A stretch of DNA of 64,000 nt, taken from assembly GCA_907163225.1 (NCBI GenBank), contig OU015322.1:1775001-1839000 (forward strand), read 5' to 3'. This DNA is from an uncultured Rhodocyclaceae bacterium (GTDB lineage Bacteria > Pseudomonadota > Gammaproteobacteria > Burkholderiales > Rhodocyclaceae). This document shows, one piece after another, positions 1 through 64,000 of this stretch (position 1 is the stretch's first letter; each line of letters begins with the position of its first letter). A model generated the notes under the pieces. That model saw only the letters and a list, made by a program, of their open reading frames with translations. It was not told where the DNA came from and made no database searches. The position numbers and the translations under genes were made by a program.

Positions 1-729
1 CGTGCCACCGACCATGGCCATCAAGGAATTCAACGCAACCAGTCCGGAAATTTTGTCGAGCGTCTGGGCGCTCATCACATTGAAGCCAAACCAGCCCACG
101 GTCAGTATCCATGCCCCGAGCGCCAGAAAGGGAATCGATGACGGCGGGTGGGCCGAAATGCGGCCATCCTTGCTGTAGCGCCCGTAGCGCGCGCCAAGAA
201 GAAGCACGGCAGGCAGCGCGATCCAGCCCCCCATCGCGTGAACGACGACCGAACCGGCAAAATCATGGAACTCTTCGCCAAACGTGGCCTTCAGCCAGGC
301 CTGGATACCGAACGCCTGATTCCAGGCTATCCCTTCATAGAAAGGATAGACGAAGCCAACCAGCAGAAAGGTGGCGATCAGTTGCGGGTTGAACTTGGCG
401 CGCTCGGCAATGCCACCCGAGATGATGGCGGGAATGGCGGCGGCGAAAGTCAGCAAGAAGAAAAATTTGGTCAGTTCGTAGCCATTTTTCTCCATTAGCG
501 TTTCGACGCCAGTGAAGAAATTGACCCCGTAGGCAACGCTGTAGCCGACGAAAAAATATGCCACGGTCGACACGCCAAAGTCCGACAAAATCTTGACTAG
601 CGCATTGACCTGGTTTTTTTTGCGAACGGTGCCGACTTCAAGGAAGGCAAAGCCGGCGTGCATGGCCAACACCATGATGGCACCCAGCAATATGAACAGC
701 ACGTTGCTGCTTGATTGATACGTCTCCAT
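1..729 (-). CDS. amtB: Ammonium transporter, Amt family (3' end cut by window edge)
   Basis: The first 243 residues of an Amt/MEP/Rh ammonium channel, which conducts NH3/NH4+ across the inner membrane. The reading frame is open to base 1, so the C-terminal part lies outside the window. Family features visible are the N-terminal helix with HAGFAFLEVGTVRKKN, the stretch AAAIPAIISGGIAERAKF, the WNQAFG region and the DFAGSVVVHAMGGW segment, followed by the motif WFGFNVMSA. The start is the ATG at 729. About 20 bases upstream is the expected transcription start of a sigma-54 type promoter with NtrC-like sites, so expression under nitrogen limitation is likely. No signal peptide is obvious beyond the first membrane helix. 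A neighbouring glnK cannot be seen. Confidence 0.93.
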   Translation of the reverse strand, partial: METYQSSSNVLFILLGAIMVLAMHAGFAFLEVGTVRKKNQVNALVKILSDFGVSTVAYFFVGYSVAYGVNFFTGVETLMEKNGYELTKFFFLLTFAAAIPAIISGGIAERAKFNPQLIATFLLVGFVYPFYEGIAWNQAFGIQAWLKATFGEEFHDFAGSVVVHAMGGWIALPAVLLLGARYGRYSKDGRISAHPPSSIPFLALGAWILTVGWFGFNVMSAQTLDKISGLVALNSLMAMVGGT

Positions 730-761
730 GAAACCCCCCAACAAAGAATGGCCAATTTGAA

Positions 762-777
762 AGCAAGCACCATTCCA
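762..777 (-). promoter_or_regulatory. Sigma-54 (-24/-12) promoter of amtB
   Basis: On the minus strand the sequence reads TGGAATGGTGCTTGCT. This matches the sigma-54 pattern TGGCACG-N4-TTGCW in the invariant GG and GC, the G at position 7, and the full TTGC. The predicted start of transcription is near 750, leaving a leader of about 20 bases before the amtB ATG. Promoter function is inferred from the match and from the gene it precedes. Confidence 0.75.
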
Positions 778-831
778 GTGCATGAATATTGTTACAAATC
801 AGCGTATTACAAAAGCCATAAAACAAAAATC

Positions 832-848
832 CGCACATTTTTGGTGCA
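832..848 (-). promoter_or_regulatory. NtrC-binding dyad upstream of amtB
   Basis: Minus strand TGCACCAAAAATGTGCG fits the NtrC consensus TGCACY-N5-GGTGCA with two mismatches in the right half. It is centred about 90 bp upstream of the predicted sigma-54 start. A second dyad-like sequence, TGCACTGGAATGGTGCT (766-782), overlaps the promoter itself. Binding is inferred from the consensus and from ntrBC being present in this window. Confidence 0.65.
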
Positions 849-887
849 AAAACAACATCGACGCTTCGCTTCGGTGCGTCAACGCCT

Positions 888-2135
888 TTATTTGGGGGCC
901 AACTCGGAGGGTAGCAAAACCCATAGCCTGCCGCTCTGCTTCATCCGCCCGGCCTGTTCGCCAGCCTCTTTGCCAAAGCCCCAAAAGAAATCAGCGCGCA
1001 CCGCGCCCTTGATCGCCCCACCGGTGTCCTGCGCCATGACCAGACGATTCAGCGGTAACACGGTGTTGGGCCGCGTCGTCGCCAGAAACACCGGCGAGCC
1101 GAGGGGTATTGACCGCGGGTCGATGGCGATACTGCGCTCTGCGGTCAGGGGCACACCCAGCGCGCCAATCGGGCCGTCCTGGCTGTTGGGCACCTCACGG
1201 AAGAAAACGTAGCTGGGATTCGCGTTCAACAGGCTGTCGAGACGGGTCGGATTGGCCCGTGCCCAAGCCTGGATCCCCTGCATGGAAGCCTCTTCCAGCT
1301 TCAACTCGCCGCGATTGACCAATGCTTTCCCGATGGATTGGTAGGGGTGCCCGTTTTGATCGGCATAATTCAGGCGAACCGTGCTGCCGTCCGTCAGCTT
1401 GACGCGCCCTGAACCCTGAACCTGCAGAAAAAATAGCTCGACCGCATCGTCGACGAAGAGCAGCGTCTTGCCCGGCAGCTTTTCGCCATGCGCGACGATG
1501 TCAGCCCGCGACCAGTAGGGGACGATCTTGTTGCCTTCCAGGCGACCACGCACGCGCTTGTCCTTGAGCTCCGGGAAGACGGATGACAAGTCAATCGTTA
1601 GCAAGTCATCCGGCACTCCGCGCACCGGCTGCTCGTAGCCCTTGGCCCGCGTCCGGCTGCCACGCAGCAAAGGTTCGTAGTAGCCGGTGACCATGCCGTT
1701 GGCCGCACCATCGCCGGCGACTACCCCATAAGGCTTCAGATGCTGCTCGAAGAAGCGCCGCGGATCGTGTCCGGGCTTGCCATCCGCCGCCCGCGCCAGA
1801 TCACAGACGCGTTTCCAGCCCGGGCCGTTCGGCTTGCTGGTGACACCGCGGCAGGAGAGCATGAAGGCAGGCCAGGCAGCGGCGACATCATCGGCCGACC
1901 AGCCGGGCAAATCGATCCAGCTAGCCGCCTGGAACGACCGGGCAAAGGGTGCCGGCGCTGCTGGCGCAGTGGGCTGCGGGGCGGGCGCTGGAGGAACCAG
2001 CGTCGGGCAAACCGGGCAGGCCGGACAACTGCTGGCGACCGAAGGGCAGGTCGCCGGAGCGACAACGGGAGGCACCGTGGAACAGCCGGCCAGCAGGGTA
2101 AGAAATAAAAGCGTAACGGCTTGGATTTTTCGCAT
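888..2135 (-). CDS. mltA: Membrane-bound lytic murein transglycosylase A
   Basis: A 415-aa outer-membrane lipoprotein that cleaves peptidoglycan between MurNAc and GlcNAc with 1,6-anhydro ring formation. The start chosen at 2135 gives a short signal peptide ending in the lipobox LLAGC (about residues 14-18); the frame runs further upstream, but that extension would bury the signal. A Pro/Ala/Cys-rich linker covers roughly residues 20-65. The MltA domain follows, with GMVTGYYEPLL and the FFLQVQGSGRV segment. A C-terminal 3D domain holds the catalytic Asp in MAQDTGGAIKGAVRADFFWG. The linker CPSVASSCPACPVCP is unusually cysteine-rich. The gene reads toward amtB, which has its own promoter 110 bp further on. 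Confidence 0.93.
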   Translation of the reverse strand: MRKIQAVTLLFLTLLAGCSTVPPVVAPATCPSVASSCPACPVCPTLVPPAPAPQPTAPAAPAPFARSFQAASWIDLPGWSADDVAAAWPAFMLSCRGVTSKPNGPGWKRVCDLARAADGKPGHDPRRFFEQHLKPYGVVAGDGAANGMVTGYYEPLLRGSRTRAKGYEQPVRGVPDDLLTIDLSSVFPELKDKRVRGRLEGNKIVPYWSRADIVAHGEKLPGKTLLFVDDAVELFFLQVQGSGRVKLTDGSTVRLNYADQNGHPYQSIGKALVNRGELKLEEASMQGIQAWARANPTRLDSLLNANPSYVFFREVPNSQDGPIGALGVPLTAERSIAIDPRSIPLGSPVFLATTRPNTVLPLNRLVMAQDTGGAIKGAVRADFFWGFGKEAGEQAGRMKQSGRLWVLLPSELAPK

Positions 2136-2181
2136 GGGTTTCGCTAGAGTTCGCAATTTGCCGCGAAGTATACCTGCCGCC

Positions 2182-3072
2182 ATGCCCAATCCAACGTCAT
2201 TGGAACACCTGCTTGCCCGCGCCGAGGCCGTCCTCGGCCGCCTCGAAGCGGTGTTGCCGCCCGCCCCGCAACAGCCCGACTGGCAGGCTGCCGTCGCTTT
2301 TCGTTGGCGCAAAGGCAATGGTCGTGGCTGGCTGCAGGCGGTTCGCCACCCGCATCCGATTCGCCTGAGCGACCTGGAAAACATCGACGACCAGAAGGAT
2401 CGCATCGTCGCCAACACCCGTCAGTTCGTCGCCGGGCAGACGGCCAACAACGTGCTGCTGACCGGCTCGCGCGGCTCCGGCAAATCCTCGCTGGTCAAAG
2501 CCGTACTCAACCAGTTTTCGGGCAAGGGGCTACGCCTGATCGAGGTGGACAAGGAGGACTTGATCGATCTGGCGGACATCGTTGACCTGATCGACGGTCG
2601 ACCGGAAAAATTCATCATTTTTTGCGATGACCTGTCGTTCGAGGCTGGCGAAACGGCCTACAAGGCGCTCAAATCGGTGCTCGACGGCTCGATCGCCGCG
2701 CCCCCCGACAACGTGCTGATCTACGCCACGTCGAACCGCCGCCACCTGATGCCGGAATATTTTTCCGAAAACCTCGAAACGCATCGCGTCGACGACGAAA
2801 TCCACCCCGGCGAAACGACCGAGGAAAAAATTTCCCTGTCCGAGCGTTTCGGCCTGTGGATTTCCTTCTACCCGTTCAGCCAGGACGACTACCTGGCCAT
2901 CGCCAATCACTGGGCGCGCCAACTGGGCGTCCCCGCTGAAGTCATCGCCGCCAGCGAGCGCGAGGCGCTGAACTGGGCGCTCAGCCGCGGCTCACGTTCC
3001 GGCCGCGTAGCGTGGCAGTTTGCCAAGGATCTGGCCGGCCGCCAGAAACCGGGCCGAAAGAAAGCCAAGTGA
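2182..3072 (+). CDS. DUF815 family AAA+-like ATP-binding protein
   Basis: A 296-aa cytoplasmic ATPase of the DUF815 family, whose function is not established. Walker A is GSRGSGKSS near residue 94. Walker B lies in KFIIFCDDLSFE, a family hallmark, followed by the sensor region LIYATSNRRHLMPEYF and an arginine-rich C-terminus. The ATG at 2182 is preferred; the frame extends upstream only through sequence antisense to mltA. Its stop overlaps the GTG start of the MutT-ThiE gene (GTGA), so the two are probably one transcript. This ATPase next to the Nudix gene is common in betaproteobacteria. No partner for the ATPase activity is evident. Confidence 0.88.
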   Translation: MPNPTSLEHLLARAEAVLGRLEAVLPPAPQQPDWQAAVAFRWRKGNGRGWLQAVRHPHPIRLSDLENIDDQKDRIVANTRQFVAGQTANNVLLTGSRGSGKSSLVKAVLNQFSGKGLRLIEVDKEDLIDLADIVDLIDGRPEKFIIFCDDLSFEAGETAYKALKSVLDGSIAAPPDNVLIYATSNRRHLMPEYFSENLETHRVDDEIHPGETTEEKISLSERFGLWISFYPFSQDDYLAIANHWARQLGVPAEVIAASEREALNWALSRGSRSGRVAWQFAKDLAGRQKPGRKKAK

Positions 3073-4013
3073 CCAAGATCGTCGAAGTCGCAGCCGCCGT
3101 CATGATGCGCGCCGACGGCCGCGAGTTCCTGCTCGCCCAGCGCCCGGAAGGCAAGGTTTACGCCGGCTACTGGGAGTTCCCTGGCGGCAAGGTCGAACCT
3201 GGCGAAAGCGTGCGCGACGCGTTGATCCGCGAACTGCAGGAAGAACTCGGCATCACCGCCTCTGAATGCTCACCGTGGCTGACCCGCCAATTCACCTACC
3301 CGCACGCCACCGTTCGCCTGAATTTCTGGCGCGTCACCGCCTGGGAGGGCGAAATCGGCATAACTGCGCCACTTGAGCATTCTGCGGTCGACTGGCAAAA
3401 AACCGGAAAATCGGCCACCGTCGCCCCCATCCTGCCGGCCAACGATCCCATCCTGAAAGCCTTGTCGCTACCGACGACAATGGCCATCACGAACGCCGAA
3501 ACCGAAGGCACCGAGCGCCAGCTTGAACGACTGGAGGACGCACTCCTGGCCGGGCTGCGATTGATTCAGGTGCGCGACAAAGACTGGCCTGCCGCCCAGC
3601 GCCTGTGGTTTGCCGAAGGCGTTTGCCGGCTGGCGCATAGCCACGGGGCGCTGGTCGTCATCAACGACGACGAAGAAATCGCCCGCCGGGTCGGGGCCGA
3701 TGGCATCCACCTGTCGTCAGCCCGCCTGGCCGCCTGCACGCAGCGCCCCGACTTCACGTGGGTCGGCGCCTCCTGCCACAACGCCGACGAAGTGACGCGC
3801 GCCGGCGAACTTGGCCTCGACTACGCCCTGCTCGGCCCGGTGCTGCCAACCCAAACCCACCCCGACGCCACGGGACTCGGCTGGACGGCATTCGCCGGGC
3901 AACTGACCGGAAACACCCTACCTGTGCTGGCGCTGGGCGGAATGACCCCGGCCGCGCTGAGCACCGCTCAGAAACACGGCGCGCACGGCATCGCGATGAT
4001 GCGTGGCTGGTAA
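3069..4013 (+). CDS. Nudix (MutT-like) hydrolase fused to a ThiE-like domain
   Basis: A 314-aa two-domain protein. Residues 1-130 form a Nudix hydrolase of the MutT type (8-oxo-dGTP pyrophosphatase), with the Nudix box starting GGKVEPGES and continuing RELQEELGI. Residues from about 135 to the end form a thiamine-phosphate-synthase-like TIM barrel, with INDDEEIARRVGADGIHL, GASCH and LLGPVLPTQTHPDA. The GTG start at 3069 overlaps the stop of the upstream ATPase. This fusion is known in beta- and gammaproteobacteria. Whether the ThiE part makes thiamine phosphate or only binds a phosphate ligand cannot be told; the usual GPVFPTxTK lysine is His here (TQTHPDA). Confidence 0.9.
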   Translation: MTKIVEVAAAVMMRADGREFLLAQRPEGKVYAGYWEFPGGKVEPGESVRDALIRELQEELGITASECSPWLTRQFTYPHATVRLNFWRVTAWEGEIGITAPLEHSAVDWQKTGKSATVAPILPANDPILKALSLPTTMAITNAETEGTERQLERLEDALLAGLRLIQVRDKDWPAAQRLWFAEGVCRLAHSHGALVVINDDEEIARRVGADGIHLSSARLAACTQRPDFTWVGASCHNADEVTRAGELGLDYALLGPVLPTQTHPDATGLGWTAFAGQLTGNTLPVLALGGMTPAALSTAQKHGAHGIAMMRGW

Positions 4014-4033
4014 AAGCTGTCGGGCGAATTTGA

Positions 4034-4064
4034 AATTTGGCGGATTTTCCAGTTGACCGCAGCA
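4034..4064 (+). repeat. Dispersed A-block repeat, intergenic copy
   Basis: AATTTGGCGGATTTTCC followed by AGTTGACCGCAGCA. It lies between the convergent ends of the MutT-ThiE gene and yacG. It differs from the family consensus at about three positions. Confidence 0.75.
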
Positions 4065-4110
4065 CCGGGCGCTATTTCCGTGGTCACCGAAGGCCACCGG
4101 ATGGCCGAAT

Positions 4111-4317
4111 TCAGCGTTGCGGCTGATCCGGAAAGTCGAGGCCGGGCGTACCGGCCTCGTCGTCACTGACCGCGCCGCCAATGCGATAGGCGTCACTGGC
4201 CCAGCAACCGAGGTCAATTTGTTTGCAACGTTCGGAACAGAACGGACGATGCGGATTTTCCGGTGCCCACAGCGCATCTTCGCCGCATTGCGGACAACGT
4301 ACCTTGCGCGCCGTCAT
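4111..4317 (-). CDS. yacG: DNA gyrase inhibitor YacG, zinc-ribbon protein
   Basis: A 68-aa zinc protein with the family pattern [10 protein letters not shown] and [21 protein letters not shown]. The two CxxC-type pairs bind one zinc. In E. coli the protein binds gyrase and blocks DNA binding. The start overlaps the zapD stop as TGATG, so translation is coupled. The acidic tail ([15 protein letters not shown]) is typical. It is the last gene of the minus-strand coaE-zapD-yacG cluster. Confidence 0.92.
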
Positions 4318-5075
4318 CAGAGATTGCAGAAGGTCAGGTCGAAGTCGACATCGCGCTCACAGCCGCGCGCCTTGATTTCACCCGCCGGCGGCTTGGTGAA
4401 TCGGATGTTCAGGAAATACTTGTTGGCGCTGACTTCAGGGATCGCCTGCTCGTCGGCACTGAGCGTGACGCGAACCATCTGCGCGGCGGAACCGCCCAGA
4501 TTGAGCTGGAACTGACCGTTGGTTGCCGTGTAGTTTTTTGGCCGGCCGCTGGAGCGCAACAGGCGCAAGACGATTGATGCCGCATCACGCAGGGGCAGCA
4601 TCGGCTTGGTCCAGCCGTCCAGGGCAGCACGTCGGACATCCGCCGGACGATGCAGCCACCAGTGGTAGGACGGCAGGTCGAATTCGCAGACGCCGCCAGG
4701 AATGGCCGCCCGGCTCTTGATGCCCATCAGCCAGTCGTTTTCACGCAGGTACTGGCCGATCTTGCCGGTCATGCCGAGTAGCGCAGCCGAGGACTGCTCG
4801 ATTTCGTAAAGTGCGCCGGACAGCGCCTCTTCGGAAATATCGGGGTTGTTGCGAAAGGCCAGCAGGGTTTGCCGCTGCCTTTCGAGCTCCTGGATCAGAT
4901 CCATCTTGAGGTCGGCACGACCGGCCACCTCAAGGATTTCGAACATGGAAACGAGTGCGGTATGGTGCTCAAGGGCACCGTCTTCCTGCGCGAAATACGC
5001 CGTTTTTTCGAACAGATCTTCGAGACGCAGCAATGTGCGGATGCGCTCGTTGAACGGGTATTCGTAAGTAATCAC
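4317..5075 (-). CDS. zapD: Cell division protein ZapD
   Basis: A 252-aa cytoplasmic protein of the ZapD (YacF) family, which crosslinks FtsZ filaments and stabilises the Z ring. It begins with the family sequence [19 protein letters not shown] and contains [16 protein letters not shown] and SYHWWLHRP. Length is normal for the family. It lies between coaE and yacG, the usual order, but the type IV prepilin peptidase gene that often precedes coaE is absent here. The C-terminus runs directly into yacG. Confidence 0.93.
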
Positions 5076-5135
5076 GCGGCGTGGGTCCGAAGAAACGGAA
5101 AATTTTGTTTATTCTGAGCTATTTGCAGGCAAATC

Positions 5136-5759
5136 TCAACAGCTTGCTTTAAGTAATTTGCCGGCGAGTGCGAGATACTCTAAATGCAAGGCTTTGACCT
5201 GATCGTAAATTTTTGTTCTGGCGCCATCATTAACGACGACATCGTTTGCCACGGACAGCCGTTGCTCGCGTGTCGCTTGCGCCGCCATGATCGCTTTTAC
5301 CGCGTCGACAGAAAGGCCATTGCGGGCCACAACACGTTCGATTTGCAGACTTTCCGGGCAATCGACGACGACAATCCGGTCGCAGCGCTCGCGATATGTT
5401 CCGGACTCGACCAACAGCGGCACAGCCAGAATGACGTAGGGCGTTGCCGCTGCCGCGCAACGCTCGGCTGATATCTGCCGGATAAGGGGATGCAGGATGC
5501 CTTCAAGCCGCACTCTGGCCGAAGGGTCGGCAAACACCCGCTGGCGCACGGCAGACCGATCCATGGCGCCGTCCTTGCCGAGGATCTGATTGCCGAATTC
5601 TGCGCTCAGCGCCGGCATTGCCGCTCCACCGGCGGCGGTCAGTTCATGGGCGATGGCATCGGTATCGACCAGCGCCGCGCCTAGTTCGACAAACAGATCG
5701 GCAACGGTGCTTTTGCCGCTCCCTATGCCCCCAGTCAAACCAACGATGAAACGACTCAC
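5136..5759 (-). CDS. coaE: Dephospho-CoA kinase
   Basis: A 207-aa cytoplasmic enzyme for the last step of coenzyme A synthesis, phosphorylating the 3'-OH of dephospho-CoA. The P-loop is GLTGGIGSGKS at residues 7-17, followed by LVDTDAIAH, which carries the conserved Asp-x-Asp. The GTG start overlaps the stop of the SPOR-domain gene (GTGA). Together with coaD at 21.0 kb and coaX at 47.2 kb, the window holds three CoA pathway genes in separate places. Confidence 0.95.
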   Translation of the reverse strand: MSRFIVGLTGGIGSGKSTVADLFVELGAALVDTDAIAHELTAAGGAAMPALSAEFGNQILGKDGAMDRSAVRQRVFADPSARVRLEGILHPLIRQISAERCAAAATPYVILAVPLLVESGTYRERCDRIVVVDCPESLQIERVVARNGLSVDAVKAIMAAQATREQRLSVANDVVVNDGARTKIYDQVKALHLEYLALAGKLLKASC

Positions 5760-6490
5760 TTGCAGCCTTGCGCTTCAGCCTTGGGCAAGGCCACGCCGAC
5801 TGCGGCGAGCAGCGCCGCCTTATCCCCGCTTCGCGCCCTCGCCTGCAAGGTCACCGCACTGTCCTTGCCAGGACGCGGCCCTGCGGATGCAGAACGGACG
5901 CCATTGACCTTCAATTCGGCCAGGCGATCCTGACTACCTTTTTCCGTGGAAAAGACGCCCAGCGAAATGGCGAAACGATTCGGGCCTTCCTGAATGACGA
6001 AGAAATCCTTGATGCCAAGCTCGCGCAATTCAGCGGCCTTCTTGTCAGCATCCGCCTTGCTGGGCAGCGGCGGCACGAAAACCCACCAGCCATTGCCAGC
6101 CGACACAAGTGTCGTGCGCGTCAGCTTGAACGTTTTGAATCGATCGGCCAGCAAGCCGGAGAGGCGGTCAGCATCGGCCACGGACAGTTGTCGCCAGACC
6201 AGACAAACGGGAGCCTTCTCGAGCTTTTCTTCCTTGATCGGTAATTCAGGCTCTTCTTGGGCCAGGACCACGGGTGCCGGCTCCGCTTCCGGCGCGGCAG
6301 CTTCAACCGCCGGTTCGGGTTTGGCGGGCACAAGCGGCGCCTCGCCCCGCGAGACGATCCGCATCTGCTCAGGAGCGACCTGATGCTCGACACGTCCGGC
6401 ATCCGGGTTGTCCGGATGGCCGAAATAGCCAGCGCCGAAGGCGTAGAACAGCAGGTTGGCGAGAACGAGCAGGAAGACCAGGGCTTTCAC
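5756..6490 (-). CDS. SPOR-domain membrane protein
   Basis: A 244-aa protein with one N-terminal membrane helix (VFLLVLANLLFYAFGAGYF), a Pro/Glu/Ala-rich linker to about residue 85, and a SPOR-like fold from about residue 90 (LVWRQLSVADADRLSGLL to the GVFSTEKGSQDRLAEL repeat). SPOR domains bind denuded septal peptidoglycan, so a role at the division site is likely. The position next to coaE and zapD fits. No enzymatic domain is present. The start at 6490 gives the membrane helix directly at the N-terminus. The gene ends 4 bp inside coaE. Confidence 0.82.
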   Translation of the reverse strand: MKALVFLLVLANLLFYAFGAGYFGHPDNPDAGRVEHQVAPEQMRIVSRGEAPLVPAKPEPAVEAAAPEAEPAPVVLAQEEPELPIKEEKLEKAPVCLVWRQLSVADADRLSGLLADRFKTFKLTRTTLVSAGNGWWVFVPPLPSKADADKKAAELRELGIKDFFVIQEGPNRFAISLGVFSTEKGSQDRLAELKVNGVRSASAGPRPGKDSAVTLQARARSGDKAALLAAVGVALPKAEAQGCK

Positions 6491-6494
6491 GGCA

Positions 6495-7859
6495 TCAGCC
6501 TACTTTCGGCAGGTGCTTGAGCGACTCGGCGATGGCGGCTTCCGGATAATCATAGTCTTCGAGCTTGCCGGAGAAGAATTTGTCGTAGGACGCCATGTCG
6601 AAGTGGCCGTGGCCGGTCAGGCTGAACAGGATGGTCTTGGCCTCGCCGGTCACCTTGCACTTGAGCGCCTCGTCGATGGCGGCGCGGATGGCGTGGCAGG
6701 ACTCCGGCGCAGGGATGATGCCTTCGGCGCGGGCGAACTGGACACCGGCCTCGAAAGTAGCGACCTGCGGCACGGCCAGCGCCTCGATACGGCCCTCGTT
6801 CAGCAGTTGCGAAACGAGCGGCGAGTCGCCGTGGTAACGCAAGCCACCGGCGTGGATGCCGGGCGGCATGAAGTCGTGGCCGAGCGTGTACATTTTCATG
6901 ATCGGCGTGTAGCCGGAGACGTCGCCGTAGTCGTAGGCGTAGTGGCCCTTGGTCAGCGTCGGGCAGGAAGTCGGCTCGACGGCGACGCAGCGCAGGTTGG
7001 TGGCACGTTTGTCGCCGGCTGCCTTGTCGGCGAGGAAGGGGAAGGCGATGCCGCCGAAACTGGAGCCACCACCACAGGGCCCGAAAATCACGTCGGGGTA
7101 GAGGCCGATCTTGTCGAACTGCTTCTTGGCTTCGAGGCCGATGACGGTCTGGTGCAGCAACACGTGATTGAGCACGGAGCCCAGCGTGTAGCAGGTGCCG
7201 GCTTCGGCTGCAGCCTCCTCGACCGCTTCCGAAATGGCCAGGCCGAGCGAGCCCTGGTTGTCCGGATCGGCGGCCAGTGCAGCGCGGCCGGCGTTGGTCA
7301 GCTTGCTGGGGCTGGCGAAAACCTCGGCACCCCAGGTCTGCATCATCGAGCGGCGGAAAGGCTTCTGTTCATAGCTGACCTTGACCATGAAAACGCGCAC
7401 CGGCAGGCCGAACATCTGGCCAGCGAAGGCGATCGACGAGCCCCACTGGCCGGCGCCGGTTTCGGTGGTCAGCCGCTTGGTACCGGCGATCTTGTTGAAA
7501 TAGGCTTGCGGCACGGCGGAATTCGGCTTGTGCGAACCAGCCGGCGAAACGCCTTCGTATTTGTAGAAAATCTTGGCCGGCGTACCGAGTGCCTGCTCCA
7601 GACGCAAGGCGCGGCAGAGCGGGGCGGGGCGCCACAGGGCGTAGATCTGGCGGACTTCTTCAGGGATGGCGATCCAGCGTTCAGCCGACATTTCCTGCTC
7701 GATGATCGGGCCGGGGAAAATCGCGCCCATCGCCTCCGGCGGCACCGGATTGCCATCCGGCCCGAGCGGCGGCGCCGGTGGATTGAGCATGTCGGCGACG
7801 ACGTTGTACCAGTGGGTGGGAATATCTTCTTGTTCTAGATTGATGCGCAGCGGCGTCAC
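6495..7859 (-). CDS. TrpB2-type tryptophan synthase beta-like, PLP enzyme
   Basis: A 454-aa fold-type II PLP enzyme of the TrpB2 group. The PLP lysine lies in SPAGSHKPNSA, the phosphate loop is GPCGGGSSFGG, and the C-terminal GHGHFDMASYDKFFSG is typical of TrpB2. These enzymes condense indole and serine without needing TrpA; they occur alongside or instead of TrpB1. No other trp gene is near. The GTG at 7859 is chosen because GGGAGAG lies 5 bases upstream. An in-frame ATG at 7937 falls inside the A-block repeat, has no ribosome site, and would add 26 residues with no family support. Confidence 0.9.
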   Translation of the reverse strand: MTPLRINLEQEDIPTHWYNVVADMLNPPAPPLGPDGNPVPPEAMGAIFPGPIIEQEMSAERWIAIPEEVRQIYALWRPAPLCRALRLEQALGTPAKIFYKYEGVSPAGSHKPNSAVPQAYFNKIAGTKRLTTETGAGQWGSSIAFAGQMFGLPVRVFMVKVSYEQKPFRRSMMQTWGAEVFASPSKLTNAGRAALAADPDNQGSLGLAISEAVEEAAAEAGTCYTLGSVLNHVLLHQTVIGLEAKKQFDKIGLYPDVIFGPCGGGSSFGGIAFPFLADKAAGDKRATNLRCVAVEPTSCPTLTKGHYAYDYGDVSGYTPIMKMYTLGHDFMPPGIHAGGLRYHGDSPLVSQLLNEGRIEALAVPQVATFEAGVQFARAEGIIPAPESCHAIRAAIDEALKCKVTGEAKTILFSLTGHGHFDMASYDKFFSGKLEDYDYPEAAIAESLKHLPKVG

Positions 7860-7935
7860 TTTTCTCTCCCGGAAAGCGTTGGCTGAAAGGCGGTAACTTA
7901 CTCCAAATGGGCCGCCCAACCAAGAGTCCATCTTC

Positions 7936-7967
7936 ATTTTGGGCGTTTTTCCGGGTTGACCGCAGCA
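7936..7967 (+). repeat. Dispersed A-block repeat, intergenic copy
   Basis: ATTTTGGGCGTTTTTCC followed by GGGTTGACCGCAGCATTC, with one extra G. It lies in the 168-bp divergent region between trpB2 and the DOMON gene, where nothing else stands out. The last 16 bases recur exactly at 19176-19191. Confidence 0.8.
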
Positions 7968-8027
7968 TTCCGGGAAGCAAGCAGTTAAAGTACGGCCTGC
8001 ACCCGATTTTCATTCTCAGAACCCGCC

Positions 8028-8582
8028 TTGAACCGCCTGAATCACACGCCCCTGATCTGCCATCCGGCGACGCCCTGCACCGCTGTCGAGGCCATTGACA
8101 TCACGGTTGAACGCACCGCGGCAGGCGGCCTTGAACTGTGCTTTCGCGTACACGGCGCACCAGCGGCCATCCTTCTCCCGTCGCCGCAACCGTCCGGCCC
8201 GGCTGACCAGTTGTGGCAGCACACTTGCTGCGAAGCCTTTGTTTCCACGGTCAACCAGAAAAATTATCAGGAATTCAATTTTTCACCCTCCGGTCAGTGG
8301 GCAGCTTATCGCTTCACGGATTACCGCGAACGCGACACCAGTTTTTCGCCTGCATGCGCCCCCATCGTCGCCTTAGAGCTCCAGCCCAACGGCTTCCTCC
8401 TCAAAGCCGGGCTTGCCCCTGCGCTATTGCCCGCTGACCAGACGCTACAACTCGGCATCACCGCCGTCATCGAAGCTGCCGATGGCCGCAAGAGCTACTG
8501 GGCGCTACAACACAGCGCGCCGCAACCCGATTTTCATCTCCGCCCAAGCTTCACCCTGACCCTGAACCGCAACCCGCCATGA
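8028..8582 (+). CDS. DOMON-like domain protein
   Basis: A 184-aa protein resembling the DOMON-like beta-sandwich family found next to muramidase genes. Conserved elements are ADQLWQHTCCEAFV, the segment EFNFSPSGQWAAYRF, and KSYWALQHSAPQPDFHLRPSF near the end (split by variable residues in relatives). No signal peptide is seen. Its stop overlaps the start of the DUF1343/NamZ gene (ATGA), so the two act from one transcript. The fold suggests carbohydrate or haem binding; the partner gene favours a peptidoglycan sugar, which is inference. The stretch STVNQKNY is encoded by a degenerate A-block-like sequence. Confidence 0.78.
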   Translation: MNRLNHTPLICHPATPCTAVEAIDITVERTAAGGLELCFRVHGAPAAILLPSPQPSGPADQLWQHTCCEAFVSTVNQKNYQEFNFSPSGQWAAYRFTDYRERDTSFSPACAPIVALELQPNGFLLKAGLAPALLPADQTLQLGITAVIEAADGRKSYWALQHSAPQPDFHLRPSFTLTLNRNPP

Positions 8583-9805
8583 CCCAGACCACCCAGTTCG
8601 CGACCTTGTTCGGCATCGACCGCCTGATCGCCGACCCCGCCCTGCGCCGCCCGCTGGCCGGCAAACGCGTCGCCCTGCTCGCCCACCCCGCCTCTGTCAC
8701 CGCCGAGTTGACCCACTCGCTCGACGCCCTGGCCGCGCTGCCCGACATCAGGCTGAGCGCCGCCTTCGGCCCCCAGCACGGCCTGCGTGGCGACAAGCAG
8801 GACAATATGGTCGAGTCGCCCGACTTCCTCGACCCACAACTCGGCATCCCGGTCTTCAGCCTGTACGGCGAAGTGCGGCGGCCAACCGACGCCATGATGG
8901 ACACCTTCGACGTCCTGCTCGTCGACCTGCAGGATCTCGGTTGCCGCATCTACACCTTCATCACCACGCTGCGCTACGTGCTCGAAGCCGCCGCCAAACA
9001 TGGAAAGAGCGTCTGGGTGCTTGACCGCCCAAACCCGGCCGGTCGGCCCGTCGAGGGCCTGACCCTGCGCGATGGCTGGGAGAGCTTCGTCGGCGCCGGC
9101 GCCATGCCCATGCGTCACGGCCTGACCATGGGCGAACTCGGCCACTGGTTCATCGCCACGCTCAAGCTGGACGTCGATTACCAGGTGATCACCATGCAAG
9201 GCTGGCAGCCCGACGCCGCGCCCGGCTACGGCTGGCCGCTGGGCGAACGCACCTGGATCAACCCCAGCCCGAATGCCCCCAACCTGTGGATGGCCCGCGC
9301 CTACGCCGGCACCGTGATGCTCGAAGGCGCGACCTTGAGCGAAGGTCGCGGCACAACGCGACCGCTCGAACTGTTCGGCGCACCGGACATCGACGCCCGC
9401 GCTGTGCTGGCCGAGATGGAACGCTTTGCGCCGCAGTGGCTCAAGGGTTGCAAGCTGCGCGAATGCTGGTTCGAGCCGACCTTCCACAAGCACGCCGGCA
9501 AGCTGAACCACGGCATCCAGATCCACTGCGAAGGGCCGTACTACGATCATGCCGCCTTCAAACCCTGGCGCATCCAGGCGCTCGCCTTCAAAGCCATCCG
9601 CCGTCTTTACCCCGAGTACCCATTGTGGCGCAACTTCGCCTACGAGTACGAACACGACCGACTGGCTATCGACCTGATCAACGGCTCGCCGTTGTTGCGC
9701 GAATGGGTCGATGATTCGGCCACCGTGACAGACGATCTCGACCGATTGGCCAAAGCCGACGAAGCTGCGTGGCAGCAACAGACGCAGGATTTCCGACGCT
9801 ACTGA
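8579..9805 (+). CDS. DUF1343 / NamZ-type exo-beta-N-acetylmuramidase
   Basis: A 408-aa protein of the DUF1343 family; the characterised member NamZ of Bacillus removes terminal MurNAc from peptidoglycan fragments. Family signatures are AFGPQHGLRGDKQDNM, the FSLYGEVRRPT stretch, VDLQDLGCRIYTFI, and VLDRPNPAGRPVEG. The later block YAGTVMLEGATLSEGRGTTRP is strongly conserved. There is no signal peptide, so a cytoplasmic or otherwise exported role in wall-sugar recycling is likely. It follows the DOMON gene with a 4-bp overlap. Activity is transferred from the family, not shown here. Confidence 0.86.
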   Translation: MTQTTQFATLFGIDRLIADPALRRPLAGKRVALLAHPASVTAELTHSLDALAALPDIRLSAAFGPQHGLRGDKQDNMVESPDFLDPQLGIPVFSLYGEVRRPTDAMMDTFDVLLVDLQDLGCRIYTFITTLRYVLEAAAKHGKSVWVLDRPNPAGRPVEGLTLRDGWESFVGAGAMPMRHGLTMGELGHWFIATLKLDVDYQVITMQGWQPDAAPGYGWPLGERTWINPSPNAPNLWMARAYAGTVMLEGATLSEGRGTTRPLELFGAPDIDARAVLAEMERFAPQWLKGCKLRECWFEPTFHKHAGKLNHGIQIHCEGPYYDHAAFKPWRIQALAFKAIRRLYPEYPLWRNFAYEYEHDRLAIDLINGSPLLREWVDDSATVTDDLDRLAKADEAAWQQQTQDFRRY

Positions 9806-9903
9806 CCCCCCAATCAACACCGCGTCATACGGAAACTGCTACCCATAATTGACGCCTGTTGTTAGTATCAACCGACACGGCCAGATGGCCAAACGAGGCT
9901 TTT

Positions 9904-12900
9904 GTGCACGCTTGCATCCCTACGGCAGTCGATCTCTGGCTCTGTCGAGCCATGGCTACGTTCTGCCTGCTGCTTGGCCTTGCGCAGGCCAGCATGGCGG
10001 AATCGCAACCCGCCGCCCCGGAAACAACGATGGGTCGTACGGCCACAGAAACATCTGCTGGCCCTAGGACCACAGAAGCAACGGCTGGCCGTACGGTCAA
10101 CGGGAAAAAGGTCGCCAAATTCGCCGTTCTCGCCTTTCGCCCGCCGGCCGAAACGGCCGCACGCTGGCAACCGCTGATCGACTACCTCAACAATCAAAAT
10201 ATCGGCCAGCGGGTTGAACTCGTAGCCCTGAATCAAAAAGAGCTGGAAGCCGCCATCCGTGAAAAACGGGTGGATGTCGTGCTGACCCAGCCGGCCCACT
10301 ATATTTTGCTGACCCAACGCGAAGATCTGCTCTCGCCCCTCGCCACGCTGATCGAAAGACAGGGCGACAAGCCCTTGTCCAGCCTGGGCGGTGTCATTGC
10401 CACGCGGGCCGAACAGAAAGACATCCAGAATCTGTCCGACCTGCGTGGCAAACGCATCGCAACCAGCAACAAGGGCGAACTTGGCGGCTACATGGTGCAG
10501 GCCTATGAACTGAAACAACGGGGAGTTCACCTCCCGGACGAGGCAAAAATCGTCGAAACAGGCCCTAGCCAGGATCAGGCGATTGTCGAGTTGCTGGCCG
10601 GCAACGTCGATGCTGCCTTTGTGCGCACCGGCCTCATCGAGGCCATGGAAAAGGAAAAGAAACTGGACGTCCGGCGCCTGCGCATCATCAACGCCAAAGA
10701 CGACGGCTTTCCCCTACTGCATTCGACCCGACTCTATCCGCAATGGCCCATGGCTGCGATGCCCTGGGCCAACGAACACTTCGCCCGCCAGCTGGCCGCC
10801 GCGATACTGACCTTGCCGCACGGTGGCGAAACCGCCACGGCAGCCAACATTTACGGTTTCAGCATCCCCGCCGACTACCGCCCGGTCGAAGACATGTTGC
10901 GCCAGATGCGTCTGCCGCCATTCGACGCTGTCCCCAGCATCAGTTTTGGCGAAGTACTTGCGCAGTACGCCTGGCTGATCGCCCTTGTCGGCCTGCTGGT
11001 CTTCGGTGGCATCCTTTACGCCATCAGAACCCTGCTGAGCGCCAATCGGAGCCTCGAGGCCGAGCGCGCTCGTGCCAAGGTTACAATGGCTGAGCTGACA
11101 TCGACCGAAGCCCGTTTCCGGGCTATCTTCGAAAACGTCGATGCCCTGTCCATTCAAGGCTACCTGGCCGATGGCACCGTCGCCTACTGGAATCATGCCT
11201 CGCAAACGCTCTACGGCTACACCCCGGAAGAAGCACTCGGCAAATCACTGCTTGAACTGATCATCCCCCATGCCATGCACGACGGCGTGCGTAGCGCCGT
11301 GCAATGGATGTTCGAGCACAAGACCAGTATCCCGGCCGGTCGTATGACCCTGCGCCACAAAAATGGAAAACCGGTCGAGGTTTATTCCAGCCACGCGATT
11401 CTGGAAACGGCGGATCGCGGCCCGATGATGTTCTGCCTGGACATTGATCTGGCTGATCTGACCAGCGCCGAACGCGCGCTGATCGAGAGCGAAGCTCGCC
11501 AGCGCATGATATTTGAAACGCTGGGTGAGGGCATATTCGGCACAGACACCTACGGTGTCTGCAACTTCATGAACCCGGCCGGGCTGGCGCTGCTCGGCTA
11601 CGAAGAAGCCGAAGTGCTGGGCAAATACGCCCACGCGCTGTTCCATCATCACCGCCCTGACGGCTCGCCGTATCAAGCCACCGAATGTCCGCTTAACCTC
11701 ACGGCTCAGGATGGCAAGCTGCGCCGAACGGAAGAGGTGTTCTGGCGCAAGAATGGTACGGCCTTCCCGGTGCGCCTGACCGTTTCGCCCAATCGCCGCG
11801 ACGGTGTCGTCATCGGTGTCGTCGTCGCTTTTTCCGACATCAGCGAAAACCTTCACCACGCCAAAGAGCTCGAAGAAAGCCGCCAGAACCTTGAGGCGCA
11901 AGTGGAACAGCGCACCGAGCAACTCGAAATCGCCCGTCAGGCAGCCGAGGCGGCAAGCCGCTCGAAGAGCGCCTTCCTGGCCAACATGAGCCACGAAATC
12001 CGCACGCCGCTCAATGCCGTTCTGGGCATGGTCCACCTGCTGCGCCGGGACAACCCGACGATGGTTCAAGTCGACCGCCTCGACAAGATCGATAGCGCGT
12101 CACAGCATTTGCTCGCCGTCATCAATGACATTCTCGATATTTCCAAGATCGAAGCCGGCAAACTGCAACTTGATGAAACCAAGGTTGACATCAACATCAT
12201 CCTCAAGCGCGTCGTTTCCGTACTCGGCGAGCGTGCCCGCGAAAAAGGCCTGGAACTCCTGACCGAGTCTGATCCGTTCGAGCACTCACTGATCGGCGAC
12301 CCGACGCGGATCACACAATGCCTGATCAACTACACCGCCAACGCGATCAAATTCACCGATCAGGGCCGCGTCACCATCAGGGCGCGCAGCATTTCGGAGA
12401 ACATCAATGGCGTGCAACTCCGCTTCGAGGTCGAAGACACCGGAATTGGCATTGTCGAGGAATCCATCCCACGCCTGTTTGGCATTTTCGAGCAGGCCGA
12501 CAGCTCAACCAGCCGGAAGTTTGGTGGAACCGGCCTTGGCCTGGCCATCACCCGCCGCCTGGCCGAACTGATGGGCGGCCGCGTTGGGGTCACCAGTCGC
12601 CTCGGTGCCGGCAGCCGTTTCTGGTTTACGGCGCGCCTGAAACCCGGTGACGAAGCCATGGATGTACTGAGCTCCACCTTTGCCGGGATGACAATGCAGG
12701 CCGTGCATGACACGCTGGCCGGGCGCCACGTGCTGATCGTTGAGGACGAGCCAATCAACCGCGAAATCTCGCTGGAACTGCTCAGCGAATACGACATCAC
12801 TGCCGACACGGCAGAAAATGGGCGGCAGGCGCTCGAACTGCTCAAAACAAAAACCTACGATCTGGTCCTGATGGACATGCAGATGCCGGAAATGGATGGT

Positions 12901-13086
12901 CTTGAAGCCACCCGCCACATCCGCGCCCAGCAGCAATACACCTTGCTGCCCATCATCGCGATGACCGCAAACGCCTTCGCGGAAGATCGCGAACGCTGCC
13001 TGAAAGCCGGAATGAACGACTTCATCGTCAAACCGGTCGATCCGGAAGAGCTCAAGATGCTGCTGCTGCACTACCTGGCGTCGTAG
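9904..13086 (+). CDS. Hybrid sensor histidine kinase with PhnD-like periplasmic sensor
   Basis: About 1060 aa. In order: signal peptide (hydrophobic core [15 protein letters not shown]), a Thr/Ala-rich linker made largely of repeat DNA (residues about 44-72), a PhnD/SsuA-type binding domain (about 75-330), one membrane helix (about 355-378), two PAS domains (about 400-510 and 535-650), a coiled coil, HisKA with phospho-acceptor His in [16 protein letters not shown] (about 695), HATPase with DTGIGI and GGTGLGLAI, and a receiver domain (about 940-1060) with [13 protein letters not shown]. The periplasmic domain probably senses an anion or small organic ligand. GTG 9904 is chosen because an ACGAGG site lies 5-10 bases ahead; ATG 9952 is the alternative. 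No response regulator gene is adjacent. Confidence 0.88.
10036..10121 (-). repeat. Long-form dispersed repeat (A block plus two B blocks) inside kinase gene
   Basis: Two 23-bp B blocks, 10041-10063 and 10068-10090, repeat with a 27-bp period. They are separated by the palindromic tetramers GTAC, CTAG and GTAC. The segment is bounded by the 9-bp inverted repeat CGTACGGCC (10036-10044) and GGCCGTACG (10087-10095). A reverse-oriented A block follows to 10121. In the kinase frame it encodes RTATETSAG, then PRTTEATAG, then RTVNGKK. Confidence 0.8.
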
Positions 13087-14744
13087 CGACGAATTACCCG
13101 CTCGGCGGCCAGGACGCCACGATATTGCGCTTCTTCGAACAAGGAAAACCCGGACAAATCGGCATGCGCCAAGGTGATGCGCGGGCTTTCAAAATTGGCC
13201 AATTTTTCCCGTTGACCCTGGGGCCAGCCGTTGTTTCTATGGTCGTGGAAGATGCTGCCCGGCACCGGACGGCGCATGGCGTGACCGTTGCGGAAGATAT
13301 CGAGGCGCGTCGTCAGCTTGCGGATGTCTGGATGGGCTCGCTCCAGTTCGGAAAGAATCCCTTCGGCCCACGCTTCGCGCGGCATATCAAGCAATAATCG
13401 GCGCCCTTCGGCCGGGGTGACATCATGCAGCGCGCGATAATAGGTGAAAACCGTACCGCTCAGCCGGCGGCGAATCAATTGGTGCGTGGCTGTTACGTAG
13501 CCAAGGCCGGGGCTGTCATGGAACACGTTGTCCCACGCCGCCGGTGCGCCGTGCCGCTCTTCCGGCAGGTCGGAAAGATGCAGGTTGGCCGTCAGCCACG
13601 GCGCGTAATCGCCGGCCAGTGCCGCCGCTTTCAATTCGCCGGGCATGGCGGGCCAGACACGCGGCAAGACAAAAGCCGGGGCCGCCCAAATCAACTGCCT
13701 GGCTTCAAATCGAACCGTCTTTTCACCAACGAGGGCATCGACCGAAACACTGCCCCTCCCTTCCTCGATGCGCCAGACCATGGCGCCGGTAATGATTCTC
13801 TGACCAGCCTTTCGAGCCAGACCGCAGGCAAGCCAGGCATTGCCTTCGGGTGCAGTCAGCACCGTATCGCTCGCCGCATTGGCCGCCTCGCCGTTGCGGC
13901 AGGCAAAATAGTGTAGCCCCGCCCAAGCCGAAACCTGATCATGCGCCATGCCGTAATCGTCGCGACAAGCGTAGTTGGCCAGCCAGTGAAGCGTTGGCGC
14001 CGTGAAGCCGTTGTCGTTCAACCACTGCGCGAAGGAAATCCGGTCGAGTTCGCGCCACGCCCGGTCGCCGCTGGACAGCGCCATCGGGATAGCAAAGATG
14101 CGGCGGCCATCGCTGCCTTTGGCCTGCTTGAGTTCGTCCATCCGCAGCTGAAATAGCCGCTGCTGCTCGCGCTCGGCGGCATCGACGCCGCGATGGGGCA
14201 GCAAACCTTCCTCCCAAAGACCGTTGCGATAAACCCGCTCCTGCGGCGTGCCGCATAGATAGCGCTCGTCATAGATCGGCCGGGCAGCGCCCGGATCGCC
14301 GTGCAAGACGCCCAGTTCGGCCAGCAGCGCACGCACATGAACCGACTCCCGCGTCGGCAGCGGCAGGTAGTGCGCGCCCCAAGGGTAAGCAACCAGCGAC
14401 GATTGCCCGGCACGGGAGTTGCCACCGGCTTCGCTTTCCATTTCAAGCAACAAAAAGTCGTCGACCGCGCCCCGGAGGCGGCGGGGCCTTGGGCTCAAGT
14501 CCCCTTGTGGGGCAACACTCGCCAGTTTCCAAGCGGCCGACAGGCCGGAAATGCCACCGCCAACGATCAACACGCCTGTCTTGCGCGTTTCGCTGGGCGA
14601 CGGAAAGCCGCCGTCCCGCAAGCGATGGCCGAGCGCGTGATTCATGCCCAGCAATTCGCCGGGCGGCAGGGGATGTTTGGCGGGTGCGCATCCGGCCAGG
14701 GCGGCAGCCCCGACGATGCGCAGAAAATCCCGCCGGTCAGTCAA
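13071..14744 (-). CDS. Tat-exported FAD-dependent oxidoreductase (amine oxidase-like)
   Basis: A 557-aa flavoprotein. The TTG start at 14744 is chosen because it gives the twin-arginine signal DRRDFLRIVGAAALAGCAP with a lipobox-like LAGC; starting at the ATG at 14643 would lose it. The dinucleotide-binding fingerprint is VLIVGGGISGLSAAWKLA near residue 50. The C-terminal flavin region ITLAHADLSGFSLFEEAQYRG is conserved. The substrate is unknown. Relatives often sit beside membrane spermidine synthase, DUF350 and DUF4178 genes, which are elsewhere in this window. Residues about 499-518 are encoded by a long-form repeat (HDHRNNGWPQGQREKLANF). The start overlaps the ftsX stop. The end overlaps the convergent kinase gene by 16 bp. 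Confidence 0.82.
   Translation of the reverse strand: MTDRRDFLRIVGAAALAGCAPAKHPLPPGELLGMNHALGHRLRDGGFPSPSETRKTGVLIVGGGISGLSAAWKLASVAPQGDLSPRPRRLRGAVDDFLLLEMESEAGGNSRAGQSSLVAYPWGAHYLPLPTRESVHVRALLAELGVLHGDPGAARPIYDERYLCGTPQERVYRNGLWEEGLLPHRGVDAAEREQQRLFQLRMDELKQAKGSDGRRIFAIPMALSSGDRAWRELDRISFAQWLNDNGFTAPTLHWLANYACRDDYGMAHDQVSAWAGLHYFACRNGEAANAASDTVLTAPEGNAWLACGLARKAGQRIITGAMVWRIEEGRGSVSVDALVGEKTVRFEARQLIWAAPAFVLPRVWPAMPGELKAAALAGDYAPWLTANLHLSDLPEERHGAPAAWDNVFHDSPGLGYVTATHQLIRRRLSGTVFTYYRALHDVTPAEGRRLLLDMPREAWAEGILSELERAHPDIRKLTTRLDIFRNGHAMRRPVPGSIFHDHRNNGWPQGQREKLANFESPRITLAHADLSGFSLFEEAQYRGVLAAERVIRRYDAR
13191..13247 (+). repeat. Long-form dispersed repeat inside FAD oxidoreductase gene
   Basis: The A block (AAATTGGCCAATTTTTCCC then GTTGACC) is followed by a B block at 13222-13244 reading GGCCAGCCGTTG, then TTTCTATGGTC. 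The B block differs from the second kinase copy at two positions. It is read by the host gene in a different frame from the other two long copies. Confidence 0.8.
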
Positions 14745-15636
14745 ATTTGCGCAGCGACAAACTGACGGAAAGCTGGGCGCCAACCCAACCCAGCAGCGCA
14801 CCGAGACCGGCCAGCAAAACCACTTCAACGATACCCGGCAAACGCAGACTGAACGTCCCGCCATAGAGCGCCGCCAGTTCGCCGACCGGCCCAGCCAGCA
14901 TGCGCAACGCCCCCACCACCAGTGCCGCAGCCAACAGACCGCCGAACGCACCCTGCAAGGCGCCAAAGTAGTAGAACGGCCGACGGATGAAGGCATCGGT
15001 GGCACCGATCATCCGTGCCACTTCGATTTCAGCCGATTGCGCCATAACCTGCAGGCGAATGGTGTTGAAGGTCACGGCAACCAGCCCGGCCCCGAACAGC
15101 CCGGCCAGCATCCACAGCGCCAACTTGCCGAGACGGAGGAAAGCATCGAAACGTTTGACCCAGGCCGAATCGAGCTGGACGTGCGCGACCTTCGGCCAGC
15201 CGGCGATTTCCTTGCGCAGAATTTCCAGCGCTTCTGGCTCGGTGTTGGCCGGATCGACGATGAAGGCATCGGGCAGCGGATTGCGCGGCAGACTGGCGAC
15301 GATTTCCGCCATGCCTTCGCTAGCTTGCATGCGCTTCAGCGCCTCTTCCTTCGGCACGAAACGCCACTTGCCGTTCGCTGCCTGACGCAACCGGTTTTCG
15401 ATTTCGCCAACGTCCTTCTTGCTGGCGTCGAGATTCATGAACAGGCTGATCTGCTGCACACCCGAGGCATTGCTGCCGAGAGCCCGCAGATTGTCGAGCG
15501 CAATGTAGCCGAATGCCGGCAGGGTCAGGGCAATGCCGATCACCAGCAGCGACAGCAGCGTGTTGAGCGGCGTCGCCCACAGGCGGCGGAAGGCCGACGC
15601 GAACGCGGCGCGATGGAGGGAAAGCCAGGTATTCAT
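14737..15636 (-). CDS. ftsX: Cell division protein FtsX
   Basis: A 299-aa inner-membrane protein with four membrane helices: one near residues 20-45, and three in the C-terminal half around LWMLAGLFGAGLVAVTF, GGLLAAALVVGALRML and VEVVLLAGLGALLGWVG. The periplasmic loop between helices 1 and 2 binds peptidoglycan hydrolase activators in characterised species. It forms the FtsEX complex with the gene just upstream, overlapping it by 4 bp (ATGA). Its stop lies within the first codons of the FAD oxidoreductase. Confidence 0.94.
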   Translation of the reverse strand: MNTWLSLHRAAFASAFRRLWATPLNTLLSLLVIGIALTLPAFGYIALDNLRALGSNASGVQQISLFMNLDASKKDVGEIENRLRQAANGKWRFVPKEEALKRMQASEGMAEIVASLPRNPLPDAFIVDPANTEPEALEILRKEIAGWPKVAHVQLDSAWVKRFDAFLRLGKLALWMLAGLFGAGLVAVTFNTIRLQVMAQSAEIEVARMIGATDAFIRRPFYYFGALQGAFGGLLAAALVVGALRMLAGPVGELAALYGGTFSLRLPGIVEVVLLAGLGALLGWVGAQLSVSLSLRKFD

Positions 15637-16283
15637 AGCAGCCGCCCGTGATCCAGGCGCAACACATTCGGGTGATAGCGCTCGATCCAGCTTTGGTCGT
15701 GCGTAGCGACGACGACGGTGACGCCGACACGATGGAAATCCGCAAAAATATCCAGAATCGCCGCGCCGGATTCAGCATCGAGGTTGCCCGTCGGCTCATC
15801 GGCCAGCAGCACCGTCGGGCGATTGACCACGGCCCGGGCAATGGCCAGACGCTGTTGTTCGCCCCCGGAAAGAGCGATCGGATTGGCCTTTTCGCGTAGC
15901 AGCAAGCCAACCTTGTCGAGCGCCGCCTGCCCCCGACGAATCGCCTCACGCCGTGGCAAGCCGGCGATTTGCAGCGGCAGCAGCACGTTCTCCAGCGCAC
16001 TGCGGTCGAACAGCAATTTTTGATCCTGAAAAACCAGCCCGAAATGGCGGCGGACATGCGGAATCGCGCTGCGCCGCATGGCTGACAGGTTCTGGCCATT
16101 GACCACCAGGCTGCCCGAGGTTGGCCGCTCGATGGTCGAGATCAGCTTGACCAGCGTCGTCTTGCCGGCGCCGGAGTGGCCGGTAATGAGCACCATCTGC
16201 CCGGCCACGATCTCGAAACTGACGTCCTTGACGGCCTCGAAGCCACCCGGATAACGCTTGGTCAGGTTGCTGGCAACAATCAT
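15633..16283 (-). CDS. ftsE: Cell division ATP-binding protein FtsE
   Basis: A 216-aa ABC ATPase, the cytoplasmic partner of FtsX. Walker A is GHSGAGKTTL near residue 36, the ABC signature is LSGGEQQRLAIA, and Walker B is VLLADEPTGNLD. Size and start are standard. It overlaps ftsY upstream and ftsX downstream by 4 bp each, giving the classic ftsYEX operon. Confidence 0.96.
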   Translation of the reverse strand: MIVASNLTKRYPGGFEAVKDVSFEIVAGQMVLITGHSGAGKTTLVKLISTIERPTSGSLVVNGQNLSAMRRSAIPHVRRHFGLVFQDQKLLFDRSALENVLLPLQIAGLPRREAIRRGQAALDKVGLLLREKANPIALSGGEQQRLAIARAVVNRPTVLLADEPTGNLDAESGAAILDIFADFHRVGVTVVVATHDQSWIERYHPNVLRLDHGRLL

Positions 16284-17257
16284 TGCTCGAACATCGCATC
16301 CACAAAATCACGCGCCGAGAAGGGGCGCAGATCGTCGATCTGCTCGCCGACGCCGATGAAACGGATCGGCTTCGGACACTGCCGGGCAATCGCTGTGACG
16401 ACGCCGCCCTTGGCCGTGCCGTCGAGCTTGGTCAGGACCAGGCCGGTGATGTTGATCGCCTTATCGAAGGCCTTGACCTGCTGCAGCGCGTTCTGGCCGA
16501 TGTTGGCATCGAGCACGAGCAAGGTTTCGTGCGGGCCGGTCGGGTCGATTTTCTGGATCACGCGACGCACCTTGGCGATTTCTTCCATCAGGTGCAGTTG
16601 CGTCGGCAGGCGGCCGGCGGTGTCGGCCAGCACGATGTCGATGCCGCGCGCCTTGGCAGCGGAAATGGCGTCGAACACCACAGCCGCGGGGTCGCCGTTA
16701 TCCTGAGCGATGACTGTGACGTTGTTGCGTTCCCCCCAGGTTTCCAGCTGTTCGCGGGCAGCGGCACGGAAGGTGTCGCCGGCGGCGAGCAACACGCTCT
16801 TGCCCTGCATCTGGAAATATTTGGCCAGTTTGCCGATCGAGGTTGTCTTGCCAGCGCCGTTGACCCCGGCAATCATGATCACGAAAGGCTTGTGCGTCGA
16901 CACATCGAGCGGTTTCTCAAGCGGCTGCAGGGTTTCCAGCAGCGCATCGTGCAGCGCCTTCTGAATCGCTTCCGGCGTATCGAGCTTGTCGCGCTTGGCG
17001 GCCTTTTTCAGTTCGTCGAGCAGATGCTGAGTTGCTTCAACGCCACAATCGCTGGTCAGCAGCAGCGTTTCCAGCTCTTCGAGCAGTTCGTCGTCGACCT
17101 TGCCGCGCGAAAAAATGGTCTTGAGCTTGCCGCCCCACTGGGCGCGGGTCTTGGCCAGCCCTTTGAACAGGCGCTCGCGCCAGCTGGGCGCAGCAGCGGT
17201 TTCGGCCGCAACATCGGCCTTCTTGTCGGAGCCGGATTTTTTCAGGAAACTGAACAT
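16280..17257 (-). CDS. ftsY: Signal recognition particle receptor FtsY
   Basis: A 325-aa SRP receptor GTPase that docks ribosome-SRP complexes at the inner membrane. The short charged N-terminal A region (to about residue 30) is followed by the N domain and the G domain, with P-loop GVNGAGKTTSIGKLA, DTAGRLPTQ, and VLTKLDGTAKGG. The C-terminus FIGVGEQIDDLRPF is typical. It is first in the ftsYEX operon; the divergent M16 peptidase starts 130 bp away. Confidence 0.96.
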   Translation of the reverse strand: MFSFLKKSGSDKKADVAAETAAAPSWRERLFKGLAKTRAQWGGKLKTIFSRGKVDDELLEELETLLLTSDCGVEATQHLLDELKKAAKRDKLDTPEAIQKALHDALLETLQPLEKPLDVSTHKPFVIMIAGVNGAGKTTSIGKLAKYFQMQGKSVLLAAGDTFRAAAREQLETWGERNNVTVIAQDNGDPAAVVFDAISAAKARGIDIVLADTAGRLPTQLHLMEEIAKVRRVIQKIDPTGPHETLLVLDANIGQNALQQVKAFDKAINITGLVLTKLDGTAKGGVVTAIARQCPKPIRFIGVGEQIDDLRPFSARDFVDAMFEQ

Positions 17258-17386
17258 GGGAATAGGTGTCTCAAGCGGGGTCTGAAGCCTTGCTGACAGG
17301 CGGCCGGCAAGCCGTTAAGATGCCGTCCGGATCGATGCAAAATCAACCACGAATTCTAGCAGAAAGCCCCGCTCACGCCCCTCGCC

Positions 17387-18745
17387 ATGCGCCTCAAATA
17401 CCTGCTCCCCGTTTTGCTCGCTGCCGGGTTGTCGACCGCAGCTTCCGCCAATCCCTATGAAACCACGCTGAAGAACGGCCTGCGCGTCATCGTCAAGGAA
17501 GACCGCCGGGCGCCGACCGCCGTGCAAATGGTCTGGTACCGCATCGGCAGTACCGACGAAGTCGATGGCGCCTCAGGCGTCGCCCACGTGCTTGAGCACA
17601 TGATGTTCAAGGGCACGCCGAGCGTCGGGACCGGCGAGTTCAACAAGCGCGTTGCCGCCGCCGGTGGCCGTGACAACGCCTTCACCAGCCGCGATTACAC
17701 CGCCTATTTCCAGCAGGTGCCGAAGGAAAAGCTGCCCGAGATGATGCAACTCGAAGCCGACCGCATGCGCCACCTGAACGTTGATGCCAAGGAGTTCGCG
17801 CAGGAAATCAAGGTGGTCATGGAAGAGCGCCGCATGCGGACCGACGACAATCCGCAATCCAAGCTGTTCGAGCAAATGAACGCCGTGGCCTTCCAGGCCC
17901 ACCCCTATCGCCGGCCGATCATCGGCTGGATGAACGATCTGGAAACGATGACGGCAGCTGACGCCAAGGCTTGGTACGACACCTGGTACGTGCCGAACAA
18001 CGCCTACGTCGTGGTTACCGGCGACGTCGATCACAAGGAAGTCTTCGCCTTGGCCGAGAAGTACTACGCGCCGCTCGAAGGCCGCGCCCTGCCGCTGCGC
18101 AAGCAGCAGATCGAACCAGCGCAGGAAGGCACGCGCAAGGTTACCGTCAAGGCCCCGGCCGAACTGCCGGTGCTGATCATGGGCTACAAGGCGCCCATCC
18201 TGCGCGACATTGAGAAGGACAGCGAGCCTTATGCGCTGGAAATGCTCGCCGCCATCCTTGATGGCCATGATGCCGCCCGCTTCAACAAAAAGCTGGTGCG
18301 GGAAGACAAGGTTGCCCTCTCCGTTGGCATCGACTACGACAACACGGCACGCGGCCCGGGCATGCTTTACCTGCACGGCACGCCATCGGAAGGCAAGACG
18401 GCTGGCGAGCTTGAAGCCGCGTTGCGCGCCGAAATTGCCCAAGTCCAGAAGGATGGCGTCAGCGCGCAGGAACTCAAGCGGGCCAAGGCACAGCTGGTCG
18501 CCGGTCAGGTTTACAAGCTCGATTCGATGTTCGGCCAGGCCATGGAAATCGGCCAGATCGAAGCGGTCGGCCTGCCGTACAAAAAAATTGACCGGATGCT
18601 GGAAAAACTGCAAAAAGTCACCGCTGCTGAAGTCCAGGCCGTGGCCAAAAAATATTTTAACGACGACGCGCTGACCATCGGCCTCCTCGACCCGCAACCG
18701 CTCGACGGCAAGGCGCGCCGTCCGGCCGTTGCGACCCGTCACTAA
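17387..18745 (+). CDS. M16 family zinc metalloprotease, active subunit
   Basis: A 452-aa periplasmic peptidase of the pitrilysin (M16) family. The signal peptide is residues 1-21 (YLLPVLLAAGLSTAASA). The inverted zinc motif HxxEH is His67-Val-Leu-Glu-His71 in GVAHVLEHMMFKGT. The third ligand is probably the Glu in EIKVVMEERRM about 75 residues later. It is followed at once by a small membrane protein and a second M16 protein that lacks the zinc motif, a pairing typical of bacterial M16B heterodimers. The substrate is unknown. Confidence 0.92.
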   Translation: MRLKYLLPVLLAAGLSTAASANPYETTLKNGLRVIVKEDRRAPTAVQMVWYRIGSTDEVDGASGVAHVLEHMMFKGTPSVGTGEFNKRVAAAGGRDNAFTSRDYTAYFQQVPKEKLPEMMQLEADRMRHLNVDAKEFAQEIKVVMEERRMRTDDNPQSKLFEQMNAVAFQAHPYRRPIIGWMNDLETMTAADAKAWYDTWYVPNNAYVVVTGDVDHKEVFALAEKYYAPLEGRALPLRKQQIEPAQEGTRKVTVKAPAELPVLIMGYKAPILRDIEKDSEPYALEMLAAILDGHDAARFNKKLVREDKVALSVGIDYDNTARGPGMLYLHGTPSEGKTAGELEAALRAEIAQVQKDGVSAQELKRAKAQLVAGQVYKLDSMFGQAMEIGQIEAVGLPYKKIDRMLEKLQKVTAAEVQAVAKKYFNDDALTIGLLDPQPLDGKARRPAVATRH

Positions 18746-18757
18746 AGGCGCCGAGTG

Positions 18758-19164
18758 ATGGCTCTGCCGTGGAAGCTGATCCTCAGCAACGTGCCGTGGA
18801 AAGACGTGCTTGGCAACGCGCCAAAGATCGCCGACGGCGCGAAAAAAATGTGGGGCAGCATGGGTCGCAAGACTGGCGGCCGCCCCGATGGCGGCGAGAT
18901 GGCGGAAGCCCACCTGGCCGCCGACGCCGACCTGCCAACCCGCCTTGCGGCGCTGGAAACGGCCAGCCGCCGGTTGCAGACGCAAATGCTCGCTTCCGGC
19001 GAACTGATTCAGGCGCTGAGCCAACAAAACGCCCAGCTCGTTGCACAAATTGAAACCCTTCGCCGCCGCACCCAGCGCCAGGCTTGGGTGCTCGCGGCAA
19101 CGGCGCTTGCCGCCAGCCTCGCGCTGCTGCTTGTCTGGCAGCCACACCTATTGGAGTTTTTCGC

Positions 19165-19168
<4 letters not shown>
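18758..19168 (+). CDS. Small coiled-coil protein with C-terminal membrane anchor
   Basis: A 136-aa protein with no family I recognise. Residues about 55-105 are helical and coiled-coil-like (LAALETASRRLQTQM onward), and a single hydrophobic segment, ATALAASLALLLVW, lies just before the C-terminus. The layout suggests a tail-anchored inner-membrane protein. A GTG three bases upstream (18755) is an alternative start. It lies between the active and inactive M16 genes and overlaps the latter by 4 bp, so it may anchor or pair with them; that is inference. Confidence 0.75.
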
Positions 19169-21772
<2,604 letters not shown>

Positions 21773-21791
21773 GTTTTTTCAGCGCCCCATG

Positions 21792-21820
21792 AAAAACCCG
21801 CGAAATTCGCGGGTTTTTTG
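21792..21820. terminator. Bidirectional Rho-independent terminator after ferredoxin gene
   Basis: A perfect inverted repeat with arms around 21792-21804 and 21806-21818 (stem core ACCCGCGAA), flanked by A and T runs, so it can act on both strands. Confidence 0.9.
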
Positions 21821-21826
21821 TTTTCT

Positions 21827-21857
21827 ATTTTGGGCTGTTTTTCCGGTTGACCGCACC
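21827..21857 (+). repeat. Dispersed A-block repeat, intergenic copy
   Basis: ATTTTGGGCTGTTTTTCC followed by GGTTGACCGCACC, seven bases after the ferredoxin terminator. The remaining 110 bp before the dynamin-like gene show no clear feature. Confidence 0.8.
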
Positions 21858-21969
21858 CCGCAAGAATCCACAGCGACGCGCCTGCTTTGCCTCTTGCTAT
21901 GCAGGCGCTTCATCAGCACCCTTGGGCTGTGGGTGTCGATGTGCTTCCATGCATATGAAATCGATGCCA

Positions 21970-23919
21970 TCAGGCTGCCTGCAAGGTCTGAGCACTGGGC
22001 GGCATCAACATGTCCTGAACCCGACCGACAATATCCTCCAGCGCTTCAATTTGCTGCTGCAGGTTATTTTCAACACCTTCGAGTTCGGCGATCCGGTCTT
22101 CCAGCGTATCGGTCGCCTGATGAATGCGCTTGATGCTTTCGAGGCGGCGCTTGAGCTGGATCTGGTGTTCGCGAACCTGGGTTTCCATGGGCGCCATGAT
22201 GGCGCGCAGCCAGACCTCGGCATCGCGATTGGCGTGCTCGAAGGATCGACGCACCTGGATGGCCACTTCCTCGAAGAATTTCTGTGTAATGTTCTTCTTG
22301 TCGTGCGTCAGCAGGCTGACCATCGTGTTCAGATGGTCGTCACACCATGCTTCCAGGCGATCGAGTTCCTTTTCATAGCGAAGCAGCGAGAATGTCGTCG
22401 GCGAGCCCAGCTTGAGACCGTGCTCGACGGCAAATTTCTTGTAAACCGCCTCCATCATTGAGAGGATTTCGCCGATCTCGCCATTTGACTTGGCCAGTGC
22501 GTCGCGCGCCCCACTGAAGAAGCCGGCCATGGCATCGGAAAGCGATTTTGAAAACGCCGCATCGAGCATCGCCTCGCGGGTTTGGTGCGTCAATTGACGC
22601 AGCACATCGAGGCCGAGGTGGCTGAACAGGTTGTTGGTCAGAGTCGAGAAAACGCTGCGCACGGCGTAGTAGCGCTGCAGCCCGGACTCAAACTCGTCCT
22701 TTTCGGCGCGTACCTTGCCCATCATGTATTCGACGACACCCTTGTTCTTGCCGCGTAACTCGGTCAGTTCAGTCAACTGTTCGCGCAAGCCGAGCAGGCG
22801 GGAATCCAGCAGGCCACGAACGCGGCGAGTGACATCGCCAAATTCGCTTTCAGTGCTGTCGCAAACGATATCGCGCTTGGCCGGGATCAGCTCCTCGGAC
22901 AGCGCAGCTTCGAGCAGGGGCAAACGGCTCTTGGCGAGCAGCACATCGTCGCCGTTGATCTTGGCAACCAGGCCTTTTTGCGCCGAAACCGGAAAAACCT
23001 GGCTGGCGGGCACATCGAGCATGTCCGCACTGCTATCGGCCTGACGCTGGATTTCGGCGTCGACTTCAGCCTCCGTCTTCAGTTCGTCCCACTGACCATC
23101 GATCTTGTTGAGGACAACCATGCGGCCACGCCTGGCCATGCCACCGCCGCAAATATGTTCGCGCCAGATTGCCATGTCGGACTGCGTGACCCCGGTATCG
23201 GCCGCCAGAATGAACAGCACGGCGTGGGCATTCGGCAACAGCGAGAGCGTCAACTCGGGCTCGGCGCCAATGGCGTTCAGGCCCGGCGTATCGAGAATAA
23301 CCAGCCCTTGCTTGAGCAACGGGTGCGGAAAATTGATCATGGCGTGGCGCCAGCGCGGCACTTCGACCAGGCCATCGTCACCGACGCTATACAGCTCAAC
23401 CTGGCCGCTACCCACCTCAAAACCGAGACGACCCGCCTCTTCAGGCGTCACCCGGGTCGTTTCGCTAACATGGCGCAGAGCTTCCTGCATGGCATCCGGC
23501 GACTCGGTATCGAGATCAACCTTGGTCCATTCATCGGCAAAACGCTTGTATTCGCTGACGCTGGAATTCGAAGCACGCGTCTGAATCGGCAGCAATTCGA
23601 TGCACGGCAGCTTGTTGCCATCGAACAGCAATTCGGTCGGACACATCGTCGTCCGGCCGGCCGACGACGGCAGCATCCGGTTGCCGTAGTCAGCGAAGAA
23701 AATAGCGTTGATCAGTTCCGACTTGCCACGCGAGAATTCGGCGACGAAGGCGACGTTGAGCCTGTCCTCGCGCAAGCGTTCAAGCAATTGCATCAGACGC
23801 AGATCGCTCTGGGCGTCGGACAATTCATTGTGGTTCAGCCAGCCCTGCAGCTCGCCGATGTTACTGGCAAGACGGGAGCGCCAGGCGGTGTAGGCGGCAA
23901 ATTGATTGGCGAGCGACAT
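21970..23919 (-). CDS. Dynamin-like large GTPase
   Basis: About 649 aa. The GTPase domain has P-loop EFSRGKSELINAIF, the switch region SAGRTTMCPTEL, DTPGLNAIG, and the NKID motif in VVLNKIDGQW. The rest is long helical sequence ending in a coiled coil with LEDRIAELEGVENNLQQQIE. Members of this family remodel or monitor membranes; the role of this one is unknown. The ATG at 23919 is used; a TTG at 23952 would add 11 residues, and neither has a clear ribosome site. It is a single copy without the tandem partner seen in some dynamin-like loci. Confidence 0.85.
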   Translation of the reverse strand: MSLANQFAAYTAWRSRLASNIGELQGWLNHNELSDAQSDLRLMQLLERLREDRLNVAFVAEFSRGKSELINAIFFADYGNRMLPSSAGRTTMCPTELLFDGNKLPCIELLPIQTRASNSSVSEYKRFADEWTKVDLDTESPDAMQEALRHVSETTRVTPEEAGRLGFEVGSGQVELYSVGDDGLVEVPRWRHAMINFPHPLLKQGLVILDTPGLNAIGAEPELTLSLLPNAHAVLFILAADTGVTQSDMAIWREHICGGGMARRGRMVVLNKIDGQWDELKTEAEVDAEIQRQADSSADMLDVPASQVFPVSAQKGLVAKINGDDVLLAKSRLPLLEAALSEELIPAKRDIVCDSTESEFGDVTRRVRGLLDSRLLGLREQLTELTELRGKNKGVVEYMMGKVRAEKDEFESGLQRYYAVRSVFSTLTNNLFSHLGLDVLRQLTHQTREAMLDAAFSKSLSDAMAGFFSGARDALAKSNGEIGEILSMMEAVYKKFAVEHGLKLGSPTTFSLLRYEKELDRLEAWCDDHLNTMVSLLTHDKKNITQKFFEEVAIQVRRSFEHANRDAEVWLRAIMAPMETQVREHQIQLKRRLESIKRIHQATDTLEDRIAELEGVENNLQQQIEALEDIVGRVQDMLMPPSAQTLQAA

Positions 23920-23985
23920 GACGGTATTCGCGGAGGCTGTCAGAAAATCCAATTTAGCATAAAAACAGAGGCTTGCAGGCAGTTT

Positions 23986-24819
23986 TTAATGCTGACAGCC
24001 AGTGCAGTAATAAGTACTGCGCCCCGCCTGTCGAATCTGCCGAACCACACCGCCGCAACGCAGACACGGCTCCCCGGCGCGATCATAAACGCCCGCCTGA
24101 ATCTGGAAACAGCCGGCGCCACCGTCGCTATGCACATAATCGCGAATACTGCTGCCACCGGCCGCAATGGCATCCGACAAGGTTTCGCGAATGGCCGGCA
24201 CAAGGATTTCGTAGCGCGCCCGGCTGATCCGGTTGGCCGCCCTCAGCGGCGAAATGCCCGCCCGAAACAAGCTCTCCGACGCATAAATATTGCCGATGCC
24301 AACGACCAGATGGCTGTCCATCAAGGTCGGCTTGATCGGCCCGCTTCGTCTTGAAATTGCCTGAAAAATCCAGTCGACCGTGAAAGCCGCCGACAGGGGC
24401 TCTATTCCCTGCGTAGCGAGCAAGGGATGCAATTCAGCCACCTCAGGCGGCCCGGGCTGCCAAAGCACGACGCCAAACCGGCGCGGATCGGCAAAGCGCA
24501 GGATATGCCTGGCCAGCACCAGCTCGAAGTGATCATGTTTCTCGACCGGCTGGTCATGTGGCACAAACCGCAGATTGCCCGACATGCCGAGGTGAATGAT
24601 CAGACAGCCCTCAACCCCCTCCCGCTGGCAATCAATCAACAAATACTTGGCGCGCCGCCGCACCGCGACGATGCGGCAGCCGGGCAGCAACTCGATCAAT
24701 TCGCGCGGAATCACCTGTCTCAACTTCGGTGCGCGGATTTTCACCGCCTCGATGACCGCCCCCTCCAGCTCCGGCGCCAACCCACGACGGCAGACTTCCA
24801 CCTCCGGCAATTCCGGCAT
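23986..24819 (-). CDS. mutM: Formamidopyrimidine-DNA glycosylase
   Basis: A 277-aa base-excision repair enzyme removing 8-oxoguanine and formamidopyrimidines. The catalytic N-terminal proline follows the start Met in PELPEVEVCRRGL, the lysine motif is RRRAKYLLID, and the zinc finger is CLRCGG...YYCTGC at the end. The ATG at 24819 has AGGAAC 5-6 bases upstream. Together with the MutT-ThiE protein it gives two parts of an 8-oxoguanine defence, unlinked here. Confidence 0.96.
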   Translation of the reverse strand: MPELPEVEVCRRGLAPELEGAVIEAVKIRAPKLRQVIPRELIELLPGCRIVAVRRRAKYLLIDCQREGVEGCLIIHLGMSGNLRFVPHDQPVEKHDHFELVLARHILRFADPRRFGVVLWQPGPPEVAELHPLLATQGIEPLSAAFTVDWIFQAISRRSGPIKPTLMDSHLVVGIGNIYASESLFRAGISPLRAANRISRARYEILVPAIRETLSDAIAAGGSSIRDYVHSDGGAGCFQIQAGVYDRAGEPCLRCGGVVRQIRQAGRSTYYCTGCQH

Positions 24820-24919
24820 TGCTTGTTCCTCCGACAAAACCCAAATAACATCGCAAACTTAATGGATTTTATGCGTTCCAATGCGCAAACCCAGCACCAA
24901 CCTCGACTGAAAGCCGTCC

Positions 24920-26635
24920 ATGCAACTCAAGCGAATCGCTGCCGCCCTCTCCCTCGCCCTTGGTCTGACCCAAGGCGGATATGGCCTGGCCGCTGGTGAA
25001 GCTGCCGCAAAACCCACCGGCAAGCGCCCGACCACCCAGGCGTCCTCCGAAGACCTGCTGGCCCGCACCGTCTTCCAGGCACTGCTTGGTGAACTTGCAC
25101 TCCAGCGCGGCGACGCCAAGCTCGGCTCGGATGCCTGGACCGATCTCGCCCAGCGCACACGCGACCCGAAAGTCGTCGCCCGCGCCACCGAAATTGCTGG
25201 CTTCGCCCGCCAATACGACCGCGCCCTGGAGCTTTCCAAGCTCTGGCTCGAGCTTGAACCTGACTCAGTCAAGGCCAAACAGGCCCAATCCACGCTGCTG
25301 ATCCAGACCAATCGCCTCGACGATCTTGCGCCGCAAATGACCGCGCTGCTTGAGCAGGACAAGCCCAACATTGGCAATAACCTGCTCCACCTCAACCGCA
25401 TGCTGGGCAAAATCAGCGACAAAAAAGCCATACAGTCATTGATCGACCGCGTGGCCTCGCCCTACGACAACCTCCCCGAAGCCCATTTCGCGATGGCACA
25501 AGCCGCAGCGAATGCCGACGACAATCTGCGCGCTCTCAACGAAACAGAAAAGGCGCTGCAACTTCGCCCGGACTGGGAAACCGCAGCCCTCGCCCGCGCC
25601 CAACTGCAAGCCCGGCAGTCATCGCAGACAGCAATCGACAGCCTTCACGGTTTCGTTGACCGCTACCCCACCGCCCGCGACGCCCGACTGGCGCTGGCCC
25701 GACTGCTTATCAGCGAAAAGCGTTACAACGAAGCGCGCCCTCACTTTGACCACCTGATCAAGGAAAACCCGGAAAATCCTGACGTCATCTACCCCGTCGC
25801 CATGCTTGCCCTGCAGCAAGGCGACACTACCACCGGCCGCAATCAGCTGGAACACTTGCTGAACACCGACTTTCCGGACAAGAGCACCATTCACTTCTTC
25901 CTCGGTCAACTCGACCAGGAACAGAAAAAACCGGATGGTGCCCTCGAACACTATTGTCAGGTCACCACTGGCGAGCAGTACATGGCAGCCCGCGCGCGGG
26001 CTGCCCTAATTCTGGCGCAACAGGGCAAGTTCGACGAAGCCCGCGAACTGCTGCGCAACACACGCAGCAGTTCGCCAGCCGAACGTACCCAGCTGACGCT
26101 GACCGAAGCCCAATTGCTGCGCGAAGCCAATCGGCAGAACGACGCCTACATCACCCTCGAAACCGCACTGACCGCCGACCCCGACAACCCGGAACTACTC
26201 TACGAAACAGCCCTCACCGCAGAACGCATCGGCAAACCGGAGCTACTCGAAAAGCACCTCAAGCGCTTGCTGGAAATCAAGCCGGAACATGCGCACGCCC
26301 TCAATGCGCTGGGTTACTCATGGGCCGAACGCAATATCCGATTGGCGGAAGCCCGTGATCTGATTGCCAAGGCACTCAGCCTTTCACCGGAAGACCCGTT
26401 CATCATGGACAGCATGGGCTGGGTACTCTTTCGCCAGGGCAAATTGCCGGAAGCCCTGCAAACCCTTGAAAACGCCTACAAAATAAGAGCCGACCCGGAA
26501 ATAGCCGCCCATCTTGGCGAAGTACTGTGGGCCACCAACCGCAAGGACGATGCCCGCCGTATCCTGAAGGACGCCGCCAAAACCAACCCGGGAAATGACG
26601 TCCTCAACGGCATCATCAAGAAACTACTGCCTTGA
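24920..26635 (+). CDS. Exported tetratricopeptide-repeat protein
   Basis: A 571-aa protein with signal peptide KRIAAALSLALGLTQGGYGLA and TPR units along most of its length. Clear repeats lie in the C-terminal third, for example NALGYSWAERNIRLAEARDL and SMGWVLFRQGKLPEALQTL. The protein precedes lolB and overlaps it by 4 bp, an arrangement common in betaproteobacteria. It may serve in outer-membrane or lipoprotein handling, but no function is established. Confidence 0.85.
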   Translation: MQLKRIAAALSLALGLTQGGYGLAAGEAAAKPTGKRPTTQASSEDLLARTVFQALLGELALQRGDAKLGSDAWTDLAQRTRDPKVVARATEIAGFARQYDRALELSKLWLELEPDSVKAKQAQSTLLIQTNRLDDLAPQMTALLEQDKPNIGNNLLHLNRMLGKISDKKAIQSLIDRVASPYDNLPEAHFAMAQAAANADDNLRALNETEKALQLRPDWETAALARAQLQARQSSQTAIDSLHGFVDRYPTARDARLALARLLISEKRYNEARPHFDHLIKENPENPDVIYPVAMLALQQGDTTTGRNQLEHLLNTDFPDKSTIHFFLGQLDQEQKKPDGALEHYCQVTTGEQYMAARARAALILAQQGKFDEARELLRNTRSSSPAERTQLTLTEAQLLREANRQNDAYITLETALTADPDNPELLYETALTAERIGKPELLEKHLKRLLEIKPEHAHALNALGYSWAERNIRLAEARDLIAKALSLSPEDPFIMDSMGWVLFRQGKLPEALQTLENAYKIRADPEIAAHLGEVLWATNRKDDARRILKDAAKTNPGNDVLNGIIKKLLP

Positions 26636-27204
26636 AATTTCGATTTGCCCTGCTCGTCGCGGCCGGCCTGATCACCGGCTGCGCGAGCACGCCACCGGCT
26701 ACGTTGGCGCCCCGCGACAACATCCGCAACTTTGCCCTGGAAGGCCGTTTCGCCCTGCGCGTGACAATGCCCGGACAAGCGCCGCAAAATTCGGGGGGAC
26801 GATTGACCTGGACCCACCAAAACCGCAGTGACCGAGTCCTGCTGTCCAGCCCGCTCGGCTATGGACTGGCCGAAATCGACACAACACCCGAGCTTTCGCG
26901 ACTGCGAACTGCCGATGGCAAAACCCGCGAGTCGACCGACCCCGACGTTTTGATGGAAGACGTCACCGGCCAGCGCCTGCCGGTCAGCCGCCTCCCGGCC
27001 TGGCTGCTCGGCCGATCCGGCGGCAGCGCACGAATCGAAGCGGATGCTCACGGCCGCCCGACCCGGCTCTTCGAAGACGATTGGCGAATCGACTACAGCT
27101 TTGACGATGAAAACTCATCCTCCCTGCCTTCCCGCCTGACCCTGACGCGCCAAGGCGAAATCGAACTGCGCCTGCGCATCGAAGAATGGAAGGACGCACC
27201 GTGA
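26632..27204 (+). CDS. lolB: Outer-membrane lipoprotein insertion protein LolB
   Basis: A 190-aa lipoprotein that receives lipoproteins from LolA and inserts them in the outer membrane. The signal peptide ends at lipobox LITGC. LolB features are FALEGRFALRV and GGRLTWTHQNRSDRVLLSSP. The TTG start overlaps the TPR stop (TTGA). The stop overlaps the ispE GTG start. Confidence 0.9.
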   Translation: MKFRFALLVAAGLITGCASTPPATLAPRDNIRNFALEGRFALRVTMPGQAPQNSGGRLTWTHQNRSDRVLLSSPLGYGLAEIDTTPELSRLRTADGKTRESTDPDVLMEDVTGQRLPVSRLPAWLLGRSGGSARIEADAHGRPTRLFEDDWRIDYSFDDENSSSLPSRLTLTRQGEIELRLRIEEWKDAP

Positions 27205-28049
27205 GCGACTGGAACTGGGACAGCGCCTGGCCGGCCCCGGCCAAACTCAACCTTTTCCTGCATGTCGTCGGCCGCCGCGCCGACGGCTACCACCTGCTGC
27301 AAACCGTCTTCCGCTTCATCGACCGTGCCGACACCCTGCGCTTCGCCCCGCGCACCGACGCCCGGATCGTCCTCGCCACGCCCATACCCGGCGTTCCCGC
27401 CGACACCGACCTGACCGTACGCGCCGCCCGCCTGCTCCAGCAGGCCACCGGCTGCCGCCAGGGCGCAACGATCCAACTCGACAAGCAACTACCGATGGGC
27501 GGCGGCCTGGGTGGCGGCTCATCCGACGCCGCCACCGTACTGCTCGCCCTCAATCATTTGTGGCAAACCGGCCTTTCCCACGGTCAACTGGAAAAAATGG
27601 CCATTTCCCTGGGCGCCGACGTCCCGGTCTTCGTCCATGGCCGCAATACCTTCGCCGAAGGCGTCGGCGAAGCCTTTACCGATGTCGAACTGCCTGCCGA
27701 AAGCTATCTGGTCCTGCACCCACCGGCCCACGTGCCAACAGCGGCCATTTTCGGCGCCCCCGAACTGAAGCGTGACACCGCCCCCATGCATCCGGCCGAC
27801 TGGCGACACGGAGAAGGTCACAACGACCTCGAAACCGTCGCCTGCGCCAAATTCCCGGCGGTCGCCGAGCACCTGGCCTGGCTGAAAAGCCGCAGCCCCC
27901 ACGCCATGATGACCGGCTCCGGGGCCTGCGTGTTCGCCGGCTTTCCCCGACGCAGCGAAGCCGAAGCTGCGCTGGCAACGCTTCCGCCCGACATGGCGGG
28001 ATGGGTCGCCGACGGCCTGCCTGAACACCAGCTCGCAAAAATTCGCTGA
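27201..28049 (+). CDS. ispE: 4-diphosphocytidyl-2-C-methyl-D-erythritol kinase
   Basis: A 282-aa GHMP kinase of the non-mevalonate isoprenoid pathway. The N-terminal [20 protein letters not shown] and the ATP loop [15 protein letters not shown] are diagnostic, with [13 protein letters not shown] near the end. The GTG at 27201 overlaps the lolB stop. It precedes tRNA-Gln and prs, the classic betaproteobacterial order. Confidence 0.95.
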
Positions 28050-28123
28050 AGGGCTGGATTTCCGGAACCAGCTCCTGTATTATTCGCGCCTCGCTCGGAC
28101 GCGAACCCGTTCGAGCAACCCGC

Positions 28124-28200
28124 TGGGGAGTCGCCAAGTTGGTCAAGGCACCGGATTTTGATTCCGGCATTCGAAGGTTCGAATCCTTCTTCCCCAGCCA
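28124..28200 (+). tRNA. tRNA-Gln (anticodon TTG)
   Basis: A 77-nt cloverleaf. The acceptor arms are TGGGGAG and TTCCCCA with a terminal G-T pair. The anticodon stem CCGGA/TCCGG holds loop TTTTGAT, giving TTG. The T loop is GGTTCGAATCC. The CCA end is encoded. Confidence 0.97.
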
Positions 28201-28291
28201 AGTTTCCTTCGGGCAGGTCACAAGCCTGCCCGATTTTCATTGTGGCGGGCAAATGCACGTAAGCATGCAGAAGGTCCGGAGGAATGTGGGA

Positions 28292-29242
28292 ATGGCCTAC
28301 AACAGCTTGATGGTCTTCACTGGCAATGCCAATCCAAAACTGGCAGCCAATGTCGCAGAACAGCTCAACGTCGATCTTGGTCGCGCCAATGTCGGCCGTT
28401 TCTCCGATGGCGAAGTCAGTGTCGAACTGCAGGAGCACGTTCGCGGTCGCGACATTTTCGTTCTGCAATCCACCTGTGCTCCCTGCAACGACAACCTGAT
28501 GGAACTGCTGGTCATCGTTGACTCGCTGAAGCGCGCCTCGGCCGGCCGTATCACCGCCGCCATTCCCTATTTCGGCTACGCCCGTCAGGATCGTCGTTCG
28601 CGTTCGTCGCGCGTGCCCATCGCCGCCAAACTAGTCGCCAACATGCTCGTCGCATCCGGCGTCGACCGCGTGCTGACCATGGATCTCCACGCCGAACAGA
28701 TTCAGGGCTTCTTCGACATTCCGGTCGACAACATCTACGCCCTGCCCATCCTGCTCGAAGACATTCAGAAACAGCATTACGAAAACCCGATGGTCGTTTC
28801 GCCCGACCACGGCGGCGTCGTCCGCGCCCGCTCGCTGGCAAAGCGCCTCGAATGCGACCTGGCGATCATCGACAAGCGCCGTCCAAAAGCCAATGTCTCA
28901 GAAGTGATGAACATCATCGGTGAAGTCGACGGCCGCACCTGCATCATCATGGACGACATGGTCGACACCGCCGGCACGCTGTGCAAAGCCGCCACCGCGC
29001 TGAAGGCCAACGGCGCCAAGAAGGTCGTCGCCTACTGTACCCACCCGGTTCTATCCGGCCCTGCTGTCGAGCGGGTCAATACCTCCGACCTCGATGCCCT
29101 GGTCGTCACTGACACCATTCCGCTGCGTGATGAAGCCGCCGCCTCGACGCGCATCCGCCAGCTTTCCGTGGCCGAAATCATGGCCGAAACCATACGCCGG
29201 ATCAGCAACGATGATTCCGTTTCGTCGCTGTTCATCGACTAA
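28292..29242 (+). CDS. prs: Ribose-phosphate pyrophosphokinase
   Basis: A 316-aa enzyme making PRPP from ribose 5-phosphate and ATP for nucleotide, NAD, His and Trp synthesis. Key motifs are [26 protein letters not shown]-like loop (here [19 protein letters not shown]), [11 protein letters not shown], and the PRPP loop [12 protein letters not shown]. The ATG at 28292 is preceded by GGAGGAAT about 8 bases away. It lies 92 bp after tRNA-Gln and 57 bp before rplY. Confidence 0.96.
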
Positions 29243-29299
29243 GTTTTTTTAAACCTTCCCGCACTGGTCGCGGTTCGGGAAATCTATTGGAGTATCACC

Positions 29300-29905
29300 A
29301 TGCAATTTGAACTGATCGCCCAAGCGCGTACGCTGCAGGGAACGGGTGCGAGCCGCCGCCTGCGTCGCGCTGGCACCGTCCCGGGTATTGTTTACGGTGG
29401 CGAAGCCGCCCCGCAAGCCATCGAAGTCGTCCATAACGACCTGCTGCTCAAGCTGAAGAAGGAAGCCTTCCACTCTTCCATCGTCAACCTCGTCGTTGAT
29501 GGCAAAAAAGAGCAAGTCCTGCTGCGCGATTACCAGATGCACGCCTACCGTCCACTGGTTCTGCACATCGACTTCCAGCGCGTTGACGCGACGCACGAGC
29601 TGCACATCAAGGTGCCGCTGCACTTCATCAACGAAGAAATCGCACCGGGCGTCAAACTCAAGGGCGGCCTGGTCAACCACGTCGTCACCGAAGTTGACGT
29701 GCATTGCCTGGCCAAGGATCTGCCCGAGTTCATCGAAGTCGATCTGGCTGCCCTGAAGATCGGCGACAGCATTCACCTCTCCCAGCTCAAGCTGCCGAAC
29801 GGCGTCAAGCTCGTTGCCCACACCACGGACGAAGTTGTCGTCGGTATCGTTGGCAAGGGTGGCGCGACCGAAGAAGCCGCTGAAGGCGAAGCTGCTGCCG
29901 AGTAA
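29300..29905 (+). CDS. rplY: 50S ribosomal protein L25/general stress protein Ctc
   Basis: A 201-aa long form of L25, binding 5S rRNA. The N-terminal L25 domain (to about residue 90) has [22 protein letters not shown]-terminal TL5/CTC domain follows. The tail is rich in Ala and Glu ([15 protein letters not shown]). GGAG precedes the ATG. A hairpin terminator follows the gene. Confidence 0.95.
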
Positions 29906-29926
29906 TTTTCGGCCCAAAGCTGTGAT

Positions 29927-29962
29927 AGCCGCCGCTGGCATTTTGCCGCCGGCGGCTTTTTC
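29927..29962 (+). terminator. Rho-independent terminator after rplY
   Basis: Arms AGCCGCCG (29927-29934) and CGGCGGCT (29950-29957), extended by an imperfect inner stem, followed by a T run. Confidence 0.75.
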
Positions 29963-29974
29963 ATTTAGCCCCTC

Positions 29975-30553
29975 ATGAATCCACCTCGCCTGATCGTTGG
30001 CCTCGGTAACCCCGGCCCTGAATACGAAGCTACCCGACACAACGTCGGCTTCTGGTTCGTCGACCATCTGGCCGACAAGCTGAAATCTTCGCTCGCTCCT
30101 CAAGCCAAGTTCTACGGCAAGGCAGCACGCATCGGCGAAACCTGGTTGTTGCAGCCGAGCACCTTCATGAACCGGTCCGGCCAGGCAGTCGCCGCGCTAG
30201 CCAATTTTTACAAGATCCACCCGGAAGAGATTCTCGTCATCCACGATGAACTAGACCTGCCGCCCGGCGGTATTCGCTTGAAGCAAGGTGGCGGCAACGG
30301 CGGCCACAACGGACTGAAAGATATTCAGGCCAAACTCGGCACGCCCGATTTCTGGCGCCTGCGCCTCGGCATCGGCCACCCGCGCACCCTTGGTTTGTCG
30401 CAGGAGGTGGTTGATTTCGTCCTGCACCAGCCACGCAAGGAAGAGCTGCCGGATATTGAACACGCCCTCGCCCGCTGTCTGCTGGCCTGGCCCAAACTCG
30501 CCGCCGGAGACTTTGCCGGCGCTCAACAACAGTTGCACGGCAAAGCCGTTTAG
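29975..30553 (+). CDS. pth: Peptidyl-tRNA hydrolase
   Basis: A 192-aa enzyme that frees tRNA from stalled peptidyl-tRNA. It starts with [22 protein letters not shown], which carries the catalytic His and the conserved Asn. [11 protein letters not shown] and HDELDLPPG follow, and then [12 protein letters not shown]. Length is normal. The rplY-pth-ychF order is standard in proteobacteria. Confidence 0.96.
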
Positions 30554-30577
30554 TTGGCAAACATTTAGGAAATAACC

Positions 30578-31669
30578 ATGTCTTTGAAATGCGGCATCGT
30601 CGGCCTGCCCAACGTCGGCAAATCCACCCTCTTCAACGCGCTGACCAAGTCGGGCATCGCGGCGGAAAACTACCCCTTCTGCACCATCGAGCCGAACGTC
30701 GGAATCGTCGAGGTGCCGGACAAGCGCATGGCCGCTCTGGCCGCCATCGTCAAGCCGCAGAAGATGCAACCGGCCATCGTCGAATTCGTTGACATCGCGG
30801 GCCTGGTCGCCGGTGCCTCCAAGGGCGAAGGTCTGGGCAACCAGTTCCTGGCCAATATCCGCGAAACCGATGCCATCGTGCATGTTGTGCGCTGCTTTGC
30901 CGACGACAACGTGATCCACGTTTCGGGTGGTGTCGATCCGCTGCGCGACATCGAAGTGATCGATACCGAACTGGCACTGGCCGACATGGCCTCGGTTGAA
31001 AAGGCGCTCAACCGCTACCGCCGTCCGGCCAGTTCCGGTGACAAGGAAGCCAAGGCTCTGGTCGCCGTCCTTGAGAAATGTTTCGCCCAGCTCGATCAGG
31101 CCAAGGCCGTTCGCGGGCTGGATTTGTCGAAGGAAGAACTGGCCTTGATCAAGCCGTTCTGCATGATCACCGGCAAACCGGTGCTGTATGTGGCCAACGT
31201 TTCCGAAAGCGGCTTCGAGAACAATCCCTTGCTCGACGCCGTGCGTGCCCACGCCGCAACTGAGAAGGCTGAAGTCGTCTCGGTCTGCGCGGCTATCGAA
31301 TCGGAAATTGCCGACCTCGACGACGAGGAAAAGCAGATGTTCCTGGCCGACCTCGGCCTTGAGGAGCCAGGTCTTGATCGCCTGATCCACGCCGGCTACA
31401 AGCTGCTCGGCCTGGCCACCTATTTCACGGCAGGCGTAAAGGAAGTTCGGGCCTGGACCATTCATTTGGGGGATACGGCGCCGCAGGCTGCTGGTGTCAT
31501 TCACACAGACTTCGAGCGTGGCTTTATCCGCGCCCAGACCATCGCCTTCGACGATTTCATCGCCTACAAGGGCGAAGCGGGCGCCAAGGAAGCCGGCAAA
31601 ATGCGCGCCGAAGGAAAAGAGTATGTTGTCAAAGATGGCGACGTGATGAATTTCCTGTTTAACGTCTAA
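30578..31669 (+). CDS. ychF: Redox-regulated ATPase YchF
   Basis: A 363-aa Obg-family P-loop protein that prefers ATP. The P-loop is [18 protein letters not shown]3 is [20 protein letters not shown], followed by a coiled-coil insert and a C-terminal TGS domain ([20 protein letters not shown]). Linked in other species to ribosome and oxidative-stress functions. Confidence 0.96.
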
Positions 31670-31711
31670 TTTGGCGTTTAGAATGAAAGCATTACCGCTC
31701 AGTTGGCCCTT

Positions 31712-33460
31712 ATGACCAAAGCCACGTCACGCAACACGCTGACTATAGAACCGGACAAAAGCAGTCTTTCCGGTGTGGCGTTGTTGCGTGCTTTTGAACA
31801 GAGCTTTGAAGGCATATTGGTCACCGATGAGCAAAACCTGATCATCGCCGCCAACGATGCGTTTTCTCGGATGAGCGGCTATCTGGTGGAAGAACTGATC
31901 GGGAAAGACCCGCGCATTCTTGGCTCCAGCCGCGCCACCCCGGAAACCTATGCGTCGATGTGGCAGGCCCTGGCGAGCAGCGACTACTGGGCGGGCGATA
32001 TCTGGAACACCCACAAGGATGGGTCGATCTACCCCTGCCAATTGCGGATCGCTGTTCTGCGCGATACCGATGGCCGGGCAAAGAACCATGTCGCCAACTT
32101 CAACACCGCCATCACCAACCACGAAGCGGCTGATCGCCTGGCCTATCTCGCTTACCACGACCCACTGACCAACCTGCCGAACCGGCTGGCCTTCGAGTCG
32201 CAGCTGGAGCAAGCCCTGCATGCTTGCGAGCGAGAGAACCGTCAATTGGCATTGATGCTGATCGATCTCGACAATTTCAAGAATATCAACGACACGCTGG
32301 GTCATCAGGTCGGTGACCAGCTGCTGCAGAATGTTGCGCTGCGCCTGCGCGAATGCGTCCGCTCAAGTGATCTGGTCGCCCGAATCGGCGGTGACGAGTT
32401 CGTCGTCGTGCTGCCTGAAATCGAATCGCCACTCACGGCGGCACGCGTTGCCGGCAAGATTCAAAGCAACCTGGCGGATAGTTACCAGTTTGGCGACCAC
32501 ACCCTCTACGCCACACCCAGCATCGGCATCAGCCTTTTCCCGTTTGATGGCAACGACCCCGGCACCATGCTGCGTAACGCAGATACGGCGATGTACCACG
32601 CGAAAAGCGCCGGTCGCAACAATCATCAGTTTTACACCGCGCGCATGAACGAGGCGGCGGGCGAGCGGCTGCAGATGGAGAACGAACTCCGGCAGGCGAT
32701 TTCCTCGATATCCCCCAGCAATTGCGAATTTACGCTGAACTTCCAGCCCCAGATCGAGACCAAAACTGGCCGCGTACTGGGCCTTGAAGCGCTGCTGCGC
32801 TGGAACAATCCGAAACTCGGCCCGATCTCGCCCGCGCGATTTATCGCCATTGCAGAGGAAACCGGACTGATCCAGCCGCTTGGCGACTGGGTGATCTGGG
32901 AAACCTGCCGGCACATTCGCAACATGAAGCTGGAAGGAATCACCGGCATCCGTGTGGCCATCAACATTTCGGCCCAGCAGTTGCGTCACGACACGCTGCT
33001 GCAACTCGTGCGCGGCGCACTCGCCTGCTACGACCTGTTGCCGGACGACATAGAACTCGAAATTACCGAGAGCACAGCCATGCAGCACCCGGAGACGACG
33101 CTGTCGATTCTCGACCAGTTGTCGTCGATGGGCGTCATGCTGGCTATCGACGACTTTGGCACCGGCTACTCGTCACTCGCTTATCTGAAGCACCTGCCGA
33201 TTCAACGCCTGAAGCTTGATCGTTCGTTTGTCACAGACATCGAATCCGACCCGAATGATGCGGCCATCTGCAAGGCCACCATTGCCCTTGGCCACAGCCT
33301 GGGCCTTGAGCTGGTCGCCGAAGGCGTGGAAACCGAGGCACAGCGGGACTTTTTGGCCAAACTCGGATGCGACATCTTGCAGGGCTACCTGTACAGCAAG
33401 CCAATGCCGTTCGATGAGACGGTGGCCTTCCTGAAGGCTTACCAGGCGGCACATCCCTGA
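31712..33460 (+). CDS. PAS-GGDEF-EAL cyclic-di-GMP protein
   Basis: A 582-aa cytoplasmic protein. An N-terminal PAS domain (about 20-140) is followed by a GGDEF domain with the intact active site RIGGDEFVV and by an EAL domain. The EAL domain has LGLEALLRW, the metal site ITESTAM and DDFGTGYSSLAYLK, all needed for phosphodiesterase action. Both domains keep catalytic residues, so it may make or break c-di-GMP; the RxxD inhibitory site upstream of GGDEF reads RECVRSSD. ATG 31712 is used. It is convergent with the spermidine-synthase-like gene, 7 bp apart. The Pel-like genes at the window end could be one c-di-GMP output, which is inference. Confidence 0.93.
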   Translation: MTKATSRNTLTIEPDKSSLSGVALLRAFEQSFEGILVTDEQNLIIAANDAFSRMSGYLVEELIGKDPRILGSSRATPETYASMWQALASSDYWAGDIWNTHKDGSIYPCQLRIAVLRDTDGRAKNHVANFNTAITNHEAADRLAYLAYHDPLTNLPNRLAFESQLEQALHACERENRQLALMLIDLDNFKNINDTLGHQVGDQLLQNVALRLRECVRSSDLVARIGGDEFVVVLPEIESPLTAARVAGKIQSNLADSYQFGDHTLYATPSIGISLFPFDGNDPGTMLRNADTAMYHAKSAGRNNHQFYTARMNEAAGERLQMENELRQAISSISPSNCEFTLNFQPQIETKTGRVLGLEALLRWNNPKLGPISPARFIAIAEETGLIQPLGDWVIWETCRHIRNMKLEGITGIRVAINISAQQLRHDTLLQLVRGALACYDLLPDDIELEITESTAMQHPETTLSILDQLSSMGVMLAIDDFGTGYSSLAYLKHLPIQRLKLDRSFVTDIESDPNDAAICKATIALGHSLGLELVAEGVETEAQRDFLAKLGCDILQGYLYSKPMPFDETVAFLKAYQAAHP

Positions 33461-33467
33461 GCGCCAG

Positions 33468-35021
33468 CTAGCGGATGACCTTGCGCCACTCGGCCTCGAA
33501 GTAGCGCACCAGCACCTGATTGTTCAACTGATTGACCTCGGCCGGCAGGCGCGCCATGTCGGCCGGGAATTCGAACAGGCCAGGCAGGATTTCTGCGGTT
33601 AAAAATCGCGTTTTTTTCCGGTCGACCGTAGGGCCAGCCGTTGCTTCTATGGTCGTGGCACTGGCCAGGACTTCTGTGGCGGCGGAAATCGAAAATTCCT
33701 GCCGCCCGGCGATGATGTAGCCCCATTCGCCGAAGGACGGTACCAGCGCGTGATAGGGCGCCGTCTTGAAGCCGACGCTTTCCAGCGTCGTCACGACGCA
33801 CCAGAACGATTGCCGGGCGTAGAGCGGCGAGGTCGACTGAACAACGATCAGGCCACGCGCCGACAGGCGTTTTTCGAGCAGGCGGTAGAAGGCCGAGGTG
33901 TAAAGCTTGCCGAGGGCGAAATTGCTTGGATCAGGGAAGTCGACAACCACAAAATCGAAAAACTCGCGGCTTTCCTCCAGCCACTGCAGGGCGTCGGCGT
34001 TGACCACCGTGACCCTGGGCGAACTCAGTGCGCCCTCGTTGAGCGCGACAAGCGCCGGCGCAGTGGCGAACAGGTCGGTCATCGCCGGGTCGAGATCGAC
34101 CAGCGTCACCGATTCGACTGTCGGATACTTGAGAATTTCGCGCACGGCGAGGCCGTCGCCGCCCCCCAGCACGAGAACCCGCTTCGCCCCCGGCAGGCTG
34201 GCCAGTCCGGGATGAACGAGCGCCTCGTGGTAACGGTATTCGTCGTGCGACGAGAATTGCAGGTTGTTGTTGATGAACAGGCGAAGGTCGTCGCGCCAGC
34301 GCGTCACGACGAGGCGCTGGTAGGGCGTCGTTTCGGCGTGGATGATGTCGTCGGCGTAGAGATGAGTCTCGGCCAAGCTCGTCAGTTGCCCGGCTCCGGC
34401 AAAGCCAGCGACGAGCAGGCCGAAGACCGTCCAGCTCTGCACAGCAAGCCAACGCCGCGACGGCAGCTGCTCCCGGAACAGATGCAGAGCCCAGAGCGCC
34501 ACCGCGACATTGAGCAGGCCAAAGAGCAAGCCGGTGCGAACCATGCCGATCTGCGGCGCCAGCACGAGCGGAAAGAGGATGGAGACCGCCAGCGCACCAA
34601 GATAATCGAAGGTGAGCACTTGCGACACGAGGTCCTTGAAGGCCAGTTCGCCCTTCAGAATGCGCATGACCAGCGGAATTTCGAGGCCGACGAGGACGCC
34701 GACGCCAAACACCGCGAGGTAGAGCACCAGCTTGAACGGCCCGGCCAGCCAGGTAAAAACAAGGAACAGCCCGATCGCCGAAAAGCCGCCAAGCAGGCCG
34801 ACCATCAGCTCGATCTGGATGAAGCGTCCGATCAGGTCGCGGGTGATGTATTTCGACAGCCATGAACCAGCGCCCATGGCGAACAGGTAAGTACCTATCA
34901 CCGTCGAAAACTGGGTCACCGAATCGCCCAGCAAGTAGGACGACAGCGCACCGGCGATCAGCTCATAGGCCAGCCCGCAGGAGGCGATGACGAAGACGGA
35001 GAAAAGGAGGGCGTGGCGCAT
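33468..35021 (-). CDS. Membrane-bound spermidine-synthase-like protein
   Basis: A 517-aa fusion. Residues 1-215 carry about seven membrane helices (from ALLFSVFVIASCGLAYELIAG). The C-terminal half is a spermidine-synthase fold with SAM-type loop VLVLGGGDGLAVREIL, the acidic VTLVDLDPAMTD, and VVVDFPDPSNFALGKLY. Catalysis on polyamines is inferred from the fold. No speD is near. Residues about 456-474 (SATTIEATAGPTVDRKKTRF) are encoded by a long-form repeat in the loop before FLTAEILPGLFEFP. The ATG at 35021 puts the first helix at the N-terminus; an upstream extension to 35069 lacks support. Confidence 0.85.
   Translation of the reverse strand: MRHALLFSVFVIASCGLAYELIAGALSSYLLGDSVTQFSTVIGTYLFAMGAGSWLSKYITRDLIGRFIQIELMVGLLGGFSAIGLFLVFTWLAGPFKLVLYLAVFGVGVLVGLEIPLVMRILKGELAFKDLVSQVLTFDYLGALAVSILFPLVLAPQIGMVRTGLLFGLLNVAVALWALHLFREQLPSRRWLAVQSWTVFGLLVAGFAGAGQLTSLAETHLYADDIIHAETTPYQRLVVTRWRDDLRLFINNNLQFSSHDEYRYHEALVHPGLASLPGAKRVLVLGGGDGLAVREILKYPTVESVTLVDLDPAMTDLFATAPALVALNEGALSSPRVTVVNADALQWLEESREFFDFVVVDFPDPSNFALGKLYTSAFYRLLEKRLSARGLIVVQSTSPLYARQSFWCVVTTLESVGFKTAPYHALVPSFGEWGYIIAGRQEFSISAATEVLASATTIEATAGPTVDRKKTRFLTAEILPGLFEFPADMARLPAEVNQLNNQVLVRYFEAEWRKVIR
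33599..33657 (+). repeat. Long-form dispersed repeat inside spermidine-synthase-like gene
   Basis: A degenerate A block (a T run then TTCCGGTCGACCGTAG) is followed by a B block at 33632-33654. The B block differs from the second kinase copy at one of 23 positions, and both are read in the same frame, encoding TIEATAG here and TTEATAG there. Confidence 0.82.
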
Positions 35022-35093
35022 GGGCAGGAATGCTAACTCGAAATCGGGGGAACGGCTCGGCACCGCCACGGTCTCAACGCCAACAGCATTTCA

Positions 35094-35124
35094 ATTTTGG
35101 CCGCTTTTTCCAGTTGACCGCAGC
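35094..35124 (+). repeat. Dispersed A-block repeat upstream of yceI
   Basis: ATTTTGGCCGCTTTTTCC followed by AGTTGACCGCAGC, ending 36 bp before the yceI start codon in the divergent region with the spermidine-synthase-like gene. Confidence 0.8.
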
Positions 35125-35159
35125 CCTGCAAAAAGTCCCCTTGGGGGACAGGAATCACC

Positions 35160-35717
35160 GTGAACCGAATCATCGCCCTGCTTTTTGCCGCACTCCTGAC
35201 GCCGGCACACGCCGCCGAATACGCCATCGACCCGACGCACACCTACGCCAGCTTCGAAATCGATCACCTCGGGTTTTCAACCCAGCGCGGCCTGTTCAAG
35301 CAGAGCAGCGGCACCGTCGAATTCGACCCGGAAGGAAAAGCCGGGCGTATCGACATCACCATCGACGCCGCCTCGCTCGACACCGGCTTCGCCCTGCGTG
35401 ACGACGTGCTGCGTGGCGAGGACTGGTTCAAGGTAAAAGCCTTCCCGAGCATACTTTTTCGCAGCCAGAAACTCGTGTTCACTGACGGCAAACTAAGCGC
35501 CGTCGAAGGCATGCTCACCCTGCTCGGAGAAATCCGCCCGATGCGTCTCGAAATCACCCGCTTCAAATGCGGCCTCAACCTTGCCAGCCGCAAGCAAGGC
35601 TGCGGCGCCGACGCCCAGGGCATCCTGCGCCGCTCCGAATTCGGTCTCAACAACGGCTTGCCTTTTATCGGCGACGAAGTTCGCCTGCGCATCCAGGTCG
35701 AGGCCTATCTACCCTGA
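35160..35717 (+). CDS. YceI family periplasmic lipocalin-like protein
   Basis: A 185-aa protein with signal peptide NRIIALLFAALLTPAHA. The YceI beta-barrel features are YAIDPTHTYASFEIDHLG and the downstream DDVLRGEDWFKVKAFPSI. YceI barrels bind isoprenoid-like lipids in solved structures. The GTG start at 35160 directly follows GGAATCACC. A pair of cysteines (FKCGLNL, KQGCGAD) near residue 140 may form a disulfide. It precedes ribBX by 102 bp and is probably a separate unit. Confidence 0.9.
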   Translation: MNRIIALLFAALLTPAHAAEYAIDPTHTYASFEIDHLGFSTQRGLFKQSSGTVEFDPEGKAGRIDITIDAASLDTGFALRDDVLRGEDWFKVKAFPSILFRSQKLVFTDGKLSAVEGMLTLLGEIRPMRLEITRFKCGLNLASRKQGCGADAQGILRRSEFGLNNGLPFIGDEVRLRIQVEAYLP

Positions 35718-35819
35718 ATCGCCTGTGCACCGGGGCGCCCACCACTGAACTAAAGTCATGTGCCAATCCCCTGTTTCTGCGAAAATGGCACCCCTATTTT
35801 GCTGTTCCCGGATTCCCCA

Positions 35820-36929
35820 ATGCCCACCAATACCGCCATCGCCAGCACCGCCGAGATCGTCACCGAACTCAAAGCAGGCCGCATGGTCATCCTGGTCGAT
35901 GAAGAAGACCGTGAAAACGAGGGCGACCTCGTCATGGCCGCCGAACACATCACGCCCGAAGCCATCAACTTCATGGCCAAGCATGGCCGCGGCCTGATCT
36001 GCCTGACCCTCACCGAAGCTCGCTGCAGGAAGCTCGGCCTCGCCCAGATGGCCAAGAACAACAAGACCCAGTACGGCACCGCCTTCACCGTTTCCATCGA
36101 AGCCGCCGAAGGCGTCACCACCGGCATCTCGGCCGCCGACCGGGCGCGCACCATCCAGGTCGCCGTCGCCAAGAACACGACCATCGACGACATCGTCCAG
36201 CCCGGCCACGTCTTCCCGATCACCGCCCGCGAAGGCGGCGTGCTGGTCCGCGCCGGTCACACCGAAGCCGGTTGCGACCTGGCCGGCATGGCCGGTCTGG
36301 AACCATCCTCGGTCATCTGCGAAATCATGAACGACGACGGCACCATGGCCCGCCTGCCGGAACTGATGGAATTCGCCAAGGAACACGGCCTCAAGATCGG
36401 CACCATCGCCGACCTCATTCACTACCGCGCCTCCTCCGAAACGCTGGTCGAGCGCGTCACCAGCAAGCCGGTGCAAACCGCCCACGGCGAATTCACGCTG
36501 CACGCCTACGTTGACCGCGCCAGCGGTGCGACCCATCTGGCCATGGTCAAGGGCAGGGTTCCGGCCGATGGCGAAACCGTCGTTCGCGTCCATGAGCCCT
36601 TGTCGGTGCTCGATTTCATCGACCCGTCCAGCAAGCGTCAGGCCTTCTCCATCGACGAAGCGCAGGCTGCGCTGGCCAAGTTCGGCCACGGCGTCATCGT
36701 GCTCATGCACCGCCCGGAAGACGGCGAAGCCCTGCTCGCCCGCCTCACCGGCACGGCCCCAGTCGCCCCGATCAAATGGGACCCGCGCACCTACGGCATC
36801 GGCGCCCAGATCCTGCGCGATATCGGCGTTTCCAAGATGCGCCTGCTCTCCAGCCCACGCAAGATGCCCTCCATGACCGGCTTTGGCCTCGAAGTCACCG
36901 GTTTCGTCACCTCACCCGCGGAGCTCTGA
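35820..36929 (+). CDS. ribB: 3,4-dihydroxy-2-butanone-4-phosphate synthase with degenerate RibA domain (RibBX type)
   Basis: A 369-aa riboflavin pathway protein. Residues 1-205 are a complete DHBP synthase, with DEEDRENEGDLVMAAEH and GHVFPITAREGGVLVRAGHTE. The C-terminal part resembles GTP cyclohydrolase II but lacks its zinc cysteines and the CLTGD-type catalytic motif; the matching place reads VRVHEPLSVLDFI. So only the RibB reaction is expected. This matches the RibBX architecture known in proteobacteria. No FMN riboswitch is seen in the 102-bp leader. It begins the ribBX-ribH-nusB-thiL-pgpA operon. Confidence 0.92.
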   Translation: MPTNTAIASTAEIVTELKAGRMVILVDEEDRENEGDLVMAAEHITPEAINFMAKHGRGLICLTLTEARCRKLGLAQMAKNNKTQYGTAFTVSIEAAEGVTTGISAADRARTIQVAVAKNTTIDDIVQPGHVFPITAREGGVLVRAGHTEAGCDLAGMAGLEPSSVICEIMNDDGTMARLPELMEFAKEHGLKIGTIADLIHYRASSETLVERVTSKPVQTAHGEFTLHAYVDRASGATHLAMVKGRVPADGETVVRVHEPLSVLDFIDPSSKRQAFSIDEAQAALAKFGHGVIVLMHRPEDGEALLARLTGTAPVAPIKWDPRTYGIGAQILRDIGVSKMRLLSSPRKMPSMTGFGLEVTGFVTSPAEL

Positions 36930-36932
36930 GCC

Positions 36933-37406
36933 ATGTCCCGTTTCGACAACATTTTTGAATACGACAACAACCTGAACGGCGCCGGCCTCAAAGTCGGCAT
37001 CGTCATGGCCCGCTTCAACCTGCCAATCTGCGAAGCCTTGCTCTCGTCCTGCGTGGCCGAACTCAAGCGCCTCGGCGTCGCCGATGCCGACATGACCATC
37101 GCCAACGTACCCGGCGCGCTGGAAGTGCCACTGGTGCTGCAAACCATGGCGCAGAGCGGCAGCTTCGATGCTCTGGTCGCCCTTGGCGCAGTCATTCGCG
37201 GCGACACCTATCACTTCGAAGTCGTTTCCAACGACGCCTGCCGCGCCATCATGGAAGTCCAGCTCGACACCGGCGTCCCCATCGCCAACGGCATCCTGAC
37301 CTGCGACACCGACGAACAGGCCGAAATCCGCACCCAGCCCAAGGGCAGCGATTGCGCCCAGGCTGCGGTCGAAATGGCCAACCTTCAGAAAGCACTGCTC
37401 CAATGA
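36933..37406 (+). CDS. ribH: 6,7-dimethyl-8-ribityllumazine synthase
   Basis: A 157-aa enzyme, the penultimate step of riboflavin synthesis, joining the RibB product with the pyrimidine intermediate. Motifs are [31 protein letters not shown] with the catalytic His, and [17 protein letters not shown]. It starts 4 bases after ribBX and its stop overlaps nusB (ATGA). Confidence 0.96.
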
Positions 37407-37891
37407 CCACCTTCCTCAGCGACAGCGAACACCCCCAAGACGTTCAGGCGCAGCCCAAATCAGCCCGCCGCCGGGCCCGTGAACTCGTCCTGCAAGGCCT
37501 CTACCAATGGCGCGTCGGCGGTGCCGACGAGGCATCCATCGAAGCCTACGCCCCGGAAATGGAAGATTTCGCCAAGGCCGACCGTGAATTTTTCGTCGGC
37601 ACCCTGCGCGGCGTGATGGGTCAGCAGGAAAAACTGATTGAACAGATTTCCCGCCACATCGACCGTCAATTCAACGAACTGTCACCCGTTGAAGCCTGCA
37701 TCCTGATGCTCGGCAGCTTCGAGCTGATCCACCACGTCGAAACCCCCTACCGCGTCGTCATCAACGAGGCCATCGAACTGACCAAATCCTTCGGCGGCAT
37801 CGACGGCCACAAATACGTGAACGGCGTGCTCGACAAGGTTGCGGGCAACGTTCGCGCGGAAGAAGTCGCCGCTCGCAAGCAGGGCAAATAA
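37403..37891 (+). CDS. nusB: Transcription antitermination factor NusB
   Basis: A 162-aa RNA-binding protein that, with NusE, acts on boxA for rRNA antitermination. It has [33 protein letters not shown], and the C-terminal [25 protein letters not shown] region. The N-terminal 25 residues (ending QAQPKS) are a disordered extension. The ATG overlaps the ribH stop. ThiL follows after 4 bases. Confidence 0.95.
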
Positions 37892-37895
37892 GCCG

Positions 37896-38873
37896 ATGGC
37901 CGGCGAATTTGACTTGATCGACAAGTATTTCGTCCGGCCCACCCCCTCGGCCATCCTCGGCCCCGGCGACGACTGCGCGCTGATTCAGCCGACACCGGGC
38001 AAGCAACTGGCGGTCACCACCGACATGCTGGTTGCCGGCATCCATTTCCTGCCCGATACCAACCCGAAAAACCTCGGCTGGAAGGCGCTGGCCGTCAATA
38101 TTTCCGACCTCGCCGCAATGGGCGCCCAGCCGCGCTGGGTGACGCTGGCCGGCGCGTTGCCGGCAGTCGATGAAGCGTGGATTGCCGCCTTCGCCGAAGG
38201 CTTCTTCGCCTGCGCCGCCGAATACGGCGTCGACGTCATCGGCGGCGACACGACCAAAGGCCCGCTCAACGTCTGCATCACCGCCATGGGCGAAATCGAA
38301 CCCGGCCGCGCCCTGCGCCGCGACGGCGCCCAGCCCGGCGACCAGATCTGGGTTTCCGGCCGCCCCGGCCTGGCCAGCCTCGGCCTCGCTCACCTAGAAG
38401 GCAAGGTCAAGCTGCCCGAACCGTGGCCGCGCCTCTGCGTCGGCGCCCTTGAAAAGCCCCGCCCGCGCGTGGCGCTGGGCCTCGCACTGAACGGCATTGC
38501 CAGCGCAGCCATCGATGTTTCCGACGGTCTGCTGGCCGATCTCGGCCACATTGCCGAACGCTCCGGCTGTGCCGCCGCCGTCAAACTCGTTCAGCTACCA
38601 CACCTGCCCAAGGGCGATAGCTACGACGCCGACCTGCGTCGCATCGCCCTCGAATGCCAGCTCACCGGCGGCGACGACTACGAACTCTGCTTCACCGCAC
38701 CCGGCACGCAAAGCCTGGCTATCGCGCAAATCGCCGCAACGCTGGAACTGCCGCTGTGGAATATTGGCGAGATGATCGCCGGCACCACAGGCAAGGTCAC
38801 CGTTTTCGATCCAGACGGCAAGCCCGTCGAATTCGACCGCAAAGGCTACGATCACTTTGGCCAAACCGCCTAG
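37896..38873 (+). CDS. thiL: Thiamine-monophosphate kinase
   Basis: A 325-aa enzyme making thiamine diphosphate from thiamine monophosphate and ATP. It begins GEFDLIDKYF and has GPGDDCALI, the metal-binding TTDMLVAGIHF, NISDLAAMGAQPRW, and GGDTTKGPLNVCITAMG. The end overlaps the pgpA start by 17 bp. ThiL between nusB and pgpA is the common order. Confidence 0.95.
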   Translation: MAGEFDLIDKYFVRPTPSAILGPGDDCALIQPTPGKQLAVTTDMLVAGIHFLPDTNPKNLGWKALAVNISDLAAMGAQPRWVTLAGALPAVDEAWIAAFAEGFFACAAEYGVDVIGGDTTKGPLNVCITAMGEIEPGRALRRDGAQPGDQIWVSGRPGLASLGLAHLEGKVKLPEPWPRLCVGALEKPRPRVALGLALNGIASAAIDVSDGLLADLGHIAERSGCAAAVKLVQLPHLPKGDSYDADLRRIALECQLTGGDDYELCFTAPGTQSLAIAQIAATLELPLWNIGEMIAGTTGKVTVFDPDGKPVEFDRKGYDHFGQTA

Positions 38874-39342
38874 CGTCCGCTTCCTGCTCGCTCACCCCGC
38901 GCACTTCTTCGCGCTGGGTTGCGGCAGCGGTCTGGCCCCGAAAGCGCCCGGCACGTTCGGTACCTTGTTCGCGTGGCTGACCTTCGCGCTCTTCCACCAG
39001 CATTTTTCGGATTTTGGCCTTTTATTCCTGTTGACCGCAGCCTACCTCGCCGGCATCTGGTTCATCGACGTCACCGGCAAAGCCATCGGCGATCCCGACC
39101 ACGGCAGCATCGTCTGGGACGAGATCGTTCCCTTCTGGCTCATCCTGCTCATGACGCCCGAGACCTTCCTCTGGCAACTGGCCGCCTTCGCCCTCTTCCG
39201 CTATTTCGACATCACCAAGCCGCAACCGGCCCGCTATTTTGACCAGCACGTCAAAAACGGCTTCGGCGTCATGGCCGACGACCTTGTTGCGGCCGGGTAC
39301 ACTTTGCTCTGTCTCGCCCTGCTCAAGATCGTTTTCGCCTGA
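38857..39342 (+). CDS. pgpA: Phosphatidylglycerophosphatase A
   Basis: A 161-aa inner-membrane phosphatase of phosphatidylglycerol synthesis. Conserved parts are GCGSGLAPKAPGTFGTL, VDEIVPFW-like VWDEIVPFWLIL, and the C-terminal GFGVMADDLVAAGY with the acidic metal site. The TTG start lies 17 bp inside thiL. The membrane helix DFGLLFLLTAAYLAGIWF (from about residue 50) is partly encoded by an A-block repeat copy. Confidence 0.92.
   Translation: MAKPPSVRFLLAHPAHFFALGCGSGLAPKAPGTFGTLFAWLTFALFHQHFSDFGLLFLLTAAYLAGIWFIDVTGKAIGDPDHGSIVWDEIVPFWLILLMTPETFLWQLAAFALFRYFDITKPQPARYFDQHVKNGFGVMADDLVAAGYTLLCLALLKIVFA
39011..39042 (+). repeat. Dispersed A-block repeat inside pgpA
   Basis: ATTTTGGCCTTTTATTCC followed by TGTTGACCGCAGCC, read in frame as FGLLFLLTAA within a membrane helix of PgpA. 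About five differences from the consensus. Confidence 0.6.
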
Positions 39343-39397
39343 CGACACGGCCGCAGAAGCATAGAATATTGAAGTTCCTAACGCTTGGAGCTTCATC

Positions 39398-39676
39398 ATG
39401 AGTCACAAGCATGCCCACCTGATGCGCAGCATCTTCCAGGATCCGTTGCCAGCCAACATTCACTGGCGCGAAATCGAGTCCCTTCTTCACCACCTCGGCG
39501 CCGACGTTGAACCCTCGCACGGCGCCCGCTTCAAGATCACCCTGAACAAGGTCGAAGCCTTCCTGCACCATCCGCACAACAGCAGCACATGCAGCAAGAC
39601 GGACATCAAGGCCATCCGCGAAATGCTCAGCCACGCCGGCGTCACGCTCTCCAGCTACGAAGCCGGAGACACCTGA
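39398..39676 (+). CDS. HicA-family mRNA interferase-like protein, no HicB beside it
   Basis: A 92-aa protein. HicA-like features are the IHWREIESLLHHLGADV helix and GARFKITLNKVEAFLHHPHN, which places the active-site His after a beta strand as in HicA toxins. The end reads DIKAIREMLSHAGV. TTGGAG lies before the ATG. HicA toxins cleave mRNA and are normally paired with a HicB antitoxin; none is encoded in the 230 bp that follow or between pgpA and this gene. It may be a solitary domesticated homologue. Confidence 0.82.
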   Translation: MSHKHAHLMRSIFQDPLPANIHWREIESLLHHLGADVEPSHGARFKITLNKVEAFLHHPHNSSTCSKTDIKAIREMLSHAGVTLSSYEAGDT

Positions 39677-39800
39677 CGCTTCATCGGCGGAGCCCCGCCA
39701 GCAGAAATTTGGCAGCTCAGCTTTGGCAGCGCGGCTCCGGGATGCAGATCAGTCCGCCAGGGTCTTGGTGCAGCAATTATCGCCAGCATTTCTGACGACC

Positions 39801-39831
39801 CTGCGGTCAACCGGAAAAACGACCAAAAATG
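39801..39831 (-). repeat. Dispersed A-block repeat, intergenic copy
   Basis: On the minus strand ATTTTTGGTCGTTTTTCC followed by GGTTGACCGCAG. It lies in the 230-bp region between the hicA-like gene and tRNA-Arg; the rest of that region holds only the tRNA terminator. Confidence 0.82.
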
Positions 39832-39870
39832 AATCTCACCTCTTACGCGGCGGATGCCCCGACAGCCCAC

Positions 39871-39896
39871 AAAAAAGCCACCCGAAGGTGGCTTTT
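39871..39896 (-). terminator. Rho-independent terminator downstream of tRNA-Arg
   Basis: Hairpin with arms AAAAGCCACC and GGTGGCTTTT around loop CGAA, with A and T runs on the two sides. It lies 10 bases past the CCA end of the minus-strand tRNA. Confidence 0.85.
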
Positions 39897-39906
39897 CGAT
39901 CAAACT

Positions 39907-39983
39907 TGGTGCGCCCGGAGAGATTCGAACCCCCGACCCCTGCCTTCGGAGGGCAGTACTCTATCCAGCTGAGCTACGGGCGC
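39907..39983 (-). tRNA. tRNA-Arg (anticodon CCG)
   Basis: A 77-nt tRNA with acceptor GCGCCCG/CGGGCGC, D loop AGCTCAGCTGGATAGAG, anticodon stem CTGCC/GGCAG holding CCG, T loop GGTTCGAATCT, and an encoded CCA end. Confidence 0.96.
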
Positions 39984-40087
39984 TTGGGAGGGATGCATTC
40001 TACTCCCTAGCGGCTACTTGCGTCCATGCTGCAAAACGGACTAAGCTCTCGCAACCTGACAATTTTGCATAAAGCGCCAAAATCATC

Positions 40088-40954
40088 ATGCCAAACGAGA
40101 TCAGCTGCGAGCTGCCGCACGACCTTGTACAAAAGGTTTTGGGAAACATCGAGATCCCGGTTTGCCCCGAAATGCTCACCAAAGCCATGCGGGAGTCGCA
40201 AAAGGACGAACCGGATCTGGGTCGCCTGGCCGATATCATTTCAAGCGATGCGGGCATGTCAGCCGCCGCCTTGAAATTGGCCAATTCGCCACTGTTCGGC
40301 ACCAGCAGCCCGGTGCCGAGCGTCCGCAAGGCCGTTGAGCGACTCGGCACCCGGAATGTCGTTTGTGTCGTGGTTGCCTCGGCACTACGCGCCAGCATTA
40401 CTGGCCTGCCGGGCCTGTGGATCGATCAGTTCTGGAAGCGAACTCTGCTCCTGGCGCTGCTATCGAGCCTGATCGCCCGCCGCCAGTACGGCATTTCGGC
40501 GGATGCTGCCTACACCTACGCGCTCTTTCACGACGCGGCTATCCCTCTGATAATGCGTCGTTTCCCGGATTACGCAGGCCTCATGGAAAAATGCCTTGAG
40601 GATGGAACCTTGCTGAGCGAGGCTGAGGAAAAGCATTTTCCCTGCACCCACCCGATCGTCGGTTCGCTGCTGGTGCGCAACTGGGGGCTGCCGCCAATTC
40701 TTGGTCAGGCCATTCGCTTTCACCATGAACCAGATGCCTACGATCTGCCGGATCGTTCCTTGCCGGGAAGCGCGCTCTCCCTAATCGCGGTGACGCATGT
40801 GGCAGAACATCTGCTCGGAGAATCGATGGATGGCGACATTGAAGTCGGCGCCGAATTGTTCCAGCGTGCGGTCGATTTTCTGGGGATTTCCGGCGACGAT
40901 CTGGATGAACTGCGCCAGCAACTGGCGACGGCAGTTGAGAACGCTGCTAGCTGA
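40088..40954 (+). CDS. HDOD domain protein
   Basis: A 288-aa cytoplasmic protein consisting of one HDOD domain (about residues 15-220). Features are DLGRLADIISSDAGMSAAALKLANS and the helix ending HDAAIPLIMRRFPDYAGLM; the later HPIVGSLLVRNWGLPPILGQAIRFHHEP is typical. HDOD proteins take part in bacterial signal transduction, often with c-di-GMP proteins, and lack catalytic residues. No partner is adjacent. No ribosome site is clear before the ATG. It is convergent with the NlpC/P60 gene. Confidence 0.9.
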   Translation: MPNEISCELPHDLVQKVLGNIEIPVCPEMLTKAMRESQKDEPDLGRLADIISSDAGMSAAALKLANSPLFGTSSPVPSVRKAVERLGTRNVVCVVVASALRASITGLPGLWIDQFWKRTLLLALLSSLIARRQYGISADAAYTYALFHDAAIPLIMRRFPDYAGLMEKCLEDGTLLSEAEEKHFPCTHPIVGSLLVRNWGLPPILGQAIRFHHEPDAYDLPDRSLPGSALSLIAVTHVAEHLLGESMDGDIEVGAELFQRAVDFLGISGDDLDELRQQLATAVENAAS

Positions 40955-40960
40955 GATCGC

Positions 40961-41461
40961 TCAGTCGAAAAAAGTGCGCGCCGCCTCAAAACGCTGCGCG
41001 TAATAGCCGTCGCTTAGCTTGTCGATGCGCACCTTGCCGTTGGTTGACGGCGCGTGAATAAAGCGCGTCTCGCCGATGTAGATGCCGACATGCGAGTACG
41101 AGCGGTTAAGCGTATTGAAGAAGACCAGATCGCCCGGCCGCAGCTCTCCCCGCGGGATGGGACGCCCATTGCGCGCAATGTCGGCCGCGCTGCCTTGCAC
41201 CTTCAACCCAGCGGCGCGACCGTAGATGTAGCTGACCATGCCGCTGCAATCGAGGCCCGCCTCCGGGTTCTTGCCGCCAAAACGGTAGCCGGTATCGATC
41301 AGTCCCATGGCGTAGAAAACCACTTCGTTGCCCTTCTCGCTGACCGGGCGCGAGGCTTGCGCTATAGTCTCCGACGATGACCCGGATCGCGGCGCGGGAC
41401 TACCGCAGGCTGCGAGCAGCAGGGCCGATAGAATGGAAAGCAACAGGGTCGGGACGCGCAT
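40961..41461 (-). CDS. NlpC/P60 (C40) peptidoglycan endopeptidase lipoprotein
   Basis: A 166-aa lipoprotein with signal TLLLSILSALLLAACG (lipobox LAAC). The NlpC/P60 domain covers about residues 45-160. Its catalytic Cys is in LDCSGMVSYIYG, its His in YSHVGIYIGETRFIHAP. It probably cuts peptide cross-links of peptidoglycan. The ATG at 41461 gives the signal peptide; the frame runs upstream to 41536 without one. It is divergent from gabD. Confidence 0.9.
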   Translation of the reverse strand: MRVPTLLLSILSALLLAACGSPAPRSGSSSETIAQASRPVSEKGNEVVFYAMGLIDTGYRFGGKNPEAGLDCSGMVSYIYGRAAGLKVQGSAADIARNGRPIPRGELRPGDLVFFNTLNRSYSHVGIYIGETRFIHAPSTNGKVRIDKLSDGYYAQRFEAARTFFD

Positions 41462-41524
41462 CAGGCTCGGGCTTTTTCTTGAAACACTCGCTAACTTACC
41501 GTTTTTACAGGAATTTTCAAGACC

Positions 41525-42979
41525 ATGAATCTTCAAAATAGCGCATTGCTACGGTCAACCGGAAAAAATGGCCAAAACTGGAATGCCGCCGACGATGGTG
41601 CGACCTTCGCCGTCATCAACCCGGCCAATGGCGCCACAATCGCCGAAGTCCCGCTGTGCGGCGCCGCCGAAACCCGCCGCGCCATCGAAGCCGCCAACGC
41701 CGCCTGGCCGGCCTGGCGCGCCCTCACCGCCCGCCGCCGCGCCCAGATCCTGCAAGCCTGGAACCGCCTGATCCTCGACAATGCCGACGACCTGGCGCAG
41801 ATCATCACGGCCGAATGCGGCAAGCCGCTGGCCGAGGCCAAGGGCGAAGTCATCTACGGCGCCTCCTTCGTCGAGTGGTTTGCCGAAGAAGGCAAGCGCA
41901 CCTACGGCGAGAGCATTCCCAGCCCGGCCGCCAACACGCGCCTGATCGTCATCAAGCAGCCGATTGGCGTCTGCGCGGCGATCACGCCGTGGAACTTCCC
42001 GCTCGCCATGATCACCCGCAAGGTCGCGCCCGCCCTGGCCGCCGGCTGCCCGGTCGTCATCAAGCCGGCCGAAGCGACGCCGCTGACGGCGCTGGCACTG
42101 GCTGTACTGGCCGAGCAGGCCGGTTTCCCGGCCGGCGTGTTGAATGTGGTCACCGGCAAGCCGGCCGAGATTGGTGGCGAACTGTGCGCCAATCCCATCG
42201 TCCGCAAGCTGTCATTCACTGGCTCGACGGCTGTCGGCCGCCTGCTCATGGCGCAATGCGCGCCGACCATCAAAAAGCTGTCGCTCGAACTCGGCGGCAA
42301 CGCGCCCTTCATCGTCTTCGACGACGCCGATGTCAATGCTGCGGTCGACGGTGCCATCGCAGCAAAATACCGCAACACCGGCCAGACCTGCGTGTGCGCC
42401 AACCGCTTTCTCGTGCAGTCCGGAATTTACGACGAATTCGCCGCGAAATTTGCCGAAAAAGTCCGCACCCTCAAAGTTGGCGACGGCACCGAAGCCGGCG
42501 TCGCCCAAGGCCCGCTGATCAACGCTGCGGGCCTTGCCAAGGTTGAGGCCCATGTCGCCGACGCCCTCGGCAAGGGGGCACGCGTGCTGTGCGGCGGTGC
42601 CCGGCACGAACGCGGTGGCAACTTCTTCCAGCCGACCGTGCTGGCCGACGTGACCACCGCCATGCAGGTCGCCCGCGAAGAAACCTTCGGCCCGGTCGCC
42701 CCGCTCTTCAAATTCGAAACCGAAGCCGAGGCCATCGCCATGGCCAACGACACCGAGTTTGGCCTCGCCGCCTATTTCTTCACGCGCAATGTGGGCCGCT
42801 GCTGGCGGGTCGGCGAAGCGCTTGAATACGGCATGGTCGGCATCAACACCGGGATGATCTCGAATGAGGTCGCGCCGTTTGGCGGGATCAAGCAGTCCGG
42901 CCTCGGCCGCGAAGGCTCGAAGTACGGCATCGAGGACTACCTCGAAATCAAGTATCTCTGCTTCGACGTCAACGGCTGA
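41525..42979 (+). CDS. gabD: NAD(P)-dependent succinate-semialdehyde dehydrogenase
   Basis: A 484-aa aldehyde dehydrogenase closest to GabD, oxidising succinate semialdehyde to succinate. Key parts are PWNFPLAMITRKVAPALAAG, FTGSTAVGRLL, catalytic Glu in LELGGNAPFIVF, catalytic Cys in GQTCVCANRF, and EETFGPVAPLF. Residues 9-18 (RSTGKNGQNW) are encoded by an A-block repeat in the place where relatives have a conserved strand with NG.W. No gabT or regulator is next to it. A glycine-rich-domain gene follows at once. Confidence 0.92.
   Translation: MNLQNSALLRSTGKNGQNWNAADDGATFAVINPANGATIAEVPLCGAAETRRAIEAANAAWPAWRALTARRRAQILQAWNRLILDNADDLAQIITAECGKPLAEAKGEVIYGASFVEWFAEEGKRTYGESIPSPAANTRLIVIKQPIGVCAAITPWNFPLAMITRKVAPALAAGCPVVIKPAEATPLTALALAVLAEQAGFPAGVLNVVTGKPAEIGGELCANPIVRKLSFTGSTAVGRLLMAQCAPTIKKLSLELGGNAPFIVFDDADVNAAVDGAIAAKYRNTGQTCVCANRFLVQSGIYDEFAAKFAEKVRTLKVGDGTEAGVAQGPLINAAGLAKVEAHVADALGKGARVLCGGARHERGGNFFQPTVLADVTTAMQVAREETFGPVAPLFKFETEAEAIAMANDTEFGLAAYFFTRNVGRCWRVGEALEYGMVGINTGMISNEVAPFGGIKQSGLGREGSKYGIEDYLEIKYLCFDVNG
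41548..41580 (-). repeat. Dispersed A-block repeat within the 5' end of gabD
   Basis: On the minus strand AGTTTTGGCCATTTTTTCC followed by GGTTGACCGTAGC. It begins 23 bp after the gabD ATG and is translated in frame as RSTGKNGQN. Confidence 0.82.
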
Positions 42980-42981
42980 TC

Positions 42982-43629
42982 ATGGGCAAGATCATCATCA
43001 TTTCGCTGCTGGCACTCGCCAGCGTGGTGCTTTGGCGCAACTGGAGCCGGCAGCGGCGCGGCGCGTACATCGCGGCGTTCCCTTACCAGCGCTTTCTCGA
43101 CCAACGCCTGGCGGCCCGCCGTCCGGAACTGAGCCCGGAGCAGCGCGGCGAGGTCTTTGCGGCGCTTGACGACTACTTCCAGCTTTGCCGCAAGGCCGGC
43201 CGACGCATGGTGGCGATGCCGTCGCAGGCAGTCGACGACGCCTGGCACGAGTTCATCCTGTTCACCCGCCAGTACGACAAGTTCTGTCGCCACGCCTTCG
43301 GCCGCTTCCTGCACCACACGCCAGCCGAGGCGATGAGCACGCCCACCCAGGCCAGCGAGGGCCTCAAGCGGGCCTGGCGCCTGGCCTGCGCGCACGAAAA
43401 GATCGACCCGAAAAAGCCCGAGCGCCTGCCCCGCCTGTTCGCCATCGACGCCGCACTGGGCATCGCCGGCGGTTTCATCTATCAACTGGATTGCCTGGCC
43501 GCCAGCGGTGGCGCCTCGGGCACCGGCTACTGCGCCAGCCACATCGGTTGCGGGGGTGGCTGCTCGGGAAGCTCCGGCAGTTCGGACGGCGATGGCGGCG
43601 GTTGTGGGGGTGGCTGCGGAGGGGACTAG
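42982..43629 (+). CDS. Glycine-rich-domain (GRDP-like) protein
   Basis: A 215-aa protein. One N-terminal helix (IIIISLLALASVVLW) is followed by a helical domain with VDDAWHEFILFTRQYDKFC, the hallmark of glycine-rich-domain-containing proteins, which places the conserved His, Phe and Cys. The C-terminus is a Gly/Ser/Cys-rich tail with CGGGC repeats (HIGCGGGCSGSS, GGGCGGGCGG). The tail might bind metal or be processed; no function is known. It follows gabD by 2 bp. It converges on the 47-aa gene across a 14-bp palindrome that supplies both stop codons. Confidence 0.8.
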   Translation: MGKIIIISLLALASVVLWRNWSRQRRGAYIAAFPYQRFLDQRLAARRPELSPEQRGEVFAALDDYFQLCRKAGRRMVAMPSQAVDDAWHEFILFTRQYDKFCRHAFGRFLHHTPAEAMSTPTQASEGLKRAWRLACAHEKIDPKKPERLPRLFAIDAALGIAGGFIYQLDCLAASGGASGTGYCASHIGCGGGCSGSSGSSDGDGGGCGGGCGGD

Positions 43630-43637
43630 CCGGCCGG

Positions 43638-43781
43638 CTATTTGTGATAGGTCCGGCTGCTGCCGGAACCACCATGCGACGGGTTGGCCACGTTATCAAA
43701 CATGTTCCAGCCCTGTTGCTGGGCGTAAGCAAAGAGCAGCAAGGCGAAGACGCCAGTGGCCAGCGTGAATTTATCGAACAT
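43638..43781 (-). CDS. Small membrane protein (47 aa), last gene of the DUF350-SPFH-DUF4178 operon
   Basis: A 47-aa open frame, with one N-terminal hydrophobic segment TLATGVFALLLFAYA and a polar tail ending SGSSRTYHK. Its ATG overlaps the stop of the DUF4178 gene as TGATG, which indicates coupled translation. I recognise no family. Its stop is the TAG in the palindrome shared with the convergent gene. Confidence 0.7.
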   Translation of the reverse strand: MFDKFTLATGVFALLLFAYAQQQGWNMFDNVANPSHGGSGSSRTYHK

Positions 43782-45706
43782 CAGTCGTCTCCGTCCGCAT
43801 CGTCGCTGCTCACCGGCGCGTGGTCGCTTTCGGCCCAGCGCCGCGCCTCGAAAGCCGCATGGCGCATGGCGGTGAAGATCGGAAAGATGATCAGGAAAAT
43901 CATCACCAGCACGAAATTCGACCAGCCGGCGCTGGCTGTATGCACTTCGACGGTATCACGCACGGCGACCGGCTTGTCCGGGGCCATGTCAGGGTCGAGC
44001 GTCAGGTAGTAGGTACCGGCGGGGATATTCAGGAAAACCACCTCGTCCTCGCGGCTGCCTTCGGTCCAGGAGCCACCGTCGTAACCGCTGTAAAACGACA
44101 GTTCGCGAGCAGCGGGCCAGGCCGCTCCGGTCGCCTTGTTGACCAGCATCATGTCGAGGCCGATCCAGTTGTTGTCCAACGAAGTCTGGTTCCTGACGGC
44201 AATTTTGCTCGGATGGCCAGTGATCTCGAATTCACGGGTCTGGACTTCCTCACCACGTTGCGGCTCGAAGGTGAAATCCTGGCGCAGCAACAATCGGCCG
44301 CTCGAAAAGAGGGCAAAGAAAGCCTGCAAAAGAATGGCGGCCAGCGCCAGCTTCCAGAAAAGGCTCCAGATCCGCCGGTTTGTCTCGTTCCACGAATTCG
44401 GCTGGTTGGCGAATACCGCGGTCGGCTTCGGCAAATCGGCTTTGAGCCCGAAAGCCTCGGCGATCACCTGCGGCTCGACATAGCTGCCCTGCGACCAGCT
44501 CAGGTCGTTGCCCGTCGATTCGCTCGACAGCATGAGCGGCGGCGCCACGTAATCGACGACGCGATTGGTTTCCCCGCGCCATACCCGCCACGTGAACTCG
44601 CCGGCCACCTGAATAACCTCTGCCGCCTGCGTGGTCGCGAAATGCTTGAAAACCTGCCCGCCATGGCGAACGCTATCGACTTCGATGATGCCGCCAGCCG
44701 GCGGCTTGGAGAGCACATCGACGACATTCCAGTGACCGTTGTATTCGGTCAGCCAGCGATAGGTGCCATGCTCGGCGGCCAGCAGATATTCGCTCCAGTT
44801 GTAGGCAATGGCGTCGACCACACAGCGTTTGACAAGAAAGCCGATGACTTCGACCGGCTTGCCATCAAGCCGGCCCTTGCTGCCCAGCGGCAGGCGTGGT
44901 GAATACTTCTCATCGCGCATGCCGAGCGACTTTGACAGAATCCTGTAGCTCTCGTCGGCTGCATCGACCACCGCCCCACAGGAAGCGCAGCCCACCGCCA
45001 GAATTTCCTTGGAGCGCGCAGCCATTGGCGACCCGCAGCTCGGGCAGCGGAAAACGCGAGCCTCGACCGCCTTGGTCGGGATGGCCATGCCGTCGCGCAG
45101 GTTGGCCATTTTGAGCGAACTGAAATCGACAGCCTCGCCAACGAACAACAGCGGCGGCGTTTCCGAATAATCGAGCGTGGCGAAATTGGCCTGATTTCGC
45201 AGGTCGACCGCAGCAACCGGATAGCCGGCGCCGACCTTGAATGGCAGCTCGCCCTGGCCGGCGACGCACTCGGCCTTTTCGATGTTGCTGACCGTCCACG
45301 TCTGGCTGGCCAGCACGAAACGCTGGCCGATTTTCAGATCGTCGAGCTGCGGCAGCGCCTCACCAACAAACTGCGCGAATGTGAGCACATACTCACCTCC
45401 AGCCTCCGATAACCAGCCGGTTCGCATGTCGTCAAACAGCAGGTGCCACTCGTTCCAGATGCCCTGGCTGTACTTGATCTGGATGCGCCCAATCAGCGCG
45501 AAATGCACGCCCTTGTAGCTACCCTCGGAACCCAGCTGCAGCGGCGAACGATCCTCGACGAGCGCCGCCATCTTGCCGATGTCTTCGAGATTCTGGTCGT
45601 GGCGAACCAGCGTGCTCTGGCAGTATTCACAGACGGCAAAGACCGAGGACGCCGATTTGAAGACAACCGGCGCCCCGCAGGAAGGGCAGTGGGCGCTTAC
45701 AGCCAC
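43781..45706 (-). CDS. DUF4178 domain protein with zinc ribbons
   Basis: A 641-aa protein. Two zinc-ribbon/DUF4178 modules are seen: an N-terminal one with CPSCGAPVVF and CEYCQS, then a DUF4178 domain (LQLGSEGSYKGVHFALIGRI); a second with CPSCGSPM and CASCGAVVD, then LPLGSKGRLDGKPVEVIGFL. Two membrane helices lie near residues 465-485 (LALAAILLQAFFALF) and 605-625 (FVLVMIFLIIFPIF), enclosing a periplasmic beta domain. Function is unknown. The GTG start is 10 bp after the SPFH stop; the gap is an A-block fragment and there is no normal ribosome site. Confidence 0.85.
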   Translation of the reverse strand: MAVSAHCPSCGAPVVFKSASSVFAVCEYCQSTLVRHDQNLEDIGKMAALVEDRSPLQLGSEGSYKGVHFALIGRIQIKYSQGIWNEWHLLFDDMRTGWLSEAGGEYVLTFAQFVGEALPQLDDLKIGQRFVLASQTWTVSNIEKAECVAGQGELPFKVGAGYPVAAVDLRNQANFATLDYSETPPLLFVGEAVDFSSLKMANLRDGMAIPTKAVEARVFRCPSCGSPMAARSKEILAVGCASCGAVVDAADESYRILSKSLGMRDEKYSPRLPLGSKGRLDGKPVEVIGFLVKRCVVDAIAYNWSEYLLAAEHGTYRWLTEYNGHWNVVDVLSKPPAGGIIEVDSVRHGGQVFKHFATTQAAEVIQVAGEFTWRVWRGETNRVVDYVAPPLMLSSESTGNDLSWSQGSYVEPQVIAEAFGLKADLPKPTAVFANQPNSWNETNRRIWSLFWKLALAAILLQAFFALFSSGRLLLRQDFTFEPQRGEEVQTREFEITGHPSKIAVRNQTSLDNNWIGLDMMLVNKATGAAWPAARELSFYSGYDGGSWTEGSREDEVVFLNIPAGTYYLTLDPDMAPDKPVAVRDTVEVHTASAGWSNFVLVMIFLIIFPIFTAMRHAAFEARRWAESDHAPVSSDDADGDD

Positions 45707-45722
45707 GTTGCTACGGTCAACT
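45706..45722 (-). repeat. A-block fragment between SPFH stop and DUF4178 start
   Basis: On the minus strand the sequence GAGTTGACCGTAGCAAC includes the SPFH stop codon (TGA in GTTGACC). It shares 14 bases, GTTGACCGTAGCAA, with the gabD copy. Confidence 0.55.
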
Positions 45723-46730
45723 CAGTTTTTTGAGCAATTCCGCTTTTTTGGTGTCGAATTCGGCCTGGCTCAGGATGCCTTTTTCGACCAGCCCGTGCAG
45801 CTTTTCCAGCGTAGCTACCACATCGTCGGCCGACATCGGCGCCACAGCGGGAGCCGCTGCCGCCGGCTGCAAGGCAGCGCCCATCGCCTGACCCATGACT
45901 TGCCCGAAGCCGACACCGGCGCCGAGGCCAACGCCCATCGCCGCCATGCCGCCCTCGTTTTTGGCTGCATCGGGAATGCTGTTGGCGACCTGGTACTGCG
46001 TGTAGCGCTGCATGTCGCCGATCATGTTCATGCCGATCTTCTGGTCGAGAATCTTCTGCAACTCTTCGGGCAGTGAGACGTTCTGGACGACCAGCGAATC
46101 GAGTGCCAGACCGAATTCGGCAAACATCGGCGCCGCCTTGGCGAACATGGCTTTGCCGAACTCGTCCTGATTGGCCGCCATGTCGATGAACGGCACGCCG
46201 GACTCGCCGAACAGGTCGGTCAGCCCTGCAACCATGGTGTTGCGCAACTGGCCTTCGAGTTCCTCGCGGGTGTAGGCGTCGCGGGTGCCGGAAATTTTCT
46301 GGTAGAAAGTTTTCGGATCGGTCAGGTGGTACGAATAGATACCGAAGGCGCGCAGGCGGACGATGCCGAATTCCTTGTCGCGGATGGTGATCGGGTTCGG
46401 CGTGCCCCACTTCTGGTCGAGCTGGGTGCGCGTCGAGAAGAAGTAGACGTCGGACTTGAACGGGGATTCGAACAGCTTGTCCCAGTTCTTCAGATAGGTC
46501 AGGACCGGCAGGGTCTGCGTCGTCAGCTTGACCATGCCCGGGCCGAAGACGTCGGCAACCGTGCCTTCGTTGACGAACAGCGCCATCTGCGAGTCGCGCA
46601 CGGTCAGGCTGGCGCCGTTCTGGATTTCCATTTCGGCCATCGGGAAACGCCAGGCCAAGGTGCCGTCGCCATCCTCGGTCCATTGCAGGATGTCGATAAA
46701 CTGCTTTTTGATGAAGTCCATCAGAGCCAT
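45717..46730 (-). CDS. SPFH domain protein with C-terminal SHOCT motif
   Basis: A 337-aa protein. The SPFH/band-7-like region covers about residues 30-240 (ASLTVRDSQMALFVNEGTVADVF to LDSLVVQNVSLPEELQKIL). A Gly/Ala-rich middle with GVGLGAGVGFG leads to a C-terminal SHOCT motif (KLHGLVEKGILSQAEFDTKKAELLKKL). It resembles the virion core/YdjI-like family. The ATG at 46730 has AAGGAGAAA upstream. It lies between DUF350 and DUF4178 genes, a known co-occurring set, and probably scaffolds a membrane complex with them. Confidence 0.88.
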   Translation of the reverse strand: MALMDFIKKQFIDILQWTEDGDGTLAWRFPMAEMEIQNGASLTVRDSQMALFVNEGTVADVFGPGMVKLTTQTLPVLTYLKNWDKLFESPFKSDVYFFSTRTQLDQKWGTPNPITIRDKEFGIVRLRAFGIYSYHLTDPKTFYQKISGTRDAYTREELEGQLRNTMVAGLTDLFGESGVPFIDMAANQDEFGKAMFAKAAPMFAEFGLALDSLVVQNVSLPEELQKILDQKIGMNMIGDMQRYTQYQVANSIPDAAKNEGGMAAMGVGLGAGVGFGQVMGQAMGAALQPAAAAPAVAPMSADDVVATLEKLHGLVEKGILSQAEFDTKKAELLKKLS

Positions 46731-46749
46731 GAATTTTCTCCTTGAATGG

Positions 46750-47151
46750 TCAGGCGATGCAGCCGGCGTTGAGGATGCCGATGCCGAGGGAAAGTGACGC
46801 GAGGAAGATGCCCGAGGCGATCTTGCCCTGCGGGATGTTGAGGTTGATCTGCGGCAGCGCGAAGCGCGCGACGATGTAGGCCATGAGCTGAACAAAACAG
46901 GCAACGACGCCCCAGCCGATCATCACGTAAATGTTATGGCTGGCCGCCACGGAAACGGCAATCGGCAGGGCATAGCCGACGATGGCGCCGGCCAGGCTGA
47001 TGGCCGCAGCGACATTGCCTTCGCGAATCAGGCGCAGTTCGTTATAGGGCGTGACAAAGACGTAGAGCACGAGAAAGACGGCGAGCAGCCCGACCGCTGT
47101 TGCGAAGTAACCGGCAAAGGCCGGCAGGCTGCTAATGACCGGATCGAACAT
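46750..47151 (-). CDS. DUF350 inner-membrane protein
   Basis: A 133-aa protein with four predicted membrane helices (for example AVGLLAVFLVLYVFVTPY, ISLAGAIVGYALPIAVSVA, VMIGWGVVACFVQLMAYIVA and ASGIFLASLSLGIGILNAG). DUF350 (UPF0719) family members are of unknown function and co-occur with spermidine-synthase-like and DUF4178 genes. First gene of the minus-strand operon that continues with SPFH, DUF4178 and the 47-aa protein. Confidence 0.9.
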   Translation of the reverse strand: MFDPVISSLPAFAGYFATAVGLLAVFLVLYVFVTPYNELRLIREGNVAAAISLAGAIVGYALPIAVSVAASHNIYVMIGWGVVACFVQLMAYIVARFALPQINLNIPQGKIASGIFLASLSLGIGILNAGCIA

Positions 47152-47208
47152 GGAATCTCCCGGAGGTGGCGCAATGACAGCGGATTGTCACCGCTCGCCG
47201 ATGTTTGT

Positions 47209-47925
47209 TCAAGCGTCGAGCGCCAAACGGGCCAGACCTTCCAGCGGCAGATTGGCCACGGCCCGCCAGCGAATGCCCAGATGCGGGGCCAGACTGGCCG
47301 CATTGCCGCCGGACAGCAAGCAGACCTTGTCGACATTCCCCAGCCGTTGCCAGGCCCGCTCGATAGCCCCGACCTGCGCCTCGATGGTGCCCGTCACGAT
47401 AGCGTCGTCGGTACAGCGTGGATGCTCGGCATGGCGGCCGTTGGCGAACGGTAGCGCGGCCGTGTCGGCGGCCAGGGCACGGCGCATCAGGTCGCCGCCG
47501 GGGAGAATCATCCCGCCGAGGAAATTGCCGTCCGCGTCGAGCGTGTCGATGGTCGTCGCCGTTCCCGCCATGACCACGATGGCCGCCGTCGAACCCAGAC
47601 CACGGGCGCCGATCAGCGCACACCAGCGGTCGACGCCAAGCTGGCCGGGATTGTTGTAGAAACTGGTGACCCGGCACCGCCGTTGCTCGGCGCGCACCTC
47701 GGAAAATTTCGGCAGCCACGCTGCGAGCTGCTCGCGAATCCGGCCGCCGGCCTCGGCCCCGGCCACATTGGCCAGCATGACCTTGTCCGGCGCAGGCCAG
47801 TTGGCCAGCAACTGCCCCAGCTGCGCCACTTCAGCATGGGTCACGGCTCCCTGGGCAAGCCATTGCCGGCCATCGTGAACCCCCCATTTGATGCGGGTAT
47901 TGCCGCTGTCGAGACAGACGATCAT
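47209..47925 (-). CDS. coaX: Type III pantothenate kinase
   Basis: A 238-aa enzyme phosphorylating pantothenate, the first step of CoA synthesis. It begins VCLDSGNTRIKWGVHDG (phosphate loop), and has GQLGVDRWCALIGA and GTATTIDTLD. It overlaps the birA stop by 4 bp, as is common in betaproteobacteria, where birA-coaX are fused or adjacent. Confidence 0.94.
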   Translation of the reverse strand: MIVCLDSGNTRIKWGVHDGRQWLAQGAVTHAEVAQLGQLLANWPAPDKVMLANVAGAEAGGRIREQLAAWLPKFSEVRAEQRRCRVTSFYNNPGQLGVDRWCALIGARGLGSTAAIVVMAGTATTIDTLDADGNFLGGMILPGGDLMRRALAADTAALPFANGRHAEHPRCTDDAIVTGTIEAQVGAIERAWQRLGNVDKVCLLSGGNAASLAPHLGIRWRAVANLPLEGLARLALDA

Positions 47926-48737
47926 GCGGAGCTTCCCCCAGGCGCGCTGGCGACTCGGCGCAGGCTGACGTCGCCGGAAAAAATGCGTTCGACCCCGGCA
48001 GCGGTTTCGAGGAGCAGCGCGCCATCGTCATCGATGCCAAGGCAACGCCCGGATTTCGGTGCATCACCTTCGCCGAGGATCTGGACGGCCTGATCCTGCC
48101 AGGCGTGATACGACTGCCATTTCAATTTCAGGCCAAATTTCCGGTTCACCGTGAAAGTGTCGAGAACCTCGGCCAGTTGGCCGAGAATGGCCGCCAGCAC
48201 ATCGTGGCGATCGGCCCGGCCGACGCCTGCCTGCCTCAAACCGGCCGCCGGCTGCGGCAGGTCACCGGTCGGCGGCAACAGGTTGAGGCCGATGCCGATG
48301 ATGGCCTGGGTGCCGCGACGGTCGGATGACAGCTCGATCAGGATGCCGGCCAGCTTGGCAAAATCGTCGCCGGTGCGCAGCAGCACATCGTTCGGCCATT
48401 TGAGGCACACGCCGTTGGCGCCAAGACTTTCCATGGCCTGGGCCAGCGCAACGCCAACCGCCAGCGACAGCCCGCTCAGGCTCGCCGCGTTGCCGGGAAA
48501 GCGCCAGAGCAGAGAGAACGTCAGGCTGGATTCGGGCGATGACAGCCAGCTGCGCCCTCGTCGCCCGCGCCCGGCGCTCTGCCGATCGGCGACGATAACC
48601 GTGCCGGATGGCGCGCCGCGTTCGGCCCGGCGCATCACTTCGCTGTTGGTCGAATCGCATTCGTCCAGCGCGTCGACGTCAAAACGACCGGCCAGGACGG
48701 CCAGTCGCGCTTTCAGCAGGACAGGATCGATCAACAT
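47922..48737 (-). CDS. birA: Biotin-protein ligase BirA, no DNA-binding domain
   Basis: A 271-aa ligase that attaches biotin to biotin carboxyl carrier protein. It has DECDSTNSEVMRR, the biotinyl-AMP loop SAGRGRRGRSW, and CLKWPNDVLL. The N-terminal helix-turn-helix of E. coli BirA is absent, so it should not repress the bio operon. A degenerate A-block-like sequence (48124-48154) lies in the coding strand for FTVNRKFGLKLKW. Confidence 0.93.
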   Translation of the reverse strand: MLIDPVLLKARLAVLAGRFDVDALDECDSTNSEVMRRAERGAPSGTVIVADRQSAGRGRRGRSWLSSPESSLTFSLLWRFPGNAASLSGLSLAVGVALAQAMESLGANGVCLKWPNDVLLRTGDDFAKLAGILIELSSDRRGTQAIIGIGLNLLPPTGDLPQPAAGLRQAGVGRADRHDVLAAILGQLAEVLDTFTVNRKFGLKLKWQSYHAWQDQAVQILGEGDAPKSGRCLGIDDDGALLLETAAGVERIFSGDVSLRRVASAPGGSSA

Positions 48738-48747
48738 GCCGCAGATT

Positions 48748-50160
48748 TTACTCTGCCGCGTGCTCCTTGCTGCCGTCGATGCCGAGTTCGGCGATCTTGC
48801 GGGTGATGGTGTTGCGGCCGATACCCAGCGCTTGCGCCGCCTCGATGCGCCGCCCGCCGGTATGCGCCAACGCGCGGGAGATCAGGATGCGCTCGAAAAC
48901 CTGCGACAGCACGCCGTGAATATCCGGCACGCCACGCGCCAGCAGGCGGTCGGCCTCATCCTCCAGGGCACCTTCCCAGTCCGTAGCCAGCGAGACCGGC
49001 GTCGCTTCGCGCAACTCACCGGGCAAGTCGCTGACATCGACCTGCTGCCCGGGCGCCATGACGGTCAGCCAGTGACAGAGGTTTTCCAGCTGGCGAACGT
49101 TGCCCTGAAAATCGAGGCCGCTCATGTATTTCAAGGCGGCTTCGGTCAGCCGCTTGGTTTCGACGCCCAGCTCACGCGCGCTCTTTTGCAGGAAATGGCG
49201 AGCCAGCAGCGGAATGTCCTCGCGCCGTTCGCGTAGTGCCGGCAAGCGCACACGGATGACGTTCAGGCGATGGAAAAGATCCTCCCGGAACAGGCCATCC
49301 TTGACCCGTGCATCCAGGTTCTGGTGCGTCGCCGCGATGACGCGCACGTTGGCCTTGATCGGCGAATGGCCGCCGACGCGGTAGAAATGGCCGTCCGACA
49401 GGACTCGCAGCAGGCGGGTCTGCAACTCGGCCGGCATGTCGCCGATTTCATCGAGGAACAGCGTGCCGCTCTCGGCCTGCTCGAAACGTCCGCGCCGCTG
49501 GGCCTGGGCGCCCGTAAAAGAGCCGCGCTCATGGCCGAAGAGTTCCGATTCGAGCAGATCCTTCGGGATCGCCGCCGTGTTGATGGCGATGAACGGCTTG
49601 TCGGCGCGCGGGCTGTGGCGATGCAGCGCACGCGCCACCAGCTCCTTGCCCGAACCGGACTCGCCGGTGATCAAGACGGTTGCATGCGACAGGGCCAGCC
49701 GGCCGATGGCACGAAACACCTCCTGCATGGCCGGCGCCTGGCCAAGAATCTCGGGAACCAGCCCCTCCTCCTCCGCTGCACCGCTTTGGTGCATCGATTC
49801 ATCGATAGCGCGCCGGATAAGCTCGACCGCTTGGTCAACGTCGAAGGGCTTGGGCAGGTATTCAAAGGCACCGCCCTGGAAAGCGGCGACCGCGCTTTCC
49901 AGATCGGAGTAGGCCGTCATGATGATGACCGGCACTGAGGGGAACCGGGTTTTCACTTCCTGCAGCAGCTCCAGCCCCGACTGGCCGGGCATGCGGATGT
50001 CGGAAAGCAGCACCTGCGGCGGCTCGATGCCCTGTTCAAGCTGTGAAATTGCTTCGCTCGCCGAGGCGTAACTCTTGAACGGGATGCCTTCGCGGGACAG
50101 GGTTTTTTCCAGCACCCAGCGAATGGAGCGATCGTCGTCTACGATCCAGACCGGTTTCAT
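48748..50160 (-). CDS. ntrC: Nitrogen regulation response regulator NtrC
   Basis: A 470-aa sigma-54 activator. The receiver domain starts VWIVDDDRSIRWVLEKTL with the phospho-Asp in VLLSDIRMPGQSG. The AAA+ domain has Walker A GESGSGKELVARALH, the sigma-54 contact loop GSFTGA (a Ser variant of GAFTGA), and LFLDEIGDMP. A Fis-type helix-turn-helix ends the protein (GIGRNTITRKIAEL). It should bind the dyads upstream of amtB and glnA in this window. ATG 50160 matches family N-termini; an ATG at 50175 would add five residues. It follows ntrB by 49 bp. Confidence 0.94.
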   Translation of the reverse strand: MKPVWIVDDDRSIRWVLEKTLSREGIPFKSYASASEAISQLEQGIEPPQVLLSDIRMPGQSGLELLQEVKTRFPSVPVIIMTAYSDLESAVAAFQGGAFEYLPKPFDVDQAVELIRRAIDESMHQSGAAEEEGLVPEILGQAPAMQEVFRAIGRLALSHATVLITGESGSGKELVARALHRHSPRADKPFIAINTAAIPKDLLESELFGHERGSFTGAQAQRRGRFEQAESGTLFLDEIGDMPAELQTRLLRVLSDGHFYRVGGHSPIKANVRVIAATHQNLDARVKDGLFREDLFHRLNVIRVRLPALRERREDIPLLARHFLQKSARELGVETKRLTEAALKYMSGLDFQGNVRQLENLCHWLTVMAPGQQVDVSDLPGELREATPVSLATDWEGALEDEADRLLARGVPDIHGVLSQVFERILISRALAHTGGRRIEAAQALGIGRNTITRKIAELGIDGSKEHAAE

Positions 50161-50209
50161 ATTTTGGTGGCTCATTTTGTCGTCAGAATGGCCTCACTAA
50201 AAGCAAGAC

Positions 50210-51292
50210 TCAAGCCTGCTCCACCGGCAGGTTCAGCGTGAAGATCGTGTTGCCCGGCCGACTGAAACAATCGATCGTTCCGTGATGATGCTGGATAAAG
50301 TTCTGCGCGATGGTCAGCCCCAGACCGCTCCCGCCCTCACGCCCGGACACCAACGGGTAGAACATGCGCTCGCGGATTTCGTCGGGAATCCCCGGTCCGT
50401 TGTCGATAACCTTGATTTCCATGGCCAGACGATAGCGCTTCTTGGCCAAGGTCACTTGGCGCAGCGAACGCGTCCGCAGAACGATTTCACCCTCGCCACC
50501 CATCGCCTGCGCGGCGTTTCGGGCGATATTCAAGACGGCCTGAATCAGTTGTTCGCGGTCGCCGACCAATTCCGGCAGGCTGGTATCGTAGTCGCGCCGG
50601 ACACGCAATGAACCGGGGAACTCGGCCGTCAGGAGGCTACGCACCCGCTCCAGAATTTCGTGAATATTCACGGTCGTCGGCAACATCGCCCGATGCGGCG
50701 TCAGCAGGCGTTGCATGAGATCCTGCAGGCGATCCGCTTCCTTGATGATGACCTGCGTGTATTCCTTGAGCGATGGTGCGTTGGCCAAATGCGCCAGCTC
50801 GTGTTCGAGCAATTGGGCTGCACCGCGAATGCCGCCGAGCGGGTTCTTGATTTCATGCGCCAGATTGCGAATCAGCTCGCGGCTGACCTGCTGCTGCTCG
50901 ATCAGGCGCTCCTCGCGGGTCGCCGACAAATGGTGCTGGATCGGCTGCAGCTCCAGCAACAAGCGCACACCGGGGGCAATATCCGGGCGCAACGGCGTTA
51001 CGGTACAGTTGATGTTGAGCACCTCACCGTCCGTGCGCTTCAACTCGACATCCTGGCCGGTGTAGCCCCAGTTGTTGGTCAAGCCATTCTCGAGCGCCCC
51101 CTGCAGGGTCGCCGAGCAGGTGCAGACTGCCGCCAGCGTCTGGCCGATCACGGCACGACTGCTGACCGCCAGCAGGTTTTCGCCGGCCGCATTGATGTAA
51201 CGAATAGCCTGCTGCTCATCGATCAACAGCACTGCGGAGGCCAGCAAATCGAGGCCGGCAAAGGAAGCATGGGTGACATTCATGTCTGTCAT
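50210..51292 (-). CDS. ntrB: Nitrogen regulation sensor kinase NtrB
   Basis: A 360-aa soluble histidine kinase/phosphatase controlling NtrC in response to PII. A PAS domain (about residues 12-120) is followed by HisKA with phospho-acceptor His in NLAHEIKNPLGGIRGAAQLL, and HATPase with IDNGPGIPDEI and GREGGSGLGLTIA. No membrane segment. ATG 51292 is used; 51283 is also possible. The gene begins 91 bp from the divergent RND operon and forms an ntrBC pair. Confidence 0.94.
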   Translation of the reverse strand: MTDMNVTHASFAGLDLLASAVLLIDEQQAIRYINAAGENLLAVSSRAVIGQTLAAVCTCSATLQGALENGLTNNWGYTGQDVELKRTDGEVLNINCTVTPLRPDIAPGVRLLLELQPIQHHLSATREERLIEQQQVSRELIRNLAHEIKNPLGGIRGAAQLLEHELAHLANAPSLKEYTQVIIKEADRLQDLMQRLLTPHRAMLPTTVNIHEILERVRSLLTAEFPGSLRVRRDYDTSLPELVGDREQLIQAVLNIARNAAQAMGGEGEIVLRTRSLRQVTLAKKRYRLAMEIKVIDNGPGIPDEIRERMFYPLVSGREGGSGLGLTIAQNFIQHHHGTIDCFSRPGNTIFTLNLPVEQA

Positions 51293-51383
51293 TGTAGCGA
51301 TTTGACGCCCTGTTCTGACGACAACTTGCGTTACTGACCAATCGTTCATTATCATGCAGCTCTGGCCACCGGACCCCGGAACA

Positions 51384-52472
51384 ATGCTCAACTCAACTGC
51401 CCGCTTTCTCCCTTTGCTGCTCGGCGCGAGCGCACTTTTGGCCGGCTGCCAGGCGAGTGACCCGCCATCTTCCAGCCCCCGCGTCGTTCTGGTACAGGCT
51501 GCAGCCAGCGCCCCCAGCGCCAGCGGCGTCTATACCGGCGAAATCCGCGCCCGACACGAAGTCGACCTATCGTTCCGCGTCGGCGGCAAGATCGCTGCAC
51601 GGCTGGTCGACACCGGCGCAGAAATAAAGGCCGGACAGCCGCTGGCCCGGCTTGACCCGAGCGATCTGGAACTTGCCTCGGCTGCTGCCCGCGCTCAGTT
51701 GAGCGCAGCCGAAAGTGATCACGCAACCGCCCGCACCGAGCGCGAGCGCCATGCCGGCTTGCTCGCCCAGAAATTTGTCAGCCAGGCTGCTTTCGACGCC
51801 AAGAACAATGCCTTCAACAGCGCCACGGCGCGCCTGGAACAAGCTCGCTCGCAGAGCAGGATCAGCGGCAACCAGGCCACTTACGGCACATTGACCAGCG
51901 AATTCCCGGCCGTTGTCACCGCTATCATCGCGGACACGGGGCAGGTTGTCAGCGCGGGGCAAGCCGTACTGCGCATCGCACGACCGGACGAAAAAGAGGT
52001 CGCCATCGCGATTCCGGAGAGCCGACTGGCCGAATTGAAGGCCGCGAAAAATCTGCTGGTCAATCTGTGGGCTGACCCAAAACTAGCCCTGCGCGGCGAG
52101 TTGCGCGAACTGTCGCCGGCTGCCGACCCGGCCACGCGCACTTACGCCGCGCGCATTCGCATCCTCAACCCGCCACCGGAGGTCCGTCTTGGCATGACAG
52201 CCCGCGTGGCGCTGGAAGGGGCCAGCGAAGCCGGGCTGCTGGTTCCGCTGAGCGCGGTCATAGACCTCGGGCAGGGGCCAATCGTGCGCATCGCCAAAGA
52301 CGGCAAAGTGCTTTCGCGCCCCGTTCAGGTCGCTCAATTCCGTGAAGATGGCGTTGCTCTGGCCGGCGGCTTGGCGCTCGGAGAGCTGGTTATCGTCAGC
52401 GGCGCCGGCAAGCTGGTTGACGGCCAGGCAGTTCAGGCCAAGCCCGTGACACCGCCGGATCGGCAGCGCTAA
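51384..52472 (+). CDS. RND efflux periplasmic adaptor (membrane fusion lipoprotein)
   Basis: A 362-aa MFP subunit. The lipobox is LLAGC. The lipoyl/barrel-sandwich hybrid domain is split by a coiled-coil hairpin (AAARAQLSAAESDHATARTE and neighbours), with VSFRVGGKIAARLVDTGAEI as the strand entering it. The adaptor joins the inner-membrane pump encoded next to an outer-membrane channel that is not in this window. The start is ATG 51384. Confidence 0.92.
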   Translation: MLNSTARFLPLLLGASALLAGCQASDPPSSSPRVVLVQAAASAPSASGVYTGEIRARHEVDLSFRVGGKIAARLVDTGAEIKAGQPLARLDPSDLELASAAARAQLSAAESDHATARTERERHAGLLAQKFVSQAAFDAKNNAFNSATARLEQARSQSRISGNQATYGTLTSEFPAVVTAIIADTGQVVSAGQAVLRIARPDEKEVAIAIPESRLAELKAAKNLLVNLWADPKLALRGELRELSPAADPATRTYAARIRILNPPPEVRLGMTARVALEGASEAGLLVPLSAVIDLGQGPIVRIAKDGKVLSRPVQVAQFREDGVALAGGLALGELVIVSGAGKLVDGQAVQAKPVTPPDRQR

Positions 52473-52475
52473 GCC

Positions 52476-55400
52476 GTGAGCCAGCGTTTCAATCTTTCCG
52501 ACTGGACCCTGCACCACCGGACGCTGGTCGGCTATTTTCTGCTCGCTGTCGCGCTGATGGGCATCATCGCCTTCGGCAAGCTGGGCCAGGCCGAAGACCC
52601 GCCGTTCACCTTCAAGATCATGGTCATCCGCAGCTTTTGGCCGGGCGCGACCGCGCTCCAGGTCGAGCAGCAGCTGACTGACAAGATCGAGAAGAAGCTG
52701 CAGGAAACCTCTTACATCGACCGCGTTTCCAGTTTTTCGCGGGCCGGCGAATCGACTGTTTTGTTCTTCGCCAAGGACAGTACGCCGCCCAATGCGGTAC
52801 CGGACGTTTTCTACCAGGTGCGCAAGAAAATCGGGGATATCCGGCACACCCTGCCAGCCGGCATCCAGGGCCCTTTTTTCAATGACGAATACGGTGACGT
52901 TTTTGGCAATATTTTCGCGTTGACCGCAGAAGGCTTCGATTATCCGCAGCTGAAGGATCAGGCCGAGCGTATTCGCGACGAACTGCTGCGTATCCCGAAT
53001 GTGGGCAAGGTGGAAATTTTCGGCATCCAGGACGAGAAGATTTTCATCGAACTATCAAACGCCAAGCTGGCGACGCTGGGTATCGACCAGACAAGCATCG
53101 TTCAGGCGCTGAACCAGCAGAATGCGGTAGCCGGTACCGGCTTTTTCGAGACGCAAAGCGAGCGCATCCAGATCCGCCCCGGCGGGGCTTTCAATAATCC
53201 GCAGGCGGTCGCCGACACCCTGATACGCGCCGGGAATCGCAGCTTCCGGCTCGGCGATATCGCCCGTGTTCATCGCGGCACCATCGACCCGCCGGCCACG
53301 CAAGTCCGCTTTGGCGGAAAGCCGGCGCTGGCAATCGGCGTTGGCATGACCAAGGGTGGCGACATCATTCAGCTCGGCAAGGATCTGACCAACCGCGTTG
53401 CCAAGTTGCAGGCAGCCCTGCCGGTTGGCGTCAACATCGGCGTTGCGGCCAGCCAGCCGGAAGCCGTCGAACGCTCGGTCCAGGCTTTCACCCACGCCCT
53501 GGCCGAGGCCGTGCTGGTCGTTCTGCTGGTCACCTTCATCAGCCTCGGCATCCGCACCGGCATGGTCGTCGCGATCTCCATTCCACTCGTTCTGGCCGCC
53601 ACTTTCCTGGCCATGAACCTGTTTAACGTCGGCCTGCACAAGGTGTCGCTCGGCGCCCTGGTTCTGGCGCTGGGCCTGCTGGTCGACGACGCGATCATTG
53701 CCGTTGAAATGATGTGGGTAAAGATGGAGCAAGGCTGGGAACGCACCCGCGCCGCCTCGTTTGCCTACACCAGCACGGCCGGCCCCATGCTCTCCGGAAC
53801 CTTGGTGACCGTCGCCGGCTTCATTCCGATTGCGCTGGCCAAGTCATCCACCGGCGAATACGCCTTCGCTTTCTTCCAGATCAATGCCGTCGCCCTGCTC
53901 ATCTCCTGGCTGGCCGCCGTTGTTGCCATTCCCTGGCTGGGTTACAAGCTGCTGCCCGACCCGCGCGCCGCGCGCCAGACCAGCCGCCTCGAGCAACGGC
54001 TGCCGCGCCTCGCCCGGTTAGCCGACAAGCTTGGCCTGAACGGCCCGGCCCACGCCGAAGATCACGACGTCTACGGCACCCCGTTCTACAGCCGCTTTCG
54101 GCAACTGGTCAGTTGGTGTGTTGGCCGGCGCTGGCTGGTCATTGGCGTAACCGTCGGCCTCTTCGCACTCTCCATCGTCGGCATGGCCAAAGTCCAGAAA
54201 CAGTTTTTCCCGAACTCGACCCGCCTCGAACTCAACGTGGAACTGCGCCTGCCGGAGGGTGCGTCGATTGCCGCCATCAATGCCGAGACGCAACGACTGG
54301 AAGTCTGGCTGGACAAGGACAAGGCCGAATTCGATCAGTTCGAGCATTACATCGCCTACGTCGGCTCCGGATCGCCGCGCTACTACCTCGGACTCGACCA
54401 GCAACTGGGCTCAAGCAACGTCAGCCAGCTCGTTATCGTCACGCGCAACGTTGAGGCACGCGAAGCCTTGCGCGGTCGACTGATAAAACTGTTCGAAAAC
54501 GATACCTTCGCCGCCCGCGCCAACATCGCCCGCATTGAAAACGGCCCGCCGGTCGGTTACCCGGTGCAATACCGAATTTCCGGCGAAGACCCCGGCACGC
54601 TGCGCAAGGCAGCTGGCCAGATCGCCACCGTCATGCGCCAGGACCCGGCGCTATCGAACATCAATGTCGACTGGAGCGAGCTATCGAAATCGGTCGAGAT
54701 CGAAATCGACCAGGACAAGGCCCGGCTGCTCGGCATTTCCAGTCAGGATATCGCCGCGCTACTCAACATGTCCCTGAACGGCTATACAGTCACCAGCTAT
54801 CGTGAAGGCCAGAAGAGCATTGACGTGGTCTTGCGCGGCGACCGCGAGGAGCGTAGCCACCTGTCGTCCCTGGCCGATCTTTCGGTACCGACCCGTGCCG
54901 GCAAAAGCGTTCCATTGAGCCAGATCGGCCGCCTCAAACACACTTTCGAACCCGGCCTGATCTGGCGGCGCGACCGTCTGCCCACCATCACGGTACGCGG
55001 CAACCTGTACGGCAAGATTCAACCCGCCACGGTCGTCGACCGCATCAAGCCCGAAATTGACGCCATTCAGGCAAGCCAGCCCGAAGGCTATCTCATTGCC
55101 ACCGGCGGCGCAGTCGAGGAATCATCCAAAGGCTCCGGCTCGGTCATGGCCGGCATCCCGCTTTTTGTACTGGCCGTGGTGACGATTCTCATGATCCAGT
55201 TGCAGAGCGTTTCCCGCGTCATCATGGTGCTATTGACCGCGCCGCTCGGCATCATCGGCATCGCGCTTTTCCTGCTGATATTCCAGCAACCTTTCGGCTT
55301 CATGGCCCTGCTCGGCACCATCGCCCTGTTCGGCATGATCATGCGCAACTCGGTGATTCTCGTCGATCAGATCGAGCAGGACATGGCGACCGGCAAGCCG

Positions 55401-55622
55401 CGCTGGGAGGCCATCGTGGAATCAACGGTCAGGCGCTTCCGACCCATCGTGCTGACAGCAGCCGCAGCGGTGCTGGCGATGATTCCGTTATCGCGAAATG
55501 ACTTTTTCGGACCGATGGCCGTCGCCATCATGGGCGGCCTGATCGTTGCCACGGCACTGACCCTGCTCTTCCTGCCGGCGCTCTACGCCGCCTGGTACAA
55601 AGTCAAACGGCCGACCGTCTAA
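52476..55622 (+). CDS. RND efflux transporter, inner-membrane permease
   Basis: A 1048-aa AcrB-family pump with the usual 12 helices in two halves, the first helix at about residues 15-35 (LVGYFLLAVALMGIIAFGKLG). Family points are GEDPPFTFKIMVIRS-like (QAEDPPFTFKIMVIRSFWPG), ALVLALGLLVDDAIIAVE in TM4 with the proton-relay Asp pair, and GMIMRNSVILVDQIE in TM10. The N-terminal half belongs to the efflux subgroup with EDPPFTFK and is not a metal pump. The GTG start is 3 bp after the adaptor stop. The substrate is unknown. The stop overlaps the convergent DUF4124 gene. Confidence 0.93.
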   Translation: MSQRFNLSDWTLHHRTLVGYFLLAVALMGIIAFGKLGQAEDPPFTFKIMVIRSFWPGATALQVEQQLTDKIEKKLQETSYIDRVSSFSRAGESTVLFFAKDSTPPNAVPDVFYQVRKKIGDIRHTLPAGIQGPFFNDEYGDVFGNIFALTAEGFDYPQLKDQAERIRDELLRIPNVGKVEIFGIQDEKIFIELSNAKLATLGIDQTSIVQALNQQNAVAGTGFFETQSERIQIRPGGAFNNPQAVADTLIRAGNRSFRLGDIARVHRGTIDPPATQVRFGGKPALAIGVGMTKGGDIIQLGKDLTNRVAKLQAALPVGVNIGVAASQPEAVERSVQAFTHALAEAVLVVLLVTFISLGIRTGMVVAISIPLVLAATFLAMNLFNVGLHKVSLGALVLALGLLVDDAIIAVEMMWVKMEQGWERTRAASFAYTSTAGPMLSGTLVTVAGFIPIALAKSSTGEYAFAFFQINAVALLISWLAAVVAIPWLGYKLLPDPRAARQTSRLEQRLPRLARLADKLGLNGPAHAEDHDVYGTPFYSRFRQLVSWCVGRRWLVIGVTVGLFALSIVGMAKVQKQFFPNSTRLELNVELRLPEGASIAAINAETQRLEVWLDKDKAEFDQFEHYIAYVGSGSPRYYLGLDQQLGSSNVSQLVIVTRNVEAREALRGRLIKLFENDTFAARANIARIENGPPVGYPVQYRISGEDPGTLRKAAGQIATVMRQDPALSNINVDWSELSKSVEIEIDQDKARLLGISSQDIAALLNMSLNGYTVTSYREGQKSIDVVLRGDREERSHLSSLADLSVPTRAGKSVPLSQIGRLKHTFEPGLIWRRDRLPTITVRGNLYGKIQPATVVDRIKPEIDAIQASQPEGYLIATGGAVEESSKGSGSVMAGIPLFVLAVVTILMIQLQSVSRVIMVLLTAPLGIIGIALFLLIFQQPFGFMALLGTIALFGMIMRNSVILVDQIEQDMATGKPRWEAIVESTVRRFRPIVLTAAAAVLAMIPLSRNDFFGPMAVAIMGGLIVATALTLLFLPALYAAWYKVKRPTV

Positions 55623-56077
55623 CGCAGGTTTCCGAGCTCTTTCTGAATGGCCTGAATGTTGCGCTCGTGCTGCCCGACACGGTCACGATAGGGCGCCGAA
55701 CGTTCGCTTGATGCGCCGCGTGTGGCTTCCTGTTCGGCCAGATCTTTTCTGGCCTGCTCAAGACTCCGCTGTTCGCCGGCCAGCTCCTGCTCAAGGATAT
55801 GCCGCCGATCACCATCGCGCGCCTTCTGGGTATCTTCCTGAACCCGCGGAAAGCTCGAAGGCGATGGATGCGAAGCAGCACTGGCCGGCTTCGCCTTGGG
55901 CGGTGCAGGCACCGCATTTTCCGGGCCGCTGGAAATGACCTTGCAGCTCTTGTCGAGACGAGAACTGGCGTAGGTCGTACTGCCACTGGCATCAATACAT
56001 TTGTAAATAGTCTGCGCCGAAGCCGTGAGCGGCAATAAAGCAACAAGCAGGGCAAGCGGACTACGTGTCATCGTCAT
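55619..56077 (-). CDS. DUF4124 domain periplasmic protein
   Basis: About 152 aa: signal peptide MTMTRSPLALLVALLPLTAS, a DUF4124 beta hairpin (YKCIDASGSTTYASSRLDKSCKVIS, whose two Cys probably pair), then a charged coiled coil (from about residue 85). GAGGA precedes the cluster of ATGs at 56080, 56077 and 56071; 56077 is chosen. Role unknown. It ends at the RND gene with a 4-bp convergent overlap. Confidence 0.82.
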   Translation of the reverse strand: MTMTRSPLALLVALLPLTASAQTIYKCIDASGSTTYASSRLDKSCKVISSGPENAVPAPPKAKPASAASHPSPSSFPRVQEDTQKARDGDRRHILEQELAGEQRSLEQARKDLAEQEATRGASSERSAPYRDRVGQHERNIQAIQKELGNLR

Positions 56078-56136
56078 CATTCCTCGGAATTTTTTCAGTG
56101 TACCGGACTTAACGACCGAGTCTCGAAAAAGTGGAC

Positions 56137-56166
56137 AAAAAAAGGGCGGGAAACCCGCCCTTTTTT
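56137..56166. terminator. Bidirectional terminator between glnA and DUF4124 gene
   Basis: Arms AAAGGGCGGG and CCCGCCCTTT around AAA, with A and T runs on either side. On the minus strand it ends glnA, 15 bp past the stop. Confidence 0.92.
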
Positions 56167-56181
56167 CACACATCCGGCTAA

Positions 56182-57597
56182 TTAGCAGGAATAGTACAGA
56201 TCGAATTCGACCGGGTGGGTCGTCATGCGAACCTTGTTTACTTCGTCCATCTTCAGCTCGATGTAGGAGTCGATCCAGTCATTGGAGAAGACACCGCCAC
56301 GGGTCAGGAACTCGTGGTCAGCGGCCAGGGCAGCCAGCGCTTCTTCGAGGGAAGCACAGACGGTCGGGATGGCTGCATCTTCTTCCGGCGGCAGGTCGTA
56401 CAGGTTCTTGGAAGCCGGATCGCCCGGGTGAATCTTGTTCTGGATACCATCCAGGCCGGCCATCAGCAGGGCGGCGAAGCACAGGTACGGGTTGGCGATC
56501 GGATCCGGGAAGCGGGTCTCGATACGACGAGCCTTGGTCGAGGCAACGTACGGAATGCGGATGGAAGCAGAACGGTTCTTGGCGGAGTAAGCCAGCTTGA
56601 CCGGTGCTTCGTAGTGCGGAACCAGGCGCTTGTAGGAGTTGGTACCCGGGTTGGTGATGGCGTTCAGGGCCTTGGCGTGCTTGATGATGCCACCGATGTA
56701 GAACAGGGCCAGTTCAGACAGACCAGCATAGCCGTCGCCAGCGAACAGGTTCTTGCCGTCTTTCCAGATGGACTGGTGAACGTGCATGCCGGAACCGTTG
56801 TCGCCAACGATGGGCTTCGGCATGAAGGTGGCGGTTTTGCCGTACTGATGTGCAACGTTGTGCACCACGTACTTCAGGATCTGGGTCTGGTCGGCACGCT
56901 TGACCAGGGTGTTGAACACGGTACCGATTTCGCACTGGCCGGCTGTGGCGACTTCGTGGTGGTGAACTTCAACCGGGCAGCCGAGGGCTTCCAGGGTCAG
57001 AACCATGGCTGAACGGATGTCGTGCAGGCTGTCGACCGGGGGAACCGGGAAGTAGCCGCCCTTGACGGTCGGACGATGGCCGGTGGCGCCGGAGCCGTCG
57101 TTCTTCTCGCCCGAACCCCAAGCTGCTTCAGCAGAATGGATCTTCAGGGAGCAGCCGGACATGTCGACATTCCACTCGACGCCGTCAAAAATGAAGAATT
57201 CCGGTTCCGGGCCGAAGTAGGCGGTATCGCCCACACCTGAGGACTTGAGGTAGGCTTCAGCGCGCTTGGCGATGGAACGCGGGTCGCGGTCGTAACCACG
57301 GCCATCGGTCGGATCAATCACGTCACAGGTCAGGACGACGGTGGTTTCGTCAAAGAACGGATCGATGTAGGCGGTAGAGGGATCCGGATTCAATTGCATG
57401 TCGGAAGCCTGAATACCCTTCCAGCCAGCGATGGAGGAACCGTCGAAAGCGTGACCGTTTTCGAACTTGTCTTCGCTGAAGGCGGAGACCGGCACGGTGA
57501 CGTGCTGTTCTTTGCCACGGGTATCGGTGAAACGGAAATCGACGAACTTGGCGTCGTTTTCCTTGATCATCTTGAGCACGTCTTGCGGGGTTGCCAT
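56182..57597 (-). CDS. glnA: Glutamine synthetase type I
   Basis: A 471-aa enzyme making glutamine from glutamate, ammonium and ATP. Features are the GSI-beta length, [28 protein letters not shown], the ATP-site segment [14 protein letters not shown], and the adenylylation site [11 protein letters not shown] (Tyr near 397), so GlnE control is expected. The start at 57597 gives [13 protein letters not shown]; the frame runs upstream without family support. A sigma-54 promoter and two NtrC dyads lie upstream. Confidence 0.97.
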
Positions 57598-57671
57598 ATG
57601 CCTTAATCTCCTAAGAAAACAAGTTGCCGGGCGATCCGGCGACAATCAAAAAATCGTAACCCGGAACTTTT

Positions 57672-57687
57672 AGCAGAAAGCGTGCCA
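57672..57687 (-). promoter_or_regulatory. Sigma-54 promoter of glnA
   Basis: Minus strand TGGCACGCTTTCTGCT matches TGGCACG-N4-TTGCW at every informative position except one T to C. The predicted start is near 57661, giving a 64-base leader. Confidence 0.88.
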
Positions 57688-57762
57688 AAGGCCAACGAGC
57701 AATCTTTGTATTTTGCCACAATGAGATGCAGGGTTTAAGCAAAGAATGCGCTCTGGACACGA

Positions 57763-57779
57763 CGCACCACAAAAGTGCA
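57763..57779 (-). promoter_or_regulatory. NtrC site 1 upstream of glnA
   Basis: Minus strand TGCACTTTTGTGGTGCG, one mismatch to TGCACY-N5-GGTGCA, centred about 110 bp upstream of the predicted start. Confidence 0.85.
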
Positions 57780-57793
57780 AACGCGGAAATTAC

Positions 57794-57810
57794 CGCACTA
57801 TTTCGGTGCA
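57794..57810 (-). promoter_or_regulatory. NtrC site 2 upstream of glnA
   Basis: Minus strand TGCACCGAAATAGTGCG, two mismatches to the consensus, centred about 141 bp upstream of the start and 31 bp (three helical turns) from site 1. It overlaps the last codons and TAG of the CDF transporter gene. Confidence 0.82.
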
Positions 57811-58967
57811 ACCAGACAGTTCAGCGAGACTCTGCTGATCGATGGGTGCTGCGCGAGGCGCCCGGCCAAGTCATCCTGGGCCGCTTGCAACGCCTCTCCA
57901 TTCTGAAAAACGGAATGGCAGAAAAAGACCTCCGCCTCAACCTGGCCCTGAAGATAGTGCAATACAATCTTCTGCGGTTCCGGCAGGCCTGCCAGCAGAG
58001 GCTGCAAATCACTGAGCAAGCGATCCCGCGCCGGCAAGCGCGTTGCGTAGGTATCCGGGTCCATGTCATCTTCGGGATCAATATGCACAAGAACGTCGAG
58101 CACCTCGGGATGTTCGCGCAAAACTCTGGCCCGGGCAGATTCGGCGATGCGGTGCCCCTCTGACACGCTGATCCGGGAATCGACCTGAACATGGGTATCG
58201 ACCAGCGCCTGATGTGCCATGCGCCGGGTTCGCAATTCATGCAAATCGCGGACGCCGGGTGTCGCCAGCAGGGTCTTGCGTATTGCTTCGACCTGAGCAT
58301 CATCCAGCCCGGTGTCGATCAGCTCCTTGATCGCCCCCCAGGCAAGGCCGGCGCCCATGTGCAGAATCATGAAACCCATCAGGGCTGCGGCCAGCAAATC
58401 AAGGAAAGACCAGCCCATCAGCGCGCCACCGATACCGACCACAACGACCAGTGCCGAAGCTGCGTCGGCCCGGGTATGCAGCGCATTGGCAGTCATCAGC
58501 TGTGAGCGCAGGCGCGCGGCAACCCGAATGAGGTAGCGATACAACCCCTCCTTGGCAACGACCGTCGCCACTGCCACCCAAAAGGCAGACCATTCAACCT
58601 TCGGCAGAGCGTCTATATGCTGCAGGCGCATGCCCGACTCCCAGAGAATGCCGCCTCCGATCAAGGTCAGCGACGTTCCCAGCAAAAGCGTAGCGGCGGT
58701 TTCCATGCGCGCATGGCCGTAGGGGTGGGCCTGATCGGCCGGGTGAGCACTTTGCCGGCTGGCATAAATCACCAGGAAATCAGACAGCAGATCAGAAAAG
58801 GAATGCAGACCATGCGCCACCAGCGACTGCGAATGCGCCAACCAGCCGACAACCAGCTGAGCGATGGTCATCACAAGATTGACCGCGACGCTGACCCACG
58901 TTGCTTTCTGCGCTGCAGCCGAGCGCTCGGCTGGCGATGCAGTGAAGTGCTGCTGCGCTTGTCCCAT
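57798..58967 (-). CDS. Cation diffusion facilitator transporter
   Basis: A 389-aa inner-membrane metal-proton antiporter (FieF/YiiP type). Membrane helix 2 has VAHGLHSFSDLLSDF, in which His and Asp form one half of the transport site; helix 5 has ALHTRADAASALVVVVG, the other half. A cytoplasmic domain of about 190 residues follows. The domain carries RTRRMAHQALVDTHVQVD and HPEVLDVLVHIDPEDD. The final 70 residues are an extra C-terminal extension beyond the usual length. Metal specificity (Zn, Fe, Mn) is not clear. The 3' end overlaps glnA's NtrC site 2. Confidence 0.9.
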   Translation of the reverse strand: MGQAQQHFTASPAERSAAAQKATWVSVAVNLVMTIAQLVVGWLAHSQSLVAHGLHSFSDLLSDFLVIYASRQSAHPADQAHPYGHARMETAATLLLGTSLTLIGGGILWESGMRLQHIDALPKVEWSAFWVAVATVVAKEGLYRYLIRVAARLRSQLMTANALHTRADAASALVVVVGIGGALMGWSFLDLLAAALMGFMILHMGAGLAWGAIKELIDTGLDDAQVEAIRKTLLATPGVRDLHELRTRRMAHQALVDTHVQVDSRISVSEGHRIAESARARVLREHPEVLDVLVHIDPEDDMDPDTYATRLPARDRLLSDLQPLLAGLPEPQKIVLHYLQGQVEAEVFFCHSVFQNGEALQAAQDDLAGRLAQHPSISRVSLNCLVAPK

Positions 58968-59014
58968 GCTGTCTACCCTATACTATTGACACTCGATCTT
59001 AGCAGCAGGGCATT

Positions 59015-59467
59015 ATGGGAAAGTTAACGGGGATACTCGATTTGGCAAAGGCGCGCGGCGAAGCATTAGGACGCCCCTACAAGGGCGAACTGATGCCGCA
59101 GGAGGCCTACGATTTGCTGCGACTGGCGCCGGGCGCCAAAATCGTTGACGTGCGCACTCGTGCCGAATGGGACTGGGTCGGTCGGGTTGAGGGTAGCGTC
59201 GAGATCGAGTGGAACCAATACCCAGGCGGCGTCCGCAACCCGAACTTCGTGACCGAACTCAAGCGACAAGTCGATCCCGAGGCGCTGGTCATGTTTCTTT
59301 GCCGCAGCGGTGCCCGCTCTGTCGGCGCCGCCACGCTGGCAACCGAAGCCGGCTATGGCGACTGCTACAACATCCTCGAAGGTTTCGAGGGAGACAAGGA
59401 TGCCCACGGGCACCGCAACACCATCGGCGGTTGGCGCAAGGCCGGCTTGCCATGGATTCAGGGATAA
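59015..59467 (+). CDS. Rhodanese-domain protein
   Basis: A 150-aa single-domain rhodanese. The active-site loop is FLCRSGARSVGAA, with catalytic Cys in LCRSGAR; IVDVRTRAEWDWVGRVEGSVEIEWNQY is the CH2-like start. It probably passes sulfane sulfur to an acceptor; the target is unknown. It starts 47 bp from the divergent CDF gene and precedes nadA by 80 bp. Confidence 0.9.
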   Translation: MGKLTGILDLAKARGEALGRPYKGELMPQEAYDLLRLAPGAKIVDVRTRAEWDWVGRVEGSVEIEWNQYPGGVRNPNFVTELKRQVDPEALVMFLCRSGARSVGAATLATEAGYGDCYNILEGFEGDKDAHGHRNTIGGWRKAGLPWIQG

Positions 59468-59507
59468 TTTCGCCTTAAACCCGCTTTGCCAAAACCACGG
59501 CGAGCCT

Positions 59508-59537
59508 CACGGTCAACCGGAAAAAGCGGCCAAATTC
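59508..59537 (-). repeat. Dispersed A-block repeat upstream of nadA
   Basis: Minus strand AATTTGGCCGCTTTTTCC followed by GGTTGACCGTG. It ends 11 bases before the nadA ATG, so it replaces most of the leader and the ribosome-site region. Confidence 0.82.
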
Positions 59538-59547
59538 AGAGAACAGC

Positions 59548-60645
59548 ATGCAAACAGCCACCATCGCCTTCGACCCATTCAACCGCCTATCCGACGAGGC
59601 CTGCCACGAACGCATCCGCGTTGCCCGCGCCAAGCTGGGCAAGAAGGCCGTGATCCTGTGTCACCACTACCAGCGGGCGGACGTTTACCAATACGCCGAC
59701 CTGACCGGCGACTCACTGAAACTATCCCGCCTGGCCTCACAGACCGACTCCGAATACGTCATCTTTTGCGGCGTACATTTCATGGCAGAAGTCGCCGACA
59801 TCATGACGGCACCGCACCAGAAGGCGGTGCTGCCTGACCTGGCCGCCGGCTGTTCGATGGCCGACATGGCCAATCTGGCCAAAGTCGAACGTTGCTGGCG
59901 CGAATTGAACGAAGTTTTGAATGCCGAAGAAGAAATAACGCCGGTCACCTACATTAACTCAGCCGCCGATCTGAAGGCCTTCTGCGGCGAACATGGCGGC
60001 ATCGTGTGCACATCGTCCAACGCCGGCACAATCGCCAAGTGGGCCTTCGAGCGCCGTCCAAAAGTGCTGTTCTTCCCCGACCAACATCTTGGTCGGTGGA
60101 CCGGGCACAACATGGGCATCCCGATGGATGAAATGGTCGTCTGGGACCCCGATCTCGAACTCGGCGGCCTGACGCCCGCTCAGATCAAGAAGGCAAAAAT
60201 CCTGCTGTGGAAGGGCCATTGCTCGGTGCACCAGATGTTCCAGAAATCGAACATCGATGCCTTTCGCGCCAAATACCCGGATGGCAAGGTGATCTCCCAC
60301 CCGGAGTGCAACTTCGAAGTCTGTGCCGCCTCCGACTACGTCGGCTCGACCGAACACATTGTAAAAACCATCAAGGAAGCGCCGGAAGGTACGCGCTGGC
60401 TGGTCGGCACCGAGTTGAACCTGGTCGACCGCCTGGCGAAAGAAGTACTCCCACAGAACAAGATCGTCCAGTTCATGGCGACCACCATCTGTATGTGCTC
60501 GACCATGCAACGTATCGACCCGCAGCACCTCGCCTGGACCCTGGAAAACCTGGCGGACGGCAAGGTCGTCAATCAGATCGCGGTACCGGAACACGAGGCC
60601 AAGCTGGCGAAACTGGCGCTGGATCGCATGTTGGCAATTTCATGA
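59548..60645 (+). CDS. nadA: Quinolinate synthase
   Basis: A 365-aa [4Fe-4S] enzyme that condenses iminoaspartate with dihydroxyacetone phosphate in NAD synthesis. It has VILCHHYQRADVYQYADLTGDSLKL, AGCSMADMA, HPECNFEVC, and TTICMCSTMQRI, which provide the cluster cysteines. Family length is normal. nadB and nadC are not adjacent. The leader is occupied by an A-block repeat, and the usual purine-rich ribosome site is weak (AGAGAACAGC). Confidence 0.95.
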   Translation: MQTATIAFDPFNRLSDEACHERIRVARAKLGKKAVILCHHYQRADVYQYADLTGDSLKLSRLASQTDSEYVIFCGVHFMAEVADIMTAPHQKAVLPDLAAGCSMADMANLAKVERCWRELNEVLNAEEEITPVTYINSAADLKAFCGEHGGIVCTSSNAGTIAKWAFERRPKVLFFPDQHLGRWTGHNMGIPMDEMVVWDPDLELGGLTPAQIKKAKILLWKGHCSVHQMFQKSNIDAFRAKYPDGKVISHPECNFEVCAASDYVGSTEHIVKTIKEAPEGTRWLVGTELNLVDRLAKEVLPQNKIVQFMATTICMCSTMQRIDPQHLAWTLENLADGKVVNQIAVPEHEAKLAKLALDRMLAIS

Positions 60646-60733
60646 AATAACAGCGCCAAGGCGACAAATTGCGCGGAAACTGGCAGCAATTACAAAGGAA
60701 CGTGATTTATCTGACAAGTCCGGTCGCTCAACT

Positions 60734-60764
60734 TTGACGCTGATAGCATGACAATGTCTATAAT
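60734..60764 (+). promoter_or_regulatory. Possible sigma-70 promoter upstream of pelA-like gene
   Basis: TTGACG (60734-60739) and TATAAT (60759-60764) lie 19 bp apart, 28 bp before the GTG start of the pelA-like gene. The hexamers are good, but the spacer is two bases longer than ideal. Confidence 0.45.
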
Positions 60765-60791
60765 TCGGGCTTTTAAAGCACGTACCCCAAA

Positions 60792-63578
60792 GTGGCATTG
60801 CAGCGCCTGTTTTTCCTTCTTGTCGGACTTGCGCTCTCGCCCCTGGTTTTTGCCGAACCAGCCGTTGCGTTGTATTACGGAAAATCAACACCGTTAACAG
60901 AGTTCAGGACGTTTGATATCGTCGTGGTCGACCCTGATCATAGCCATGATCCGGAACGCTACCGCCGCCCCTACAGCCAGCTCTACGCCTACGCCGCCGT
61001 CGCCGAAGCACACCCCGGCCGCGCCTATTTCCAGAAAATCCCTGAAGCCTGGAAAATCGCCAAAAACAGCGACTGGGGATCGGTCGTCATTGACCAGAGC
61101 CCGCCTGACTGGGCTGCTTTTTTTGCCGACCAGGTTATCGGCCCACTCTGGGCCAAGGGTTATCGCGGATTTTTTCTCGACACCCTCGACTCCTACCGAC
61201 TCGCCGCAAAATTCGACGAACAGGCGCAGCAACAAGGCCTGATCCGCGTCATTGAGACGCTGCACCGGCGATTCCCCGGCATCAAGCTCATCCTCAACCG
61301 CGGTTTCGAGATCGTCCCCAGCGTTCGCGACAAGATCCAGATGGTGGCGGCCGAATCACTGTATCGCGGCTGGAATGCCGGCTCAGCTCGCTACGAGGAG
61401 GTTCCTGCGGCAAACCGCGAATGGCTGCTGGGTCAGTTGAAGACTATTCAGCAGCGCGATGGACTGCCCATTCTCGCCATTGACTACCTACCCCCGCACG
61501 ACCGAGCCACTGCCCGCGCCACGGCCGACAAGATCCGCCAGCTCGGTTTTATTCCGTGGGTCTCCGATCAGGCACTGGGCACCATGGGAATCGGCTCGAT
61601 CGAATCGGTGCCGCGCCGGATTCTCATTCTCCACAACGGTGCCGAGGCAGCCTCCGTCAAATTCAGCGCCCCCCATCGCTATCTTGAAATGCCCTTGAAT
61701 CACATGGGCTATGTCGTCGACTACGCCGATATCCAGAGCGACATCCCCGCCGATATCCACGCTGATCGCTACGCCGGCATCGTCACCTGGTTTTCTGGTG
61801 GGGTTCAGGAAATTCACGCCAGGAAACTAACCGGCTGGCTCCGAACGAAGCGTGATGAGGGGATGCCGGTTGCGATCTTCAGCGACTTCGGCCACTCACT
61901 GGAACGAGAAGCAACCCGGAGCCTGGGCTTGACGCCCGTAGCGCCGGCGGTCGGCAAAATCAGCATCGAAAACCAGCATGCCATGATTGGCCTGGAAGCC
62001 CAGCCAAGAGCGGCGCGCAGCGACTTGCTGGCGATTCGCAGCACAGGCCCGTCCGACCAGCCGCTGCTCAGTCTGCGCGACAGCAAAGGCAACATCTACA
62101 CCGGCGCCGCCATCACCGCCTGGGGTGGCTTCGTGCTTGACCCATTCGCCATCGCCAAGATTCCCGGCAGCGACCGCGTGCGCTGGGTGGTCGATCCCTT
62201 TGCCTTCCTGACCGCCGCCCTTCGCCTGGCACCCATTCCGGCGCCCGATGTCACCACCGAAAATGGCCGCAGGCTTTTCTTCTCGCACATTGACGGTGAC
62301 GGCTTTCCGTCTTTCGCCGAGCTGCCCGGACGCCCGCTGGCCGCCGAAGTACTTTACCGGGAGGTGCTGCAGAGGCACCGGGTGCCGACCACGGTCTCCG
62401 TCATCGAATCCGAAGTATCCCCGGATGGACTTCACCCAACGCTGAGCCCGCGCATGGAGCGCGTCGCCCGCCAAATGTTCGCACTGCCGCACGTAGAAAT
62501 AGCCAGTCACTCCTACTCACACCCATTCAAGTGGCACAGCGTCAAGCACGGCATTTTTGCCAATGCCGACGAGGCGCACTACCACCTCGAGATCCCCGGC
62601 TACACGATGAATCTTGATCGTGAAATCGTCGGCTCAATCGACTACATTCGCCGCCGCCTCACCCCGCCCGGCAAGGCGGCCAATATTCTTCTCTGGTCCG
62701 GCGACACCAGTCCGGGCCCGGATGCGTTGGGCATTGCCGAGAAGGCCGGACTACTCAACATGAACGGTGGCGACACCTACATTTCCCGTCGCCACCCCTC
62801 GCTGACCGCCGTCGGGTCGTTCGGCATCCGCACCGGCGACCTGCTCCAGGTCTACGCCCCGATCACCAACGAGAACATCTACACCAACCTCTGGCGCGGC
62901 CCGTTCTACGGCTACGAGGAAGTCATCGAAACCTTCGAAATGACCAATCGCCCGCGCCGCCTGAAGCCGGTCGACATTTACTACCACACCTATTCGGCCA
63001 GCAAGGTAGCTGGCCTGAACGCACTGCACAAAGCCTTCGCCTGGGCGGAAACCCAGTCCCTGCACCCGGTTTTCGCCTCTGACTACATCCACAAGGTTCA
63101 CGATTTCTACACCCTTGCCATCGCCCGCGACGGTGATGGCTGGCGCGTTCGCGGTGATGGCAATCTGCGCACCCTGCGCCTGCCCGCGGCCATGCGCCCG
63201 AATATCGATTCGGCCCAGGCTGTCGCCGGTTTCAGCCAGGGCAGCGAAGGCGAGTACCTGCATCTGGCAAACCAGGCAGCGTGGTTCGCCACCGGCAATG
63301 CACCCGCCGCCAATCGCCGGCCCTATCTGGTTGATGCCAACGGCCGCCTGAGCGACTGGCAACGCCAGGAAAAGGATTTCAAATTTCTCCTGAATTTCCG
63401 GTTGACCGCACACGCCGCGCTCGACTTCCGCCTGGCCAATCTCGACGGCTGCCAGACCCGGATCAACGGCAAGCTGACCAACCCGGGCCGCCCTGCCATC
63501 GTCGCCGGCCACGCAACCACCCGCTTCAAGCTCAACGATGCTGCTGCAACGATCGAAATTAGCTGCGCAGCGCACTGA
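60792..63578 (+). CDS. pelA: PelA-like exopolysaccharide hydrolase/deacetylase
   Basis: A 928-aa exported protein. The signal peptide is RLFFLLVGLALSPLVFA. Residues about 25-270 form a GH114-like endo-alpha-1,4-polygalactosaminidase domain (ALYYGKSTPLTEFRTFDIVV to IPWVSDQALGTMGIG). A linking domain leads to a polysaccharide deacetylase (about 490-790) with the metal Asp in FFSHIDGDGFPS and His pair in EIASHSYSHPF. This matches the PelA layout, where both activities process Pel. The GTG start at 60792 gives the signal peptide. The C-terminal FKFLLNFRLTAHA is encoded by a degenerate A-block. A pelB-like gene overlaps the end. Confidence 0.88.
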   Translation: MALQRLFFLLVGLALSPLVFAEPAVALYYGKSTPLTEFRTFDIVVVDPDHSHDPERYRRPYSQLYAYAAVAEAHPGRAYFQKIPEAWKIAKNSDWGSVVIDQSPPDWAAFFADQVIGPLWAKGYRGFFLDTLDSYRLAAKFDEQAQQQGLIRVIETLHRRFPGIKLILNRGFEIVPSVRDKIQMVAAESLYRGWNAGSARYEEVPAANREWLLGQLKTIQQRDGLPILAIDYLPPHDRATARATADKIRQLGFIPWVSDQALGTMGIGSIESVPRRILILHNGAEAASVKFSAPHRYLEMPLNHMGYVVDYADIQSDIPADIHADRYAGIVTWFSGGVQEIHARKLTGWLRTKRDEGMPVAIFSDFGHSLEREATRSLGLTPVAPAVGKISIENQHAMIGLEAQPRAARSDLLAIRSTGPSDQPLLSLRDSKGNIYTGAAITAWGGFVLDPFAIAKIPGSDRVRWVVDPFAFLTAALRLAPIPAPDVTTENGRRLFFSHIDGDGFPSFAELPGRPLAAEVLYREVLQRHRVPTTVSVIESEVSPDGLHPTLSPRMERVARQMFALPHVEIASHSYSHPFKWHSVKHGIFANADEAHYHLEIPGYTMNLDREIVGSIDYIRRRLTPPGKAANILLWSGDTSPGPDALGIAEKAGLLNMNGGDTYISRRHPSLTAVGSFGIRTGDLLQVYAPITNENIYTNLWRGPFYGYEEVIETFEMTNRPRRLKPVDIYYHTYSASKVAGLNALHKAFAWAETQSLHPVFASDYIHKVHDFYTLAIARDGDGWRVRGDGNLRTLRLPAAMRPNIDSAQAVAGFSQGSEGEYLHLANQAAWFATGNAPAANRRPYLVDANGRLSDWQRQEKDFKFLLNFRLTAHAALDFRLANLDGCQTRINGKLTNPGRPAIVAGHATTRFKLNDAAATIEISCAAH
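63381..63411 (+). repeat. Degenerate A-block repeat inside the pelA-like gene
   Basis: AAATTTCTCCTGAATTTCC followed by GGTTGACCGCAC. The 3' half is intact; the 5' half is diverged. It is translated in frame as KFLLNFRLTA. Confidence 0.55.
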
Positions 63579-64000
63579 TCGCCCGACACTGGCGGCGCCC
63601 TGGCTCCTGCTCCTCATGGGCGGGCTGATTGTCTTCGCCCTGATTCTGATCTACCCGGAACAAAACCTCATCCAGCGCGTCGTCAAAGCGCCGGAAAGCG
63701 AACTGAGCAGCGCCTACGTCACCAACCTGCTGCGCACCGACCCCAACAACCCCAAGCTGCGCTTGCTGCAAGCCACGCAAGCACTTGAACACGGCAATTT
63801 CGCCACCCTGCGCGAGGTGCTTGCACCCGCCCTCGAAGCGGAAGATCCGGCCCTGCATCGCGAAGCCGTCTGGCTGCTGTGGCAAGCCAGCCGGCAGGAA
63901 TTCAAGAAACTATCGGCAGCGAGCAGTACCCAGCTTGAAACCATTCGCCTGCAACTGGCGCAACAGCTAACCAATCTGGCCAAGGAAGACTGGCCGACCG
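63538..64000 (+). CDS. PelB-like membrane protein (N-terminal part, cut by window end)
   Basis: 154 residues are visible. A polar N-terminus is followed by one membrane helix (APWLLLLMGGLIVFALILIY) and a helical region with TPR-like spacing (NPKLRLLQATQALEHGNFAT, LHREAVWLLWQASRQ). It fits the start of PelB, the large inner-membrane-anchored TPR scaffold of Pel systems. The ATG lies 41 bp inside the pelA-like gene. A C-terminal porin domain cannot be seen. The pelC-G genes would lie beyond the window. Confidence 0.75.
   Translation, partial: MLLQRSKLAAQRTDRPTLAAPWLLLLMGGLIVFALILIYPEQNLIQRVVKAPESELSSAYVTNLLRTDPNNPKLRLLQATQALEHGNFATLREVLAPALEAEDPALHREAVWLLWQASRQEFKKLSAASSTQLETIRLQLAQQLTNLAKEDWPT

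Follow-up and report, generated by a model that had tools for sequence, protein, structure and literature searches.

The window, i.e., the whole analysed stretch of 64,000 nt from an uncultured Rhodocyclaceae bacterium (GCA_907163225.1, contig OU015322.1, forward strand, 1,775,001-1,839,000), carries 21 copies of a short element, the A block, which lie within genes as well as in the gaps between them (Table 1). Copies were called at a PWM score of at least 16 bits using a 39-column profile whose 111 training sites all come from this genome and include window copies; the reversed window sequence yields 0. All 16 places named as A-block copies in the original prediction are PWM-positive (18.8 to 52.8 bits), and the scan added five more at 2590(-), 3380(-), 24347(+), 27576(-) and 54468(-). 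Within the window, we count 11 occurrences of the core GTTGACCGC, which agrees with the predicted count of about ten, while the chance expectation is 0.96, i.e., about 1 instead of the 0.5 given there (0/100 shuffles reach 11). For TTTTCCNGTTGACCGNAG with up to 3 mismatches, we find 17 occurrences vs. 0.48 expected (0/100 shuffles).

Table 1. A blocks and attached B units in the window (scores from the PWM scan, contexts from gene calls)
Feature	Position	Strand	Bits	Context
A block	2590..2628	-	25.1	within called gene 2200-3072, opposite strand
A block	3380..3418	-	32.9	within Nudix family hydrolase gene 3069-4013
A block	4026..4064	+	44.3	convergent intergenic gap
A block	7929..7967	+	43.5	divergent intergenic gap
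A block	8243..8281	-	36.8	within called gene 8028-8582
A block, long form	10089..10127	-	26.9	within hybrid sensor kinase gene 9952-13086
B units, tandem pair with 27-nt period	10041..10090	-		joined to 3' end of A block 10089
A block, long form	13185..13223	+	44.3	within called gene 13071-14744 (-)
B unit	13222..13244	+		joined to A block 13185
A block	21820..21858	+	45.6	convergent intergenic gap
A block	24347..24385	+	23.8	within weakly called gene 23986-24819 (-)
A block	27576..27614	-	33.4	within ispE-like gene 27186-28049
A block, long form	33595..33633	+	35.3	polyamine aminopropyltransferase gene 33468-35021 (-); gapped vs. relatives
B unit	33632..33654	+		joined to A block 33595
A block	35087..35125	+	49.3	divergent intergenic gap
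A block	39004..39042	+	45.1	within phosphatidylglycerophosphatase A-like gene 38857-39342
A block	39799..39837	-	41.8	gap between same-strand genes, tRNA 39910-39983 in same gap
A block	41547..41585	-	52.8	near start of succinate-semialdehyde dehydrogenase gene 41525-42979
A block, weak	45177..45215	+	18.8	within called gene 43781-45706 (-)
A block	48118..48156	+	36.0	called gene 47922-48737 (-); also in G002, G003, G012
A block	52893..52931	+	37.7	within RND transporter gene 52476-55622
A block, weak	54468..54506	-	19.9	within RND transporter gene 52476-55622
A block	59505..59543	-	40.7	gap between same-strand genes
A block	63375..63413	+	40.2	within called gene 60924-63578

Beyond the window, 464 kb of this genome (a sample that includes the PWM training sites) hold 146 sites of at least 16 bits, while its reversed sequence holds 0. 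Genome-wide, TTTCCNGTTGACCGNAG with up to 2 mismatches gives 342 + 336 = 678 matches on the two strands compared to 3 + 3 = 6 for the reversed pattern. The chromosome thus carries about 680-730 copies, both strands equally, as expected from the several hundred that had been predicted. The density is 0.2-0.3 per kb.

The sequence logo of the 111 sites shows conservation over 38 bp, with at most 0.2 bits outside. The core GTYGACCG (logo core GTTGACCG) is accompanied on one side only by T/A tracts whose centres lie about 10 and 21 bp away, that is, one and two helical turns from the core. The predicted pattern is real, but the element is longer than described (about 38 bp), and a third T tract, a weak one, belongs to it. 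Read as CGGTYRACCG, the core forms a quasi-palindrome, which becomes a full palindrome in GTCGACCG dialects. Among 98 sites chosen by their tracts alone, 64 have a perfect core, 20 show one mismatch, 1 shows two and 13 show more, such that perfect cores outnumber one-mismatch cores. In long-form copies, one or more B units with a 27-nt period are attached to the A block; the unit behaves like an added segment. The long form predicted at 10036 does contain an A block (10089-10127), which is located on the minus strand.

With regard to orientation, the 146 sites are split 74:72 between the strands, the genome-wide matches 342:336 and the copies summed over 40 motif-rich Azonexus genomes 12809:12769. 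Each chromosome quarter is balanced as well (chi-square p 0.90). This bears on a polar replication or repair signal (Chi, KOPS, Ter-like), for which the high copy number would speak: given the strand balance, such a polar role is refuted and hardly credible for the A block, in line with the original statement that the element is not strand-polar. The copies are spaced more evenly than under random placement, i.e., the coefficient of variation (CV) of the gaps is 0.635 vs. 1.01 simulated and only 4.8% of the gaps are below 500 bp vs. 19% simulated (0/2000 simulations as low in both cases). We did not see close inverted pairs; the 125 gaps include 1 overlapping pair.

The family was predicted to be dispersed over genes and gaps, and we find 87/146 sites in genes and 59/146 in the 11% of bases that are intergenic, where density is 5.2 times the genic one. 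Convergent gaps are densest (15 copies in 8.4 kb), which would suit a transcription signal, i.e., a terminator, promoter or RNA element. Such a role is highly improbable considering that most copies are genic, with 36 sharing the strand of their gene and 51 on the other one, that tandem-gap copies are oriented 17 same vs. 15 opposite, that close inverted pairs are missing and that Rfam gives no match at the A-block places in the window.

To compare orthologous loci with and without copies, we used a gap test modelled on the one described in excerpts of PMC1626085, covering 13 of the 87 coding copies in 72 alignments to relatives. Some of the aligned subjects keep the motif, while gap-free alignments to motif-less sequence are available at several sites. 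For instance, the copy at 41547 is kept in G002, G012 and G003, and G005 aligns without motif and without gap, as it also does at 39004. None of the 72 alignments shows a gap of at least 8 residues. Shorter gaps (1-3 residues) are seen in 4/72, all from the long-form copy 33595, where they start inside the motif. Within the same genes, amino-acid identity is 0.62 in motif segments vs. 0.79 in control segments. Since coding copies align to motif-less relatives with no or small gaps, i.e., replace aligned sequence, we infer for the coding copies tested that A blocks in genes originate by substitution in place and not by insertion.

The suggestion of a miniature mobile repeat (MITE, REP or BIME-like) spreading by copying does not agree with these alignments; it is refuted by the gap test for the coding copies tested. 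Hundreds of copies and their intergenic enrichment would be in its favour, as would the B unit acting as an added segment and the intergenic copy L048 19753, which does look like the gain or loss of a whole element given that a 32-base block is missing in another species (L054). Nevertheless, with 0/72 alignments at 13 coding copies showing a gap of at least 8 residues, conservation ending at 38 bp and no transposon-like anatomy, we consider a mobile origin very unlikely.

Copies were also counted in relatives. Among 76 Azonexus genomes (in the GTDB sense, Dechloromonas-labelled genomes included), 40 have 310-1000 copies, 8 have 100-152 and 28 have 23-94. The 118 genomes sampled from other genera of the family stay at background (0-44 copies). 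Among the sampled genomes, the A block is abundant in this one genus only. Neither copies at chance frequency nor conservation of the same bases in distant genera for coding reasons was observed, and we likewise found no named family with the A-block sequence. The motif-poor G035 nests inside the motif-rich clade of the genome studied here (G000).

The word itself varies between lineages: we find the dialects GTTGACCGYAG (G000), GTTGACCGTGG (G002), GTCGACCGCAG (G030, G121, G008), GTCGACCGcG (G030, G032) and cacgGTCGACCGTG (G206), with G000, G003 and G012 having one dialect in common. Dialect labels cluster on the comEC tree, requiring 6 changes vs. 10.9 when shuffled (0/200 as low); the T dialect label alone clusters less strongly (35/500 shuffles as low). 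Two foreign elements within comEC, those of G002 and G259, were covered by a further count and are nearly devoid of the word: their 83 kb hold 2 copies, compared to 11 in the 76 kb that flank them (p 0.010).

We also inspected the competence gene comEC and candidate pilins. In the genome studied here comEC is open. Of 19 motif-rich genomes, 15 have an open comEC, 3 an interrupted one (G002, G259, G008) and one (G019) is split by contig ends; for 9 motif-poor genomes, the numbers are 5 open, 2 interrupted (G018, G035) and 2 split by contig ends. That is, comEC integrity does not discriminate motif-rich from motif-poor genomes. Pilins of the ComP_DUS family PF16732 are found in 30/30 Azonexus genomes, motif-poor ones included, and in 56/61 genomes sampled across the family, a set in which 59 belong to other genera. 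Being near-ubiquitous, PF16732 provides no evidence for a specific receptor. Moreover, G000, G003 and G012 have top-ranking PF16732 pilins of different types despite the common dialect. Of the receptor candidates considered, PF16732 and one FimT-like pilin, neither tracks the motif, and no receptor was found. Among the literature matches listed, there is no report of transformation in Azonexus/Dechloromonas.

Based on its sequence features, the A block is probably a DNA uptake sequence of Azonexus and as such a candidate for a third, independently evolved uptake-sequence system. Here, cells would take up free DNA via type IV pili, and a receptor on the uptake machinery would bind the GTYGACCG core, while DNA bending or opening for entry would be eased by the phased A/T tracts at a distance of one and two turns. 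Fragments bearing the word would enter preferentially and then recombine, such that over time biased uptake would convert sequences that resemble the word by chance into the word itself (molecular drive). Under such a process, copies would accumulate in place, evenly and on both strands, wherever coding constraint permits. Dialects would drift by lineage via receptor-word co-evolution, and copies would decay once the preference is lost. The pilus-borne receptor, the uptake preference and the drive are inferred parts of this model. Counted in favour of the uptake reading were the copy number, the layout of core and tracts, the balanced strands, the even spacing, the intergenic enrichment, the strong consensus of the core, the in-place origin in genes, the clustering of dialects, the few copies in the two foreign elements and the open comEC of G000. 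Counted against it were the lack of a transformation report among the literature matches listed, the non-discriminating comEC and PF16732, the quasi-palindromic core, the lack of inverted pairs, the low density, the block absent at L048 19753 and the gaps in copy 33595.

The protein-binding site proposed originally is compatible with our data, while an uptake sequence is the more specific and better-supported reading. A quasi-palindromic core as for a dimeric cytoplasmic protein would suit an intracellular binding protein, i.e., a genus-specific one that organises or condenses the chromosome, e.g., a dimeric nucleoid protein that needs its sites at even distances. Its sites would arise from point mutation and selection, and dialects would track the protein. 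Even spacing, both strands and in-place origin would be in favour of this explanation, as would the motif being retained in three genomes with interrupted comEC. On the other hand, few copies in 28/76 congeners, including G035 within the G000 clade, are odd for a structural site, and genic copies coincide with protein identity below that of control segments. Furthermore, following the argument in excerpts of PMC1626085, the excess of perfect over one-mismatch cores does not fit binding sites of the ordinary kind. We regard an intracellular protein as unlikely.

If the uptake reading is true, a third, unrelated case of an uptake word, in environmental bacteria, would imply that the trait evolves repeatedly, and would provide an independent replicate for testing mate-recognition labels vs. 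by-products of molecular drive. With its several dialects and its genomes divided into motif-rich (40), intermediate (8) and motif-poor (28), the genus suits this test as well as a receptor hunt by co-variation. The A block would also be a starting point for transforming Azonexus/Dechloromonas isolates naturally.

Finally, we compared the A block to known systems. REP/BIME and MITE repeats are dispersed in hundreds of copies with intergenic enrichment, and are inserted or intergenic; the A block is similar in dispersal, number and enrichment but differs in arising in place within genes. Chi and KOPS are short, frequent, chromosome-wide and strand-polar signals, of which the A block shares all but the polarity.

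According to excerpts of PMC12616744, Neisseriaceae and Pasteurellaceae are the only groups for which self-specific DNA uptake is known. Their words are not enriched here: the USS cores Hin AAGTGCGGT and Apl ACAAGCGGT have 1 copy each in 464 kb vs. 3.6 expected each, the DUS GCCGTCTGAA has 1 vs. 1.1 expected (counting the canonical word and its 12-mer only), and the k-mer list contains no DUS-like words. The Neisseriaceae DUS (GCCGTCTGAA and dialects; receptor ComP) is, like the A block, lineage-limited and divided into dialects; some genera are without the word, which is missing from genes gained in recent times and most frequent where the sequence is permissive (excerpts of PMC3630211 and PMC2397512). 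In contrast to the A block, the DUS is a contiguous word of about 10-13 bases that lacks A/T tracts, and ComP_DUS pilins, although present in Azonexus, do not track the A block.

With regard to the Pasteurellaceae USS, the A block differs by its host from another class of Proteobacteria, by a density below the about 1 per kb given for USS/DUS, and by the lack of close inverted pairs, which excerpts of PMC12616744 describe as frequent, not defining, in USS/DUS genomes. Of the A-block dialects, only those of CAG and CGN type retain GCGG, the inner core of the USS, while the GTGG dialect has ACGG. What is shared, following excerpts of PMC1626085 and PMC12616744, are hundreds of copies, no strand bias, a strong consensus, origin by substitution and subclade dialects. 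The layout is USS-like too when read as CTGCGGTCAACCGGAAAAA..GGCCAAAATT with A/T tracts 3' of the core, and in the logo the A/T-rich tracts are about one helical turn apart on one side of the core, which is the USS arrangement. According to the same excerpts of PMC1626085, USS and DUS likewise have more perfect than one-mismatch copies. Judged by sequence, the A block matches most USS/DUS features, and it seems rather likely that a third group, within the Rhodocyclaceae, independently evolved self-DNA uptake based on a word of its own, with phased A/T tracts, several dialects and repeated loss, arriving at a USS-like design by convergence.

Judged by its anatomy and behaviour, the A block behaves as a candidate DNA uptake sequence, a reading we consider probable. 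The dispersed family of the original prediction is real: all 16 predicted places reach 18.8-52.8 bits with the 39-column matrix (PWM) of the A block for this genome, where the 111 training sites overlap the sites scored. The PWM scan yields 21 copies in the window. The claimed over-representation of GTTGACCGC also holds, i.e., 11 occurrences in the window compared to 0.96 expected from shuffles, and an 18-base A-block pattern is found 17 times vs. 0.48 expected. Within the whole genome (G000; one contig of 3,463,890 bases, of which the window covers 1,775,001-1,839,000), TTTCCNGTTGACCGNAG with at most two mismatches has 342 + 336 matches, compared to 3 + 3 for the reversed pattern.

The 111 sites, taken from a 464-kb sample of G000, are conserved from -19 to +18, with at most 0.2 bits outside, and show the plus-strand consensus ATTT.AATTTTGGCC.TTTTTTCCgGTTGACCGYAGcA. 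Its two main T tracts have their midpoints about 10 and 21 bp away from that of the core, i.e., one and two turns of the helix. The near-palindrome of the core, CGGTYRACCG, would suit a dimeric cytoplasmic protein. Within it, GTYRAC is the HindII/HincII recognition sequence (GTCGAC being that of SalI). Among 98 sites selected by their tracts alone, the core is perfect in 64, while 20 show one mismatch, 1 shows two and 13 show four to eight. PMC1626085 describes such a surplus of perfect copies as a puzzling trait that sets uptake sequences apart from ordinary regulator sites.

Next, we studied the placement along the chromosome. The 464-kb sample (20 genome-wide stretches of 20 kb plus the window; 13% of the genome) holds 146 sites of at least 16 bits, a count that includes the window, itself chosen for its A-block copies. 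With 74 sites on the plus and 72 on the minus strand, a balance that holds for each chromosome quarter (p 0.90), a polar replication signal is ruled out; no one-strand runs were seen in the sample. An RNA element was also rejected, given that no window copy has an Rfam match and the only Rfam matches in the window are two tRNAs. Based on an ad hoc codon-usage caller, 87/146 sites are within called genes and 59/146 are intergenic, with densities differing 5.2-fold. Genic copies are found on the coding strand (36) and the opposite strand (51; p 0.13) and are strongly frame-biased, i.e., phase 0 in 29/36 same-strand and phase 2 in 33/51 opposite-strand cases. The gaps between copies are more even (CV 0.635) than in simulations preserving the genic/intergenic preference (CV 1.01; 0/2000 as even). 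For regular spacing of uptake words, arguments both for and against are found in PMC1939737. Close inverted pairs are lacking in the sample, with 1 overlapping pair among 125 gaps.

Among the genomes sampled, the motif is largely a matter of one genus, Azonexus in the GTDB sense, to which the window probably belongs. An exact 19-mer search of a species-genome collection found at least 109 stretches; among the 80 matches listed, 79 are titled Azonexus, Dechloromonas, Azonexaceae, Rhodocyclaceae or unresolved Beta-/Gamma-/Proteobacteria MAG, and one Nitratireductor. The word is borne by the MAG records JAHJVE01 and JAGTRT01 (stretches L060, L061 and others), titled Gammaproteobacteria and Proteobacteria, which may be mislabelled Azonexus relatives. 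Among isolates, Dechloromonas sp. Dech2017 has the motif on its contigs. We further counted the loose pattern shared by the lineage variants (dialects), i.e., AAWTT-N15-GTYGACCG with at most one mismatch. Its distribution over 76 Azonexus genomes is two-humped, with 310-1000 copies in 40 (motif-rich), 100-152 in 8 (intermediate) and 23-94 in 28 genomes (motif-poor), while the reversed control never exceeds 16. In 118 genomes from other genera of the family, 0-44 copies are found. With a stricter pattern, run on 297 sampled genomes of the family, no genome from another genus has more than 4.

Dialect words within the genus include GTTGACCGYAG, GTTGACCGTGG and GTCGACCGCAG. Unsupervised k-mer counts recover the same family with changed letters in the congener G002 (words of GTTGACCGTGG), as well as GTCGACCGCAGC and GTTGACCGCAGC in G030, GTCGACCGC in both G032 and G024, and CGGTCGACCGTG in G206, while no A-block-like word heads the lists of G171, G035 and G018. 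Logos outside G000 are based on 100-140 kb per genome. Logos seeded by the core alone place an AATT-type tract some 20 bases 5' of it (plus or minus one base) in G000, G002, G030, G032 and G206; in G024 this tract is weak. Flanking letters were also obtained for G352, G008, G121 and G346 from logos requiring, and thus presupposing, the AAWTT tract, such that the tract is independent evidence only in the core-seeded logos. Two further strongly repeated words, GGAAGCCCCGGA in G206 (L255-L259 and others) and ACAACGACGGCT in G032 (L245-L249 and others), are unrelated to the A block and probably form local arrays.

We also mapped motif class onto a comEC tree of 26 rows, excluding G034, G002, G018 and G006 and with partial rows for G005, G259, G019, G035 and G008. 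Here, motif class needs 6 changes, compared to 10.9 with shuffled labels (0/200 as low). Motif-poor genomes are found at four places, three of which are forced by well-supported branches; the motif-poor G035 falls within the clade of G000 (partial row). The simplest reading is repeated loss, with repeated gain as the alternative. The intermediate G171 retains a residue of the motif: the loose pattern matches 107 times, and the PWM scores 8 sites within 140 kb.

To see how copies arise, we aligned congener DNA retrieved irrespective of motif presence. At several sites, congeners show other bases of equal length in the motif's place. For instance, copy 41547 has the motif in G002, G012 and G003, G005 aligns gap-free over the same 39 positions (79% identity) without it, and the remaining aligned orthologues are without full motif, with small, mostly balanced gaps. 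Copy 39004 also aligns gap-free to G005, which has no motif there. By contrast, the long-form copy 33595 shows 55-82 gapped bases per alignment, starting within the motif, and another species lacks the copy at L048 19753, located in a short gap between genes, as one block of 32 bases; loci L131-L159 entered that species comparison unlabelled. A protein-level gap test following the approach of Redfield and colleagues (PMC1626085) covered 13/87 coding copies. Its 72 alignments are non-independent (some genomes appear twice, and some subjects retain the motif); none shows a gap of 8 or more residues (0/72), and gaps of 1-3 residues occur in 4/72, all at copy 33595. Both tests together rule out an origin by insertion for the coding copies tested. 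Amino-acid identity is 0.62 in motif segments vs. 0.79 in 69 control segments of the same genes (666 alignments). This agrees with the report in PMC2397512 that DUS sit in more permissive regions and that new DUS differ beyond what single point mutations allow.

The long form additionally carries a 27-nt B unit. With at most two mismatches allowed, the G000 sample holds 13 genuine B units at 12 places, one of these being a tandem pair. At 12/12 places, they directly follow an A-block core, beginning 4 nt past its GACC. The sole other match, at window 7448, lacks a core and looks like a chance hit. At two sites (L032, L037), the compared species have the orthologous A block without B unit. G000 carries 44 copies and tandem runs reach 4 within the genus, where occurrence is patchy (any match in 29/76 genomes, some by chance). 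The B unit is a separate layer, apparently added by precise insertion or expansion beside the A block, of which it may be a parasite or an extension.

Coordinates of B units in the window (10041-10090 being the tandem pair) and of interrupted comEC genes in congeners (genome:contig:positions).
Feature	Location	Strand
B unit	10041-10090	-
B unit	13222-13244	+
B unit	33632-33654	+
Split comEC, pieces 20-50 kb apart	G002:C33:109264-144789	
Split comEC, pieces 20-50 kb apart	G259:C22:222682-273036	
Split comEC, pieces 20-50 kb apart	G005:C9:207483-249923	
Split comEC, pieces 20-50 kb apart	G018:C8:1064725-1114638	

Motif loss could reflect loss of competence. comEC is above the family cut-off in 28/30 genomes searched. 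Of 19 motif-rich genomes, 15 have an open comEC, three an interrupted one (G002, G259, G008), and in G019 the gene is cut by contig ends. Of 9 motif-poor ones, it is open in 5, interrupted in G018 and, by an apparent frameshift, G035, and runs into contig ends in G006 and G028, while of two intermediate genomes G005 is interrupted and G171 open. comEC state is thus mixed in both groups and no marker of the motif. As judged by comEC integrity, which does not split the groups, competence loss was rejected as the reason for motif loss. The foreign inserts of G002 (34 kb) and G259 (49 kb) have a GC content of 0.52. A blocks number 2 in these 83 kb, compared to 11 in 76 kb of flanking sequence (p 0.010). 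The two are different elements by their Pfam matches: an island with a large serine recombinase and a restriction enzyme of Type ISP, and a transposon with TniQ/TnsD, TniB and a transposase of the Mu type. Apart from comEC itself, they have only short stretches in common. comEC looks like an insertion hotspot, where insertion would switch off transformation.

The ComP_DUS pilin family (PF16732) is found in 30/30 Azonexus genomes and 56/61 genomes of a family sample and, being near-universal, is no marker of the motif either. In our receptor search, neither PF16732 nor one FimT-like pilin tracks the motif. G000, G003 and G012 have a dialect in common and differ in pilin type; retrieval gave a neighbouring pilin for G002 and none for G017. 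A minor pilin operon (PilE-like, FimT-like, PilV-like; L299, G000:C1:1087519 onwards) is hypervariable across the genus: the best FimT match is only 27-47% identical in 25/29 congeners searched (many partial), with none in 4. We hold our confidence in the uptake reading at the level stated because comEC and ComP_DUS are uninformative, pilin types differ within a dialect, close inverted pairs are lacking and the core is a quasi-palindrome.

Spread by viruses is disfavoured, if weakly, by the exact 19-mer occurring in only 2 stretches (contigs L310, L311) of a viral collection, weak evidence since that collection may hold few Azonexus phages. L310 and L311 could be label-mimicking phages or host flanks of proviruses.

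Finally, we compared the A block with known uptake words. Judging by titles and the openings of abstracts, none of the best-matching open-licence papers reports an uptake sequence from Rhodocyclales. The letters of the motif occur only in three papers that are, by title, on unrelated subjects. The USS (Pasteurellaceae) and DUS (Neisseriaceae) words are at or below chance in G000, with 1 copy each in 464 kb. The A block is outside both word families. In the Pasteurellaceae USS, the tracts are 3' of the core, and the A block is alike when read in reverse.
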